A stretch of DNA of 64,000 nt from Tubulanus polymorphus. Lineage: Eukaryota; Nemertea; Palaeonemertea; Tubulaniformes; Tubulanidae. The position numbers and the translations under genes are program-made. Of this stretch, positions 1 to 64,000 are shown one piece after another (positions within the stretch are counted from its first letter, which is position 1; the number at the start of each line of letters is the position of its first letter). Location: positions 6,999,175-7,063,174 of the forward strand of contig NC_134032.1 in the NCBI RefSeq assembly GCF_964204645.1. The letters run 5' to 3'. The notes under the pieces were generated by a model, which was not told the origin of the DNA, made no database searches, and saw nothing but the letters and a program-made list of their open reading frames with translations.

Positions 1-889
1 CTTTTGTTATTTCAGGATTATAATAATTATCAACATTTATTGCACCATTAGTATACGTTCCAATGGTAAAAAATATTAATATACCTTTAATAGATCTTCT
101 AGGGAAGTTAATATTCTCATTAATTATTTCATCATTTGCATTAATAGTTACAGTTTTAAATTTATCAATATAATCATATAATAATGAAAACCCTTGATTG
201 TATTGAGTTTGAATTATACTTGAAATATTTTCATCAGTTACCGTATCATATTCTAAACATATATTCGATAATTTATAACTCATATCTTTATTAACGCTAG
301 ATAATACAATTTCATTTACAGGAGCAAATGTTATCTCAAATATAATATCTTCTTGAATTGCGTATTTATATAAAGGTGCATTATTATTTATCAATTCAAA
401 ATCTAATGGAATTTTATATTTGCTTCCATATATACTTTTTATCAATTTATCTACATCATTTGTTAATATTGCGCTATTAGCTTCTGATCTTAATTTATTT
501 TGGTTTTCTGATTGGATTCCTTGAAATATCATATTATTTCTATTTTCTTTAGTTAACCATAAATCTTTGTAATGCATAAATAAATTATAATCATCTAATG
601 AGAAAACTGTTTCTGGACCAATCTTTATTGTTAACTTTTTAATCAAATATCTTCCAACATTATCAACGACATAATTATTATTATTACCGATTACTTTTAT
701 ATCAGCTGATAAATAAATACTATTTGGAACATAAAAAGTATTTTGTGTTAATCTAGGAATTCTAACATATAAAGTTTCATCGGGATTAATATTTGAAGGA
801 TTATGAGTAATTATATGATGTGATCTTTCTGCTTTAATAGCATTAGATATTCTATGATTCTTCGAAGGACTTATATAACTCCCACTCAT
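1..889 (-). CDS. Major capsid protein, double jelly-roll (partial, runs off window)
   Basis: The N-terminal ~296 residues of the major capsid protein are present and the C-terminus is outside the window. The reading frame is open over the whole visible part and nearly identical to the complete 413-aa copy at 54914-56155. The first jelly roll shows a KIPLDFELINNNAPLY stretch followed by FEITFAP, like the strand pattern of large-DNA-virus and Polinton capsids. The start is fixed by a T-tract plus TAAATG directly upstream. It is expected to form the icosahedral shell. The assignment rests on motif layout and position beside virion genes, and it also resembles the nematode transposon-derived protein F54H12.2 as I know that family. 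Confidence 0.8.
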   Translation of the reverse strand, partial: MSGSYISPSKNHRISNAIKAERSHHIITHNPSNINPDETLYVRIPRLTQNTFYVPNSIYLSADIKVIGNNNNYVVDNVGRYLIKKLTIKIGPETVFSLDDYNLFMHYKDLWLTKENRNNMIFQGIQSENQNKLRSEANSAILTNDVDKLIKSIYGSKYKIPLDFELINNNAPLYKYAIQEDIIFEITFAPVNEIVLSSVNKDMSYKLSNICLEYDTVTDENISSIIQTQYNQGFSLLYDYIDKFKTVTINANDEIINENINFPRRSIKGILIFFTIGTYTNGAINVDNYYNPEITK

Positions 890-909
890 TTATTTAACAA
901 AAAAAATTA
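890..909 (-). promoter_or_regulatory. Class I start motif of capsid gene
   Basis: Read on the minus strand, a run of eight T is followed by GTTAAATAAATG, the last three bases being the start codon. The same T-run, 4-6 base gap and TAAATG layout precedes most structural-type genes in all three copies. It resembles viral late promoters. Its function is inferred. Confidence 0.5.
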
Positions 910-961
910 ATTATTTATTTTTTGATATCATGGTTTACTTGATATTTTTTGATATCATGGT

Positions 962-2551
962 TTACTTGATATATTTTGATATCATATTTACTAAACCAAA
1001 AATAATAGCACTTACAACTGTAATTAAAAATAAAATAATATGTTCAGCAGCAAAGTTAATAATGTTTCCTGCAGATTTCAATATAAAACCAACAATTGAA
1101 GCAATAACTCCTGGCAATGCTGCAGCAGATCTTTTAGATAGTTCCCATAAATATTTTGCTAATTTCTTTAAACCATCTTTAACTTTATCTTGTATAGAAT
1201 TATTGCCTGGAGGTTTATCTGGTTTATTGGGAGTGGGAGTAGGAGTAGATTTTAAAGCATTTGATATAGCTAAACCAATTGTTGTGAATAACATAGTTAC
1301 AGCTGTTAGAATTGAAAGAATTGTTATTCCTTCTTATTTAAATAATAACTTTATTCTGTCTTTTAATGATATTTCAGAATTTGGTTTAATCAACAAATCT
1401 TTAAAAATAACTTTTAATCTATTAATATTATAATCATATGATTTTAATAATAATTTAATTTCTTCTTTTTGTAATTCTATGTTATATTCTAAATCATCAA
1501 TTTCTTTTTCTAAATATGCATTTCTTTTTTTAAATTCAATTTCTTCAATAACTTTATTATCTCTATCTAATTTTAATTGTTCTATTTCTTTATTTTTATC
1601 AGTTAATTCTTTTTCTAAAGTTCTAATTTTAAAATCTCTTATACTTTTATCATGCGCAATTTTATCAGCTGATTTTTGCGTACCTTTAATTTCTCTACGT
1701 GTTTGTTCAGGAAATGCTTCTAATTCATCATTAGTTAAATCAAGTAATCCTTTTTCTAGTAAATATTGCAGTCGATTTATTCCAGCACTATTCATCTCTT
1801 TTTCTGAATCTCTTAATCTATCAATTTGTTTTTCTAATTGTAATTGTAATTGTAATTGACTTGAATCATTATCAATTGGTTGAGTGTCTCTTCTCGATGT
1901 TTCGGGTGTTGAAGATCTTAATTTATCTTATCGATCTCTATTCTCTTCCATTTCTGTTTCTAAATTATTATCGATTGTTTCAAATAATTCATTAATTCTT
2001 ATTTTAAATAATTTTTTATAGTGATCTATTTCTTCTTTTGTTACATCTTCTAGTTTATTATTATAAATAATTTTCTTAATTCTATCTGGTTCTAACTTAA
2101 GCAAAGTTGATTCTGCTAATATTTTGTTTTGATTTTTATAAGAGATATTAATATAATATTCACCATTTAAATTATCACCATCCAAATAATAATAATATTC
2201 ACCATCTAAATATTTTAAATCTTTTACTAAAAGTCTAGCGCCTCTATCATTTATATTATAACCAGATTCTTCAAATAAAGGTTTAAAATCATCAATAAAT
2301 TCATTATATTCTAATTCTTGTCTTGCTAAATCTGGATTTTCATTTTCAGTATTTATTCTCTTTCTATTTGTTCTATCAAATTCATCTGTTGATGGGATTT
2401 TAGAACCACTATCTGCTAAATTAGAATTATATGCTGATTCATCATCATTATCAATATTAGTTTCTGCATCATTATAATCATCATCAATATATCCTTCATT
2501 ATTATTTCCCATTTCTCCCATTTCATAATCTTCTCCACCTTCTACATCCAT
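962..2551 (-). pseudogene. Coiled-coil/membrane protein (485-aa family), broken by two stops
   Basis: This is the counterpart of the intact 485-aa gene at 56282-57739. One frame runs the whole length but is cut by TAA codons at 1928-1930 and 1334-1336, giving pieces of 207, 153 and 110 residues. The N-terminal piece is acidic and Asn/Asp-rich. The middle piece is a Lys/Glu-rich coiled coil that begins with a short LQLQLQ repeat absent from copy C. The last piece has a proline-rich linker (TPTPNKPDKPP) and a long hydrophobic tail, probably membrane-inserted. The family recurs in animal Polintons without known function, and a virion or membrane role is only inferred. Confidence 0.75.
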
Positions 2552-2567
2552 TTACATAATAAAAAAA

Positions 2568-3983
2568 TTAAAATTTAAAATATAATATTCCTCCGATTAC
2601 AATTCCTATACAAGTTATAGCTAATTTAGTATTTTCATGTGATTTATTATCATCATTAGTTTTAATTATATCATGTTGAATAATATCAGTTTTAATATCA
2701 CCGTGTGGGTGCCGTACGGCACCATTTTCTGATGTATTGTAATCTTTTATTTTGGAATCATTAACCAATTTAATATTCTTAGTTTTAGTTTCTGTTGATT
2801 GAATATGTTTTTTATTTTTTTCACCTTCCATTAATTTTGGAGCAGTAATAATCTTTTTATTTATATCATTTAATCCAAATGAATTATTTATTGTTGCAGT
2901 TTTAATTAGATTATTATAACCAATTATATTTCCCATCTTCAATACTAAATCATTAGAAATAATTAATAGATTAGGGCCTATACAATAATTAAGTCTTACA
3001 TGAGATTTATCTAAATAATTTTGATATCTTATAATGTTTTCTGGAATCGATCTATTTTTATCATTATGAATTGAATCTTCAAATAAAACTTTAAATTGTT
3101 TTTGTGTATCGAATGATGTATTCAAATTTCCAATTATCGGTGATCTTGTTTCAACTTGTGATCCTAGAATACATATCAAATAAGTTCTAATAGATTGATT
3201 TATTCTTTCTATACCTGATTTAGTAAAACCTTCACTATTTTCTAAAATAAAATAAACCCAACCATTATTGTTTTCTTGTTTTGAATTATCATAAAATTTT
3301 GGTAATTTATTGAAATATAATGTTTCTAAATCTTTTGTTTCTATTTTACCATAACCTAATTTATTATTATAGATATTATAAAAACTATTAGATGGTATGG
3401 GAAGTGCACAATATTCTGCAATCTTTTTAGGGCAAGGAAGTGATCTTATTGTTCCAATTTTTGTTCTAAAATCAGAATTATTTATATCTATATTAAATTC
3501 ATTACAAATTTTATAAAACTTAGATAAATTAATATTGTTATCTAATTCTTTGAAATACCTAGATCCTGGTAAAGCGCACTCTAATTCATTTAATATTATT
3601 CTGATTTGAAAGTATGTATGAAATCTAAATAAACTTTGAATTAGTTTATATTTAGAATTATTCAAATGATCATTCCAACTAATTCCACATCCTGTTGTTG
3701 CACAATAAACAGCAAAATTTAATTGATTCTGCCAATACTTCATATTAGATTTTAATAACCATTGTTTTTCATCTTTCAATTTTTTAAAATTAATTAAATA
3801 TATATGAAATATATTTTCCATCTTTGCATTAAAATTATTAGTTTCAGTAACATAAATTTCTAAATTAGTTAATGAATCTAAAACTTCATTTCTATATGTA
3901 ATATCTTTATTAAAATCTATTGCTGGAATATTATATTTAATTGATTTATTATATCGGAAAGCTTTTGGAAAACTATCTACCAT
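2568..3983 (-). CDS. Conserved Polinton protein, 471 aa, intact copy
   Basis: The function of this protein is unknown. This is the only intact copy in the window: copy C has a stop codon and copy B is fused to the next gene. The strongest conserved block is AVYCATTGCGISWNDHL at residues ~91-107, followed by a YFQIRIIL-type segment and a LECALPG motif. I recall similar blocks in unnamed proteins of other animal Polintons. The C-terminal ~20 residues (TKLAITCIGIVIGGILYF) form one probable membrane segment. Residues ~423-432 contain a GAVRHPHGDI insert that copy C lacks (see findings). The start is chosen at the ATG after T7 plus TATAAATG. Confidence 0.75.
   Translation of the reverse strand: MVDSFPKAFRYNKSIKYNIPAIDFNKDITYRNEVLDSLTNLEIYVTETNNFNAKMENIFHIYLINFKKLKDEKQWLLKSNMKYWQNQLNFAVYCATTGCGISWNDHLNNSKYKLIQSLFRFHTYFQIRIILNELECALPGSRYFKELDNNINLSKFYKICNEFNIDINNSDFRTKIGTIRSLPCPKKIAEYCALPIPSNSFYNIYNNKLGYGKIETKDLETLYFNKLPKFYDNSKQENNNGWVYFILENSEGFTKSGIERINQSIRTYLICILGSQVETRSPIIGNLNTSFDTQKQFKVLFEDSIHNDKNRSIPENIIRYQNYLDKSHVRLNYCIGPNLLIISNDLVLKMGNIIGYNNLIKTATINNSFGLNDINKKIITAPKLMEGEKNKKHIQSTETKTKNIKLVNDSKIKDYNTSENGAVRHPHGDIKTDIIQHDIIKTNDDNKSHENTKLAITCIGIVIGGILYFKF
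2699..2723 (-). repeat. Palindromic in-frame micro-insert no. 1
   Basis: On the coding strand the sequence is the perfect palindrome GGTGCCGTACGGCACC followed by CACACGGTG. It encodes the GAVRHPHG residues inside the 471-aa protein. Copy C at ~57880-57895 lacks it and reads straight through the flanks. The same core recurs at 34409, 36634 and 51492 in unrelated genes. Confidence 0.85.
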
Positions 3984-4000
3984 TTATATCATTAAAAAAA

Positions 4001-4435
4001 TTAATAATTTATTAATTCTTTTAATAATTTATCTTGTTCTTCAACTGTTATATGACCATTTAAACTTATTATATAATCTAGTGTATTCTTTAATTTATTA
4101 AGTTCTTTTATATTAGTTGTAATTTTTTCTTTATTACTTTTTATATTTAATTTTGAACTTATACCAGTTAAAACACTTGAACTTAATCCTAATACACCAA
4201 TTGATATAGCTAATGGTGTTAATGGACTGAATATTGCTAAAAATGTTATTACAGAACTAATTGTAACCGAACCACTTATAATCAAATAATATATAATTTT
4301 ACTTTTTAAATATTTTTTCTTTTTTATCTTTAAGTCACTTTCAAATTCTAATATTTGTTTTTCTAAATATGTTTTTAATTTAGTTTTATTTATATCATGA
4401 GGAATAATATCAATATTATCAACTTTATCTTCCAT
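4001..4435 (-). CDS. Small two-helix membrane protein, 144 aa
   Basis: The function is unknown. A basic, Lys/Glu-rich N-terminal helix (residues ~18-45) is followed by two hydrophobic segments at ~47-68 and ~71-93, joined by a SPLTP turn, and then by a charged C-terminal helix. This layout predicts a hairpin membrane protein, perhaps of the virion. It is intact in all three copies (also 29746-30180 and 59162-59596), one of the few genes so conserved, which suggests selection during recent mobility. The gap to the 140-aa gene upstream is ~20 bp and holds the T-tract/TAAATG motif. Confidence 0.75.
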   Translation of the reverse strand: MEDKVDNIDIIPHDINKTKLKTYLEKQILEFESDLKIKKKKYLKSKIIYYLIISGSVTISSVITFLAIFSPLTPLAISIGVLGLSSSVLTGISSKLNIKSNKEKITTNIKELNKLKNTLDYIISLNGHITVEEQDKLLKELINY

Positions 4436-4454
4436 TTATTTAGAATAAAAATTA

Positions 4455-4879
4455 CTAATTAGTAAACTTATAAGCAACAAATATAACAATAACAGTTCCA
4501 CCTAAAATCCATATTATTTCATATTTCTGTTGTTCTTTACTTGGGGTATAATAATCTGATAATTTAGGTTTGTATAGATGTAATTTTTCTTTATTTGTTA
4601 CTGCGTTATATAAACTCATTGCATCATCAACTGATTGAAAATCTCTATTTGAAATCTTCTGATCATATAATTCTTTATTGATGTAATCCATATAGTTTTG
4701 TCGTTTTTTTTTCTATATTCTTCTGCAGCTTTATTGTATTTCTCTAACGCTAAGTTATGTCTTCTTTGTTCTCCTAATGAACTATTTTTATCAATATGTT
4801 TAAATAAATAACCACCACCAGTAAATGCTAAAGCGTTAACAATTGCCGATCCTATAATAGTTATAATTGCAGAAGCCAT
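4455..4879 (-). pseudogene. 140-aa membrane protein family, frameshifted
   Basis: Homologous to the intact genes at 29304-29729 and 59616-60038. The N-terminal frame (4879 down to 4616) and C-terminal frame (4691 down to 4455) overlap. The break lies in a run of eight T at ~4707, where copy C has a mixed sequence, so a homopolymer indel or a sequencing error is plausible. The family has a glycine-rich hydrophobic N-terminus (ALAFTGGGYLFKHI), a charged helical middle and a second hydrophobic segment at the C-terminus. Related proteins occur widely in animal Polintons, with no assigned role. Confidence 0.75.
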
Positions 4880-4904
4880 TTATTTAGCAAAAAAAATTAT
4901 GCAT

Positions 4905-5126
4905 TTATATGGGAGGAATATATTTTTGTTTTTCCAAATAATCAATAGTTAAATTAGATAAAGTAACTGCTAATGTTAATTTTAGAATATCATTTATATC
5001 AAATCTATCAACATTAACACTTCCCATTTTGAATACTTTTTTTAATACCATTGAATAACCAACCGTTCCAACTGATAGTAATGCGCCATTATATAATCCA
5101 GTTATTATCCACTTATTATCACTCAT
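4905..5126 (-). CDS. Conserved small Polinton protein, 73 aa
   Basis: A 73-residue protein with unknown function, almost unchanged in copies B and C. It starts with a hydrophobic segment (LYNGALLSVGTVGYSMVLKK, ~11-30), then an amphipathic part with DINDILKLTLAVTLSNLTIDYL. Its start codon follows directly on the stop codon of the upstream gene (TAA then ATG), so that stop doubles as the TAA of the TAAATG start motif. Short proteins of this kind are a recurring part of the Polinton virion gene block. A membrane or minor virion role is inferred only from this. Confidence 0.75.
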   Translation of the reverse strand: MSDNKWIITGLYNGALLSVGTVGYSMVLKKVFKMGSVNVDRFDINDILKLTLAVTLSNLTIDYLEKQKYIPPI

Positions 5127-5468
5127 TTATTTATCAAAAAAATTACTATCATCAAAATATTTAGTTAACTTATTTATGATTAATTCAACATTTATTTCAT
5201 TACTAGTTTTATGATTATCATATATTTTGGTTAATATGTTTTTAATATCATCAATAATTCCATCTTCATTTAATTCATAATATTCTAAAGGTGATTTAAT
5301 TAAATCAATTACTTTTTCTATATTATAATTTTCTTTATCAATCATTGATGCATTGTTAAATGATTTACTTTTTATATCAGTAATTACATCATTTAGTTTA
5401 ATTCTCATTTCTTTACCATGTTTAAAATCAAACCCAAAACATATACTCGGTCCAACAGTTATATTCAT
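5127..5468 (-). CDS. Conserved Polinton protein, 113 aa, unknown
   Basis: I do not recognise the fold. The N-terminus (TVGPSICFGFDFKHGKEMRI) is strongly conserved in all three copies. The remainder is an acidic, Asn/Lys-rich helical stretch that has diverged, especially in copy B where a stop interrupts it. There is no membrane segment. It lies directly upstream of the 73-aa gene with zero spacing and downstream of the 253-aa candidate penton, so both may be expressed with the virion genes. It is intact here and at 60285-60626. Confidence 0.7.
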   Translation of the reverse strand: MNITVGPSICFGFDFKHGKEMRIKLNDVITDIKSKSFNNASMIDKENYNIEKVIDLIKSPLEYYELNEDGIIDDIKNILTKIYDNHKTSNEINVELIINKLTKYFDDSNFFDK

Positions 5469-5484
5469 TTATATAGTGAAAAAA

Positions 5485-6246
5485 TTACTCTTTACATCTT
5501 ATAACTAATTCATAAATTACAGGAAAGTTATTCAAATCAATTAAGTATCCATTATGATTTCTAATTTCTAATCTAAAATTATTAAAACTAGGAATGCATG
5601 GTTTGAAATCACATTCTGTTAAATTATAATTTATTTGCGTTCCAAATTCTTTAACATTCTTCAATGGTAAAATGTTTAGTAAACCAGAATTACAAGTTAT
5701 ATCTTTAGTTGCTTCGAATGTTTTTGTAGGATCAATTAAATTGCAATAAATATAAAAATGTGTGTAAGGTATTAAGTTTGGTGTAGTAGCGTCAATATTT
5801 GTAAAAGATCTATCTGGAAGAATTCCTAACAGTTTAGCTATAGGTTTTTTTACCATAAGTTTATGTTTTTCACTATTATACAACCTTATCTTTATTCTAT
5901 CAGAACTCTCACTGTTTAAAAATCTAATACTAAACCCAGAACTACTACCTAATTTGTGCCAGGCTTTTCTATTAATTTCTTGTGATAATGTATCTAAATT
6001 ATATAACCCTGGTTTTAAATATATATAGACCCATTCATTTTTATTTTTATTAAAAACTAAAAAGACTCTATGTTCAATAGACTTATCCGATACATTGTAA
6101 AAAGAATTACATAAACTTATATTTACTAATTTTAAATCTACACAATTCTTAAATTCTCTATCTAATTGTACTAATAAATTATGTGATTTATAATTTGTAA
6201 GTTTTCTAGAATCAACAAATATTCTGTATTCTTTTAATTCCACCAT
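5485..6246 (-). CDS. Candidate minor capsid (penton-like) protein, 253 aa
   Basis: A soluble, beta-rich 253-aa protein with no membrane segment. The N-terminal YRIFVDSRKLTNYKSHNLLV block, the following DLKLVNISLCNSFYNVSD strand pattern and the C-terminal FRLEIRNHNGYLIDLNN are conserved in all copies. Size, predicted beta content and position in the virion block fit the single jelly-roll minor capsid (penton) protein that Polintons encode beside the major capsid. This is an inference from context and recalled family features, because no diagnostic catalytic motif exists for such proteins. It is intact here and in copy C (60644-61405) and broken in copy B. Confidence 0.55.
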   Translation of the reverse strand: MVELKEYRIFVDSRKLTNYKSHNLLVQLDREFKNCVDLKLVNISLCNSFYNVSDKSIEHRVFLVFNKNKNEWVYIYLKPGLYNLDTLSQEINRKAWHKLGSSSGFSIRFLNSESSDRIKIRLYNSEKHKLMVKKPIAKLLGILPDRSFTNIDATTPNLIPYTHFYIYCNLIDPTKTFEATKDITCNSGLLNILPLKNVKEFGTQINYNLTECDFKPCIPSFNNFRLEIRNHNGYLIDLNNFPVIYELVIRCKE

Positions 6247-6270
6247 TTATTTTACATATTTTCTTATTCG
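6247..6270 (-). promoter_or_regulatory. Class II start motif of 253-aa gene
   Basis: On the minus strand the sequence before the start codon reads AATAAGAAAATATGTAAAATAA then ATG. The A-rich ATATGTA-type motif differs from the T-tract type seen at most structural genes. Related motifs precede the OB-like, PolB, zinc-finger and HNH genes. Confidence 0.45.
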
Positions 6271-6605
6271 AAATCTATTTCATGGTGCCCTTTTTCATTC
6301 TTACCTTTGTATACGAAATAGAAATCTCCAGAATATAATTCTTCTAGATCTTCACTTGATAATCTATGAAATCTATCTGGTAAATAAGTTCTGAATTTAT
6401 ATTTATTTCCTTTTAATCCTTCATATTCTAAATGAATTACTAATTTATCTCCATATTTATTAGTAATTGTTTCAATGTTAGTAATTAAATATTTCTTGTG
6501 AATTGTTAACTCAGTTAACTTTTTGAATTTATAATCTACAGATTTGACGCTTGAAGTATCTTTAATTCTATCTAAGAATTCACTGTGTACTTGTTTACTC
6601 TCCAT
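6264..6605 (-). CDS. Putative OB-fold ssDNA-binding-like protein, 113 aa
   Basis: A small protein directly downstream of PolB, with only ~28 bp between them. The pattern KKYLITNIETITNKYGDKLV, then a beta strand (VIHLEYEG), then KFRTYLPDRFHRL and a closing FYFVYKG strand, looks like the strand order of OB-fold nucleic-acid-binding modules found next to polymerases in viruses and transposons. Most of its length is predicted beta with a central basic turn. I propose a single-stranded DNA binding role in element replication. That is inference from strand pattern and neighbour, since no family-defining residue proves it. It is intact in all three copies. Confidence 0.5.
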   Translation of the reverse strand: MESKQVHSEFLDRIKDTSSVKSVDYKFKKLTELTIHKKYLITNIETITNKYGDKLVIHLEYEGLKGNKYKFRTYLPDRFHRLSSEDLEELYSGDFYFVYKGKNEKGHHEIDFE

Positions 6606-6630
6606 TTGTTATACAAATTTTTATTGAAAT
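6606..6630 (-). promoter_or_regulatory. Class II start motif of OB-like gene
   Basis: Read on the minus strand: CAATAAAAATTTGTATAACAA then ATG. Copies B (27563-27583) and C show AATAAAAATATGTATTATAA or a close variant at the same place. The motif contains AATAAA, so a polyadenylation signal for the upstream PolB transcript is an alternative reading. Confidence 0.45.
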
Positions 6631-6633
6631 TGA

Positions 6634-9600
6634 TTAACACGCTAGAATCCTTTTCATAATCTCATTTTCTTTTGTTTCTTCTCTTTTGAATTTTATATAT
6701 TCATCTAAATTGCAACCATAGGCGACTGTGTGGATTCCATCATCTAAAATATATCTTTTATCATCAAATGGGTTTAGACTTATCTTCTCTATCTCTTCAA
6801 TATACATTTCATGATCTTCAGATCTTAAACATTTCATCTTATGTTTTCTAACTTCTTCATTAAATATACAATTGATGTAATCTTTGAAATGAATATTCTT
6901 TTCAACAACGCTTTTGGTAATTCCTTTTAACTTTTTAGCTTCATGTTCTTTAGTTTTATATGAATACATTTTAGATCTAATACCAATGAACTCTATCATT
7001 TCTTCACCACCTAATTCATCTTTGAATTTACCGGGAACTTTTTTATTATCATTGCTAAACAATTCATGATTTTTAGGATAGTTACTGAAATCAAAATGGT
7101 GTTTTAATGTTTTTAAATCATCAGTTATGTTATCAGTTTTTATCTTTAATATGTAAGAATCTGTATCAAAGTATAGAATTTCTATGTGTTTTTCTCCAAA
7201 ATGGGGTTGTAATATGTTATAGTAAAATTTATACATTAATAACTTTGATAATTCTAAAACCGATGCACCAACATAAATAGGTTTATTGAACTTCATAGAA
7301 GTTCCCCTCATTTTAACTGCTGCTAAATTTTCATCAAATATTCTGTTACCTATAAACTTAGGATATGATTGTAAATGCCTTATCCTTTTACCATTACTAA
7401 CTAACTCAATATCATTTCTATTTCTTATGTTTTCACAAGTCTTACCATAGAATGCATTATTCATTAGTTTGAAGAAATCTTTCTCGAAATCAGTTTTAGC
7501 TTCAGTTCTCTGTGTAGTATTAAAATCTATATATTTTTCTAACCATTTAGATTGACTGAATGAAATATATCTATGTACTTTTTTTAATATCATTCCTTGA
7601 TTCAAATAAAACTTCAACATTCTATAATGTACTACATAATTATATTTATCTTCTTGAGTTACCATTAACTTTTCTGTATGAATATGATTTTCGGGTTTAA
7701 TTCTTTTTTGGTAATTTGATAATTCTTCATGAGTTACAGTTTTATGTTCGGGACAGTAAGCTAGATTTCTAGATTTGAATTTAATATTTTCAGGGTATTC
7801 TAAATCTACAACGAAGAAGTAACCAGTATCTGAATCATCTGCAATATCTAGAATTCTATTCTTCCAATCAAATTTATCAATTTGTAAAACTTCAGTTATT
7901 TCAAACATCCCATAAGGTTGTGGTTCCATCATTGCCCAACCATAAAGATTATTTGCATCTATGTATAATAATTTATATCCAGGATTATCATTTACATTGA
8001 AATATCTATCACCTAATACACCTGAAACACCTCCTCTTATAGATTTTTCAAATAATAGTAATTGATCTATATTTGTTAACAAATCCATTTTTATATCTGT
8101 AAATTTTAATCCACAATCCCATGTTAATCCTGGTGATGAATAACAATGACAAGGATCAATATTGAAATATTTTAGGTTTACATCTCTAAACCTTTCGAAT
8201 ATATCGGTTAATAATAATACATCTGATTTTAAATATAAATCTACTAATTGCCCATGATTTGTTATTTTGAAATGATTCCAAATATTCAATGTTCTATTAT
8301 AGACTTCATCTTTAACATATTCATTTTTTAATTCATCATAGAATTGTTCTTTCAATAATTCAGTTATTTTAAAATCATTATGATTTTTATAGAAAGAATA
8401 TGGAATAGCGCCTTTATATCTCATTAATTGAAAATCATCATTATTTGGGTAATATTCTTTTAATATCTTTAATTCATCATCAACCAATGATTTTGATAGA
8501 TTGTCTAATGAACTACTTAAAAATCTATATGAATCTATAAATCTTAGACAACCAAATTGGAATGATATATAATTCTCAGATGTTTTAGCTAACATTCTAA
8601 ATTTATAAGTTGGTATTTTATCTTTTGATCTATTTGAATTTAATATTTCTATTTCATTATTAATTTCTTCTATTTTATGACATAACTGTTTGATAAATAA
8701 ATGTGCATCATATCCTGATAGATTATGAAATATAACTGGTACAAAGTTAATTTTCTTAGCTTGTAAGTTACAATTCTCATGTGCAGCGCCTCTAAACTTT
8801 CCATTCAAATGATCATGGTCTCTTACTTTTTTATCTTTATAATTAAATATCTTTTCACAATAATAACATTTATCTGCAAACTCAAATTCTTCTTTATCTT
8901 CTTCTGTCATAATTATTTCTTTATTTGTATTCAATAATTTACTAAATCTTATTTCATATTCAATTAATAAGTCACAAAAATGATTGATAACATTTTCATT
9001 TCTATAATTATAATATTCACTTTCGATTAGTTCTGGATAATTAGATTTAATATATAACCCGAAAGCTGCAGCTGATTGATGAATCTTTTTAATTGTATTT
9101 GTTATTGGTGGTTCATCAGAAAAATCATTTTCATTAAAATTTAATTTCTTTCTTTTATAATATATTTCTTTTCTATCTTGATCAGTTAGTTCTTTATTTA
9201 ATGATTCAAAATCTCCATATATTACAAATGGTACTTTATTTTTGTAATCATATTTTTTGAATTCTAATATTTTATCCTTTTCATTTGGTAAAACTAATTT
9301 ACAATAATCATGATTATCACATAGTTGTTTATGATTTAATAATGTACTTTCATTACTAAATTTATGTAAACATTTTCTACATAGATATATTTTATTATGG
9401 TGATCACTTTCTGTTCTAAAAAATAAATCTATTTGTTTAATCCACATATAATGATTCTCATAATATAGTATATCTATAACATCATTTGAATCATAATCTT
9501 TTGATAGGTATAAAGGTTCTAATGTATAATGTTTAATATTATTTCCTTTTGTATTTGGTAATTTGATTAAATCAAATACATTTATCTTTATATTATTATC

Positions 9601-10668
9601 TCTTTCTATTTTTGGGATGTTTTTAATTCTAACAGGATACTTATCTATCTTATAATTATTTTCAAATTGTTTATAATGAGTTAATCTAAAACTATGTTGT
9701 TTATAATCTTCAACTGGGTGTAAACAACTTATTATAGCCCATAGAAAACATTTTTTATCAAAATTTTGTATGTTTATTACTGCTTTTGTTGTAAATGGTA
9801 ATTTAATATAACTTGTTCCATTTATACTATCATCTTTATAATATGATAAATTATTTTCATCAATTGGTTTTGATTTAGTTAACTTATTATATTTTGTGTT
9901 ATAAACATGTAAAGTTATAAATATTATCTCATCAAATATTAAACCAGATCCTTCAAAATATTTCTCTTCTATTTTAGTTTTTACTTCATTATAACATTTA
10001 TCTAATTTATCATCTATATGTTGTTTAGATATAATATGTTGTGAATGAGAATTTATATTATATATTGGTTTATCTTCAGATTTTATAAACTTTACTTTAA
10101 CTGATATACTAATTTTAGGATATTCAACATCTGTAATTATTTTTATTATTTCTTTCATATTTTCTAAATGTTTTTTATTTTCTTCTATTGTTTTACTTTT
10201 ATGAAATTTAAACTCGATAGCTGCTGGACCAATATCACTTTTAAATGCTTCGGTTATCTCTATATCTTTTTTATTATCTAATGAATTAATATAATTTCTT
10301 ACATCTTCCATGTATGGTCTTTTATTGTTTAATTTATTTTTTATGCTTTTAATTATCTTCTGTTTCTTATCGTTATCATTATCAAAATAATCTTCACCTA
10401 AAATATCATTATTCTTATTTCTAATATGACTTATAGATTTTAAATGTTCATTATAATATCTTTTATCACTGAATGATTGATTACATGTATCACATTTATA
10501 TGTTTCTTTTTCATTCTTTAATTCTTCTAATTTAGTTTCTAATATATCATCTTCATATTCTAGTTTCAATTTATTCTCTAAATGTGTTCTAGTTTTATTG
10601 TGTCTTGCTTTTTGGGATTTATCTATATCGATATTACATGTTGGGCAGTAGTACTTATTTGCTTCCAT
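6634..10668 (-). CDS. Protein-primed family B DNA polymerase (Polinton PolB), intact
   Basis: A 1344-aa polymerase expected to replicate the element DNA from a terminal protein. The N-terminus has two C2H2 zinc fingers (YYCPTCN at ~7 and YKCDTCN at ~57), and a third Cys/His finger lies at ~430. Exonuclease motif I is GDFES at ~485-489. A treble-clef segment with CYYC (~600) and DHDHLNGKFRGAAHENCNL follows, then NLSGYDAHLF as an Exo II-like motif. The polymerase motifs are YIDANNLYGWAM (~900), the KLMNNAFYGKTCE block and YFDTDSY (~1166). All catalytic aspartates are present and the frame has no stop, unlike copies B and C. Length and domain order match the protein-primed Polinton polymerases. 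The start is at the first ATG after the terminal repeat. Confidence 0.95.
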   Translation of the reverse strand: MEANKYYCPTCNIDIDKSQKARHNKTRTHLENKLKLEYEDDILETKLEELKNEKETYKCDTCNQSFSDKRYYNEHLKSISHIRNKNNDILGEDYFDNDNDKKQKIIKSIKNKLNNKRPYMEDVRNYINSLDNKKDIEITEAFKSDIGPAAIEFKFHKSKTIEENKKHLENMKEIIKIITDVEYPKISISVKVKFIKSEDKPIYNINSHSQHIISKQHIDDKLDKCYNEVKTKIEEKYFEGSGLIFDEIIFITLHVYNTKYNKLTKSKPIDENNLSYYKDDSINGTSYIKLPFTTKAVINIQNFDKKCFLWAIISCLHPVEDYKQHSFRLTHYKQFENNYKIDKYPVRIKNIPKIERDNNIKINVFDLIKLPNTKGNNIKHYTLEPLYLSKDYDSNDVIDILYYENHYMWIKQIDLFFRTESDHHNKIYLCRKCLHKFSNESTLLNHKQLCDNHDYCKLVLPNEKDKILEFKKYDYKNKVPFVIYGDFESLNKELTDQDRKEIYYKRKKLNFNENDFSDEPPITNTIKKIHQSAAAFGLYIKSNYPELIESEYYNYRNENVINHFCDLLIEYEIRFSKLLNTNKEIIMTEEDKEEFEFADKCYYCEKIFNYKDKKVRDHDHLNGKFRGAAHENCNLQAKKINFVPVIFHNLSGYDAHLFIKQLCHKIEEINNEIEILNSNRSKDKIPTYKFRMLAKTSENYISFQFGCLRFIDSYRFLSSSLDNLSKSLVDDELKILKEYYPNNDDFQLMRYKGAIPYSFYKNHNDFKITELLKEQFYDELKNEYVKDEVYNRTLNIWNHFKITNHGQLVDLYLKSDVLLLTDIFERFRDVNLKYFNIDPCHCYSSPGLTWDCGLKFTDIKMDLLTNIDQLLLFEKSIRGGVSGVLGDRYFNVNDNPGYKLLYIDANNLYGWAMMEPQPYGMFEITEVLQIDKFDWKNRILDIADDSDTGYFFVVDLEYPENIKFKSRNLAYCPEHKTVTHEELSNYQKRIKPENHIHTEKLMVTQEDKYNYVVHYRMLKFYLNQGMILKKVHRYISFSQSKWLEKYIDFNTTQRTEAKTDFEKDFFKLMNNAFYGKTCENIRNRNDIELVSNGKRIRHLQSYPKFIGNRIFDENLAAVKMRGTSMKFNKPIYVGASVLELSKLLMYKFYYNILQPHFGEKHIEILYFDTDSYILKIKTDNITDDLKTLKHHFDFSNYPKNHELFSNDNKKVPGKFKDELGGEEMIEFIGIRSKMYSYKTKEHEAKKLKGITKSVVEKNIHFKDYINCIFNEEVRKHKMKCLRSEDHEMYIEEIEKISLNPFDDKRYILDDGIHTVAYGCNLDEYIKFKREETKENEIMKRILAC

Positions 10669-10689
10669 TTTAATACTATATTTTTTATT

Positions 10690-11016
10690 AAAATTGATTT
10701 TAGAAGTTCAATGATTTAAATGTTATTCATATATATGAATATTTTAAGAGTAATAGGGATAATAGGCTTTCAAGCTAAAGGTTGAACGGGCGGGTGAGTA
10801 AAAATGAAAAACATAAAAATAATTACAATTTCTACTTGAATTAGGAGTGAAACTCATAAAAATGAAAAATTAATTCGAGCGTGTGAGAATTAATTTTTCA
10901 TTTTTATGAGTTTCGCGAGTAATTCAAGTAGAAATTGTAATTATTTTTATGTTTTTTCATTTTTTACGAGCTCGACCGTTCGACCTTTGGCTTGAAAGCC
11001 TATTATCCCTATTACT
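10690..11016. repeat. Right terminal inverted repeat of copy A with palindromic end
   Basis: The inner part (10690-10748) is shared with the PolB-side ends of B and C and contains the palindrome ATTCATATATATGAAT. The outer 268 bp (10749-11016) form a near-perfect palindrome: it starts AGTAATAGGGATAATAGG, ends with the reverse complement, and turns around at ~10880. The palindrome core differs entirely from the one in copies B and C, although its outermost ~50 bp are alike. Confidence 0.85.
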
Positions 11017-11078
11017 AACAACGTAAAGCTCTGTCGTCTCCCAAGGTATCGCAAATTGGGACCGAACCAAATAAAGCG

Positions 11079-11501
11079 ATGGGTGACGTTATGACTGAGT
11101 TACGGGACATGTTCTGCCAAATTATGGACATCCAGAAGTCTACCCGTACTCAGCGGAATGATAGAGCCACATTTTATAGCGAAAGCCGCCCGTCACAAAG
11201 GTCACAGGATGGCCAGGTAACGTGCTATCAATGTCACGCCCCTGGTCATTACGCCAGGAATTGCCCGACGTGGCGTTACGACCAACAAAGGTCACCAAAT
11301 CGGGACGCATTTCAGCGTGATAATCGCCGTCCCCAAAATGCTAGTAGGGGTCAGTTTCGGCCACAGAATATTGGGCGAGGCTCCCAAGGGGCTAATCGAA
11401 CATTTAGTCAGGGAAACGACCGGAGACCTCATCCTATGGACCGACAAGGGTGGGGTCGCGCAATGATTGGTCAAAAGAGCCCTCGCCCGTTTCGGCGATA
11501 A
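11079..11501 (+). pseudogene. Ty3/Gypsy-type gag remnant with CCHC zinc knuckle
   Basis: A 140-aa open frame with one retroviral zinc knuckle, CYQCHAPGHYARNC (Cys-X2-Cys-X4-His-X4-Cys), at residues ~48-61. It is followed by an Arg/Gln/Asn-rich tail typical of nucleocapsid. It would bind RNA in a retrotransposon particle. It begins ~60 bp from the end of Polinton copy A, so the upstream capsid part of gag is missing and may have been separated by that insertion. Downstream, 11502-11990 keeps acidic coding-like sequence with stops. GC content is clearly higher than in the Polinton DNA. Confidence 0.7.
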
Positions 11502-11990
11502 TGAGTGATTTTTGGTGGGATGACACATATTCGGGTTATCATAGTATGATAATGACAGTCCGGTAATTGATAATTATATTTTTGATGATGTTGATGATTA
11601 TTTTGAGGACGATAGGGATGATATATTTGACATGTTATTTGATCAGGGCGACATGCTAGCTGATTCAGTTGACGATTATTTTGGACCTGAGGAAAACTGT
11701 ACTGCGTATTACTTTCATGACAATGAGACTCTGAATTAAGATAGGTTTGCCGGCCATCACACTCCTTCATGGGGTGCTGATGACGTTTGTGATATTCAAG
11801 ATCGTAACTTTGGGGATAGCTGGAGGGACAATTCCCAGTTGTCGTTAGATGGAAATTTTTATATGGATCAGGGATCCCATTTTGAGGACATCTGGAGGGA
11901 CAATTCCCAGTTGTCAGCTACTTACGAGCATATAAAAAGACACAGGAGGGTTACGTTTAGCGATCCGGTTAAATTGCAGGAGGTGATCTT

Positions 11991-13208
11991 GTGTCATCAG
12001 GTTCAAGTAGTAGTAATAATTCACGATCGGAATGTCTTAATGATCAGAGTAATATGGAAACTATTTTGTCAAAGATATCTAGTCAGGAGTCAATGTCGGA
12101 GAATTTGTGTCACTCGTTTGAAAGAGGACAGAACTTTCCTGTCACCTCAAATGCCAGCAGTTTCCACCATCCAGTTGGGGATGGAATGTCCCATGAACAG
12201 GACAGAGGTCAAGTTGTCCTCACGTCGAAACCGATTATGCCAATCATCGAAAATGTTGGGATAGGAGATTCGAACTCCGATTGTCAACCAACTGTTCACT
12301 GTCAGGAACAACTTCCACCTGTTACGACGACTTTAGGTGACACGCCAACCAACGACATAGGGTCCCTTTCCAGTCAGAACAACACTATTGGACAGGAGGC
12401 TTATTCCCCGTCAATCATGGCAACTGCCGCCAACCGAGTGACTGGTAGTCATTCAGGGACACCGTTAAACATTTTGATTGATACGGGTGCCGATATTTCT
12501 GTACTCTCAAAGAATTACTTCATCAATCTTCCTCAGATATCGAATGGCCCTTTGCTGGAGGGACAATTTCAGTCCACCCGTGGGGTAGATGGTACTAAGT
12601 TTTATTTAAAAGGTGTTATTTCCGTAGATTTTGTATTAGGAAATTTGGACGTGTCACATTCTATGTACGTGGTGGATGGAGTCACCTCGGACTTCATTCT
12701 CGGAGTTGATTTCCTGGAACGAAACCAGGCAGTTATCGATTATGCTAAAAAGGCTCTCTTGTTGCCAGGCGTCGACATAATTTACTTTAGTAATGATGTC
12801 ATCTTGGGGAAATCTTCGTCGGTTAAAGTCACGCGTATGACTGTTATTCCCCCTTCATGCGATGTCACCGTAGACCGTAAGTGGTTAATTGACAAGTCTC
12901 AGTCATCGATTGCAGCCTTTGAGCCTGTACATTATTTGAGAATGCGTGATCTCATGAGCGCAAGGTCAGTTGTTAGCGTCATGCCATCAAGGCATAGGCT
13001 TCGGGTCACAAACCCTACGTCACGACACGTCACCCTCTTTGAAGATACGTGTCGTAGTGATTCGTGGACAGATGGGTGGTCACTTGACCGATCACTCAAA
13101 ACAGAGGCGAAGTCAGGCCAGCTTCCGCGGCCACCGGAGGTGTCTGTCACACATGTGGAAGACCCTCAGACGTCAGACGAAATTTGTAAGTATAATCGAA
13201 TTATTTAG
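11991..13208 (+). CDS. Retroelement aspartic protease region (Ty3-like), relic
   Basis: A 405-aa open frame. Residues ~160-265 form a retropepsin domain: the active-site triad sits in ILIDTGADISVLS, and the second half shows DFILGVDFLERNQAVIDY. This order is typical of Ty3/Gypsy gag-pol proteases that process the polyprotein. The N-terminal ~150 residues are low-complexity Ser/Asn/Gln sequence. No reverse transcriptase follows, since the sequence after 13208 loses coding character. The element is therefore truncated. The ATG is only the first in the open stretch, because the frame presumably continued from gag. Confidence 0.7.
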   Translation: MSSGSSSSNNSRSECLNDQSNMETILSKISSQESMSENLCHSFERGQNFPVTSNASSFHHPVGDGMSHEQDRGQVVLTSKPIMPIIENVGIGDSNSDCQPTVHCQEQLPPVTTTLGDTPTNDIGSLSSQNNTIGQEAYSPSIMATAANRVTGSHSGTPLNILIDTGADISVLSKNYFINLPQISNGPLLEGQFQSTRGVDGTKFYLKGVISVDFVLGNLDVSHSMYVVDGVTSDFILGVDFLERNQAVIDYAKKALLLPGVDIIYFSNDVILGKSSSVKVTRMTVIPPSCDVTVDRKWLIDKSQSSIAAFEPVHYLRMRDLMSARSVVSVMPSRHRLRVTNPTSRHVTLFEDTCRSDSWTDGWSLDRSLKTEAKSGQLPRPPEVSVTHVEDPQTSDEICKYNRII

Positions 13209-14488
13209 AGTTTGGATCAAGATGCATACGTCCTATTGAAAATTATGAATTGTATACGGTGAGCGTCTCTTCAGTAAGTTGTCAAAATATAATTACTTAA
13301 GTGTTGTGAAACTGAAGTATATATAACGCATTGTTGCCAATGAGTTAACTCATGATCTGGGTTTAATCTAATATAGGAGATAAAGACAACCATAAATAAA
13401 AGTGAATAATAGCTTGATTGTCGTGATATTGGTTTTTTTTGCTGAAATATCACTAGTCTCTAGGGTTTATTATCTGTAGTCTGAATGGATGTCATTGATT
13501 GTCAGTTAGAAAAGAAAGAGTTATGAAATTTTTATATAATCTCTGTGTTTTTATTTGATTGTAAGGTACCCTTATCGGATGTGTGAAGATGAGACCGTCG
13601 GTATATGACAGCACTACGATGGAAGAATGTCTTCTTCTGTCAACCGCAATAGATGTTGACGGGTACCCCCCTGATAGTGACCATATGGAGATGGGGACTT
13701 GTTGGGAGGTATCCTGAAACTCTATTCGACGCAACTGATAGTTTGAAAAACCAGCAACTGGTATGCTCTGGCCGAGATGGGTGATATTAATTCACCGATT
13801 CGTCAATTAACGAGGAAAAAGGAACAACTATATACAGCCTACAACAACGATCTAGGGCGTTGCCGTTTCAACGGGATGGAATCATGCTCGATGATTAGTC
13901 ATGCGATTATGGCCATGGTTAGCGGTGCTTGTCACTCTCGAAGACTTGCTATATACTCACAAACTTAAGTGATGAAGGGTGGACAAAGACACCTGGCCAA
14001 TGCGATACGAAATGTGAAGAAAAGTGATAATTTCCGTAGACATTTTAGCGGAGTGAAGCCGAGTGTGTTCAAGATGGCTCCCGCGTAGTTACATTAACAT
14101 TCGATGGAATGTTGTTCGCTCAAGCCGTAAGATGCGAATGCATTACTGTTATATACTAGCTGTGGAGAAAAGACTCCGATATTCACCATAGAACTGTAAC
14201 GTCTATGTGTACCAGTGAGCGTGTTTTAGTAAAGAAAGAATGCGGATTGCCGTACTGAACGATTTAGCGGTATGAGTTGCGGGAACTGCGGTGGATGACG
14301 TCATTCGTCCGTCCATGACGTACCTTGTTGTGTCTGGTAGCTGTTGCGTCACTTCGCGGTAAATTCTAAACTCAAACTGTGAACTGTTTTGTGCTTAACT
14401 TTCGACTGTTTAGTGTGCGGGCACAGCGGTCTCGAATGAACTTTTTTTTCCGATTGGGTATCCAGAACTTTAAATACGGTTTTAAGCA
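13209..14488. other. Non-coding stretch, no recognised feature
   Basis: Only short unconvincing open frames are present. The sequence is mixed in composition and may include remains of the 3' part of the adjacent retroelement, but I see no reverse transcriptase motif and no paired LTR. Confidence 0.5.
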
Positions 14489-17400
14489 TGTATGCGACAA
14501 ATAAGGAAAATACAGTTAATTTCCCTGTTTTCGGCTTAAATTTGAAGTAGGTGAAAACCTGTTTTCTTTGAATTGAAGTCACGGGAACCACTTAACCTCA
14601 TTTTCAAGCCGGCTTAGAATTGGCGATGTCGTGTTATTATGTCATTGATTTGCACAAAACGGACACCAGTATAATCAAATTCCCATCCTCGATGGCAAGC
14701 GTTTCCAACAACCCAGCAACAGTGAGTTCCGGGAACTCCTTTTGACATGGAATGTCGGAAACGAAGCCTTCGATAAATTCCCGTCTTTCTAATGGCCCAA
14801 TAGGGTCAAATACCGTGATTTACGGATCTGAGAGTTAACGCGGCATTAAAAATTCTAAACCTGCCAGGCAATCGAATTTAAAAACTAGAAAATAAAGAAA
14901 AACTCCCAAAAAAACTATTCTATCTTATATATTACTATTGTTAAGTCCATTACATATAAACCTAAATTGAAACCTCATTAATCAGTGGGTTGTACACTAT
15001 TATCTTTATGATATATTATAATAATCGAAATTTTAAGTTCCAAAACCTGAAACAAAGTTCCCGTAACTATGAAAGTCACAATTATTATAGGGAAGTTACT
15101 TTATCAAATTCTGATAAAGTTACTGTAACAGTAGGCCATGATGGGCGTCAGGAAATAAACAGTCAATCTTTACTACAATGCTGCATTAGTGCTTTGACTA
15201 TTAATATAAATCTCCAACAATAATCTATCGCGATGCTCGCACAAATACCCGTGCCTAAATCCGTATTATCGGGGTATTAAAATGGTCTGATCGCTTTTGT
15301 TTTATATGGCGAATTTATCGATTTCAATCGAAAAATATACCCTAAGCAATTGTTTCTGAAGTATACTTCAGAAACAATATTGTTTATTATTCTCAATTAT
15401 CATTTGATCACTGTCACCTAGAGTTGATAAACAAGGTTCTGAAATAGTAATTCTGATCATAGATCATTTTAGAAACCCGTGGATAATATTTTTCACAACG
15501 GTGTTGAGGAATATGTGTATGTAAAATCAGTGAATTAATGCTAAATAGAAATTATTCATTTTCACGTGACCTTAATTAGCCAATGGTCTAATTCTATGGA
15601 CTGAGTTTCGAATCTAATCAACAACTCGTACTCCTCGAATCAAAATGTCCTCAAGTTATCAATCCTTAAAATGATTCGTGTGCTTCGCTAGCTCAGTACA
15701 CTTTGAAGGGATTACTGTCGATCATCTAGTGCTCAGTAGAAATAGTCAAATCATTATATGTTTTTCTTAATCAAGATGAGAATCATCGATTAACATGTTA
15801 TGAAATTCAATTTGGAAGGGCGAGATTTTCATGTGGCGGATTATTACCCGTTACCCGGATAGACTCACGCTTATCAATCAACAACCGTATTAATGCGTCA
15901 CAAATACACATTCAAAATATATCAGAAAATTTCGTAGACCTGCAATGGGCCCGATAACTAAATTATGTGTATCAATGTATATCATATTTTGTATTATTAA
16001 TCTATATATACAATGTTTGAATTTGAAGGTCAGTATTTGCCTAAAGATGTTCATTGCACATTTTAGACATCATCGTTATTGATAGTGTGGTTTTCCTTTT
16101 TTCTTGCAAGATCTGAAACGAACTGCAGAGATGTATTCGAATTTTCGTAAGTCCATTTTAATTTTAAAGCAGAGTAGCGAATATTGGATCCCGTTGACTA
16201 TTGACCTCCTCAGTTGTTTTTGTTATAGCGTGCTCATGGTGCAACTATGGCGATATCCTCTTGTTTTTGTATAAGGTAACGGGCTTCAATAGAAATGGCC
16301 CAATTTATTTTGGGATGGATTAAAACTAAGTATTCTTGAGCGCTCTTGAGAGCGGCTGAACGATCGTGAACATTAGCAACCCTATAGTTTATACAGTGAG
16401 ACCACCACCTACAGTGTCTCCTATGCGATCTGTATGTAGGTTCATTAGCATAGATTCATCAAATACTGGTTGGACACATGAAAAAATAATTTCTTTACTA
16501 GAATTTAGGGTGTAGGAGTCAGCACTTCAGACCCTATTTTTCATACACTAGTTTTCATTACCGATTATTTCAATCTGTGTCGCAATAGACTTATCGTTTT
16601 CACTATTATGTTAACCATAGCGTGCCTTTATAGTCTATGTGTTAATATTAACTTTCGGACTATTTATTCGTTGAAATCGAGAGCAGAAAATACAGTCAAT
16701 ATGGCTCAGTTATTTCAGAATTTCAAAGTAGGCCTATATAATGACGACGCTAAAAGCCCCAGATCGTTGCTTGCTGTTCAGGTTGAATGGAATTGTTTAC
16801 TGAACTGGAATTTCCTAACGGGATTTTTTATATAAACTGAAGTCTTTTTTTCAAATCCTATAAGTTAATTCTTCAACTGGATGTAATTATATTTCGTCAG
16901 TAATAGAATTCCAGAGCAGACATCAAACCAATACGTCGACCTACCAATAAAAGATGAAACTTGCTTTAACTAGTAATTACTAATTATTATCTTACCTACC
17001 TACATTATAGATATTATTGAAGTTTTCAGTAAAAAAGCCATAACAGAATTCACATTACATGAACCACTACCACAAAATAAGCTTTTCGTCTTATTCCCAA
17101 AGGCACTGGTTCAACACAAATCAGTTATCTATTTTTTACTAGCATGCAAGGCAAAACATTCAAATGTTCTTTGATATATTCTAAATGTATTCTTGATTGC
17201 TTTTATTTCTATTAACGGAATTAATGGAAAGTTGTTTAGCTGAATCACAGTATCGTCTCGCAACTGGATCTTTTATGGCACAGGGTATTATACCTTTTTC
17301 CACTTTCGGGTTATTTTCAAAGTGATTCACAATACACGAGCGGATCTATTGATGTATGATAGTGATGGTGATCGAATTCTAATTTAAGATAATCATGATA

Positions 17401-20400
17401 GCCATATAATAGCTAGAAAAGACATGAGTAGCAAATAATCACGAATATGAGAATGTTTAATGTATACACTGACTTTTAAGTGTTCTTAATATCCAGCAAT
17501 GATGAATAGTGTGTGTATTATTGAAGTTCGTTAGTGTCCATGTGAAGTAGGTATTATCGGATAAACGAAATGGCCTGGTCGCTTTCGGTCTATGTGTTTT
17601 ATGTTCTTATGTTACGGAATCATAAATAAAATAATCTAGTATAGGCCTACAAAGAAAGTCTTTACAGCGGTCAAATGCATGGTCTCGAAGAAAGAGCGCA
17701 CCATGCGAAAGTTACTTACAAATCGTGAATTATCAGGCCAGTAGTAGGCGGCATTGCAACTGATTCGAAATAGTTGTGTTATCACTAAGAAATATCACAT
17801 TTAGATTAATAGTTTTAGCCGGTGCTCGTGGTATTCTGATGCAAGATTGGTGTGATCAGATAAAACCAAATGATATTTCAATTTTCAAATAGTATAGTAC
17901 AATTGGTCGTTTGATTCAATTGTTCATTTTCTTGAAAATAAAAACCCTGATAGAACTGGAAGATGGAAAATCCTCTATGTTAATCCACTAGTTCAAAGCA
18001 AGTTTCGTCTTTCATTGGTAGGTCGACGTATTGGTTTGATGTCTGCTCGGGAATTCTATTTCTGACGAAATAGAATTACATCCAGTTGAAGAATTAACTT
18101 AAAGGATTTGAAAAAAAGATTTTAACGCCTGATTCATAAGTCCTCGTTCAATATCTTCTGATATCGGTCTCATAATCGGGCAACGCATATGGTATAGGAG
18201 CAAACCTCACGGGTTTCAAAGTCCTGAAATAGGCTTTTGAGATCGGAATCGCTGTCGTCATTTTGTTATCGTTTTAATACCTTTAAAATTATTTAGAGCT
18301 TATGTTATCTCTTATTTATTTGGCGTGTCCCTACAAACCCACCACACCTGAAGGGACTGAATTACGGGCTCAGATTTTGAAGTCAAAATTCGGGGTAACA
18401 AACATTCTATTCATGGATTAACGCAGATTCACTGAAATTTCAGTTTATATAAAACATCCCGTTAGGAAATTCCAGTTCAGTAAACAATTCCATTCAACCT
18501 GAACAGCAAGCAACGATCTGGGGCTTTTAGTGTCGTCATTATATAGGCCTACTTTGAAATTCTGAAATAACTGAGCCATATTGTCTGAAGTGCTGACTCC
18601 TACACCCTAAATTCTAGTAAAGAAATTATTTTTTCATGTGTCCAATCAGTATTTGATGAATCTATGCTAATGAACCTACATACAGATCGCATAGGAGACA
18701 CTTTAGGTGATGGTCTCACTGTATAAACTATAGGGTTGCTAATGTTCACCTATTGATGACGATCGTTCAGCCGCTCTCAAGAGCTATCAAGAATTCTTAG
18801 TTTTAATCCATCCCTAAATAAATTGGGCCATTTCTATTGAAGCCCGTTGCATTATACAAAAACAAGAGCATATCACCATAGTTGCACCATGGGCACGCTA
18901 TAACAAAAACAACTGAGGAGGTCAATAGTCAACGGGATCCAATATTCGCTACTCTGCTTTAAAAATAAAATGGACTTACGAAAATTGGAATACATCTCTG
19001 CAGTTCGCTTCAGGTCTTGCAAGAAAAAAGGAAAAACCACACTATCAATAACGATGATGTCTAAAATGTGCAATGAACATCTTTAGGCAAATACTGACCT
19101 TCAAATTCAAACATTGTATATATAGATTAATAATACAAAATATGATATACATTGATACACATAATTTAGTTATCGGGCCCATTGCAGGTCTACGAAATTT
19201 TCTGATATATTTTGAATGTGTATTTGTGACGCATTAATACGGTTGTTGATTGATAAGCGTGAGTCTATCCGGGTAACGGGTAATAATCCGCCACATGAAA
19301 ATCTCGCCCTTCCAAATTGAATTTCATAACATGTTAATCGATGATTCTCATCTTGATTAAGAAAAACATATAATGATTTGACTATTTCTACTGAGCACTA
19401 GATGATCGACAGTAATCCCTTCAAAGTGTTAAAAAGCGATAAATTCGCCATATAAAACAAAAGCGATCAGACCATTTTAATACCCCGATAACACTGATTT
19501 AGGCACGGGTATTTGTGAGAGCATCGCGATGGATTATTGCTGGAGATTTATAATAAAATTCAGAGCACTCATGCAGCATTGTAGTAAAGATTGACTGTTT
19601 ATTTCCTGACGCTCATTGTGGCCTATAGGCCTACACAAGAATGGAGATCAGATGAAATGAAGTCCTGTCATTCAACCAAACGGATATTCAATTAATTTCA
19701 TTAATAAAGAAGCAAACAAAACTAAAGAAATAAAATCGTTTCTTTGACAGAATTTGAACTTGGACCCTGAATGCTTTGTTTTGCACACACTCAGCTGCTA
19801 ACAAAATAAACAACGGTTTGTTTGGCTATTGCGCATGCAGTGACGTCATTGTAGTGTATAATACTAATTCTTGTGGTTTTTATTGGAGGTTGGAAAATAA
19901 ATGCGCTTACACTCTACAAATATGTTTTACACTCTATCAAGCATCAGAATTTGATAAAGTAACTTCCCTATATTAATTGTGACTTTTATAATTACGGGAA
20001 CTTTGTACCAGGTTTTGGAACTTAAGATTTCGATTGTTATAATATATTATAAAAAGATGTATAGTGCAACCCACTGGAGGTTTCAATTTAGGCCTAGAAT
20101 AGTTTTTTTGAGTTTTTCTTTATTTTCTACTTGATTTAAATTCGATTGCCTGGCAGGTTTAGAATTTTTAATGCTGCGTTAACTCTCAGATCCGTAAATC
20201 ACGGTATTTGACCATATTGGGCCATTAGAAAGACGGGAAATTATCGAAGGCTTCGATTCCGACATTCCATGTCAAAATGAGTTCCCGGAACTCACTGTTG
20301 CTGGGTTTTTGGAAACGCTTGCCATCGAGGATGGGAATTTGATTATTCTGGTGTCCGTTTTGTGCAAATCAATGACATAATAACACGACATCGCCAATTC

Positions 20401-20528
20401 TAAGCCGGCTTGAAAATGAGGTTAAGTGGTTCCCGCGGCTTCAATTCAAAGAAAACAGGTTTTCACCTACTTCAAATTTAAGCCGAAAACAGGGAAATTA
20501 ACTGTATTTTCCTTATTTGTCGCATACA
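14489..20528. repeat. Large inverted repeat, ~2.5 kb arms around ~1 kb centre
   Basis: The left arm (14489 to ~16974) and right arm (~17987-20528) are reverse complements. For example, the text at 14491-14600 returns inverted at 20410-20526, and 16921-16974 returns at 17987-18040. The outer ends are TGTATGCGAC and its complement. The arms have diverged by indels: ~380 bp at 15310-15700 only in the left arm, ~310 bp at 19622-19945 and ~320 bp at 18118-18435 only in the right. No transposase frame is visible in the arms or centre. It could be a foldback/long-TIR element or a genomic palindrome. Confidence 0.8.
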
Positions 20529-20718
20529 CCCTTTTTTATGATAAACTACATCATGAACTTTAATATGCGTTGTAGTGTCGAACTCTGAGAAATAGTTACT
20601 CGTTATAATGAATTGTTTACTAATGTTCTTTTTCAGGATTTGTTCTAGAGGTATCAGCGGGATATTCACGAGTTGGTTTAAATTCAAAATTTCGGGACGA
20701 AATTTAAACTGGATAGGA
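20529..20718. other. Host flank at copy B insertion site
   Basis: Short unique sequence between the inverted repeat and copy B. It contains TTTCGGGACGAAATTTAAAC, which resembles the end of Ty3-like pol before an LTR, but it is too short to be sure. The same stretch recurs at 22722-22911 through the tandem duplication. Confidence 0.35.
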
Positions 20719-20724
20719 AGTGTT
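20719..20724. repeat. 6-bp target-site duplication AGTGTT, left copy
   Basis: AGTGTT directly precedes the terminal AGTAATAGGGG of copy B and recurs at 39356-39361 directly after the other end. Six-base duplications are characteristic of Polinton/Maverick integration. Confidence 0.9.
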
Positions 20725-21300
20725 AGTAATAGGGGTAATAGGCTTTCATACCAAAGGTCGAACGGTCGAGTTCATTAAAAACAAAACATTAAAAGTAATT
20801 TAAAACTATAATATATTTTCATAACCGTGTGTATTTTATATTATAACTAAATATTTATTCTAAGATATCAATAATTTAAAAAGCATATTATATTAAATCA
20901 ATTGGTCGCTCCACTTCGCTACCGCTCCGCGACCAATTGATTTATTTACAATACACAAATTCATATAATCAAATATATTCAAATAATAATAATATTCAAC
21001 TGAAATACACACGGTTATGAAAATATATTATAGTTTTAAATTACTTTTAATATTTGTTTTTAATGAACTCGACCATTCAACCTTTGATATGAAAGCCTAT
21101 TACCCCTATTACTCTTAAAATATTCATATATATATGAATAACATTTAAATTGACAGATTATTCAATATAAAAGTATATATTAACAACATTATTTCAATAT
21201 TCATATTTGTGTGAGTTAGATGTTTAAACATTAAAAGTGTTAGTAAAGTGTGATTGAAATAATACATGATATAAATCATTGAACTTCTAAAATCAATTTT
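20725..21300 (+). repeat. Left terminal inverted repeat of copy B, first duplicate
   Basis: The outer 389 bp (20725-21113) begin AGTAATAGGGG and end with its complement, so the terminus is itself palindromic. The two arms of ~100 bp surround a second inner inverted repeat (AAATCAATTGGTCGC and its complement). The segment 21114-21300 matches the inverse of 38758-38943. The second copy is at 22918-23493. Confidence 0.85.
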
Positions 21301-21321
21301 TAAAAAAAATTTGATATTAAA

Positions 21322-22596
21322 ATGGAAGCAAATAAGTACTACTGCCCAACATGTAATATCAATATAGATAAATCCCAAAAAGCAAGACACAATAAAACTA
21401 AAACACATTTAGAGAATAAATTGAATATAGAATATAAAGATGATATATTAGAAACTAAATTAGATGAATTAAAGAATGAAAAAGAAACATACAAATGTGA
21501 TATATGTTATCAATCATTCAGTGATAAAAGATATTATAATGAACATTTAAAATCTAAAAGTCATAATAGAAATAAGATTAATGATATTTTAGGTGAAGAT
21601 TATTTTGATAAAGATAATGATAAGAAACAGAAGACAATTAAAAGCATAAAAAATAAATTAAACAATAAAAGACCATACATGGAAGATGTAAGAAAATATA
21701 TTAATTCATTAGATAATAAAAAAGATATAGAGATAACCGAAGCATTTAAAAGTGATATTGGTCCAGCAGCTATCGAGTTTAAATTTCATAAAGGAAAAAC
21801 ATTAGAAGAAAATAAAAAACATTTAGAAAATATGAAAGAAATAATAAAAATAATAACTGATGTTGAATATCCTAAAATTAGTATATCAGTTAAAGTAAAG
21901 TTTATAAAATCTGAAGATAAACCAATATATAATATAAATTCTCATTCACAACATATTATATCTAAACAACATATAGATGATAAATTAGATAAATGTTATA
22001 ATGAAGTAAAAACTAAAATAGAAGAGAAATATTTTGAAGGATCTGGTTTAATATTTGATGAAATAATATTTATGACTTTACATGTGTATAACACAAAATA
22101 TAATAAGTTAACTAAATCAAAACCAATAGATGAAAATAATGTATCATATTATAAAGAACCAGATATTGAAGCATCGAGTTATATTAAACTACCATTTAAA
22201 ACTAATGCTGAAATAAATGTACAAAATTTTGATGATAAATGTTTTCTATGGACAATTATAAGTTGTTTACACCCAACAGAAGATATTACACATAGTTTTA
22301 GATTAACTCATTATAAACCATTTAAAAATAATTATAAGATAGATAAGTATCCTGTTAGAATTAAAAACATCCCAAAAATAGAAAGAGATAATAATATAAA
22401 GATAAATGTATTTGATTTAATCAAATTACCAAATACAAAAGGTAACAATATAAAGCATTATACATTAGAACCTTTATACCTATCAAAAGATTATGATTCA
22501 AACGATGTTATAGATATATTATATTATGAGAATCATTATATGTGGATTAAACAAATAGATTTATTTTTTAGAACAGAAAGTGATCGCCAATTCTAA
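21322..22596 (+). pseudogene. polB 5' fragment in duplicated unit
   Basis: The first ~420 codons of polB (zinc fingers and N-terminal region only) are cut off at 22583 where the tandem unit restarts in host flank. The frame then reads a few junction residues and stops. No exonuclease or polymerase motif remains, so it cannot encode a polymerase. It differs from unit 2 at very few positions. Confidence 0.9.
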
Positions 22597-22911
22597 GCCG
22601 GCTTGAAAATGAGGTTAAGTGGTTCCCGCGGCTTCAATTCAAAGAAAACAGGTTTTCACCTACTTCAAATTTAAGCCGAAAACAGGGAAATTAACTGTAT
22701 TTTCCTTATTTGTCGCATACACCCTTTTTTATGATAAACTACATCATGAACTTTAATATGCGTTGTAGTGTCGAACTCTGAGAAATAGTTACTCGTTATA
22801 ATGAATTGTTTACTAATGTTCTTTTTCAGGATTTGTTCTAGAGGTATCAGCGGGATATTCACGAGTTGGTTTAAATTCAAAATTTCGGGACGAAATTTAA
22901 ACTGGATAGGA

Positions 22912-22917
22912 AGTGTT
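22912..22917. repeat. Target-site duplication AGTGTT in second tandem unit
   Basis: A copy of 20719-20724 carried along by the tandem duplication. This one is adjacent to the end of the element that continues into full-length polB. Confidence 0.85.
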
Positions 22918-23493
22918 AGTAATAGGGGTAATAGGCTTTCATACCAAAGGTCGAACGGTCGAGTTCATTAAAAACAAAACATTAAAAGTAATTTAAAACT
23001 ATAATATATTTTCATAACCGTGTGTATTTTATATTATAACTAAATATTTATTCTAAGATATCAATAATTTAAAAAGCATATTATATTAAATCAATTGGTC
23101 GCTCCACTTCGCTACCGCTCCGCGACCAATTGATTTATTTACAATACACAAATTCATATAATCAAATATATTCAAATAATAATAATATTCAACTGAAATA
23201 CACACGGTTATGAAAATATATTATAGTTTTAAATTACTTTTAATATTTGTTTTTAATGAACTCGACCATTCAACCTTTGATATGAAAGCCTATTACCCCT
23301 ATTACTCTTAAAATATTCATATATATATGAATAACATTTAAATTGACAGATTATTCAATATAAAAGTATATATTAACAACATTATTTCAATATTCATATT
23401 TGTGTGAGTTAGATGTTTAAACATTAAAAGTGTTAGTAAAGTGTGATTGAAATAATACATGATATAAATCATTGAACTTCTAAAATCAATTTT
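22918..23493 (+). repeat. Left terminal inverted repeat of copy B, second duplicate
   Basis: Identical in layout to 20725-21300. This repeat is contiguous with the complete copy B gene set and pairs with the right repeat at 38758-39355. Confidence 0.9.
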
Positions 23494-23514
23494 TAAAAAA
23501 AATTTGATATTAAA

Positions 23515-26500
23515 ATGGAAGCAAATAAGTACTACTGCCCAACATGTAATATCAATATAGATAAATCCCAAAAAGCAAGACACAATAAAACTGAAACACA
23601 TTTAGAGAATAAATTGAATATAGAATATAAAGATGATATATTAGAAACTAAATTAGATGAATTAAAGAATGAAAAAGAAACATACAAATGTGATATATGT
23701 TATCAATCATTCAGTGATAAAAGATATTATAATGAACATTTAAAATCTAAAAGTCATAATAGAAATAAGATTAATGATATTTTAGGTGAAGATTATTTTG
23801 ATAAAGATAATGATAAGAAACAGAAGACAATTAAAAGCATAAAAAATAAATTAAACAATAAAAGACCATACATGGAAGATGTAAGAAAATATATTAATTC
23901 ATTAGATAATAAAAAAGATATAGAGATAACCGAAGCATTTAAAAGTGATATTGGTCCAGCAGCTATCGAGTTTAAATTTCATAAAGGAAAAACATTAGAA
24001 GAAAATAAAAAACATTTAGAAAATATGAAAGAAATAATAAAAATAATAACTGATGTTGAATATCCTAAAATTAGTATATCAGTTAAAGTAAAGTTTATAA
24101 AATCTGAAGATAAACCAATATATAATATAAATTCTCATTCACAACATATTATATCTAAACAACATATAGATGATAAATTAGATAAATGTTATAATGAAGT
24201 AAAAACTAAAATAGAAGAGAAATATTTTGAAGGATCTGGTTTAATATTTGATGAAATAATATTTATGACTTTACATGTGTATAACACAAAATATAATAAG
24301 TTAACTAAATCAAAACCAATAGATGAAAATAATGTATCATATTATAAAGAACCAGATATTGAAGCATCGAGTTATATTAAACTACCATTTAAAACTAATG
24401 CTGAAATAAATGTACAAAATTTTGATGATAAATGTTTTCTATGGACAATTTTAAGTTGTTTACACCCAACAGAAGATATTACACATAGTTTTAGATTAAC
24501 TCATTATAAACCATTTAAAAATAATTATAAGATAGATAAGTATCCTGTTAGAATTAAAAACATCCCAAAAATAGAAAGAGATAATAATATAAAGATAAAT
24601 GTATTTGATTTAATCAAATTACCAAATACAAAAGGTAACAATATAAAGCATTATACATTAGAACCTTTATACCTATCAAAAGATTATGATTCAAACGATG
24701 TTATAGATATATTATATTATGAGAATCATTATATGTGGATTAAACAAATAGATTTATTTTTTAGAACAGAAAGTGATCACCATAATAAAATGTATCTATG
24801 TAGAAAATGTTTACATAAATTCAGTAATGAAAGTACATTATTAAATCATAAACAATTATGTGAAAATCATGATTATTGTAAATTAGTTTTACCAAATGAA
24901 AAGGATAAAATATTAGAAATAAAAAAATATGATTACAAAAATAAAGTACCATTTGTAATATATGGAGATTTTGAATCATTAAATAAAGAATTAACTGATC
25001 AAGATAGAAAAGAAATATATTATAAAAGAAAGAAATTAAATTCTAATGAAAATTATTTTTCTGATGAACCACCAAAAACAAATACTATTAAAAAGATTCA
25101 TCAATCAGCTGCAGCTTTCGGGTTATATATTGAATCTGATTATCCAGAACTAATTGAAAGTGAATATTATGATTATAGAAATGAAAATGTTATCAATCAT
25201 TTTGTGACTTATTAATTGAATATGAAATAAGATTTAGTAAATTATTGAATACAAATATAGAAATTATAATGACAGAAGAAGATAAAGAAGAATTTGCGTT
25301 TGCAGATAAATGTTATTATTGTGAAAAGATATTTAATTATAAAGATAAAAAAGTAAGAGACCATGATCATTTGAATGGAAAGTTTAGAGGCGCCGCGCAT
25401 GAGAATTGTAACTTACAAGCTAAGAAAATTAACTTTGTACCAGTTATATTTCATAATCTATCAGGATATGATGCACATTTATTCATCAAACAGTTATGCC
25501 ATAAAATAGAAGAAATCAAAAATGAAATAGAAAGATTAAATTCAAATAGATCAAAAGATAAAATACCAACTTATAAATTTAGAATGTTAGCTAAAACATC
25601 TGAGAATTATATATCATTCCAATTTGGTTGCCTAAGATTTATAGATTCATATAGATTTTTAAATAGTTCATTAGATAACTTATCAAAATCATTAGTTGAT
25701 GATGAATTAAAAATATTAAAACAACATTACCCAAATAATGATGATTTTCAATTAATGAGATATAAAGGCGCAATTCCATATTCATTTTATAAATCACATA
25801 ATGATTTAAACATAACTGAATTATTGAAAGAACAATTCTATGATGAATTAAAAAATGAATATGTTAAAGATGAAGTAGATAATAGAACATTGAATATTTG
25901 GAATCATTTCAAAATAGAAAATCATGGACAATTAGTAGATTTATATTTAAAATCAGATGTATTATTATTAACGGATATATTCGAAAGGTTTAGAGATGTA
26001 AACCTAAAATATTTCAATATTGATCCTTGTCATTGTTATTCTAGCCCAGGTTTAACATGGGATTGTGGATTAAAATTTACAGATATAAAAATGGATTTGT
26101 TAACAAATATAGATCAATTACTATTATTTGAAAAATCTATAAGAGGAGGAGTTTCAGGTGTATTAGGGGATAGATATTTCAATGTAAATGATAACCCTGG
26201 ATATAAGTTATTATATATAGATGCAAATAATTTGTATGGTTGGGCAATGATGGAACCACAACCTTATGGAGTATTTGAATTAACTGAAGTTTTACAGAAT
26301 GAAAATAATGATAAATTTGATTGGAAGAAAAGAATTCTAGATATTGCAGATGATTCAGATACTGGTTACTTCTTTGTTGTAGATTTAGAATATCCTGAAC
26401 ATATTAAATTTAAATCTAGAAATCTAGCTTACTGTCCCGAACATAAAACTGTAACTCATGAAGAATTATCAAATTTCCAAAAAAGAATTAAACCTGAAAA

Positions 26501-27554
26501 TCATATTCATACAGAAAAGTTAATGGTAACTCAAGAAGATAAATATAATTATGTAGTACATTATAGAATGTTAAAGTTTTATTTGAATCAAGGAATGGTT
26601 CTAAAAAAAGTACATAGATATATTTCATTTAGTCAATCTAAGTGGTTAGAAAAATATATAGATTTTAACACCAAACAGAGAACTAAAGCTAAAACTGATT
26701 TCGAGAAAGATTTCTTCAAGTTAATGAATAATGCATTCTTTGGAAAAACTTGTGAAAATATTAGAAATAGAAATGATATTGAGTTAGTTAGTAATGGTAA
26801 AAGAATAAGACATTAACAATCATATCCTAAGTTTTTAGGTAACAGAATATTTGATGAAAATTTAGCCGCAGTTAAAATGAGAAGAACATCAATGAAATTT
26901 AATAAACCAATCTATGTTGGCGCTTCAGTTTTAGAATTATCAAAATTCCTAATGTATGAATTCTATTATAATATATTACAACCACTTTTTGGAGAAAAAC
27001 ATATAGAAATATTATATTTTGATACTGACAGTTACATATTAAAGATAAAAACTGATAACATAACTGATGATTTAAAAACATTAAAACATCATTTTGATTT
27101 CAGTAATTATCCTAAACATCATGAATTGTTTAGCAATGATAATAAAAAAGTTCCCGGTAAATTCAAAGATGAATTAGGTGGTGAAGAAATGATTGAATTC
27201 ATTGGTATTAGATCTAAAATGTATTCATATAAAACTAAAGAACATGAAGCTAAAAAGTTAAAAGGAATAACCGAAAGTGTAGTAGAAAAGAATATTCATT
27301 TCAAAGATTACATCAATTGTATATTCAATGAAGAAGTTAGAAAACATAAGATGGGATGTTTAAGATCTGAAGATCATGAAATGTTTATTGAAGAAATTGA
27401 AAAGATAAGTCTAAACCCATTTGATGATAAACGATATATTTTAGATGATGGAATTCATACAGTTGCTTATGGTTGTAATTTAGATGAATACTTAAAATTT
27501 AAAAGAGAAGAAACAAAAGAGAACGAGATACTGAAAAGAATTCTAACGTGTTAA
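23515..27554 (+). pseudogene. PolB of copy B, frameshift and stop
   Basis: Full-length counterpart of the intact polymerase at 6634-10668, in three open pieces. A one-base loss in a T run at ~25202 ends the first frame at 25215. The second frame (25245-26816) keeps the treble clef, the Exo II-like motif and the YIDANNLYGWAM motif, but ends at an in-frame TAA in place of a leucine codon of copy A. The last piece (26877-27554) keeps YFDTDSY. All catalytic motifs are still readable, so inactivation is recent. It is expected to be non-functional unless the breaks are assembly errors. Confidence 0.92.
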
Positions 27555-27583
27555 TCAAATTTTAATAAAAATATGTATTATAA

Positions 27584-27937
27584 ATGGAGAGTAAACAAGC
27601 ACACAGTGAGAACAACAAATTATTTCTAGATAGAATTAAAGATATAACAAATGTAAAATCTGTAGATTATAAATTCAAAAAGTTAACAGAATTAATAATC
27701 CATAAGAAATATCTAATTACAAGTATTGATACAGTTACTAACAAATATGGAGATAAATTAGTTATACACTTAGAATATGAAGGATTAAAAGGAAATACAC
27801 ATAAATTCAGAACATATTTACCAGATAGATTTCATAGATTATCAAGTGAAGATCTAGAAGAATTATGTTCTGGAGATTTCTATTTCGTATACAAAGGTAA
27901 GAATGAAAAGGGGCATCATGAAATAGATTTCGAATAA
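27584..27937 (+). CDS. Putative OB-fold ssDNA-binding-like protein, 117 aa (copy B)
   Basis: Intact homologue of the 113-aa gene at 6264-6605. It has four extra residues near the N-terminus (NNKL after SE) and the same KYLIT, NKYGDKLVIHLEYEG, TYLPDRFHRLSSEDLEEL and FYFVYKG blocks. It lies 29 bp after the polB stop and is preceded by AATAAAAATATGTATTATAA before the ATG. It remains open beside a broken polymerase, which fits either recent decay or short target size. The ssDNA-binding role is inferred. Confidence 0.5.
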   Translation: MESKQAHSENNKLFLDRIKDITNVKSVDYKFKKLTELIIHKKYLITSIDTVTNKYGDKLVIHLEYEGLKGNTHKFRTYLPDRFHRLSSEDLEELCSGDFYFVYKGKNEKGHHEIDFE

Positions 27938-27954
27938 GAAAATATGTAAAATAA

Positions 27955-28708
27955 ATGGTGGAATTAAAAGAATACAGAATATTTGTAGATTCTAGATGAC
28001 TTACAAATTATAAATCTCATAATTTACTAGTACAATTAGATAGAGAATTCAAGAATTGTGTAGATTTAAAATTAGTAAATATAAGTTTATGTAATTCTTT
28101 TTACAATGTATCGGATAAAACTTTTGAACATAGAGGGTTTATGATTTATATGAGAAATAAAGATAAATGGTTTCATATATTTTTAAAACCAGGATTATAT
28201 AATTTAGATCATTAGCGCAGGAAATTAATAGAAGAGCTCGGTTGAAAATCGGGGGCACTTCTGTATTTGAAATTAAATTTAATAAAATTGATAGTACTAA
28301 TAAAATAAGAATAAAGATATCTAATGAACAACATAAATTTATGGTAAACAAACCACTGGCTAAAATGTTCGGAATTAAACCGCTTACAGTTACTGGAAAC
28401 GCAGAAGGCAGCTCAAATATAATACCTTTTACACACTTTTATATTTTTTGCAATTTAATCGAGCCTACAAAAACTTTCGAAGAAACTAAAGAAACAATTT
28501 GTAGTTCTAGTATACTAAATATTTTACCACTAAAAATGTTAAACAATTTGGAACTCAAATAAATTATGATTTAACAGAATGTGATTTTAAACCTTGCATT
28601 CCTAAATTTAATAATTTTAAATTAGAAATAAGAAATCACAATGGATATTTAATTGATTTGAATAACTTTCCTGTAATTTATGAATTAGTTATAAGATGTA
28701 AAGAATAA
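27955..28708 (+). pseudogene. 253-aa candidate penton gene of copy B, broken
   Basis: Homologous along its whole length to the intact genes at 5485-6246 and 60644-61405. A TGA interrupts codon ~15, after VDSR, and further frameshifts occur near 28212 and 28547. The middle (28242-28562) remains open and is the most diverged part of any gene among the copies, while the C-terminal NHNGYLIDLNNFPVIYEL block is still recognisable. It is not expected to make a capsid component. Confidence 0.85.
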
Positions 28709-28725
28709 TTTTTTTCACTATATAA

Positions 28726-29057
28726 ATGACTATAACTGTTGGGCCGAGTATATGTTTTGGGTTTGATTTTAAACATGAGAAAGAAATGAAATTTAACATT
28801 ACTGATGTAATTACACATATCAAAAATATTACATTTTCTGGTAAAACAACATTTGAGTATGAAACAACAATAGATAAAGAAACTTTAAATGTAGAAATTC
28901 AAGATTTTATGAATTAGATGAAGATTTTATCATCGATGATATTAAAAAAATAATAATTGAAATATATACAAATGAAACTAGTAATGAAATAAATGTTGAA
29001 TTAATCACAAATAAGATAACTACATATTTTGATGATAGTAATTTTTTTGATAAATAA
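28726..29057 (+). pseudogene. 113-aa unknown gene of copy B, interrupted
   Basis: The conserved N-terminus (TVGPSICFGFDFKH) is intact, but the frame ends at 28917. The C-terminal part continues in another frame and ends at 29055-29057, where its TAA abuts the ATG of the 73-aa gene, as in copies A and C. It is more diverged than its neighbours. Confidence 0.75.
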
Positions 29058-29279
29058 ATGAGTGATAATAAGTGGATAATAACTGGATTATATAATGGAG
29101 CATTACTATCAGTTGGAACTGTTGGTTATTCAATGGTATTAAAAAAAGTATTCAAAATGGGAAGTGTTAGTGTTGATAGATTTGATATAAATGATATTTT
29201 AAAATTAACATTAGCAGTTACTTTATCTAATTTAACTATTGATTATTTGGAAAAACAAAAATATATTCCTTCCATATAA
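29058..29279 (+). CDS. Conserved small Polinton protein, 73 aa (copy B)
   Basis: An intact copy that differs from the one at 4905-5126 at only two residues. It keeps the hydrophobic LYNGALLSVGTVGYSM segment and the DINDILKLTLAVTLSNL helix. Such near-identity in an otherwise decayed element points to a low age for the insertion. The start is fixed by the abutting upstream stop and the TAAATG arrangement. Its function is unknown. Confidence 0.75.
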   Translation: MSDNKWIITGLYNGALLSVGTVGYSMVLKKVFKMGSVSVDRFDINDILKLTLAVTLSNLTIDYLEKQKYIPSI

Positions 29280-29303
29280 ATGCGTAATTATTTTACTAAA
29301 TAA

Positions 29304-29729
29304 ATGGCTTCTGCAATTATAACTATTATAGGATCAGCAATTGTTAACGCTTTAGCATTTACTGGTGGTGGTTATTTATTTAAACATATTGATAAAAATG
29401 GATCATTATCAGAACAAAAAAGACATAACTTAGCATTAGAAAAATACAATAAATCAGCAGAAGAATATAGAGAAAAGAGGCAAAACTATATGGATTACAT
29501 CAATAAAGAATTATATGATCAGAAGATTTCACATAGAGATTTTCAATCAGTCGATGATGCAATGAGTTTATATAACGCGGTAACAAATAAAGAAAAATTA
29601 CATCTATACAAACCTAAATTATCAGATTATTATACCCCAAGTAATGAACAGAAGAAATATGAAATAATATGGATTTTAGGTGTAACGGTTATTGTTATAT
29701 TTGTTGCTTATAAGTTTACTAATAAGTAA
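29304..29729 (+). CDS. 140-aa-family membrane protein (copy B, 141 aa)
   Basis: Intact. The N-terminal hydrophobic, glycine-rich segment (VNALAFTGGGYLFKH) and the C-terminal IIWILGVTVIVIFVAYKF form two predicted membrane segments, around a Lys/Glu/Tyr-rich helical middle that includes NYMDYINKELYDQK and PKLSDYYTPS. The same gene is frameshifted in copy A. It is preceded by a T-tract and TAAATAAATG. A conserved member of the virion block of animal Polintons as I recall the family; its role is not known. Confidence 0.72.
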   Translation: MASAIITIIGSAIVNALAFTGGGYLFKHIDKNGSLSEQKRHNLALEKYNKSAEEYREKRQNYMDYINKELYDQKISHRDFQSVDDAMSLYNAVTNKEKLHLYKPKLSDYYTPSNEQKKYEIIWILGVTVIVIFVAYKFTNK

Positions 29730-29745
29730 TTTTTTTGCTAAATAA

Positions 29746-30180
29746 ATGGAAGATAAAGTTGATAATATTGATATTATTTCTCATGGTATAAATAAAACTA
29801 AATTAAAAACATATTTAGAAAAACAAATATTAGAATTTGAAAATGACTTAAAGATAAAAAAGAAAAAATATTTAAAAAGTAAAATTATATATTATTTGAT
29901 TATAAGTGGTTCGGTTACAATTAGTTCTGTAATAACATTTCTAGCAATATTCAGTCCATTAACACCTTTAGCTATATCGATTGGTGTATTAGGATTAAGT
30001 GCAAGTGTTTTAACTGGTATAAGTTCAAAATTGAATATAAAAAGTAATAAAGAAAAAATTAAAACTAATATAAAAGAAATTAATAAATTGAAGAATACGC
30101 TAGATTATATAATAAGTTTAAATGGCCATATAACAGTTGAAGAACAAGATAAATTATTAAAAGAATTAGTTAATTATTAA
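29746..30180 (+). CDS. Small two-helix membrane protein, 144 aa (copy B)
   Basis: Intact homologue of 4001-4435, with the two adjacent hydrophobic segments and SPLTP turn preserved. Only scattered substitutions separate the three copies. It lies 16 bp after the 140-aa gene and 16 bp before the next. The upstream motif is T7 GC TAAATAAATG. Its function is unknown, and a membrane hairpin of the virion is an inference. Confidence 0.72.
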   Translation: MEDKVDNIDIISHGINKTKLKTYLEKQILEFENDLKIKKKKYLKSKIIYYLIISGSVTISSVITFLAIFSPLTPLAISIGVLGLSASVLTGISSKLNIKSNKEKIKTNIKEINKLKNTLDYIISLNGHITVEEQDKLLKELVNY

Positions 30181-30196
30181 TTTTTTAGTTATATAA

Positions 30197-32432
30197 ATGG
30201 GGTTTCCAAAAGCTTTCCAATATAATAAATCAATTAAATATAATATTCCGGCAATAGATTTTAAGAAAAATATTACATATAAAAATGCAGTTTTAAATTC
30301 ATTAACTAATTTGGAAATTTATGTTACTGAATCACAGTTTTTTATTTCTAAAATGGAAAATATATTTAATACATATAAAGTTACTTTTACTCGAGATGAA
30401 TATCATATATATAAAGTAAAATCTAATATGAAATATTGGCAGAACCAATTAGATTTTGCTGTTTATTGTGCAACAACAGGATGTGGAATAAGTTGGAATG
30501 ATCATTTAAATAACTTAGATAAAAATTTGAAGTATTCTGATTTAAAATTAATTCACACAATATTTAGATTTCACACATATTTTCAAATCAGAATAATATT
30601 AAATGAATTAGAATGTCCTTTACCCGGGTCTAAATATTTTAAAGAATTGGATAATAATATTAATCTATCTAAGCTTTATAAAATATGTAATGAATTTAAT
30701 ATAAATATTAATTTCGATTTCAGAGCGCATGGTAAATTGCAAGGTGTTGGTGAAGAGTTTGAAATAAAAAGAATTGATTATATGCATAGAATTTCAGCTT
30801 ATCATAATTATAAAATTGATAATAATAATGGTTGGGTTAATTTCATTTTAGAAAATGGTGAAGGTTTTACAAAATCAGGTATACAAAGAATAAATAAATC
30901 TATTAGAACTTATTTGATATTTATTTTAGGTGCGCAAGTTGAAACAAGATCCCCAATAGTTGGAAATGATAACACTTCATTCGATGCGCAGAAACAATTC
31001 AAAGTATTATTTGAAGATTCAATTCATAATGATAAAAATAGATCGATTCCAGAAAACATTGTAAGATATCAAAATTATTTAGATAAATCACATGATGCAG
31101 AAACTAATATTGATGATGGTAATGAATCAGCATATAATTCTAATTTAGCAGATAGTGGTTCTAAAGGCCAATCAACAGATGAAGAACTAGATCTAGATAG
31201 AAGAACTAGATCTAGAATACCTATTGAAAATGAAAATCCAGGTTTATTAAATGAAAATTTAGAATATAATGAATATATTTATAATTTCAAACCTATATTT
31301 GAAAAATCTGGATATAATATAATTGCCAGAGGCGCAAGACTTTTAGTACAAGAATTAAAATCTTTTGATGGTGAATATTATTATCATTTGAAAGATGATT
31401 ATTATATTGATATCTCTTATAAAAAACAAGAAAAAATATTAGCAAAATCAACTTTGCTTAGGTTAGACCTATCTAAAATCAAAAGAAATAGTAATGAAAT
31501 AGAAGATGTAACACAAGAAGAAATTATTAAAAATGAAAGAGTATTTAAACAAAGAATTAATGAATTATTTGAAACAATCGATAATAATTTAGAAACAGAA
31601 ACAACTTCTGAACAGAATATAACTTCCAAAACTAGTAAACTTAAATCAAATAAAGTTCCAATTGAAACTTTTACCGAATGGATTAATTGATGCAACAGAT
31701 CAATAATTAGAAGATTTAGATATATTTTCTGATAAAGCAATAAGAGAAATTATTAGTATAAGACTTGCATCTAAAATTAGAACTTTAGAAAAAGAATTAA
31801 CTGATAAAAATAAAGAAATAGAAAAATTAAAGTCTGATTTAGATCATCAATTACTTGACAAAATAGAATATGGGCAAAAAGAATCACGTTTAGAAAAAGA
31901 AAAAGATGATTTAGAATATAACATAGAATTACAAAAAGAAGAAATTAAATTATTATTAAAATCATATGATTATAATATTAATAGATTAAAAGATGTTTTT
32001 AAAAGATATCTAATAAAACCAAATTCTAAAATATCATTGAAAGATAGAATAAAATTATTATTTAAGTTTGAAGGAATAACAATTCTTTCAATTCTAACAG
32101 CTGTAACTATGGTATTTACAACAATAGGTTTAGCAATATCAAATTCACTGAAATCTACTCCTACTCCCAATAAACCAGATAAACCTCCAGGTAATAATTC
32201 TATACAAGATAAAGTTAAAGATGGTTTAAAGAAATTAGCAAAATATTTATCGGAACTATCTAAAAAATCTGCTGCAGCTTTACCAGGAATTATTGCATCA
32301 ATTGTTGGTTTAATATTGAAATCTGCAGGGAATATTATTAACTTTGCTGCTGAACATATTATTTTATTTTTAATTACAGTTGTAAGTGCTATTATTTTTG
32401 GGTTAGTGAATATGATAACAAAAAATAAATAA
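30197..32432 (+). pseudogene. Fusion of 471-aa and 485-aa genes by deletion, then broken
   Basis: The first ~295 codons match the 471-aa protein up to NYLDKSH. The frame then jumps directly to DAETNIDDGNESAYN of the 485-aa protein. The end of the first gene, its membrane anchor, the intergenic motif and the start of the second are all deleted. The fused frame stops at 31690 after a small indel relative to copy C. The remaining coiled coil and the hydrophobic tail continue to 32432. The internal part of the 471-aa region is also shortened and diverged. It is unlikely to be functional, although the fused 497-aa frame could be translated. Confidence 0.85.
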
Positions 32433-32452
32433 TTAATTTTTTTGTTAAATAA

Positions 32453-33668
32453 ATGAGTGGGAGTTATATCAATCCTTCTAAGAATCATAGAATATCTAAT
32501 GCTATTAAAGCAGAAAGATCACATCATATGATTACTCATAACCCTTCTAATATTAATCCCGATGAAACTGTATATGTTAGAATTCCTAGATTAACACAAA
32601 ATACTTTTTATGTTCCAAATAGTATTTATTTATCAGCCGATATAAAAGTAATCGGTAACAATAATAATTATGTTGTTGATAATGTTGGAAGATATTTGAT
32701 TAAAAAATTAACTATAAAGATTGGACCAGAAACAGTTTTCTCATTAGATGATTATAATTTATTTATGCATTATAAAGATTTATGGTTAACTAAAGAAAAT
32801 AGAAATAATATGATATTTCAAGGCATCCAATCAGAACACCAAAATAAATTAAGATCTGAAGCCAATAGCGCAATATTAACTAATGCTGTAGATAAATTGA
32901 TAAAAAGTATATATGGAAGCAAATATAAAATTCCATTAGACTTTGAATTGATAAATAACAATGCGCCTTTATATAAATATGCAATTCAAGAAGATGTTAT
33001 ATTCGAAATAACATTTGCTCCTGTAAATGAAATTGTAATATCTAGCGTTAATAAAGATATCAGTTATAAATTATCGAATATATGTTTAGAATATGACACA
33101 GTAACTAATGAAAATATTGCTAGCACAATTCAAACTCAATACAATCAAGGATTTTCATTATTGTATGATTATATTGATAAATTTAAAACCGTAACTATTA
33201 ATGCAAATGATGAAATTATTAATGAGAATATTAACTTCCCAAGAAGATCTATTAAAGGTATATTAATATTTTTTACCATTGCAACATATACTAATGGTGC
33301 AATAAATGTTGATAATTATTATAATCCTGAAATAACAAAAGTAGAAATAACTATCGAAGGAATAGCAAATAAAATATTTTGTCAAGGAATGAGAATGATA
33401 GATCAATGGCCAGAAATTAGAAAACATTTTATGAATGAAAAAGTAAAATCATCTGAAAATTGTAATATTAATCAAATTGATTATTATACCGGCAATAAAT
33501 ATGCATTATGGTTAGATTTTAGAACAACAGAGGATAATTCATTACATGGTTCTGGAATAATTCATGACAAAGAATAAAGGAATCAAAAATTTTAAAATGC
33601 ACATTTATATTATATCTGACGCGCAATTAAATATTGTAAATTCACAATTAGATAGTGTTATGTATTAA
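32453..33668 (+). pseudogene. Major capsid protein of copy B, 3' deletion/frameshift
   Basis: The first ~367 codons are very close to the intact capsid at 54914-56155, including the first jelly-roll KIPLDFELINNNAPLY block. After HGSG the sequence loses ~30 bp and the frame shifts, ending at 33577 with a false tail. The true C-terminal residues (HIYIISDAQLNIVNS) are still present in another frame up to 33668. The C-terminal part closes the second jelly roll, so capsid assembly from this copy is doubtful. Confidence 0.88.
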
Positions 33669-33700
33669 AATTTTAACTTTAATAAAAATATATATAATAA

Positions 33701-34666
33701 ATGGAAGGAGGTAAAGTATATAAACATATTCCATACATCGATACACATGAAAATAATGATGGTTTATATTATGTAATACCTTGTAATATAGCTTTGATAT
33801 TTGATCCTATTTTCAAAATTTATAAAACTAAACTAATAGAAATCAATAATAATAAAAGTGGTGTTGTTGATAATTTAAGTAATGTAATTGATAATAATGT
33901 AATACCTTCTACATCTAATAATGTAATACCTAATACATCTAATAATGTAATACCTACTACATCTAATAATGTAATACCTACTACATCTAATAATGTAATA
34001 CCTTCTACATCTAATAATGTAATACCTTCTACATCTAATAATGTAATACCTTCTACATCTAATAATGCAATAATATTAAATGTTAGTGAAAATAGAAATT
34101 ATTGTGATTATTGTAAAGGTGAATTTTCAAACGCTCCATCAAATTGGAATAAACATATGAATACAAATTCACATATTACTAATGTTATAGAACGTGTTGG
34201 TTTAAGAGAATTTATAGAACACCCATTTAGATATGTTACAAAATTTGTTTCAAATAAAAAAGTAAATGGTAAAGAATTATATGAAGATTTTTTATTAGCA
34301 ACACCTAATAAAGATGAATTAGATTTAACCGATGCTAATAAAATATTAGGATCAAACACTGTAAATGAAATACTAGGAGCAAACACTAATAACGATGATA
34401 ATGAAAATGGTGACGTATGGCACCCACATGGTGATATAGTTACAGATATTGATAATAAAGATTCTATGAAACATAAAGTAGAAAATAATGATAAATTTGA
34501 TTGGATGAATAAGCATAACAATGAAACAACTATTGATGATTCGGTAAAAAGGATGAAAAAGTATAAAGAATTTGAAGAAGAAAATTCGGTAGAGAAATTG
34601 AATAGCTTGTTAAGGCATGATAGTGAAAGTGATTCAGAAATTAATTATCTAACACTCAAAAAGTAA
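33701..34666 (+). CDS. Zinc-finger protein, 321 aa, variable gene (copy B)
   Basis: Function unknown. It starts MEGGK at a class II motif (AATAAAAATATATATAATAA then ATG). Residues ~65-122 are a tandem repeat of the octapeptide NNVIPSTS. One C2H2-type finger follows, CDYCKGEFSNAPSNWNKHMN. The C-terminal third is acidic and polar and contains the DVWHPHGDI micro-insert. The homologue in copy C (53826-54881) shares the start, position and finger style but differs in most of its sequence, far more than the flanking genes do. It may bind nucleic acid or host factors, which is inferred from the fingers only. Confidence 0.65.
   Translation: MEGGKVYKHIPYIDTHENNDGLYYVIPCNIALIFDPIFKIYKTKLIEINNNKSGVVDNLSNVIDNNVIPSTSNNVIPNTSNNVIPTTSNNVIPTTSNNVIPSTSNNVIPSTSNNVIPSTSNNAIILNVSENRNYCDYCKGEFSNAPSNWNKHMNTNSHITNVIERVGLREFIEHPFRYVTKFVSNKKVNGKELYEDFLLATPNKDELDLTDANKILGSNTVNEILGANTNNDDNENGDVWHPHGDIVTDIDNKDSMKHKVENNDKFDWMNKHNNETTIDDSVKRMKKYKEFEEENSVEKLNSLLRHDSESDSEINYLTLKK
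33893..34071 (+). repeat. 24-bp coding tandem repeat (NNVIPSTS)
   Basis: About seven near-identical 24-bp units encode NNVIPSTS with Ser, Asn or Thr variants at one position. Copy C has a single such unit in the same gene, so the array expanded in copy B. Confidence 0.9.
34409..34433 (+). repeat. Palindromic in-frame micro-insert no. 2
   Basis: GGTGACGTATGGCACC then CACATGGTG in the zinc-finger gene, reading GDVWHPHGD. It is the same core as at 2699, 36634 and 51492, with three substitutions from the GTACGGCACC type, and the palindrome is slightly eroded. Confidence 0.8.
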
Positions 34667-35056
34667 TAAAGGTTGAAAATTGTATAAAATAATAGTAAAT
34701 AAAAAAGGGGGTTTTAAGTATTGAGGTATATAATACATATATAATACGTATTTAATACGTATCTAATACGTATCTAATACATATTATTTGAAAATACCTT
34801 AAATTATATTTCTTTTTTAAATTTATGTTAAAACCTCAGTAATAATAAATAACCTTTATTATTTTCAAACTTATTCCTATATTTGTTGAAAAAATAAAAA
34901 TAAATTGGTTGAAAATTGTATAAATAATATTTATTTTAAAAAAGGGGGTTTTAAGTATTTAAGGTATCTAATAGGGTATCAGGTATTAGGGTATCTAATA
35001 GGGTATCAGGTATTAGGGTATCTAATAGGGTATCTAATACATAGATATATAAATAG
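34667..35056. repeat. Repeat-rich gap between convergent gene blocks (copy B)
   Basis: Two direct copies of a ~50-bp module (TTGAAAATTGTATAAA ... GGGGGTTTTAAGTATT) begin at ~34672 and ~34907. Each is followed by its own short tandem array: TCTAATACGTA-like units at 34726-34785 and GGTATCTAATAG/GGTATCAGGTATTAG units at 34960-35040. Both gene blocks end here, so it may hold transcription ends. I see no gene. Confidence 0.75.
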
Positions 35057-35664
35057 TTATTTTATAAATTTATATTCATAGGGAAATTGTAATCTCAGTA
35101 ATAATTTTGAACCTCTATTATTCTTTGATTTATTCATATATTCATCATGTAATTCAGTAGGTATAATTTGATTTTCTTCCAATGATTGTTGAATAGATTT
35201 TCTATCTTTGTTATAAAATAAAACTAGAAATCTTATATTCTCCCTAAAGTCTTTAACAATTGAATTATATTTTTGATTTAAAACCCATGTTGTTATCCCG
35301 AAATGTCTCCCAGAGAAAGCTAGATAACATAACTCACTTTCACTTTTGAATCATGTGAATTAGCGCAATCATCTACAATGAATAATGTATTTGATCCTTT
35401 ATAAGTATCAATTGCTATTTTTATACAATTATCTAAATTGTCTTTTACTGTTTTAGGATCTAATATAATAAACTTTTTCATCTTAACTATATCTCTATTA
35501 TATGTTTTATTCATTTCATAAGTAGGACAGAATAATATTATATTATCAAAATGATTCTTATAAATAGTTTCTAACAAATCTAATATGAAATGTGTTTTAC
35601 CACAGTTGGTTACTCCAGTTATTAACATATTATGCGGTTCAAATATAAATAAATCTTTATTCAT
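35057..35664 (-). pseudogene. A32-like packaging ATPase of copy B, frameshifted
   Basis: The N-terminal part (35664 down to 35320) keeps Walker A GVTNCGKT and the Walker B region TLFIVDDCAN. A small deletion at ~35340 (VKVS where copy C has IRESE) shifts the frame. The C-terminal part, with GRHFGITTWVLNQ and the FYNKDRKS segment, continues in another frame to the stop at 35057. The start overlaps the integrase stop by 8 bp, as in copy C. Confidence 0.9.
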
Positions 35665-36773
35665 TTATTCTTTTAATTTTACTAGATAAAATCCATTCAT
35701 TAAATTTATCATCATATCCTTTATATTTCACCAAAGAATATTTTTTTCTTTTAAGAGTTTTTGTTTTCAATACTTTCTATTTTGTATTCTATTTCATCTG
35801 GATTTGGTACAAGTGATAATTCTTGTTCATAGAAATAACCTAATATTTCTTCATCTTTTATATCTTCTAATTTATAAACAAATGGTTTAATAATATTATC
35901 TTTTTAATCTTGAATATTTCTTCTGTAATATTTGGGGTATAACCTTTATAAAATGTTTTTCTATATTTAGATATTCTTACGTGTTGTCCTATTTTAAATT
36001 TAGGTTCACCGAAATCATGTGTAACGAACGCACCATACAAATTATTCCAAACTATTTCTGAATTATCTTCTTTTCTAGCTTGTATAGGTTTCATATTTAT
36101 AGAACTATGTTTAGAATTATTATAACCTTTCACTAAATCATCTAATACATCGATATATTTATATGTTTCATTAGCAGTAAAGTATTTCCACATTCTAGTT
36201 TTCAATGTTTTATTAAATCTTTCTATAATAGATGCTTTTTTATCTGAGTGTGTTGAAAAATACTCTACATCGTTATCAGATAATAGTTTTTTAAAATGTT
36301 TGTTATAAAATTCTTTACCTCCATCAAATTGTATCTTATCTGGAATAGCTTCTTTAAATATAGATTTAAAAGCATTTGTTACTTCTATACCAGTTTTATT
36401 TTTGATTGGAATTGACCATGCGTATCTACTGAATATGTCTATAACATTCAGTATCCAGAAATATCCTTTGTTGTATTCTTCTAAGTTCTTCATGTCAATT
36501 AAATCTGCTTGCCACTGTTGATCGATATATGAAACCATAACTTTTCTTGTTAAATAAGTTTTATCCATTTTCTTGTGGATTTGATATGTTGGTTGATTTT
36601 GTAACCATGATTTCAATTCACTATATTTTATACCACCATGTGGGTGCCATACGGCACCATCACCATTTTCTTTATCAGATTTAATTTTATTTCATAATTC
36701 TGTAACGTTAGAATATGATACTTCACTTTCTGGGTTATAATATAAATCTCTTAAATATTGTTCTTTTTTTCAT
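35657..36773 (-). pseudogene. Retroviral-type integrase of copy B, multiply broken
   Basis: Homologous to the intact 362-aa integrase at 51750-52838. An extra A just after the start codon and a stop near 36692 break the N-terminus. A frameshift at ~35900 separates the core from the C-terminal chromodomain, which is itself frameshifted near 35760. The catalytic Asp in QADLIDM, Asp in QFDGGKEF and Glu in SIIERFN remain in the 249-aa core frame. The micro-insert at 36634-36658 lies between the N-terminal helices. Confidence 0.9.
36634..36658 (-). repeat. Palindromic in-frame micro-insert no. 3
   Basis: Coding strand GGTGCCGTATGGCACC then CACATGGTG, reading GAVWHPHGG within the integrase N-terminal region. 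Copy C joins KEK directly to IKYS at the same place, so ~36 bp were gained here or lost there. Confidence 0.85.
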
Positions 36774-36779
36774 CTTATT

Positions 36780-37169
36780 TTAATCCATTAATAATAATTT
36801 AGATTTAGTTTCAATGGCTTTATGATTTGATTTATTTTCTGGTATAATAGGTTTATTGTCTGTACACGGATTACTAAGTTTCCGATTATCATTGGAATCA
36901 TCTTTATCATCAGATTTGAATTTTGATTTATATATTACACCGGATAATATAATAACTGTTACTAATCCAATTGTAATATATAATTTATAATTACTTCCAG
37001 CATTAGAAGAATCAGATGGATTATTAATTGAATCAATATCAGATAATTCATTTATATCAGTTAATTTCTTTTTCTTAGCTTTTTTTAATTCTGCAGATCT
37101 TTTACCTAATTCTCTTGCCCATTTAATTTTTTTCTCGGATCTAACCTTTTTCTTAACTCCATCACTCAT
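36780..37169 (-). CDS. Single-pass membrane protein, 129 aa (copy B)
   Basis: Function unknown. The N-terminus is strongly basic (RSEKKIKWARELGKRSAELK, KKAKKKK). A Ser/Asn-rich linker follows, then one membrane segment (LYITIGLVTVIILSGVIY at ~62-80) and an Asp/Lys-rich tail. A basic face plus an anchor would suit contact with DNA or membrane in a virion, but this is speculation. The start overlaps the stop of the upstream 198-aa gene by 8 bp. The homologue is at 51351-51746. Confidence 0.65.
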   Translation of the reverse strand: MSDGVKKKVRSEKKIKWARELGKRSAELKKAKKKKLTDINELSDIDSINNPSDSSNAGSNYKLYITIGLVTVIILSGVIYKSKFKSDDKDDSNDNRKLSNPCTDNKPIIPENKSNHKAIETKSKLLLMD

Positions 37170-37758
37170 TTATTTTAGTTACTTTTTGTTCTGATTCATT
37201 TTCTGTTTCACCGTTTGGTTGTAGTTCATCTGTTTCGTTCTTACCTGATTTATATTCCATAGGCTTGATATTCGAAAATGTTATGACGCCAGTAGAAATT
37301 AATGTCATAACCGATCCTAATTGAAATGAAGCATATCCAACCCATTTTTGTAATTCACTCATAACTAAGTAGTCATTTTTCAAATCACTATATAATTTAT
37401 TTTCATCATTAATTGGTATTAACTGGTTACATAACTTAGAATAACATTTGACAATACCATCTGAAATAGAATCATTTATTCGGGATAATCTAGCTTCTTC
37501 ATAAATCTTAAAATATTTTATTACTTTATCTGGTTTCATAACATCTAATTCTTGAAAAGTCTTAGTTAAAAACTCCTTAGTTTTTCCACCGGCAATCAAT
37601 AGTTCTAGATGATGCTTACAATATAAATAGTATTCATAATCTATATTACAATTAACTTGAGCACAATTAGTTTCAACTGTATCTTCATTATCACTTATAC
37701 CCAAATCATCTAATGTCTTTTCCATATCAATACTATTCTTATTAGATTTCTTTGACAT
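37162..37758 (-). CDS. Conserved Polinton protein, 198 aa, unknown
   Basis: I do not recognise a fold. Residues ~40-130 are mostly helical and charged, with YLYCKHHLELLI and KVIKYFKIYEEARLSRIND. Residues ~145-170 are hydrophobic (WVGYASFQLGSVMTLISTGVITF), possibly a membrane or buried helix, and the tail is acidic. The gene is intact in copies B and C (50750-51358). The start follows T8 CTCTAATATAAATG, a class I motif. It is the first of an overlapping set running to the membrane protein, integrase and ATPase. Confidence 0.65.
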   Translation of the reverse strand: MSKKSNKNSIDMEKTLDDLGISDNEDTVETNCAQVNCNIDYEYYLYCKHHLELLIAGGKTKEFLTKTFQELDVMKPDKVIKYFKIYEEARLSRINDSISDGIVKCYSKLCNQLIPINDENKLYSDLKNDYLVMSELQKWVGYASFQLGSVMTLISTGVITFSNIKPMEYKSGKNETDELQPNGETENESEQKVTKINE

Positions 37759-38059
37759 TTATATTAGAGAAAAAAAGCAAAAAAAATATTATAAGTATTT
37801 TTCAAATGATACTAGTATCTCTTTGGGTTAATACTAGTTAGTTAAAGGTAAAGAATTTTAGTATTAGTTATTGTTTTTTTAGTATTTTTTATTTGTGATA
37901 TAAAGTATTCTTTTTGAAAAGAAAGTATTAAAAAAAACAATAACTAATACTAGCTAGTTGAAGATATGTAATTTTTAATACATTTTATTTGAATTCTATT
38001 TGATATCTCACTACTTTTGTTTATCTATTAGGAGCAGTAATTATAACTGTCCAGATAAG
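37759..38059. promoter_or_regulatory. Intergenic region with hairpin before 198-aa gene
   Basis: An imperfect inverted repeat of ~28-bp arms, TAGTATTAGTTATTGTTTTT at 37860 and its complement ending ~37952, encloses ~37 bp. Copy C keeps related sequence at 50640-50700 but only one full arm. It may be a transcription end for HNH or a promoter-linked structure. I see no gene. Confidence 0.5.
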
Positions 38060-38737
38060 TCATTTCGGATCCTTGATATCAAATTCCTCAACATATTGTT
38101 CATTATTTGGATCATTGTTCCATTGATCAATAAATTTCTTTGCCTTTGTTAACTGTTCTAAATATAACTGTAAATCTAGTTTATTAGATTTGATTTGATT
38201 TTCTTTCTTTTCTAAAGGCCTTAAATTTTTCCAACCCCAAATAAGTTTTTTATTGTATTCATCATTCATGTTAAATTTAGATATTGGTAACACGTGATCA
38301 ATATGGTAATAATCCCCATAATTATCTATATTCATTTTATCATCGAATTGAAATATAATCCATGATTTGAGAAATTCATCTGAACAACCCAATAAATTAG
38401 ATAGTGTTTCTGAATGTGTTTCTTTGTTGAATAATCGTGTTAATCTAGATCTTAAGCATTGTTTCAATCTAAAATTAAGATCTGTTTGATATCTTTCTCT
38501 CATATATTCTGCCATATAATAATTAAAATGTTCTATATTATCTTCTCGGTATTGTTTGGTATATAGTTTAGTACAAGTTTTACAGCAATATTGAAAACCA
38601 TCTTTGCTAATCTTACGCTTATTAAATTCTGTTATAGCTAATTTATCTAATTCACATTTAGAACACATCTTGTAGTATATATTTTTGACGCCAGTGTTAT
38701 TTGTAATATTGATAGTTTGTGGTTGTTCTGATTCCAT
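38060..38737 (-). CDS. HNH endonuclease, 225 aa (copy B)
   Basis: A zinc-ribbon-like N-terminus (CSKC at ~25-28 and CCKTC at ~51-55) is followed by a basic helical region and an HNH nuclease core: YHIDHVLPIS at ~144-153, then WKNLRPLEKKENQIKSNKL. The His-Asp-His of the core and the downstream Asn are present, so the nuclease could be active. Enzymes of this type occur in phages and virophages and may act in replication, homing or host DNA cutting. It is the outermost gene beside the right terminal repeat, with a class II motif before its ATG. The homologue is at 49860-50525. Confidence 0.85.
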   Translation of the reverse strand: MESEQPQTINITNNTGVKNIYYKMCSKCELDKLAITEFNKRKISKDGFQYCCKTCTKLYTKQYREDNIEHFNYYMAEYMRERYQTDLNFRLKQCLRSRLTRLFNKETHSETLSNLLGCSDEFLKSWIIFQFDDKMNIDNYGDYYHIDHVLPISKFNMNDEYNKKLIWGWKNLRPLEKKENQIKSNKLDLQLYLEQLTKAKKFIDQWNNDPNNEQYVEEFDIKDPK

Positions 38738-38757
38738 TTATTATACATATTTTTTTA

Positions 38758-39355
38758 CTAAATTGATTTTAGAAGTTCAATGATTTATATCATGCATTAT
38801 TTCAATCACACTTTACTAACACTTTTAATGTTTAAAAATCTAACTCATACAAATATGAATGTTGAAATAATGTTGTAAATAAATACTTTTATATTGAATA
38901 ATCTGTCAATTTAAATGTTATTCATGTACATGATTATTTTAAGAGTAATAGGGGTAATGGGCTTTCATATCAAAGGTATGGTCGAGTTCATTAAAAACAA
39001 ATATTAAAAGTAATTTAAAACTATAATATATTATATTCATAACCGTGTGTATTTCAGTTGAATAATAGAATAATTATTATTATTAAAATATATTTGATTA
39101 TATGAATTTGTGTATTGTAAATAAATCAATTGGTCGCGGAGCGGAGCGGTAGCGAAGTGGAGTTTATTTTGAAGTTTATTTTTTTAATATAATATGCTTT
39201 TTAAATTATTGATATCTTAGAATAAATATTTAGTTATAATATAAAATACACACGGTTACGAAAATATATTATAGTTTTAAATTACTTATAATGTTTTGTT
39301 TTTAATGAACTCGACCGTTCGACCTTAGGTATGAAAGCCTATTACCCCTATTACT
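38758..39355. repeat. Right terminal inverted repeat of copy B
   Basis: Inverse of 22918-23493. The outer part (38944-39355) is itself palindromic, with AGTAATAGGGG at the inner end and its complement at the outer end. The central loop differs from the left end: GGTCGCGGAGCGGAGCGGTAG is followed by extra AT-rich sequence, so the loop is inverted or rearranged relative to the left terminus. Confidence 0.88.
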
Positions 39356-39361
39356 AGTGTT
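39356..39361. repeat. 6-bp target-site duplication AGTGTT, right copy
   Basis: Direct repeat of 20719-20724, immediately outside the terminal ATTACT of copy B. Confidence 0.9.
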
Positions 39362-40617
39362 GATCCACAGCTAGATTTTCGTAGTATTTGAAAATGTTTC
39401 GTAGTATTTAGAAATGTTCTTAATGTTGTTTCCGTATGCGTGGGGGTTACGTTAAAGCCGTCAGACAAGAACGTACTAGTAGTAAGAATTACGAAAGTTC
39501 TTGTTTGATGCTTTCATCTACCAACGCAAACCATAAATCAGTCTATAGACAACAATTCTTTCTCGGTTCTTCTGCTGTGAGATCTGGCAAACATTCTGAA
39601 AATCTTTATATACAACTTTTAAATAGTTGGAACCATATTTGGTTGGGTCGGAACAATGGAGTGTATTTATAATGAGGCTCGTGAAGGGATCACGCTGATA
39701 CTTGATGATATTCCCGGCTACGTTCCGTAAAAGGAAAAACCGGAAGTTTAGGAAGATGTGGTTGTTTTGCTTATCCTGTATTAAAATAGAATTAGTTAAA
39801 TTGTAGATAAAATAATTAGTATAAGATATTGATAATCAATCACAATGTATTCCGAATCGTAGTTAATTATAATAATTAAAAAAGAAACAATGAATTTGTA
39901 CTGTAATTAGAAAAGAAAACAAAGTTTTGAAAAGATATTTAATTTGAGTAATCTTGATGTTGTTTAAGAACAAATTGTTAATAATCGCTAATGTTTTAGA
40001 AAAATTAATTTGTGTTAAATGTTAAAACTAGCTGTCTGAAGTTTCTGTTGTCTGTATGCGCTCGTTGGTAATTCACAGACAATAGCTGCTCTCTCAACAA
40101 CGACTAGCAAGGAGTGAGTAAATCACAACGCGTCATGACAGGAGGGTTGGAAGAAAAAGTTTATATCAGCAAATCAGTTTCTAAAAAACCTTTAGATCAG
40201 CAAATCAGTAGGGCTAAATTTTCCGTAACTAAAAACGGTCATGAGAGTTGGGTAGCTGCTCCTTGCCAAAAAGCGGAAGACCCTGCGTGGGAGAATCGGA
40301 ATTCTGAGAATGCCGGTTCTTTCTACAAAAGGGGGCTGCTATCGAGAGAGGAGAGAATCTGTACCTTAGTAAGACGAGTGTCGACAGCAGGGCAGGAGAA
40401 GCTTCGGAACGATAGGGATTCATATACAATAGGGATTAGGAAAATCATTCTTTGTTCAAGGTAAATGAAATATATTATCTTCAATATTATCATCCGGTAT
40501 TTCAATTTATTCATTCGGATTTGTGCACGGACACGTTCTCTCGCCAGGGCCTTACTCAAGTATTTTATAGATAACGATTAAAGAGAGGATTGTGACCGGT
40601 GTATCAATATTGTAAAG
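39362..40617. other. Host or retroelement-derived stretch, no recognised gene
   Basis: Short open frames at 39436-39672 and 40114-40464 show no motif I recognise. Given the BEL/Pao relic that follows, this stretch could be its decayed gag or leader region, but I cannot show it. Confidence 0.4.
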
Positions 40618-41013
40618 TTGTTTGTATTATGCGATGACAATTCGGTGCGCCCAATTGAGGCCCTAGTAGTATCTTACATTACCCGTCCAATCTGGGTTGG
40701 GGATAGAAATATTATCGATAATTTTGAACAATTACGCTATTTAAAACTTGCTCATCCAATTGATGATAATCATTATTTTTCTGTTGATTTATTAATTGGT
40801 ACCGATGTCTATTACAGTTTTATGCTAGATATTACCCTGAGGATTGAAACAGGAGGTCTTACAGCAGTCAATACCAGAGTCGGTTATATCATAACCGGTC
40901 CTGTACCTACTGACGTGACACTTCACTCAATGCTAACGACTATGCTCACCGACGTTGAGGACGACAAATTTGATTTGGAGCGTTTCTGGAATCTTAGAGT
41001 CTTTAGGCGTTGA
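40618..41013 (+). pseudogene. BEL/Pao pol relic: protease C-terminal region
   Basis: The segment DLLIGTDVYYSFMLDITLRI, then AVNTRVGYIITGPVP, matches the end of the aspartic protease domain that precedes reverse transcriptase in BEL/Pao elements. The N-terminal active-site half is missing. The frame ends at 41013 and the next piece starts at 41010 in another frame. Confidence 0.7.
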
Positions 41014-41777
41014 ACCCCCAGACGATGATACCACAATCTAATATTACTGCCGAGGATTACTGCAATAACTCGGTACAGTTAGATGAAGATAGTGGACAAT
41101 ACGTAGTCCATTTACCATGGAAGCTGGAACATGGTCCACTACCTACAAACTACGGAGTCTGTCTTGGTAGGACAAAATCTACTATTCAGCGCTTGGTGAA
41201 ACACAACATGCTTGATGTTTATGCCAACATTATCGACGACCAATTAGCAAGAGGTTTTATTGAAAGAGTACCAGACGCCCGTTCGTCGGATACGAATTGC
41301 CACTACATACCACACCATCCTGTTTTCAAGGATTCTGCTACAACTCCAGTACGTGTTGTGTATGATTGCAGCTGTAAGATATCAACTGATCACAACTCAC
41401 TAAACGACTGTCTTGAATCGGGCCCAGCGTTGCAGAATGACATCACGTCTATACTACTTAGGTTTCGTCTTCACCGTTTTGCTACAATTTCAGATATTGA
41501 GAAGGCATTCCTGATGATACGCTTACATGATAGTGAAAAAGATTTCACCCGTTTTCTATGGTTGGATGACCCAGCGGATCCGAACAGTCAATTGGTTACG
41601 TTCAGGTTCCGTGTTGTACTTTTCGGAGCGACCAGCTCACCCTTTATCCTGAATGCAACGATATTAAAACATGTTAGTCTACATCCAGGTCCTGCATCAT
41701 CTGAAATCAAACGGAACTTTTATGTCGATAACGTTACCACCAGTTTTGAAGATGAAGAAATGATATGTGTCTTCTAG
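41010..41777 (+). pseudogene. BEL/Pao pol relic: reverse transcriptase
   Basis: Reverse transcriptase fingers and palm: a LPWKLEHGPLPTNYG lead-in, RVVYDCSCK, ATISDIEKAFLMIRL carrying the first catalytic Asp, LFGATSSPFILNA and the active-site FYVDNVTTS, which is the YVDN form of the YXDD box. This set is typical of the BEL/Pao group. The frame breaks at 41777 and the next segment overlaps in another frame. It would copy the element RNA if intact. Confidence 0.9.
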
Positions 41778-42162
41778 AGAGTCTTCGAGACAAATCATGG
41801 GAAAAGGTGGATTCAATTTGCGATCGTGGTGTAGCAACTCTAATCGATTGATGTGTTTGGCAAAAAAAGAGAATGTGGCTGATGAATCTGATAAATTATC
41901 TGTACTTGGGTTGTACTGGTCACCGGAGAACGATACCTTGTCGTTGAAGACGATTGCTATCCATCCTCCGGGGTCTTCGTCGGTCACGATACGTATGGTA
42001 GCAAGTGCAGCAGCGAAACTTTTCGATCCACTTGGTCTTGTACCGCTAGTTGTTCTACGCGCAAAACTATTTCTGCAGACTCTCTGGAAACAGACTAATG
42101 ACTGGGACGCCCTTTTATCACCAGAATTTACGTCAGCATGGTTTGACATTTCACGAGATTAA
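41767..42162 (+). pseudogene. BEL/Pao pol relic: RT thumb/connection
   Basis: LGLYWSPENDTLSLKTI and ASAAAKLFDPLGLVPLVVLRAKLFLQTLWK are the conserved post-RT segment of BEL/Pao elements. It is separated from the RT by a frameshift at ~41770 and from the RNase H piece by a stop at ~42160. Confidence 0.85.
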
Positions 42163-42177
42163 CGACGTTTACCAATC

Positions 42178-42927
42178 ATGACCTTCGACAGACAATATTT
42201 TAAGAATGACTTGAGTCAAGTGACAGATAATACATATGCATTACATGTATTTTCTGACGCGAGCGAAAAGGCATATGGCGCAGTGGCATATTTACATAGA
42301 TCGGATAATACTTGTATACTGATGTCGAAAACAAAGGTTGCACCCCTTCGAAAATTGACTATACCCCGATTAGAGTTGATGGCTGTGGTTATTTCAGTTC
42401 GGTTAGCGAATCATATCATGAAAAGTCTGGACATCAACATTCCTTGTCACATTTGGAGTGACAGCAAGATCGTTCTGCATTGGGTAACCGGGGAAAAATC
42501 ACTTCGACGCTTCGAAGCGAACAGAGTTAAAGAGATTAGAGCTACACCATATGAAATTATATGGCATTTTTGTCCATCGGGCAGTAACCCGGCAGACATA
42601 TCATCTCGAGGCTGTAGTAACGACGCATTAGTTGATAATATGTTGTGGTGGACTGGTCCCGAAATTGTGTCAATCGCCAAGAATTTTGAGTTTTCTCGGA
42701 CGGTTACTTCTATGACTGTTCAGACGGAGACAGTTCCACGACCAAAAACTGACGGTTTGTTTTACGATGTCGGACTAGTGATGGACATTCATAGATTTTC
42801 CAAATTAAACCGATTACTTGGAGCGACTGTTTATCTCATGAGATTCATTAATAAGTTATCTGACTCGACACTAACGTTCCCTGAATATCCGACTATTGAA
42901 GAGTTGAACATGGCCTTAATGCTCTAG
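42178..42927 (+). pseudogene. BEL/Pao pol relic: RNase H region
   Basis: RNase H motifs: FSDASEKAYGAVAYL with the first Asp, LTIPRLELMAVV with the Glu, and IWSDSKIVLHWV with the next Asp, ending in SNPADISSRG. These degrade the RNA strand during reverse transcription. The frame stops at 42927. Confidence 0.88.
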
Positions 42928-42996
42928 GTGTGATCTAGCCAATATGAATGTTTCAATACTGAAATAGCGCTATTAACGAATGGTCGCAAAAATGAA

Positions 42997-43326
42997 ATGA
43001 TCAACAAATTAAGTTTGTTCTTGGATGGTAACATTCTAAAATCAAGGGGTAGAATACAAAATGCACCTGTTAACGAATCAGTTAAATTCCCCATTATTTT
43101 GTCACCGAAACACTATCTTACAAGATTGATTGTTTTACGTACACACCAGAACATTATGCATTTCGGTGTTAGTGCAACAATAGTTGAAGTGAGGCAGAAA
43201 TTTTGGGTACCACGACTTAGACAATTAGTAAAATCATTACTAAGTCGTTGTGTCAAATGTAAGAAACTCCAGGGTAATCATTACAGTTGCCCAGTTCCTG
43301 CTCCACTTCCAGTGTATCGTGTTTAA
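42997..43326 (+). pseudogene. BEL/Pao pol relic: integrase zinc-binding domain
   Basis: An HHCC-type finger is visible: THQNIMHFGVSATIVEVRQK, then FWVPRLRQLVKSLLSRCVKC. The frame ends at 43326. The first strands of the integrase core (ICGVDFTGAI) are readable at 43330-43480, but the rest of the core is deleted. Confidence 0.85.
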
Positions 43327-43468
43327 GATGCGCCACCATTTGCTATCTGTGGCGTCGATTTTACTGGTGCTATTTCGTGTAATAATCATGAAAAGCTTTA
43401 TCTCTGCTTGTTTACTTGCGCGATTACACCTTGTATACATCTCGAAGTCGTTACTGATATGACTGTAC

Positions 43469-44065
43469 ATGTATTCATGCAAGCATTTCGACGTTTCGCT
43501 AGTAGGCGGTCATGTCCTAATTTGTTGGTCTATGTTATTTCAAGGGCGTAGGATTAGAAATGTTCCATATCCTGTTGTTGATATTGATGAAATCTGCGAT
43601 CCAAATTACCTGTGTCAAAGTGATTTAGTGAGTCGTGCCAAGCTTATAGCCTTTTTGTATCGCCATTTTTGTGAGCGCTTTAGACGCGAGTATTTAACGG
43701 CCCTTCATGAGAAGCATTCGTCTTCCGGTGTTTCGAGTTCGTTTGTAAAAGTTGGCGATGTAGTTCAGTTAGGTGATAACTCAAACCGTTTATCGTGACG
43801 GCTCGGGGTTGTAACTGATGTAAATGTTGGCGGCGATGGGCTCGTTCGCTCTGCACATATTCAAACCTCGTCGGGGGTAACATCGCGTCCGATAAAGAAA
43901 CTGTTTCCTTTGGAAGTTTCGTCAGTTTCTGAACTTGAGCGAGAACGACTTACCGGAACTCAGGAGTCAATGGAACCGGGATTTCGCTGCCCGGAACGTG
44001 CGGCCGCAAAAGCCGCAAAGAAGAAAATTAAAGAAATAGTCGCTGATAACGACAGCGATGAGTGA
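43469..44065 (+). pseudogene. BEL/Pao pol relic: integrase remnant and C-terminal domain
   Basis: After a deletion within the integrase core the sequence resumes with the C-terminal domain typical of BEL/Pao: LHEKHSSSG, VKVGDVVQLGDN, then a stop, then RLGVVTDV and RPIKKLFPLE in continuation to ~44065. The second half of the catalytic core is absent, so the element is dead. Confidence 0.75.
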
Positions 44066-44269
44066 AGTGTAGCGAATGTGTTTGTGTTATAAGTCTCTGT
44101 AAACCTCTTTAGGTTTACACAATCGAACGAATGGCGTTATTGTGTTGCGATATTTGCGTTATACCTCAATATCGGTACGGCCAGTTTTTTGTGTTCAACG
44201 CTCGTTAAAAAGTGAAATTATTCAGCGTAGACTTCATTGCTATTAAAACTTTATTGATGCTAAACTATC
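44066..44269. other. Short non-coding gap
   Basis: Sequence following the BEL/Pao relic. It may hold its LTR start, but no partner LTR was identified. Confidence 0.4.
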
Positions 44270-44578
44270 ATTAGGGTTTTCTGTTATTTCACAGAAAACC
44301 CTATTGATATCCGCGTGATTATTATTAGGGTTTTCTGATATTTCACAGAAAACCCTATTGATATCCGCGTGATTATTAGGGTTTTCTGTTATTTCACAGA
44401 AAACCCTATTGATATCCGCGTGATTATTAGGGTTTTCTGTTATTTCACAGAAAACCCTATTGATATCCGCGTGATTATTAGGGTTTTCTGTTATTTCACA
44501 GAAAACCCTATTGATATCCGCGTGATTATTAGGGTTTTCTGTTATTTCACAGAAAACCCTATTGATATCCGCGTGATT
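44270..44578. repeat. 51-bp tandem array with hairpin units, six copies
   Basis: Six units of 51 bp (one with 3 extra bases), almost identical. Each holds a perfect inverted repeat, AGGGTTTTCTG and CAGAAAACCCT around TTATTTCA-like loop bases, plus TTGATATCCGCGTGATTATT. Because 51 is divisible by three, open frames run through both strands. These are by-products rather than genes. Confidence 0.95.
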
Positions 44579-45920
44579 ATTATTATTATTATTTTCTTCC
44601 ACACTATTTTTACCAAAAGAACATAGGCTTTGTTACCTTACCGCTGTTTCATATACAATCCATAATATCGTTCAGCTCACTGAGATCTACAAATAGCCCG
44701 CGTGTTTTTTCACGAATCATCGTTACAAAAGCGCTGTCGGGCCGTAAACATCGAAAATTTAGCCCCATTCAATGGGGCGACATGTTTTTCGAGTCGTCAT
44801 CCCGAAATCAACCCGCAGGCCGACTGTCATTTCGATTATCAATTCAAGTATAAATGAACTAATTTATTGCCGCAGACTTCACATTCAGTCGTGGTCTTCA
44901 AACAGTGATTTTAACAATAGCCCATTTTCCTCATCAAATCATATTACCGATACACTGGAAATTTACTACTTTAGATTTTAAAAGCACTGTCGAGCCGTAA
45001 ACATCGACGAATCGACGTGTGTTACTACATCGTCGTTCCGGGGATGAGCTGCGAGTTTCTCCTCATCATGAGAATCAAATCGAGTACAAATTAATTCATT
45101 ACTACCAGTGATTTGGCTGCGGGTTTCAAGGAGTTAGTTTAACAATACCTATTTTTCTTTACCGAATTAACCGTGTATTTACTAAGATAAATCTTTAGTG
45201 TACCGGGGAATCGTAGGCCTAAACTAAACAGACCGAAGAGATATAGCGGAGAAAAGCTGTTATGTCGACGAGGTATCAAAATAAAAGAATATATTACTTT
45301 ATTCGGCCGCGGGCTTCAACCTCTATATCAATACCATCAATACTCTATATTTCCTACAGTACATACCGATCATTGTCAAATACACAAGGTATTTACTAAA
45401 TACAAGTATATAACACACTCCTTTTCGTATCCTGGACTCACACTTGACATTCGGAGTAAGCGTTCGCTGTGGGGGAAAGGAGATCGTTCACTGTGTCGCT
45501 TGAGGTGTTTATCGGGTTTTACGCGGCTTAAGGCCTACCGGTACCGAGCTTTACTGTCTCAAACAAACACAGTATAAAATTGTTGCGTTTATTAACGGAC
45601 TCATTGGATCGAACTTCAAAACAAAATTTACGATACTTAGGTGGGTTGTTATTCAATAGGCCTACGACCAATCTGTCCGGATGTTAGGCCTACGCATATA
45701 CATAGGCCTACATAGGCTAGTAGCCTCTACTAGGTTAAGCTTTCGCTGTGGGGGAAAGGAGATCGTTCGCTGTGTCGCTTGAAGTGTTTATCGAGTTTTA
45801 CGCGACCTTAAGGCTTTAGTATGGTGGCTGATAAGGGCCATGCTTAAAAAAACACGTATATGCAAATGAGGGCGACATTATGACAAAACGACAAAACTAA
45901 AATAACGCGAGAAAACAATA
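44579..45920. repeat. Non-coding region with an ~80-bp direct repeat
   Basis: No gene is recognised. A direct repeat (CGCTGTGGGGGAAAGGAGAT and following bases) occurs at ~45457-45536 and again at ~45736-45817. Several TAGGCCTAC words are scattered through 45210-45720. Confidence 0.7.
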
Positions 45921-48236
45921 ATTTTGGTTTTGTCGCCCGCGACAATTCATTATTTTGGTTTTATCGCCCGCGACATTTCATTATTTTGGTTTTATCGCCC
46001 GCGAAATTCATTAATTTGGTTTGGTCACCCGCGACAAATATATATTGGTTTTGTCGCCCACGAAAATTCAATATTTTGGTTTTATCGCCCGCGACAATTC
46101 ATTATATTGGTTTTATCGCCCGCGCCAATTCATTTTTTTTTGTCGCGGTTATATCGCCTGCGACAATTCAATATTTTGGTTATATCGCCAGCGACAATTC
46201 ATTATTTTGGTTTTATCGCCCGCCGCAATTCATTATTTTGGTTTTTTCGCCGGCGAAAATTCATTAGTTTGGTTTTGTCACCTGCGACAATTCATTATTT
46301 TGGTTTTATCGCCCGCGACAATTCATTATTTTGGTTTTATCGCCCGCGACAATTTTTTTTTATCGCAGTTTTATCGCCTGCGACAATTCAATATTTTGGT
46401 TTTATCGCCAGTGACAATTCAATATTTTGGTTTTATCGCCAGTGACAATTCATTATTTTGGTTTTATCGCCCGCGACAATTCATTATTTTGGTTTTATCG
46501 CCCGCGACAATTCATTAGTTTGGTTTTGTCGCCCGTGACAATTCAATATTTTGGTTTTGTCGCCCGCGACAATTCATTACTTTGGTTTTGTCTCCCGTGA
46601 CAATTCAATATTTTGGTTTTATCGCCTGCGACAATTCAATATTTTGGTTTTATCGCCCGCGATAATTCATTATTTTGGTTTTATCGCCCGCGACAATGAA
46701 ATATTTTGTTTTTATCGCCCGCGACAATTCATTATTTTGGTTTTGTCGCCCGCGACAATTCATTATTTTGGTTTTATCGCCCGCGACAATTCAATATTTT
46801 GGTTTTCATGCCCGCGACAATTCATTATTTTGGTTTTATCGCCCTCGACAATTCAATATTTTGCTTTTATCGCCCGCGATAATTCATTATTTTGGTTTTA
46901 TCGCCCGCGACAATTCATTACTTTGGTTTTGTCCCCTGGACAATTCACCATTTTGGTTTTGTCGCCAGCTACAATTCATTGTTTTGGTTTTGTCGCCCCA
47001 ACAATTCTTTTTTTGGTTTTGTCGCCCGCGACAATTCATTACTTTGGTTTTATCTCCAGCGACAATTCATTATTTTGATTTGGTCACCTGCGACAAATAT
47101 ATATTGGTTTTGTCGCCCACGAAAATTCAATATTTTGGTTTTATCGCCCGCGACAATTCATTATATTGGTTTTATCGCCCGCGCCAATTCATTTTTTTTT
47201 GTCGCGGTTATATCGCCTGCGACAATTCAATATTTTGGTTATATCGCGAGCGACAATTCATTATTTTGGTTTTATCGCCCGCCACAATTCATTATTTTGG
47301 TTTTTTCGCCGGCGAAAATTCATTAGTTTGGTTTTGTCACCTGCGACAATTCATTATTTTGGTTTTATCGCCCGCGACAATTTTTTTTTTGTCGCGGTTT
47401 TATCGCCTGCGACAATTCAATATTTTGGTTTTATCGCCCGCGACAATTCAATATTTAGCTTTTATCGCCCGCGATAATTCATTATTTTGGTTTTATCGCC
47501 CGCGACAATTCATTACTTTGGTTTTGTCCCCTGGACAATTCACCATTTTGGTTTTGTCGCCAGCTACAATTCATTGTTTTGGTTTTGTCGCCCCAACAAT
47601 TCTTTTTTTGGTTTTGTCGCCCGCGACAATTCATTACTTTGGTTTTATCTCCAGCGACAATTCATTATTTTGGTTTTATATTTTGTTTTTGTCACCCGCG
47701 ACAATTTTTTTTCTTGGTTTTGTCGCCTGCGACAATTCAATATTTTGGTTTTGTCGCCCGCGACAATTCATTATTTTGGTTTTATGGCCCGCAACAATTC
47801 AATATTTTGGTTTTATCGCCCGCGATAATTCATTATTTTGGTTTTATCGCCCGCGACAATTCATTATTTTAGTTTTGTCACCCGAGACAATTCAATATTT
47901 TGGTTTTATCGCCCACGACAATTCATTACTTTGGTTTTATCTCCAGCAACAATTCATTATTTTGATTTTGTCGCCCGCGACAATTCTTCTTTTTGGTTTT
48001 ATCACCCGCGAAAATTCATTATTTTGGTTTTGTCGCCCGCGGCAATTCATTATTTTTTAGTTTTGTCGCACGTGATAATTCAATATTTTGTTTTTGTTGC
48101 CCGAGACAATTCATTATTTTGGTTTTATCGCCCGCGACAATTCAATATTTTTGTTTTATCGCCCGCGACAATTCAATATTTTGGTTTTATCACCCGCGAC
48201 AATTCATTAGTTTGGTTTTGTCGCCCGCAACAATTC
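45921..48236. repeat. 31-bp minisatellite, about 75 units
   Basis: Consensus unit TTTTGGTTTTATCGCCCGCG plus ACAATTCATTA. The G/C-rich part GTCGCCCGCGAC is a short inverted repeat. Units vary at ATC/GTC, CATT/CAAT and ACT/ATT positions. Larger blocks are duplicated: ~330 bp at 46022 recurs at 47081 (offset 1059), and ~200 bp at 46880 recurs at 47475 (offset 595). The array lacks stop codons on the plus strand over long distances in all three frames, which is a property of the unit and not evidence for protein. Confidence 0.95.
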
Positions 48237-49033
48237 TTTTTCAGTCCACTTGGGACTTTAGTAATTTTGGGAAGTTTTGAAGACGCTTCAAGGTAATGTC
48301 TTGATATTTGGTTTATACATGTATCTACCCTAAACACATTGTCAGCCCAAAAACTGGCCCTGTCAGATTCAAGATGGCCGACTGGCAGCCATTGTTGTTT
48401 GCCATAAGCACTTTTTAAACATTTTCGAAGTTTTCGTGGGAAATTTTGAAGACGCTTTGATCAATTACCTTGATCTTTCGTTTATATTTGAATCTACCAA
48501 AGGCCCATCAGCATATGAAAATTGGGTCGATCTGACTCAAGATGGCCGTCCTTTGACTTTTTTAGTGCCGAAAAATGTCAATTTTGGCCAGAATTCTAGG
48601 TCCTGTAGCTTCCTACTGGTTTGCATTTCTCATTGCAATTGCTGATGGTTATTCTTAAGAGAGGGATGTTTTATGCCTGGGACGGGTATTCTTGATCAGC
48701 CAATTATGACGCAATTGGTGGCCATCTTGGTGTCATCAGTACTCATTCGTAGGTGGGAAAAGGTTTTTCCACATTAAATTGATACCTAAGCATATTGTGT
48801 TACTATATTCAATTGGAAAGTTGTAGCCCATAACGTGTTCTATGATTTTGGTGAGTTTCAAGGTCATTGGTTTTTGTGGCCATCAGGGGGCGTTGAATAA
48901 TACAATAACTGAGTATTGCTATATTATATTTGTACCAAGGCATATTTTGTTACCATGATCAATTGCAAAGTTGTAGTTCATGACCTCGCCTATGATTATG
49001 GTGAGTTTTTAAGGACATTAGTTATTCCATATA
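48237..49033. repeat. Diverged short direct repeats, no gene
   Basis: Two imperfect duplications. GAAGTTTTGAAGACGCTT at ~48271 recurs diverged at ~48446. A ~105-bp module with AAAGTTGTAG and TATGATTNTGGTGAGTTT at ~48780-48870 recurs at ~48935-49020. It is probably old repeat DNA next to the insertion site of copy C. Confidence 0.6.
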
Positions 49034-49529
49034 AGTAATAGGGGTTTAGTTGTTTCATACCAAAGGTCGAAAGGTCGAGCCCATTAAAAAACAAAATATT
49101 AAAAGTAATTAAAAAACTATAATATATTTTCATAACCGCGTGCATTTTATATCAAAACTAAATATTTATTCTAAGATATCAATAATATAAAAAGCATATT
49201 GTATTAAATCAATTGGTCGCTCCACTTCGCTACCGCTCCGCTCCGCGACCAATTGATTTAATTACAATACACAAATTCAAATAATCAAATATATTCAAAT
49301 GATAATAATTATTCTATTATTCTATTATTCAACTGAAATGCACGCGGTTATGAAAATATATTATAGTTTTTTAATTACTTTTAATATATGTTATTAATGA
49401 ACTCGATCATTAAACCTTTGATATGAAACAACTAAACCCCTATTACTCTTAAAATATTCATATATATATGAATAACATTTAAATCATTGAACTTCTAAAA
49501 TCAATTTTAATAAAAAATATAGTATTAAA
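49034..49529 (+). repeat. Left terminal repeat of copy C with palindromic end
   Basis: The outer 49034-49453 begin AGTAATAGGGG and end with its complement, around an inner inverted repeat (AAATCAATTGGTCGC) and loop CTCCACTTCGCTACCGCTCC. The repeat then continues through ATTCATATATATGAAT into the upstream sequence of polB and even its first codons, so it extends further inward than in copy B. Confidence 0.85.
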
Positions 49530-49781
49530 ATGGAAGCAAATAAGTACTACTGCCCAACATGTAATATCGATATAGATAAATCCCAAAAAGCAAGACACAA
49601 TAAAACTAAAACACATTTAGAGAATAAATTGAAACTAGAATATTTACAGTTATATTCAGAACAGTTAACAAAAGCAAAGAAATTTATTGAATTATGGAAT
49701 AATGATCCAAATAATGAACAATACGTTGAGGAATTTGATATCAAGGAATCGAAACAACTTATCAAAAGCAGCGAGGAATGA
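49530..49781 (+). other. Chimeric mini-ORF: polB N-terminus joined to HNH C-terminus
   Basis: An 83-codon open frame. Residues 1-38 equal the start of polB, including the first zinc finger (YYCPTCNIDID). At residue ~39 it switches to the HNH gene tail (LQLYSEQLTKAKKFIELWNN ... EEFDIKESK), followed by 9 extra residues. The complete HNH gene follows 78 bp later but lacks this native tail. The structure suggests that a longer terminal repeat was copied from the polB end onto this end. A functional product is doubtful. Confidence 0.8.
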
Positions 49782-49859
49782 AAAAGGATGATGTTGGTCG
49801 AAGAAATGGAAGAGGATTATAAAATACTAACCAATTTAGTAAAAAAATACGTATAATAA

Positions 49860-50525
49860 ATGGAACCAGAACAACCACAAACTATCAATATTACAAATAA
49901 CACTGGCGTTATAAACATATATTACAAGAAGTGTTCTAAATGTGAATTAAATAAATCATTAACAGAATTTAGTAAGCGTAAGATTAGCAAAGATGGTTTT
50001 CAATATTACTGTAAAACTTGCATTAAACTATATACCAAACAATATCGAGAAGATAATAGAGAATCTTATAATGATTATATGACAGAATATATGAGAGGAA
50101 GATATCAAACAGATCTTAATTTTAGATTGAAACAATGTTTACGGTCTAGATTAACACAATTATTCAACAAAGAAACACATTCAGAAACACTATCTAATTT
50201 ATTGGGTTGTTCAGATGAATTTCTCAAATCATGGATAATATATCAATTCGATGATAAAATGAATATAAATAATTATGGGGATTATTACCATATTGATCAC
50301 GTGTTACCAATATCTAAATTTAACATGAACGATGAATACAATAAAAAACTTATTTGGAATTGGAAAAATTTAAGACCTTTAGAAAAGAAAGAAAATCAAA
50401 CCAAATCTAATAAACTAGATTTACAATTATATTTAGAACAGTTAATAAAAGTAAAGAAATTCATTGAATTATGGAACAATAATCCAAATAATGAACAATA
50501 TGTTGGGTCTTTAATGAAAGGTTGA
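49860..50525 (+). CDS. HNH endonuclease, 221 aa (copy C)
   Basis: Homologue of 38060-38737, with both Cys pairs (CSKC, YCKTC) and the HNH core YHIDHVLPIS and WKNLRPLEKKENQ intact. The last residues (GSLMKG) replace the EEFDIKDPK tail of copy B. That tail instead sits in the chimeric mini-ORF upstream, so the 3' end has been exchanged or rearranged. The ATG follows TAGTAAAAAAATACGTATAA then TAAATG, a class II motif. Confidence 0.85.
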   Translation: MEPEQPQTINITNNTGVINIYYKKCSKCELNKSLTEFSKRKISKDGFQYYCKTCIKLYTKQYREDNRESYNDYMTEYMRGRYQTDLNFRLKQCLRSRLTQLFNKETHSETLSNLLGCSDEFLKSWIIYQFDDKMNINNYGDYYHIDHVLPISKFNMNDEYNKKLIWNWKNLRPLEKKENQTKSNKLDLQLYLEQLIKVKKFIELWNNNPNNEQYVGSLMKG

Positions 50526-50749
50526 AGATTAATATATCTCAAATAAAATATAATAAAAATTAAATACCTTCAACTAGCTTGTGAATTCTATTATATTTTT
50601 AATATTTTCTTTTCAAAAAAGAATACTTTATATCACAAATAAAAAATACTAAAAAAACAATAACTAATACTAGAATTCTTTAACTTTAACTAGCTAGTAT
50701 CATTTTATAATACTTATAATACTATTCTTATTAAATTTCTCTAATATAA
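50526..50749. other. Intergenic region before 202-aa gene
   Basis: AT-rich. It contains AAAAAACAATAACTAATACTAG, which forms one arm of the hairpin seen at 37860-37952 in copy B. The start motif TTTCTCTAATATAAATG ends it. No gene is seen. Confidence 0.5.
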
Positions 50750-51358
50750 ATGTCAAAGAAATCTAATAAGAATAGTATTGATATTGAAAAAACATTAGAT
50801 GATTTAGGTATTAGTGATAATAAAGATACAGTTGTTTCTAATTCTATTCAAGTTAATAACAATATAGATTATGAATACTATTTATATTGTAAGCATCATC
50901 TAGAACTATTGATTGCGAGTGGAAAAACTAAAGAGTTTATTGGTAAAACAATAACTTTTCAAGAATTAGATAATATGAATAAAGAAAAAGTAATAAAATA
51001 TTTTAAGATTTATGAAGAGGCAAGATTATCTAAAATAAATGATTCTATTTCGAATGGTATTGTCAAATGTTATTCTAAGTTATGTAACCAGTTAATATCA
51101 ATTGATGATGAAAATAAATTATATAATGATTTGAAAAATGACTATTTAGTTATGACTGAATTACAAAAATGGGTCGGTTATGCTTCATTTCAATTAGGAT
51201 CGGTTATGACATTGATTTCTACTGGCGTCATAACATTTTCGAACATCAAACCTATGGAATATAAATCAGGTAAGAACGAAACAGATGACGCTGTACTACA
51301 ACCAAACGTCGAAACAGAAAATGAATCAGAACAGAAATTAACTAAAATAAATGAGTGA
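50750..51358 (+). CDS. Conserved Polinton protein, 202 aa (copy C)
   Basis: Intact homologue of 37162-37758, with a helical charged body, a hydrophobic stretch LGSVMTLISTGVITF and an acidic tail. A few residues are inserted near residue 65 (GKTITFQEL) relative to copy B. The stop overlaps the next start by 8 bp (AAATGAGTGA type). No function is recognised. Confidence 0.65.
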   Translation: MSKKSNKNSIDIEKTLDDLGISDNKDTVVSNSIQVNNNIDYEYYLYCKHHLELLIASGKTKEFIGKTITFQELDNMNKEKVIKYFKIYEEARLSKINDSISNGIVKCYSKLCNQLISIDDENKLYNDLKNDYLVMTELQKWVGYASFQLGSVMTLISTGVITFSNIKPMEYKSGKNETDDAVLQPNVETENESEQKLTKINE

Positions 51359-51746
51359 TAGCGTTAAGAAGAAGCCTAGATCCGAGAAACAAATTATATG
51401 GGCAAGAGAATTAGGTAAAAGATCTTCAGAATTAAAAAAAGCTAAGAAAAAGAAATTAACTGATATAAATGAATCACAGACTTTATCTGATGTAGCCGTA
51501 CGGCACCCACACGGTGGTATTGATTCAAATAATAATCCATCTAATTCTTCTAATGCTGGAAGTAATTATAAATTATATATTACAATTGGATTAGTAACAG
51601 TTATTATATTATCTGGTGTAATATATAAATCAAAATTCAAATCTGATGATAAAGATGATTCCAATGACAATAAACCTATCATACCCGAAAATAAGTCAAA
51701 TCATAAATCAAATGAAAATAAATCTAAAATATTATTAATGGATTAA
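51351..51746 (+). CDS. Single-pass membrane protein, 131 aa (copy C)
   Basis: Homologue of 36780-37169. It has a basic N-terminus, a membrane segment LYITIGLVTVIILSGVIY at ~76-93 and a Lys/Asp/Asn tail. It carries the micro-insert reading AVRHPHGGI in its linker (residues ~48-56), which copy B lacks in this gene. It ends 3 bp before the integrase start. Its function is unknown. Confidence 0.65.
   Translation: MSDSVKKKPRSEKQIIWARELGKRSSELKKAKKKKLTDINESQTLSDVAVRHPHGGIDSNNNPSNSSNAGSNYKLYITIGLVTVIILSGVIYKSKFKSDDKDDSNDNKPIIPENKSNHKSNENKSKILLMD
51492..51516 (+). repeat. Palindromic in-frame micro-insert no. 4
   Basis: GTAGCCGTACGGCACC then CACACGGTG, reading VAVRHPHGG in the linker of the membrane protein. 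Copy B has DIDSINN where this copy has the insert between DV and IDSNNN. Confidence 0.85.
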
Positions 51747-51749
51747 AAT

Positions 51750-52838
51750 ATGATGAAAAAAGAACAATATTTGAGAGATTTATATTATAACCCAGAAAGT
51801 GAAGTATTATATTCAAGTGTTTCGGAATTATGGGATAAAATTAAATCTGATAAAGAAAAAATAAAATATAGTGAATTAAAATCATGGTTACAAAATCAAC
51901 CAACATATCAAATCCACAAGAAAATGGATAAAAAATATTTAACAAGAAAAGTTATGGTTTCATATATTGACCAACAATGGCAAGCTGATTTAATTGATAT
52001 AAAAAACTTAGAAGAATACAACAAAGGATATTTTTGGATACTAAATGTTATAGATATATTCAGTAGATACGCATGGAGTATCCCGATTAAAAATAAAACT
52101 GGTATAGAAGTTACAAATTCTTTCAAATTAATATTTAAAGAAGCTATTCCAGATAAAATACAATTTGATGAAGGTAAAGAATTTTATAACAAACATTTCA
52201 AAAAACTATTATCTGATTACGATGTAGAATATTTTTCAACACATTCAGATAAAAAAGCATCCGTTATAGAAAGATTTAATAAAACATTGAAAACTAGAAT
52301 GTGGAAATATTTCACCGCTAATGAAACATATAAATATATCGATGTGTTAGATGATTTAGTGAAAGGTTATAATAATTCTAAACATAGTTCTATAAATATG
52401 AAACCTATACAAGCTAGAAAAGAAGAAAATTCAGAAATAGTTTGGAATAATTTATATGGAGCATTTGTTACACATGATTTTGGAGAACCTAAATTTAAAA
52501 TAGGACAACATGTTAGAATTTCTAAATATAGAAAAACATTTTATAAAGGTTATACCCCTAATTTTACTGAAGAAATATTCAAGATTAAAAAGATAATATT
52601 AACTAAACCATTTGTTTATAAATTGTTTGATTTAAAAGATGAAGAAATATTAGGTTATTTTTATGAACAAGAATTATCACTTGTACCAAATCCAGATGAA
52701 ATAGAATACAAAATAGAAAAGGTATTAAAAACTAAAACTCTTAAAGGAAAAAAGTATTCTTTGGTGAAATATAAAGGATATGATGATAAATTTAATGAAT
52801 GGATTTTATCTAGTAAAATTAAAAGAATAAATGAATAA
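51750..52838 (+). CDS. Retroviral-type integrase with chromodomain, 362 aa, intact
   Basis: Inserts element DNA into the host genome and would generate the 6-bp target duplication. An N-terminal helical region is followed by a DDE core: Asp80 in QWQADLID, Asp140 in IQFDEGKEF and Glu174 in ASVIERFN (33 residues apart). The DVLDDLVKGYNNSKHSSI segment follows. The last ~45 residues (IEKVLKTKTLKGKKYSLVKY, then YDDKFNEWI) form a chromodomain that may direct integration to modified histones. This matches the Maverick/Polinton integrase, related to nematode F54H12.3. One residue beside Asp140 is Glu where copy B has Gly. The second ATG (51753) is an equally possible start. Confidence 0.95.
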   Translation: MMKKEQYLRDLYYNPESEVLYSSVSELWDKIKSDKEKIKYSELKSWLQNQPTYQIHKKMDKKYLTRKVMVSYIDQQWQADLIDIKNLEEYNKGYFWILNVIDIFSRYAWSIPIKNKTGIEVTNSFKLIFKEAIPDKIQFDEGKEFYNKHFKKLLSDYDVEYFSTHSDKKASVIERFNKTLKTRMWKYFTANETYKYIDVLDDLVKGYNNSKHSSINMKPIQARKEENSEIVWNNLYGAFVTHDFGEPKFKIGQHVRISKYRKTFYKGYTPNFTEEIFKIKKIILTKPFVYKLFDLKDEEILGYFYEQELSLVPNPDEIEYKIEKVLKTKTLKGKKYSLVKYKGYDDKFNEWILSSKIKRINE

Positions 52839-53442
52839 AGATTTGTTTATATTTGAACCACATAATATGTTAGTTACTGGAGTAACAAACTGTGGTAAAA
52901 CACATTTCATATTAGATTTGTTAGAAACTATTTATAAGAATCATTTTGATAATATAATATTATTCTGTCCTACTTATGAAATGAATAAAACATATAATAG
53001 AGACATAGTTAAGATAAAAAAGTTTATTATATTAGATCCTAAAACAGTAAAAGAAAATTTAGATAATTGTATAAAAATAGCAATTGATACTTATAAAGGA
53101 TCAAATACATTATTCATTATAGATGATTGCGCAAATTTACATGATTCTAAAATTAGAGAAAGTGAGTTATGTTATTTAGCTTTCTCTGGTAGACATTTTG
53201 GGATAACAACATGGGTTTTAAATCAGAAATATAATTCAATTGTGAAAGACTTTAGGGAGAATATAAGATTTCTAGTTTTATTCTACAACAAAGATAGAAA
53301 ATCTATGCAACAATCATTGGAAGAAAATCAAATTATACCTACTGAATTACATGATGAATATATGAATAAATTAAAGAATAATAAAGGTTCCAAATTACTT
53401 ATGAGATTACAATTTCCATATGAATATAAATTCATAAAATAA
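52831..53442 (+). CDS. A32-like DNA-packaging ATPase, 203 aa, intact
   Basis: A FtsK/HerA-superfamily ATPase expected to pump element DNA into capsids. Walker A is GVTNCGKT at residues 17-24. Walker B is TLFIIDDCAN at ~94-103. The sensor-like segment GRHFGITTWVLNQKYN and the FRENIRFLVLFYNKDRKSM block follow, as in the Polinton/poxvirus A32 group. The ATG overlaps the integrase stop by 8 bp (ATGAATAA), so the two are probably made from one transcript or by reinitiation. It is the last gene before the convergent block. Confidence 0.93.
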   Translation: MNKDLFIFEPHNMLVTGVTNCGKTHFILDLLETIYKNHFDNIILFCPTYEMNKTYNRDIVKIKKFIILDPKTVKENLDNCIKIAIDTYKGSNTLFIIDDCANLHDSKIRESELCYLAFSGRHFGITTWVLNQKYNSIVKDFRENIRFLVLFYNKDRKSMQQSLEENQIIPTELHDEYMNKLKNNKGSKLLMRLQFPYEYKFIK

Positions 53443-53458
53443 AATCCTAATTCAAAAT

Positions 53459-53821
53459 ATTATAGAATTCACTGTATACTAATGGATGAGTGGATGAATT
53501 GGATGAATTGGATGAATGGATGAGTGTAACAATATATAATTTACATATGTTTTTTATTTTTAAAACAGTAAGAGTTTGATTTGAAGTTATTTTATCAATT
53601 TTATACTATATTTAAATATTATTTTAATAATATATATATATATTGTGTTAAATTTAATAAAGAATATAAATATTATATTTATACTCATACTATTCTTCCA
53701 ATTTATGTGTTAAAAAGTAAAATATATATATTATTATACTCATCCACTCTTCCACTCATCCAATTCTTCCAACTCATCCAACTCATCCATTCATCCATCA
53801 ATATACAGTGAATTCTATAAT
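53459..53821. repeat. Foldback repeat between convergent gene blocks (copy C)
   Basis: Perfect 20-bp ends (ATTATAGAATTCACTGTATA and complement) bracket imperfect inverted arms made of GGATGAATT/GGATGAGT-type short tandem repeats (53481-53528 and 53738-53800), with a very AT-rich centre. It replaces the different repeats seen here in copy B. It could serve as a terminator or be a small inserted foldback element. Confidence 0.75.
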
Positions 53822-53825
53822 CTTT

Positions 53826-54881
53826 TTAATTTTCATTTTCATATTTTTCTTTAAGCTTATTGTATTCTAACCATAAATTCCTTTGCATTTTCATTGGTAT
53901 AGGTCCTAAATGATTCTCGAGTTCATATTTATTGAATGTTTTTCTTGAAAATATTTTTGGAATATAATTTTCGATTTCAGTTTTAGATGGATGTTTATTT
54001 AAAAATTCTCTAAAATCATCATATTTAAGTTCAAATAAATTCATTGCATAAGTAACATTTGGTTTAAAGTTATCTAACTTTTTCAATATGGTAACTATAT
54101 CATTACTCAATAAATAATCTATAAATGTTTTTCTATACCACCGATAATCTAATATATTCTTATTATTAAATTTTGGATTTATAACTGTTGGATTTTCTAT
54201 TACATTATCTGTACCAATATGTTTAATTGAGTATTTATGATTCAATTGTTTATCATATATTACATATTCTTTACATTTTTCACACCAAGATTTAAATACT
54301 TGTATTGCATGGGCTGAATCATTTCCACCTTTTGTTTTTAATTTATAATGTTTTGCCCAATTAGCCTTTGTTATACATTCATTACAGAAGGCACAATAAT
54401 TCTGATCCTCTTTGCATTTATCTTTATATATATTGGCATATGTTTTTACTAATTGTAAAATATGTTCATCTTTTTTGATGTGTAATAAATAATCATTATA
54501 ATTATCAAAATCTTCTTCACAATACATACATCTGATGTTATCTTTTGGTTGAACATTTGATTTTTCTATTTTAGGTTCAATATTATATTCTATTTTTGTT
54601 TCAATCTTATCATCATTCGATGTAGAAGGTATAACATTATCTTCTATTTTAGATTCAATATCATCTTCTATTTTATATTCAATATCATTCTTATCTTCTA
54701 TTTTAGGTTCAATATTATCTTCTATTTTTGTTTCAATATTCTTATCTATTTTACTTATTCTATATTTGAATTGATTAAAGTAATCTCCAAAATACTTACT
54801 GTATTCATCATAAGGTAATATATAATATATATCTGATATCATTTCACTTGAAGTTTGTATTTCATATATTCCACCTTCCAT
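53826..54881 (-). CDS. Zinc-finger protein, 351 aa, variable gene (copy C)
   Basis: The counterpart of 33701-34666 by position and start (MEGG after a class II motif), but most of its sequence differs. Residues ~45-110 are an acidic repeat of IEPKIEDN/IESKIEDN units. Three Cys/His clusters follow: CMYCEEDFDNYNDYLLHIKK, CAFCNECITKANWAKHYK and WCEKCKEYVIYDKQLNHK. The C-terminal ~130 residues are helical with no recognised domain. It may bind nucleic acid. The contrast with the ~95% similar neighbours marks it as fast-evolving or exchanged. Confidence 0.65.
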   Translation of the reverse strand: MEGGIYEIQTSSEMISDIYYILPYDEYSKYFGDYFNQFKYRISKIDKNIETKIEDNIEPKIEDKNDIEYKIEDDIESKIEDNVIPSTSNDDKIETKIEYNIEPKIEKSNVQPKDNIRCMYCEEDFDNYNDYLLHIKKDEHILQLVKTYANIYKDKCKEDQNYCAFCNECITKANWAKHYKLKTKGGNDSAHAIQVFKSWCEKCKEYVIYDKQLNHKYSIKHIGTDNVIENPTVINPKFNNKNILDYRWYRKTFIDYLLSNDIVTILKKLDNFKPNVTYAMNLFELKYDDFREFLNKHPSKTEIENYIPKIFSRKTFNKYELENHLGPIPMKMQRNLWLEYNKLKEKYENEN

Positions 54882-54913
54882 TTATTATATACATTTTTAT
54901 TAAAGTTAAAATT

Positions 54914-56155
54914 TTAATACATAACACTATCTAATTGTGAATTTACAATATTTAATTGCGCGTCAGATATAATATAAATGTGCATTTTAAAATTTTTGAT
55001 TCCTTTATTCTTTTTCATGAATAATTGTATTCCATCTTTAGTGTTCTGTAGTTTTTTTCCAGAACCATGTAATGAATTATCCTCTGTTGTTCTAAAATCT
55101 AACCATAATGCATATTTATTACCGGTATAATAATCAATTTGATTAATGTTACAATTTTCAAATGATTTTATTTTTTTATTCATAAAATGTTTTTTAATTT
55201 CTACCCATTGATCAATCATTCTCATTCCTTGACAAAATATTTTATTCGCTATTCCTTCGATAGTTATTTCTACTTTTGTTATTTCAGGATTATAATAATT
55301 ATCAACATTTATTGCACCATTAGTATACGTTCCAATGGTAAAAAATATTAATATACCTTTAATAGATCTTCTAGGAAAGTTAATATTCTCATTAATTATT
55401 TCATCATTTGCATTAATAGTTACAGTTTTAAATTTATCAATATAATCATATAATAATGAAAACCCTTGATTGTATTGAGTTTGAATTATACTTGAAACAT
55501 TTTCATCAGTTACTGTATCACATTCTAAACATATATTCGATAATTTATAACTTATATCTTTATTAACGCTAGATATTACGATTTCATTTACAGGAGCAAA
55601 TGTTATCTCAAATATAATATCTTCTTGAATTGCGTATTTATATAAAGGTGCATTATTATTTATCAATTCAAAGTCTAATGGAATTTTATATTTGCTTCCA
55701 TATATACTTTTTATCAATTTATCTACATCATTTGTTAATATTGCGCTATTAGCTTCTGATCTTAATTTATTTTGGTTTTCTGATTGAATTCCTTGAAATA
55801 TCATATTATTTCTATTTTCTTTAGTTAACCATAAATCTTTATAATGCATAAATAAATTATAATCATCTAATGAGAAAACTGTTTCCGGACCAATCTTTAT
55901 AGTTAATTTTTTAATCAAATATCTTCCAACATTATCAACAACATAATTATTATTATTACCGATTACTTTTATATCAGCTGATAAATAAATACTATTTGGA
56001 ACATAAAAAGTATTTTGTGTTAATCGAGGAATCCTCACATATAAAGTTTCATCGGGATTAATATTTGAAGGGTTATGAGTAATTATATGATGTGATCTTT
56101 CTGCTTTAATAGCATTAGATATTCTAGAAATCTTTGAAGGACTTATATAACTCAT
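54914..56155 (-). CDS. Major capsid protein, double jelly-roll, 413 aa
   Basis: The complete capsid gene. The first jelly roll spans ~38-190: VRIPRLTQNTFYVPNSIYLS, the GRYLIKKLTIKIG strands, then KIPLDFELINNNAPLY at 157-172 with FEITFAP. The second roll begins near FPRRSIKGILIFFTI and closes with HIYIISDAQLNIVNS near the C-terminus. It should build the icosahedral shell and is shorter than many Polinton capsids (~600 aa). Odd point: the canonical T-tract/TAAATG start lies at 56186, 31 bp upstream and out of frame, because a short insertion separates it from this ATG. Confidence 0.85.
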   Translation of the reverse strand: MSYISPSKISRISNAIKAERSHHIITHNPSNINPDETLYVRIPRLTQNTFYVPNSIYLSADIKVIGNNNNYVVDNVGRYLIKKLTIKIGPETVFSLDDYNLFMHYKDLWLTKENRNNMIFQGIQSENQNKLRSEANSAILTNDVDKLIKSIYGSKYKIPLDFELINNNAPLYKYAIQEDIIFEITFAPVNEIVISSVNKDISYKLSNICLECDTVTDENVSSIIQTQYNQGFSLLYDYIDKFKTVTINANDEIINENINFPRRSIKGILIFFTIGTYTNGAINVDNYYNPEITKVEITIEGIANKIFCQGMRMIDQWVEIKKHFMNKKIKSFENCNINQIDYYTGNKYALWLDFRTTEDNSLHGSGKKLQNTKDGIQLFMKKNKGIKNFKMHIYIISDAQLNIVNSQLDSVMY

Positions 56156-56186
56156 ATTTATTCAACTTCATATTTATATAACTCAT

Positions 56187-56206
56187 TTATTTAACAAAAA
56201 AATTAA
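56187..56206 (-). promoter_or_regulatory. Class I start motif upstream of capsid gene (displaced)
   Basis: T7 GTTAAATAA followed by ATG at 56186 on the minus strand, as at 890-909 and 32436-32455. Here the ATG it defines opens a short frame out of phase with the capsid frame, which starts at 56155. Confidence 0.5.
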
Positions 56207-56222
56207 TTATTTATTTTTAATC

Positions 56223-56303
56223 ATGGTTTACTTGATATTTTTTGATATCATGGTTTACTTGATATTTTTTGATATCATGGTTTACTTGATATTTTTTGAT
56301 ATC
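56223..56303. repeat. 27-bp tandem repeat, three units
   Basis: ATGGTTTACTTGATATTTTT plus TGATATC is repeated three times just beyond the stop of the 485-aa gene. Copy A has two units at ~948-1000, and copy B has none at this place. Confidence 0.85.
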
Positions 56304-57739
56304 ATATTTACTAAACCAAAAATAATAGCACTTACATCTGTAATTAAAAATAAAATAATATGTTCAGCAGCAAAGTTAATAATGTTTCCTGCAGATTTCA
56401 ATATAAAACCAACAATTGAAGCAATAACTCCTGGCAATGCTGCAGCAGATTTTTTAGATAGTTCCCATAAATATTTTGCTAATTTCTTTAAACCATCCTT
56501 AACTTTATCTTGTATAGAATTATTACCTGGAGGTTTATCTGGTTTATTGGGAGTAGGAGTAGATTTCAAAGCATTTGATATTGCTAAACCAATTGTTGTA
56601 AATAACATAGTTACAGCTGTTAGAATTGAAAGAATTGTTATTCCTTCTAATTTAAATAATAACTTTATTCTGTCTTTTAATGATATTTTAGAATTTGGTT
56701 TAATCAACAAATCTTTAAAAATAACTTTTAATCTATTAATATTATAATCATATGATTTTAATAATGATTTAATTTCTTCTTTTTGTAATTCTATGTTATA
56801 TTCTAAATCATCTTTTTCTTTTTCTAAATATGCATTTCTTTTTTTAAATTCAATTTCTTCAATAACTTTATTATCTCTATCTAATTTTAGTTGTTCTATT
56901 TCTTTATTTTTATCAGTTAATTCTTTTTCTAAAGTTCTAATTTTAAAATCTCTTATACTTTTATCATGCGCAATTTTATCAGATGCAAGTCTTATACTAA
57001 TAATTTCTCTAATTGCTTTATCAGAAAATATATCTAAATCTTCTAATTCTTGATCTGTTGCATCAAGTAACCCATTCGGTAAAAGTTTTTCAATTGGAAC
57101 TTTATTTGATTTAAGTTTACTAGTTTTGGAAGTTATATTCTGTTCAGAAGTTGTTTCTGTTTCTAAATTATTATCGATTGTTTCAAATAATTCATTAATT
57201 CTTTGTTTAAATACTCTTTCATTTTTAATAATTTCTTCTTGTGTTACATCTTCTGGTTCATTACTATTTCTTATTCTTTTAATTCTAGATAGGTCTAACT
57301 TAAGCAAAGTTGATTCTGCTAATATTTTTTCTTGTTTTTTATAAGAGATATCAATATAATAATCATCTTTCAAACGATAATAATATTCACCATCTAAAAA
57401 CTTTAATTCTTGTACTAAAAGTCTAGCGCCTCTGGTATTGATATTATATCCAGATTTTTCAAATATAGGTTTGAAATTATAAATATATTCATTATATTCT
57501 AAATTTTGTTTTACTAAATCTGGATTTTCATATTCAACAGGTATTCTCGATCTAGTTCTTCTATCATATTCATCTGTTGATGGAACTTTAGAACCACTAT
57601 CTGCTAAATTAGAATTATATGCTGATTCATCATCATTATCAATATTAGTTTCTGCATCATTATAATCATCATCAATATATCCTTCATTATTATTTCCCAT
57701 TTCTCCCATTTCATAATCTTCTACACCTTCTACATCCAT
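56282..57739 (-). CDS. Coiled-coil/membrane protein, 485 aa, intact
   Basis: The only intact copy of this gene. An acidic N-terminus (EDYEMGEMGNNNEGYIDDDY) is followed by a mixed region to ~210. A long Lys/Glu-rich coiled coil spans ~245-355. After a first hydrophobic patch comes a proline-rich linker (TPTPNKPDKPPGNN, ~395-408) and then a hydrophobic tail with GVIASIVGFILKSAGNIINF and IILFLITDVSAIIFGL. The layout suggests a membrane-anchored or amphipathic structural protein, and similar tails occur in unnamed proteins of other animal Polintons. Copy A has two stops and copy B a gene fusion at this locus. Confidence 0.7.
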   Translation of the reverse strand: MDVEGVEDYEMGEMGNNNEGYIDDDYNDAETNIDNDDESAYNSNLADSGSKVPSTDEYDRRTRSRIPVEYENPDLVKQNLEYNEYIYNFKPIFEKSGYNINTRGARLLVQELKFLDGEYYYRLKDDYYIDISYKKQEKILAESTLLKLDLSRIKRIRNSNEPEDVTQEEIIKNERVFKQRINELFETIDNNLETETTSEQNITSKTSKLKSNKVPIEKLLPNGLLDATDQELEDLDIFSDKAIREIISIRLASDKIAHDKSIRDFKIRTLEKELTDKNKEIEQLKLDRDNKVIEEIEFKKRNAYLEKEKDDLEYNIELQKEEIKSLLKSYDYNINRLKVIFKDLLIKPNSKISLKDRIKLLFKLEGITILSILTAVTMLFTTIGLAISNALKSTPTPNKPDKPPGNNSIQDKVKDGLKKLAKYLWELSKKSAAALPGVIASIVGFILKSAGNIINFAAEHIILFLITDVSAIIFGLVNMISKNIK

Positions 57740-59144
57740 TTACATAATAAAAAAATTTTAATTTAAAATATAATATTCCTCCGATTACAATTCCTATACA
57801 AGTTATAGCTAATTTAGTATTTTCATGGGATTTATTATCATCATTTAGTTTAATTATATCATGTTGAATTTTATCAGTTCTATTATTTTCTGATGTATTG
57901 TAATCTTTTATTTTGGAATCATTAACCAATTTAATATTCTTAGTTTTAGTTTCTGTTGATTGAATATGTTTTTTATTTTTTTCACCTTCCATTAATTTTG
58001 GAGCAGTAATAATCTTTTTATTTATATCATTTAATCCAAATGAATTATTTATTGTTGCAGTTTTAATTAGATTATTATAACCAATTATGTTTCCCATCTT
58101 TAATACTTAATCATTAGAAATAATTAATAGATTAGGGCCTATACAATAATTTAGTCTTACATGAGATTTATCTAAATAGTTTTGATATCTTATAATGTTT
58201 TCTGGAATCGATCTATTTTTATCATTATGAATTGAATCTTCAAATAAAACTTTAAATTGTTTTTGTGTATCGAATGATGTATTCAAATTTCCAATTATCG
58301 GTGATCTTGTTTCAACTTGCGCACCTAAAATACATATCAAATAAGTTCTAATAGATTGATTTATTCTTTCTATACCTGATTTAGTAAAACCTTCACTATT
58401 TTCTAAAATAAAATAAACCCAACCATTATTGTTTTCTTGTTTTAAATTATCATAAAATTTCGGTAATTTATTGAAATTTAATGTTTCTAAATCCTTTGTT
58501 TCTATTTTACCATAACCTAATTTATTATTATAGATATTATAAAAACTATTAGATGGTATGGGAAGTGCACAATATTCTGCAATCTTTCTAGGGCAAGGAA
58601 GTGATCTTATTGTTCCAATTTTTGTTCTAAAATCAGAATTATTTATATCTATATTAAATTCATTACAAATCTTATAAAACTTTGATAAATTAATATTACT
58701 ATCTAATTCTTTGAAATACCTAGATCCTGGTAAAGCGCACTCTAATTCATTTAATATTATCCTTATTTGAAAGTATGTATGAAATCTAAATAAACTTTGA
58801 ATTAATTTATATTTAGAATTATTCAAATGATCATTCCAACTAATTCCACAACCTGTTGTTGCACAATAAACAGCAAAATTTAATTGATTCTGCCAATACT
58901 TCATATTAGATTTTAATAACCATTGTTTTTCATCTTTCAATTTTTTAAAATTAATTAAATATACATGAAATATATTTTCCATCTTTGCATTAAAATTATT
59001 AGTTTCAGTAACATAAATTTCTAAATTAGTTAATGAATCTAAAACTTCATTTCTATATGTAATATCTTTATTAAAATCTATTGCTGGAATATTATATTTA
59101 ATTGATTTATTATATTGGAAAGCTTTTGGAAAACTATCTACCAT
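57711..59144 (-). pseudogene. 471-aa protein of copy C, one in-frame stop and lost terminator
   Basis: Homologous throughout to the intact gene at 2568-3983, with the AVYCATTGCGISWNDHL block at the same place. A TAA at ~58107-58109 ends the first 345 codons. The rest (58097 down) stays in the same frame. At the 3' end a small indel removes the normal stop, so the frame runs on to 57711 and overlaps the start of the 485-aa gene. The copy A micro-insert is absent here. Confidence 0.88.
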
Positions 59145-59161
59145 TTATATAATTAAAAAAA

Positions 59162-59596
59162 TTAATAATTTATTAATTCTTTTAATAATTTATCTTGTTC
59201 TTCAACTGTTATATGACCATTTAAACTTATTATATAATCTAGTGTGTTCTTTAATTTATTAATTTCTTTTATATTAGATTTTATTTTTTCTTTATTACTT
59301 TTTATATTTAATTTTGAACTTATACCAGTTAAAACACTTGAACTTAATCCTAATACACCAATTGATATAGCTAAAGGTGTTAATGGGCTGAATATTGCTA
59401 AAAATGTTATTACAGAACTAATTGTAACCAAACCACTTATAATCAAATAATATATAATTTTACTTTTTAAATATTTTTTCTTTTTTATCTTTAAGTCACT
59501 TTCAAATTCTAATATTTGTTTTTCTAAATATGTTTTTAATTTAGTTTTATTTATATCATGAGGAATAATATCAATATTATCAACTTTATCTTCCAT
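59162..59596 (-). CDS. Small two-helix membrane protein, 144 aa (copy C)
   Basis: Intact and differs from copy A at only a few residues. Both hydrophobic segments and the SPLTP turn are preserved. It is flanked by ~17-20 bp gaps holding class I start motifs. Its function is unknown. Confidence 0.73.
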   Translation of the reverse strand: MEDKVDNIDIIPHDINKTKLKTYLEKQILEFESDLKIKKKKYLKSKIIYYLIISGLVTISSVITFLAIFSPLTPLAISIGVLGLSSSVLTGISSKLNIKSNKEKIKSNIKEINKLKNTLDYIISLNGHITVEEQDKLLKELINY

Positions 59597-59615
59597 TTAT
59601 TTAGAATAAAAATTA

Positions 59616-60038
59616 CTAATTAGTAAATTTATATGCTACAAATATAACAATAACTGTGCCACCTAAAATCCATATTATTTCATATTTCTGTTGTTCTTTA
59701 CTTGGGGTATAATAATCTGATAATTTAGGTTTGTATAGATGTAATTTTTCTTTATTTGTTACTGCGTTATATAAACTCATTGCATCATCAACTGATTGAA
59801 AATCTCTATGTGAAATCTTCTGATCATATAATTCTTTATTGATGTAATCCATATAGTTTTGTCTCTTTTCTCTATATTCTTCTGCAGCTTTATTGTATTT
59901 CTCTAACGCTAAGTTATGTCTTCTTTGTTCTCCTAATGAACTATTTTTATCAATATGTTTAAATAAATAACCACCACCAGTAAATGCTAAAGCGTTAACA
60001 ATTGCCGATCCTATAATAGTTATAATTGCAGAAGCCAT
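59616..60038 (-). CDS. 140-aa-family membrane protein (copy C)
   Basis: Intact, 140 residues, with the same two hydrophobic ends (VNALAFTGGGYLFKH and IIWILGGTVIVIFVAYKF) and the PKLSDYYTPSKEQQKYE motif before the second. It reads through the site where copy A is frameshifted. The start motif is T7 GC TAAATAAATG. Its role is unknown. Confidence 0.73.
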   Translation of the reverse strand: MASAIITIIGSAIVNALAFTGGGYLFKHIDKNSSLGEQRRHNLALEKYNKAAEEYREKRQNYMDYINKELYDQKISHRDFQSVDDAMSLYNAVTNKEKLHLYKPKLSDYYTPSKEQQKYEIIWILGGTVIVIFVAYKFTN

Positions 60039-60062
60039 TTATTTAGCAAAAAAATTATGCAT

Positions 60063-60284
60063 TTATATAGGAGGAATATATTTTTGTTTTTCCAAATAAT
60101 CAATAGTTAAATTAGATAAAGTAACTGCTAATGTTAACTTTAAAATATCATTTATATCAAATCTATCAACATTAACACTTCCCATTTTGAATACTTTTTT
60201 TAATACCATTGAATAACCAACCGTTCCAACTGATAGTAATGCGCCATTATATAATCCAGTTATTATCCACTTATTATCACTCAT
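60063..60284 (-). CDS. Conserved small Polinton protein, 73 aa (copy C)
   Basis: Identical in protein sequence to the copy A gene at 4905-5126. Its ATG abuts the stop of the upstream 113-aa gene, forming TAAATG. Identity across separate insertions supports recent mobility of the family. Confidence 0.75.
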   Translation of the reverse strand: MSDNKWIITGLYNGALLSVGTVGYSMVLKKVFKMGSVNVDRFDINDILKLTLAVTLSNLTIDYLEKQKYIPPI

Positions 60285-60626
60285 TTATTTATCAAAAAAA
60301 TTACTATCTTCAAAATATTTAGTTAACTTATTTATGATTAATTCAACATTTATTTTATTACTAGTTTTATGATTATCATATATTTTGGATAATATGTTTT
60401 TGATATCTTCAATAATTCCATCTTCATTTAATTCATAATATTCTAAAGGTGATTTAATTAAATCAATTACTTTTTCTATATTATACTTTTCTTTATCAAT
60501 CATTGATGCATTGTTAAATGATTTACTTTTTATATCAGAAATTACATCATTTAGTTTAATTCTCATTTCTTTACCATGTTTAAAATCAAACCCAAAACAT
60601 ATACTCGGTCCAACAGTTATATTCAT
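60285..60626 (-). CDS. Conserved Polinton protein, 113 aa, unknown (copy C)
   Basis: Intact homologue of 5127-5468, with the conserved TVGPSICFGFDFKHGKEMRI start and a few substitutions in the helical C-terminal part. It is preceded by T6 CACTATATAAATG. No function is recognised. Confidence 0.7.
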   Translation of the reverse strand: MNITVGPSICFGFDFKHGKEMRIKLNDVISDIKSKSFNNASMIDKEKYNIEKVIDLIKSPLEYYELNEDGIIEDIKNILSKIYDNHKTSNKINVELIINKLTKYFEDSNFFDK

Positions 60627-60643
60627 TTATATAGTGAAAAAAA

Positions 60644-61405
60644 TTACTCTTTACATCTTATAACTAATTCATAAATTACAGGGAAATTATTTAAATCAAT
60701 TAAGTATCCATTATGATTTCTAATTTCTAATCTAAAATTATTAAAACTAGGAATGCATGGTTTGAAATCACATTCTGTTAAATTATAATTTATTTGCGTT
60801 CCAAATTCTTTAACATTCTTCAATGGTAAAATGTTTAGTAAACCAGAATTACAAGTTATATCTTTAGTTGCTTCGAATGTTTTTGTAGGATCGATCAAAT
60901 TGCAATAAATATAAAAATGTGTGTAAGGTATTAAGTTTGGTGTAGTAGCGTCAATATTTGTAAAAGATCTATCTGGAAGAATTCCTAACAGTTTAGCTAT
61001 AGGTTTTTTTACCATAAATTTATGTTTTTCACTATTAGACAACCTTATCTTTATTCTATCAGAACTCTCAATTTTTAAAAATCTAATACTAAACCCAGAA
61101 CTACTACCTAATTTATGCCAGGCTTTTCTATTAATTTCTTGTGCTAATGTATCTAAATTATATAACCCTGGTTTTAAATATATATAGACCCATTCATTTT
61201 CATTTTTATTAAAAACTAAAAAGACTCTATGTTCAATAGACTTATCCGATACATTGTAAAAAGAATTACATAAACTTATATTTACTAATTTTAAATCTAC
61301 ACAATTCTTGAATTCTCTATCTAATTGTACTAGTAAATTATGAGATTTATAATTTGTAAGTTTTCTAGAATCAACAAATATTCTATATTCTTTTAATTCC
61401 ACCAT
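60644..61405 (-). CDS. Candidate minor capsid (penton-like) protein, 253 aa (copy C)
   Basis: Intact. It differs from the copy A gene at only about half a dozen residues, including the SDRIKIRL segment region. The strand-rich pattern and the conserved NHNGYLIDLNN end are kept. The start motif is of class II type (GAATGAAAATATGTAAAATAA then ATG). The penton assignment is inferred from size, beta content and position. Confidence 0.55.
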   Translation of the reverse strand: MVELKEYRIFVDSRKLTNYKSHNLLVQLDREFKNCVDLKLVNISLCNSFYNVSDKSIEHRVFLVFNKNENEWVYIYLKPGLYNLDTLAQEINRKAWHKLGSSSGFSIRFLKIESSDRIKIRLSNSEKHKFMVKKPIAKLLGILPDRSFTNIDATTPNLIPYTHFYIYCNLIDPTKTFEATKDITCNSGLLNILPLKNVKEFGTQINYNLTECDFKPCIPSFNNFRLEIRNHNGYLIDLNNFPVIYELVIRCKE

Positions 61406-61420
61406 TTATTTTACATATTT

Positions 61421-61762
61421 TCATTCAAAATCAATATCGTGCTGCCCTTTTTCATTCTTACCTTTGTATACGAAATAGAAATCTCCAGAACATAATTCTT
61501 CTAGATCTTCACTTGATAATCTATGAAATCTATCTGGTAAATAAGTTCTGAATTTATATGTATTTCCTTTTAATCCTTCATATGCTAAGTGTATAACTAA
61601 TTTATCTCCATATTTATTAGTAATTGTTTCAATGTTAGTAATTAAATATTTCTTGTGAATTGTTAACTCAGTTAGTTTTTTAAATTTATAATCTACAGAT
61701 TTGACGCTTGAAGTATCTTTAATTCTATCTAAGAATTCACTGTGTACTTGTTTACTCTCCAT
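61421..61762 (-). CDS. Putative OB-fold ssDNA-binding-like protein, 113 aa (copy C)
   Basis: Intact and nearly identical to 6264-6605. The two copies differ at a handful of residues, among them Glu/Ala in the central strand and the last residues before the stop. The start follows CAATAAAAATTTGTATAATAA. It lies 28 bp from the end of polB. The role is inferred. Confidence 0.5.
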   Translation of the reverse strand: MESKQVHSEFLDRIKDTSSVKSVDYKFKKLTELTIHKKYLITNIETITNKYGDKLVIHLAYEGLKGNTYKFRTYLPDRFHRLSSEDLEELCSGDFYFVYKGKNEKGQHDIDFE

Positions 61763-61790
61763 TTATTATACAAATTTTTATTGAAATTGA

Positions 61791-64000
61791 TTAACACGTT
61801 AGAATCCTTTTCATAATCTCATTTTCTTTTGTTTCTTCTCTTTTGAATTTATATATTCATCTAAATTGCAACCATAGGCGACTGTGTGGATTCCATCATC
61901 TAAAATATATCTTTTATCATCAAATGGGTTTAGACTTATCTTCTCTATCTCTTCAATATACATTTCATGATCTTCAGATCTTAAACATTTCATTTTATGT
62001 TTTCTAACTTCTTCATTAAATATACAATTGATGTAATCTTTAAAATGAATATTTTTTTCTACTACACTTTTGGTTATTCCTTTTAACTTTTTTAGCTTCA
62101 TGAGTTTTGGTTTTATATGAATACATTTTAGATCTAATACCAATGAACTCTATCATTTCTTCACCACCTAATTCATCCTTAAACTTCCCAGGAACTTTTT
62201 TATTATCATTGCTAAACAATTCATGATTTTTAGGATAATTACTAAAATCAAAATGGTGTTTTAATGTTTTTAAATCATCTGTTATGTTATCAGTTTTTAT
62301 CTTTAATATGTAACTGTCAGTATCAAAGTATAGAATTTCTATGTGTTTTTCTCCAAAATGAGGTTGTAGTATATTATAATAAAATTTATACATTAGGAAT
62401 TTTGAAATTTCTAGAACTGCAGCACCAACATAAATAAGTTTATTGAACTTCATTGAAGTTCTTTTCATTTTAACTGCTGCTAAATTTTCATCAAATATTC
62501 TGTTACCTATAAACTTAGGATATGATTGTAAATGCCTAATTCTTTTACCATTACTGACTAACTCGATATCATTTCTATTTCTAATATTTTCACAAGTCTT
62601 ACCATAGAATGCATTATTCATTAGTTTGAAGAAATCTTTTTCAAAATCAGTTTTAGATTTAGTTCTCTGTGTAGTATTAAAATCTATATATTTTTCTAAC
62701 CATTTAGATTGACTGAATGAAATATATCTATGTACTTTTTTTAATATCATTCCTTGATTCAAATAAAACTTCAACATTCTATAATGCACAACGTAATTAT
62801 ATTTATCTTCTTGAGTTACCATTAACTTTTCAGTATGAATATGATTATCAGGTTTAATTCTTTTTTGATAATTTGATAATTCTTCATGAGTTACAGTTTT
62901 ATGTTCGGGACAGTAAGCTAGATTTCTAGATTTGAATTTAATATTTTCAGGATATTCTAAATCTACAACGAAGAAGTAACCAATATCTGAATCATCTGCA
63001 ATATCTAGAATTCTTTTCTTCCAATCAAATTTATCAATTTGTAAAACTTCAGTTATTTCAAACATCCCATAAGGTTGTGGTTCCATCATTGCCCAACCAT
63101 AAAGATTATTTGCATCTATGTATAATAATTTATATCCAGGATTATCATTTACATTGAAATATCTATCACCCAATACACCTGAAACACCTCCTCTTATAGA
63201 TTTTTCAAATAATAGTAATTGATCTATATTTGTTAACAAATCCATTTTTATATCTGTAAATTTTAATCCACAATCCCATGTTAAACCTGGTGATGAATAA
63301 CAATGACAAGGATCAATGTTAAAATATTTTAGGTTTACATCTCTAAACCTTTCGAATATATCGGTTAATAATAATACATCTGATTTTAAATATAAATCTA
63401 CTAATTGCCCATGATTTGTTATTTTGAAATGATTCCAAATATTCAATGTTCTATTATAGACTTCATCTTTAACATATTCATTTTTTAATTCATCATAGAA
63501 TTGTTCTTTCAATAATTCAGTTATTTTAAAATCATTATGATTTTTATAGAAAGAATATGGAATAGCGCCTTTATATCTCATTAATTGAAAATCATCATTA
63601 TTTGGGTAATATTCTTTTAATATCTTTAATTCATCATCAACCAATGATTTTGATAGATTGTCTAATGAACTTCTTAAAAATCTATATGAATCTATAAATC
63701 TTAAGCATCCAAATTGGAAAGATATATAATTCTCAGATGTTTTAGCTAACATTCTAAATTTATAAGTTGGTATTTTATCTTTTGATCTATTTGAATTTAA
63801 TATTTCTATTTCATTATTGATTTCTTCTATTTTATGACATAACTGTTTGATGAATAAATGCGCGTCATACCCCGATAGATTATGAAATATAACTGGTACA
63901 AAGTTAATTTTCTTAGCTTGTAAGTTACAATTCTCATGTGCAGCGCCTCTAAACTTTCCATTCAAATGATCATGATCTCTTACTTTTTTATCTTTATAAT
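61791..64000 (-). pseudogene. PolB of copy C, C-terminal part, two frameshifts (runs off window)
   Basis: The visible ~730 codons cover the treble-clef end (NGKFRGAAHENCNL), the Exo II-like NLSGYDAHLF, YIDANNLYGWAM, the KLMNNAFYGKTCE block and YFDTDSY, all intact. An extra T in a T run at ~62088 shifts the frame after KTHEAKK, and a missing T near 61850 shifts it again close to the C-terminus. Both are single-base homopolymer changes relative to copy A, so sequencing error is possible. The N-terminus is outside the window. Confidence 0.9.

Follow-up and report, generated by a model that had tools for sequence, protein, structure and literature searches.

At least eight points in one Polinton family of the nemertean Tubulanus polymorphus have taken up the same short, GC-rich palindromic insert, here called E. 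The first-pass annotation, made from four copies, had described a tiny mobile palindrome. In the evolutionary sense E's mobility is well supported, by the eight points, by clean empty alleles at most of them, by homologues that lack the insert and by a common target motif. We consider it probable that E is a 27-bp mobile micro-insert carried by Polintons, placed by microhomology-guided copying or in a site-specific manner, and retained at points where the protein tolerates the added peptide.

Element E and its distribution in the genome

The 25-bp core of E consists of a palindrome, GGTGCCGTACGGCACC (GGTGCC-GTAC-GGCACC), with a hairpin stem of 6 bp, and a tail, CACACGGTG. Its GC content is 72% (18 of 25 bases) against a local background of 24–28%. 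Each insertion adds a unit of 27 bp, made up of the core and two further bases that are mostly AT and are GT at site 4. In 100 dinucleotide shuffles of the window (the whole 64,000-nucleotide stretch analysed here), the largest number of occurrences of the 25-mer was 0.

Searching the 268-Mb source genome with up to three mismatches allowed across a 21-base core returned 534 near-copies of E, against one for the reversed control, and so took the element far beyond the four places initially reported. Copies reside on multi-megabase contigs and are present on all of contigs C1–C12. We read 226 copies, picked among the matches listed. Every one lies in a Polinton context, in sense orientation, and shares at least eight words of 8 bases with its site prototype; together they fall in seven Polinton places. 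Counted in two ways, these copies number 26 and then 27 at site 2, 68 and 67 at site 3, and 9 and 11 at site 6. The copies read also show site-specific CpG variants. Most loci were selected by their match to E, so that conservation within E is not fairly measurable from them; 25 copies, three site 6 mosaics among them, were not selected in this way. Across the first 100 of 308 places, CpG changes are commoner on the loop side than on the stem side, but since copies share ancestry we draw no inference from this on selection for the hairpin stem.

A source for E elsewhere was sought and rejected: with R/Y allowed at the CpGs and exact identity required at all other bases, the core is missing from a viral contig collection and occurs in 0 stretches of prokaryote genome contigs sampled at one genome per species. 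An integrase-query scan of the same viral collection confirmed no relative. Nor is E a known RNA family, Rfam giving 0 matches within the window at the gathering threshold.

Polinton carriers and the four copies in the window

Three Polinton copies lie in the window: copy A (positions 1–10721, cut by the window start, end approximate), copy B (21003–39336, limits approximate and taken from repeats common to the copies) and copy C (49336–64000, cut by the window end, start approximate). Polinton genes matched here are those for the integrase, the family B polymerase and the A32-like ATPase. The window also contains a Pao retrotransposon match, which suggests an animal host.

The 25-mer is present at all four places first reported, with 0, 3, 2 and 2 mismatches. 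At site 1a (2699–2723, minus strand) it lies in the 471-aa gene of copy A (2568–3983, minus strand; no Pfam match), 5′ of a C-terminal hydrophobic stretch, and reads SEN[GAVRHPHGD]IKTD. Site 2 (34409–34433, plus strand) is in a 321-aa gene of copy B, termed zinc-finger-like for a C2H2-like pattern noticed by visual inspection only, with no Pfam zinc-finger match. Site 3 (36634–36658, minus strand) is in the N-terminal part of the copy B integrase, before the rve core, in a form with an extra GGTGAT before E; an in-frame stop lies 5′ of E in this integrase, which is therefore a decayed copy. Site 4 (51492–51516, plus strand) is in the 131-aa membrane protein of copy C (51351–51746, plus strand). 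All four use the same frame, as had been claimed (NGAVRHPHGDIK, NGDVWHPHGDIV, GDGAVWHPHGGIK, DVAVRHPHGGID). The palindrome, described as perfect, is so in the 471-aa gene copy (16 bp), where it is followed by the tail; the other three differ by 2, 1 and 2 bases.

Three of these genes have, as reported, a collinear sister without E in the window. The copy C integrase (51750–52838, plus strand; rve above and chromodomain below the cut-off) has an empty site 3 (SDKE-K-IKY) at 51858–51860 on the plus strand, and the copy B membrane protein an empty site 4, between LSD and IDS, at 37037–37038 on the minus strand, both positions being counted from the translation. For the 471-aa gene of copy C, empty site 1a is placed at 57884–57885 (minus strand) by the collinearity of 2724–3023 with 57885–58184. 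Visual comparison shows no collinearity between the window's two zinc-finger-like genes, but empty alleles of site 2 were found elsewhere in the genome.

Insertion points and empty alleles

Seven of the points are coding and lie in five accessory genes, encoding the 471-aa protein, the zinc-finger-like protein, the integrase, the membrane protein and a 202-aa protein; the 471-aa and membrane protein genes have two points each. The eighth, site 5, follows an HNH-like gene, in a stretch where the E frame is not open: in locus L021 it lies about 55 bases beyond the stop of that gene, and all 17 of 17 copies have upstream stop codons in the E frame. Site 5 is unfilled in the window copies; in copy C the HNH-like gene (49860–50525, plus strand) encodes 221 aa and matches HNH_4 with an E-value of 0.034, below the Pfam cut-off.

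At site 6, in the C-terminal tail of the 202-aa protein (copy C gene at 50750–51358, plus strand), E replaces resident sequence in L068 and L075, and mosaics are seen in L071, L076 and L077. No clean empty allele was found here among the loci compared, and the tails of 202-aa protein homologues are variable and do not decide the matter. The resident sequence of copy C (51287–51311, plus strand) is E-like at 16 of 25 bases, as counted by eye with the GGTGCCATACGG form as reference. In L071, L076 and L077 the membrane protein gene has site 7 at its start, and the inserts of this site form one small clade together with L068.

To find empty alleles genome-wide, we predicted junctions by omitting the 27 bp. 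Site 2 gave 47 exact junctions, and 145 within three mismatches against 13 for the control; site 1a gave 817 within three mismatches against 0. Three empty examples retrieved for each of these sites were collinear. For two of the proteins, the homologues inspected (seven tails, P0001–P0007, and five N-termini, P0121–P0125) do not have the nine residues, and HPH occurs in 0 of the 240 homologues listed out of 332 + 2792 found.

The tree compared 33 rows, and 12 of its 29 inner branches lack resolution. On it the insert of site 4 is limited to a single clade of 10 rows with support 100/100, and those of sites 3 and 5 have a patchy distribution. Scar-like forms are seen in L071 (GGTAAT at site 3) and L072 (GGT at site 4). 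Because the sites differ in their CpG variants, the spread of E looks like a small number of founding insertions followed by amplification with the Polintons, and the site-specific variants point to later inheritance at each point.

Target motif and reading frame

Empty targets often read RATATH (GAAAATATTA, GAAAATATAG, GAAAATATAAA, TGATATTGA, GAGATATC, GATGATATTAAG), with E entering between RAT and ATH to give the filled form RAT-E-ATATH. RAT stands to the left of E in 205 of 210 copies, and a search for a base other than T before GGTG gave no match. Many empty alleles lack the motif: at site 3, five of eight empty rows (one a repeated locus) read GAAAAAATAAAAT and have no RATATH, and at site 7 the motif is found only in L068, L186 and L190 among the forms listed. 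AT lies on both sides of E at most points. At site 4, however, GT follows E in all 36 copies read, so that a true target duplication is unproven, and a 27-bp unit inserted with no target duplication explains the flanks equally well.

All seven coding points share one frame, in which E reads GAVRHPHGD. Sense phase 0 accounts for 107 of the 373 stop-free options offered by the phase of the RATATH target, and seven out of seven by target phase alone would therefore have a probability of ~1.6e-4 (about 2e-4). Of 193 copies at coding sites, 192 keep the frame open through E; in the peptide, changes from R to W and from V to I are common. The proposal that E is tolerated as peptide fits these seven points and does not extend to site 5, which is not coding.

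Alternative explanations

Alternatively, E might be mobilised by a recombinase or nuclease, such as the HNH-like protein that the same Polintons encode, and would then be a true non-autonomous transposon or a site-specific element with an ATAT target of which AT is duplicated. The RATATH target with AT flanking most points, the location of site 5 directly behind the HNH-like gene and the discrete, derived gain at site 4 are all in its favour. Yet GT takes the place of AT throughout site 4, the HNH assignment falls under the Pfam cut-off, and 25 bp is far below the length of elements with transposase-bound ends; we regard this explanation as unlikely. Less likely again is a control element, acting as a sense hairpin in transcripts or as a protein-binding site and kept for the benefit of the Polinton. 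This would account for E being in sense at each of the eight points, among them site 5 behind the HNH-like gene, and E has an RNA fold energy of −11.4 kcal/mol. Many shuffles, however, fold at least as well as the 31-base element by itself (DNA z −1.2, variant −2.2; RNA z −1.4, variant −1.3); the RNA z of −2.6 for its 66-base context at site 1a comes partly from flank pairing. Moreover, the near-empty junctions of site 1a (817) outnumber all copies of E (534).

The single sense frame of the seven coding points could also reflect selection for GAVRHPHGD as a peptide module, such as a metal-binding or processing motif, with DNA similarity as a by-product. The site 5 copies, lying outside an open frame, rule out convergence on the peptide alone; the common replacements of R by W and of V by I and the inspected homologues, which manage without E, likewise leave this reading very improbable. 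Least credible of all is that E is ancestral at every site and was cleanly lost from the empty alleles, or that it is an assembly artefact. The scars in L071 and L072 do resemble losses, but copies on all of C1–C12 carry site-specific variants, and the empty state of the inspected homologues together with the single-clade gain at site 4 speaks against an ancestral insert lost many times, the outcome that the first-pass annotation had named as contrary to its proposal.

A possible route of spread

For the mobile micro-insert that we favour, the route of movement is one that we infer. E would have spread by copying, with no transposase of its own; this analysis saw no enzyme or intermediate for its movement and identified no E-linked transposase. 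The most likely route may be template switching during Polinton DNA synthesis, started at the hairpin, with joining at RAT and ATAT, the short stretches on either side of resident copies. Selection would then remove insertions that hit conserved domains or are read in other frames, leaving as survivors those in linkers, in tails and in one out-of-frame stretch, the genic ones reading GAVRHPHGD. Some losses could arise by slippage between the two GGTG ends, giving short scars. More tentatively, and with rather less confidence than we have in a mobile micro-insert as such, E might be a 25-bp hairpin parasite of Polintons, copied into RATATH sites at replication and filtered by selection to one peptide frame. 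We know of no self-spreading insert in a eukaryotic mobile element that would be smaller than this one.

Comparison with known systems

Rickettsia palindromic elements (RPEs), with which E had been compared, are described as bacterial palindromic repeats of 105–146 bp with long stem-loops, found in frame in many protein genes and also between genes, one RPE-bearing gene being translated into an active product (PMC2229807). E likewise lies in frame in several unrelated genes with empty homologues, but it has 25 bp, a 6-bp stem, a RATATH target and a eukaryotic virus-like transposon as its carrier, and its core is missing from the prokaryote genomes searched. The likeness is one of behaviour and not of membership.

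The mobile GC clusters of yeast mitochondria are inserts of 30–80 bp in several classes, typically in non-coding organelle sequence. E resembles them as a GC-rich palindromic insert of variable presence in AT-rich DNA, and differs in forming a single class that resides in nuclear Polintons and lies mostly within genes. Repetitive hairpin elements of sponge, yeast and Allomyces mitochondria are dispersed like E; they are organellar and mostly intergenic, with no in-frame habit like that of E described in the available part of the source, which reports no flanking duplications for the Allomyces elements and suggests copying through RNA (PMC2800124). Bypassed inserts of Magnusiomyces mitochondria are also short and occupy 81 positions in coding genes, but they disrupt frames and are compensated in translation, whereas E adds 27 bp and leaves the frame open (PMC5009743). 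Compared with a Polinton/Maverick, E has no integrase, polymerase or ATPase and is a passenger of that carrier; compared with a DNA transposon or MITE, E is itself only a short palindrome.

Significance

Coding palindromic inserts have been described in bacteria and in organelles, with little settled about their manner of spread; if our reading is true, E would be their nuclear eukaryotic counterpart. At 25 bp, this passenger of a virus-like transposon is unusually small for DNA that looks mobile. Since a single 268-Mb genome has filled and empty alleles by the hundred at eight points, target choice, gain, loss and frame selection become directly measurable. Insertion of E also provides a route by which unrelated proteins come to share near-identical nine-residue segments without homology.

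A palindromic insert in Polinton genes

The first-pass annotation had reported a palindromic insert with a tail, called E here, in four Polinton genes of the window. E reads GAVRHPHGD in coding sequence, and its 25-base core is indeed present at all four places (0, 3, 2 and 2 mismatches), with none found in 100 shuffles. The perfect 16-base palindrome ascribed to E holds for the copy at 2699-2723 and fails for the other three. Translation of the window gave the four reading frames as described, and three of the four genes do have a collinear E-less sister inside the window; for the fourth, the zinc-finger-like gene, collinear empty copies were found elsewhere in the genome.

The window, a 64-kb piece of a 267.8 Mb eukaryotic assembly in 77 contigs, holds three Polintons: copy A, cut at the left end, copy B (about 21-39 kb) and copy C, which starts at about 49.3 kb and is cut at the right end. 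Their GC content is 22-27% versus 32-43% in the intervening DNA, and CpG is depleted in the Polinton parts (observed/expected 0.46-0.59), but not in the two intervening stretches (1.02 and 1.35). Pfam matches in the Polintons include rve integrase, family B polymerase and A32-like ATPase, together with chromodomain and HNH nuclease matches that both fall below cut-off; parts of a Pao retrotransposon lie between the Polintons. The 1344-aa protein of copy A (6634-10668) has an endonuclease VII-like match at residues 588-636, just below cut-off. Inverted 405-bp arms between A and B (15698-16102 and 19025-19429) are 100% complementary, the left end of B carries a tandem duplication spaced by 2193 bp (20390-21435 and 22583-23628, the extent of the 99-100% identical segments only), and a 31-bp tandem repeat of about 74 copies lies between B and C (45921-48236). 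A second GC-rich stretch, CAATTGGTCGC...GCGACCAATTG, is found near Polinton ends at 20899-20942, 23092-23135, 39123-39166 and 49210-49259; this stretch and E form the strongest GC peaks (0.72) of the AT-rich parts of the window.

Searched for genome-wide with up to 3 mismatches allowed, the 21-base core CCGTACGGCACCCACACGGTG gives 534 matches versus 1 for the reversed pattern. We read 226 distinct copies with at most 7 mismatches to the 25-mer (224 with at most 6) from the window and fetched loci L001-L213. This sample is non-random, consisting of 97 of the 98 exact 21-mer copies among the matches listed (all large contigs) and of variants mainly from contigs C1-C4, and roughly 310 further copies lie outside it. 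Among the matches listed, places on C1-C4 are mostly mid-contig. Judged by words shared with one prototype per site, which also served to assign copies to sites, all 226 lie in Polinton context and in sense orientation: 62 at site 1 (471-aa gene), 27 at site 2 (zinc-finger-like gene), 67 at site 3 (integrase), 36 at site 4 (middle of the membrane protein), 20 at site 5 (behind the HNH-like gene), 11 at site 6 (202-aa gene, including decayed and mosaic forms) and three at site 7 (start of the membrane protein). Site 1 comprises two points. Point 1b, which lies 15 bases downstream of 1a, is filled alone in L022, L036, L039 and L181 and together with 1a in L031, L034, L035 and L037; we count eight insertion points in all (1a, 1b, 2, 3, 4, 5, 6 and 7). 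A 42-bp tandem duplication is seen at site 1 in L028, and in L069 a full E comes after a truncated one. Searches for unusual flanks yielded only variants of sites 1-7 and no new site: 7 matches had Y as the next base, 9 had a second base other than T and 4 a third base other than A, and no match had a base other than T before E.

Target and empty alleles

The gained unit is 27 bp long, GGTGCC-GTAC-GGCACC-CACAC-GGTG plus two bases, mostly AT and at site 4 GT; GGTG forms a direct repeat at both ends of E and has its complement in the intervening CACC. Empty forms with the motif RATATH, split after RAT, are seen at sites 1a (GAAAATATT), 1b (GATAATATTC, in copies such as L002), 2 (GAAAATATA), 3 (GAAAATATAAA, in L068), 4 (TGATATTGA), 5 (GAGATATC) and 7 (GATGATATTAAG). 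RATATH has a background frequency of about 1.1% of positions per strand, and RAT is the left flank of E in 205 of 210 copies. Counter to such a target, GAAAAAATAAAAT stands in five of the eight empty rows at site 3, and of the empty forms printed for site 7 only L068, L186 and L190 have the motif. The extra AT could be a target duplication or could be carried in with the insert; the constant GT after E at site 4 (36/36 copies) speaks for the latter or for an early mutation.

Empty junctions predicted by removing 27 bp from filled sequences were then searched for in the genome. That of site 2 occurs 47 times exactly and 145 times when up to 3 mismatches are allowed (control 13); at the same tolerance that of site 1a occurs 817 times (control 0), a number which also implies a Polinton family with many hundreds of genome copies. 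Three fetched empty examples for each of these sites are collinear on both sides, and at site 4 25 of 60 rows are empty and 35 filled (overlapping loci counted separately). The nine E residues are absent from the inspected homologues in public sequence sets (SEN-IKTD in P0001 and DN-KKIKY in P0121, for example), and HPH occurs in none of the 240 homologues listed, out of 332 for the 471-aa protein and 2792 for the integrase.

Distribution and probable inheritance of the insert

A tree of 33 copies built with E masked groups all nine rows with a site 4 insert in a single 10-row clade (support 100/100), whose tenth row, L072, has a short remnant instead of E. The fewest filled/empty changes are two at site 4, one at site 6 (32 rows), one at site 7, four at site 5 (21 rows) and six at site 3. 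Given these counts, and with 12 of the 29 inner branches lacking resolution, the pattern at sites 3 and 5 is patchy, whether through recombination, repeated insertion, loss or an error in the tree.

CpGs hold most of the variation in E. A tally of the first 100 of 308 places, made with a pattern independent of CpG state and blind to the GATG forms of site 4, found T at position 21 in 16/16 copies at site 2 and 16/17 at site 5, A at position 11 in 5/7 at site 4, all CpGs kept in 19/27 at site 1, and a mixture at site 3. That CpG variants differ between sites points to few founding insertions, probably followed by inheritance at each site.

Most copies of the 202-aa gene seen carry GAT(GACGCT)GTACTACAACCAAACG.. 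at site 6. In L068 and L075 E occupies the place of this resident sequence, at the longer form's length and with matching neighbours, whilst L071, L076 and L077 are mosaic, E-like on the left and resident on the right. GAT-E-ATATT is found at this gene in a diverged Polinton subfamily (L186, L187, L190 and L191). Either E arose from the resident sequence or the latter is an old E that has eroded, and the variable tails of the 202-aa protein homologues are compatible with both readings.

Mechanism and reading frame

Gains of E are discrete, losses are scar-like, the target recurs and the frame is one. E is probably copied by template switching at its hairpin during Polinton DNA synthesis, with joining via the short homologies RAT and ATAT that flank resident copies; the main rival is an enzyme model in which the HNH-like protein of the same Polinton moves E. 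Among the papers listed by full-text searches, judged by titles and abstract openings and including few subscription papers, there was no description of a palindromic in-frame insert in a Polinton or Maverick. E works like the Rickettsia palindromic elements (PMC2229807) and the yeast mitochondrial GC clusters (PMC4464245) but is classed outside both.

Sense orientation is seen in 226/226 read copies, and the seven coding points share one phase. Among 193 copies in coding sites, E itself has an open frame in 192; stops occur in some flanks, in decayed copies. In L021, site 5 lies about 55 bases beyond the stop codon of the HNH-like gene, and 17/17 copies of this site have upstream stops in the E frame. 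Across 21 coding sequences of the window, not all of which represent different genes, 107 of 450 RATATH motifs are in sense phase 0, or 107 of 373 once the 77 in sense phase 1, where E would make a TGA stop, are set aside. The chance of finding 7/7 coding points in phase 0 is about 1.6e-4 (site 3 taken as one point), and the frame is therefore beyond the reach of target choice alone. The simplest addition needed beside target choice is that GAVRHPHGD is tolerated in linkers and tails.
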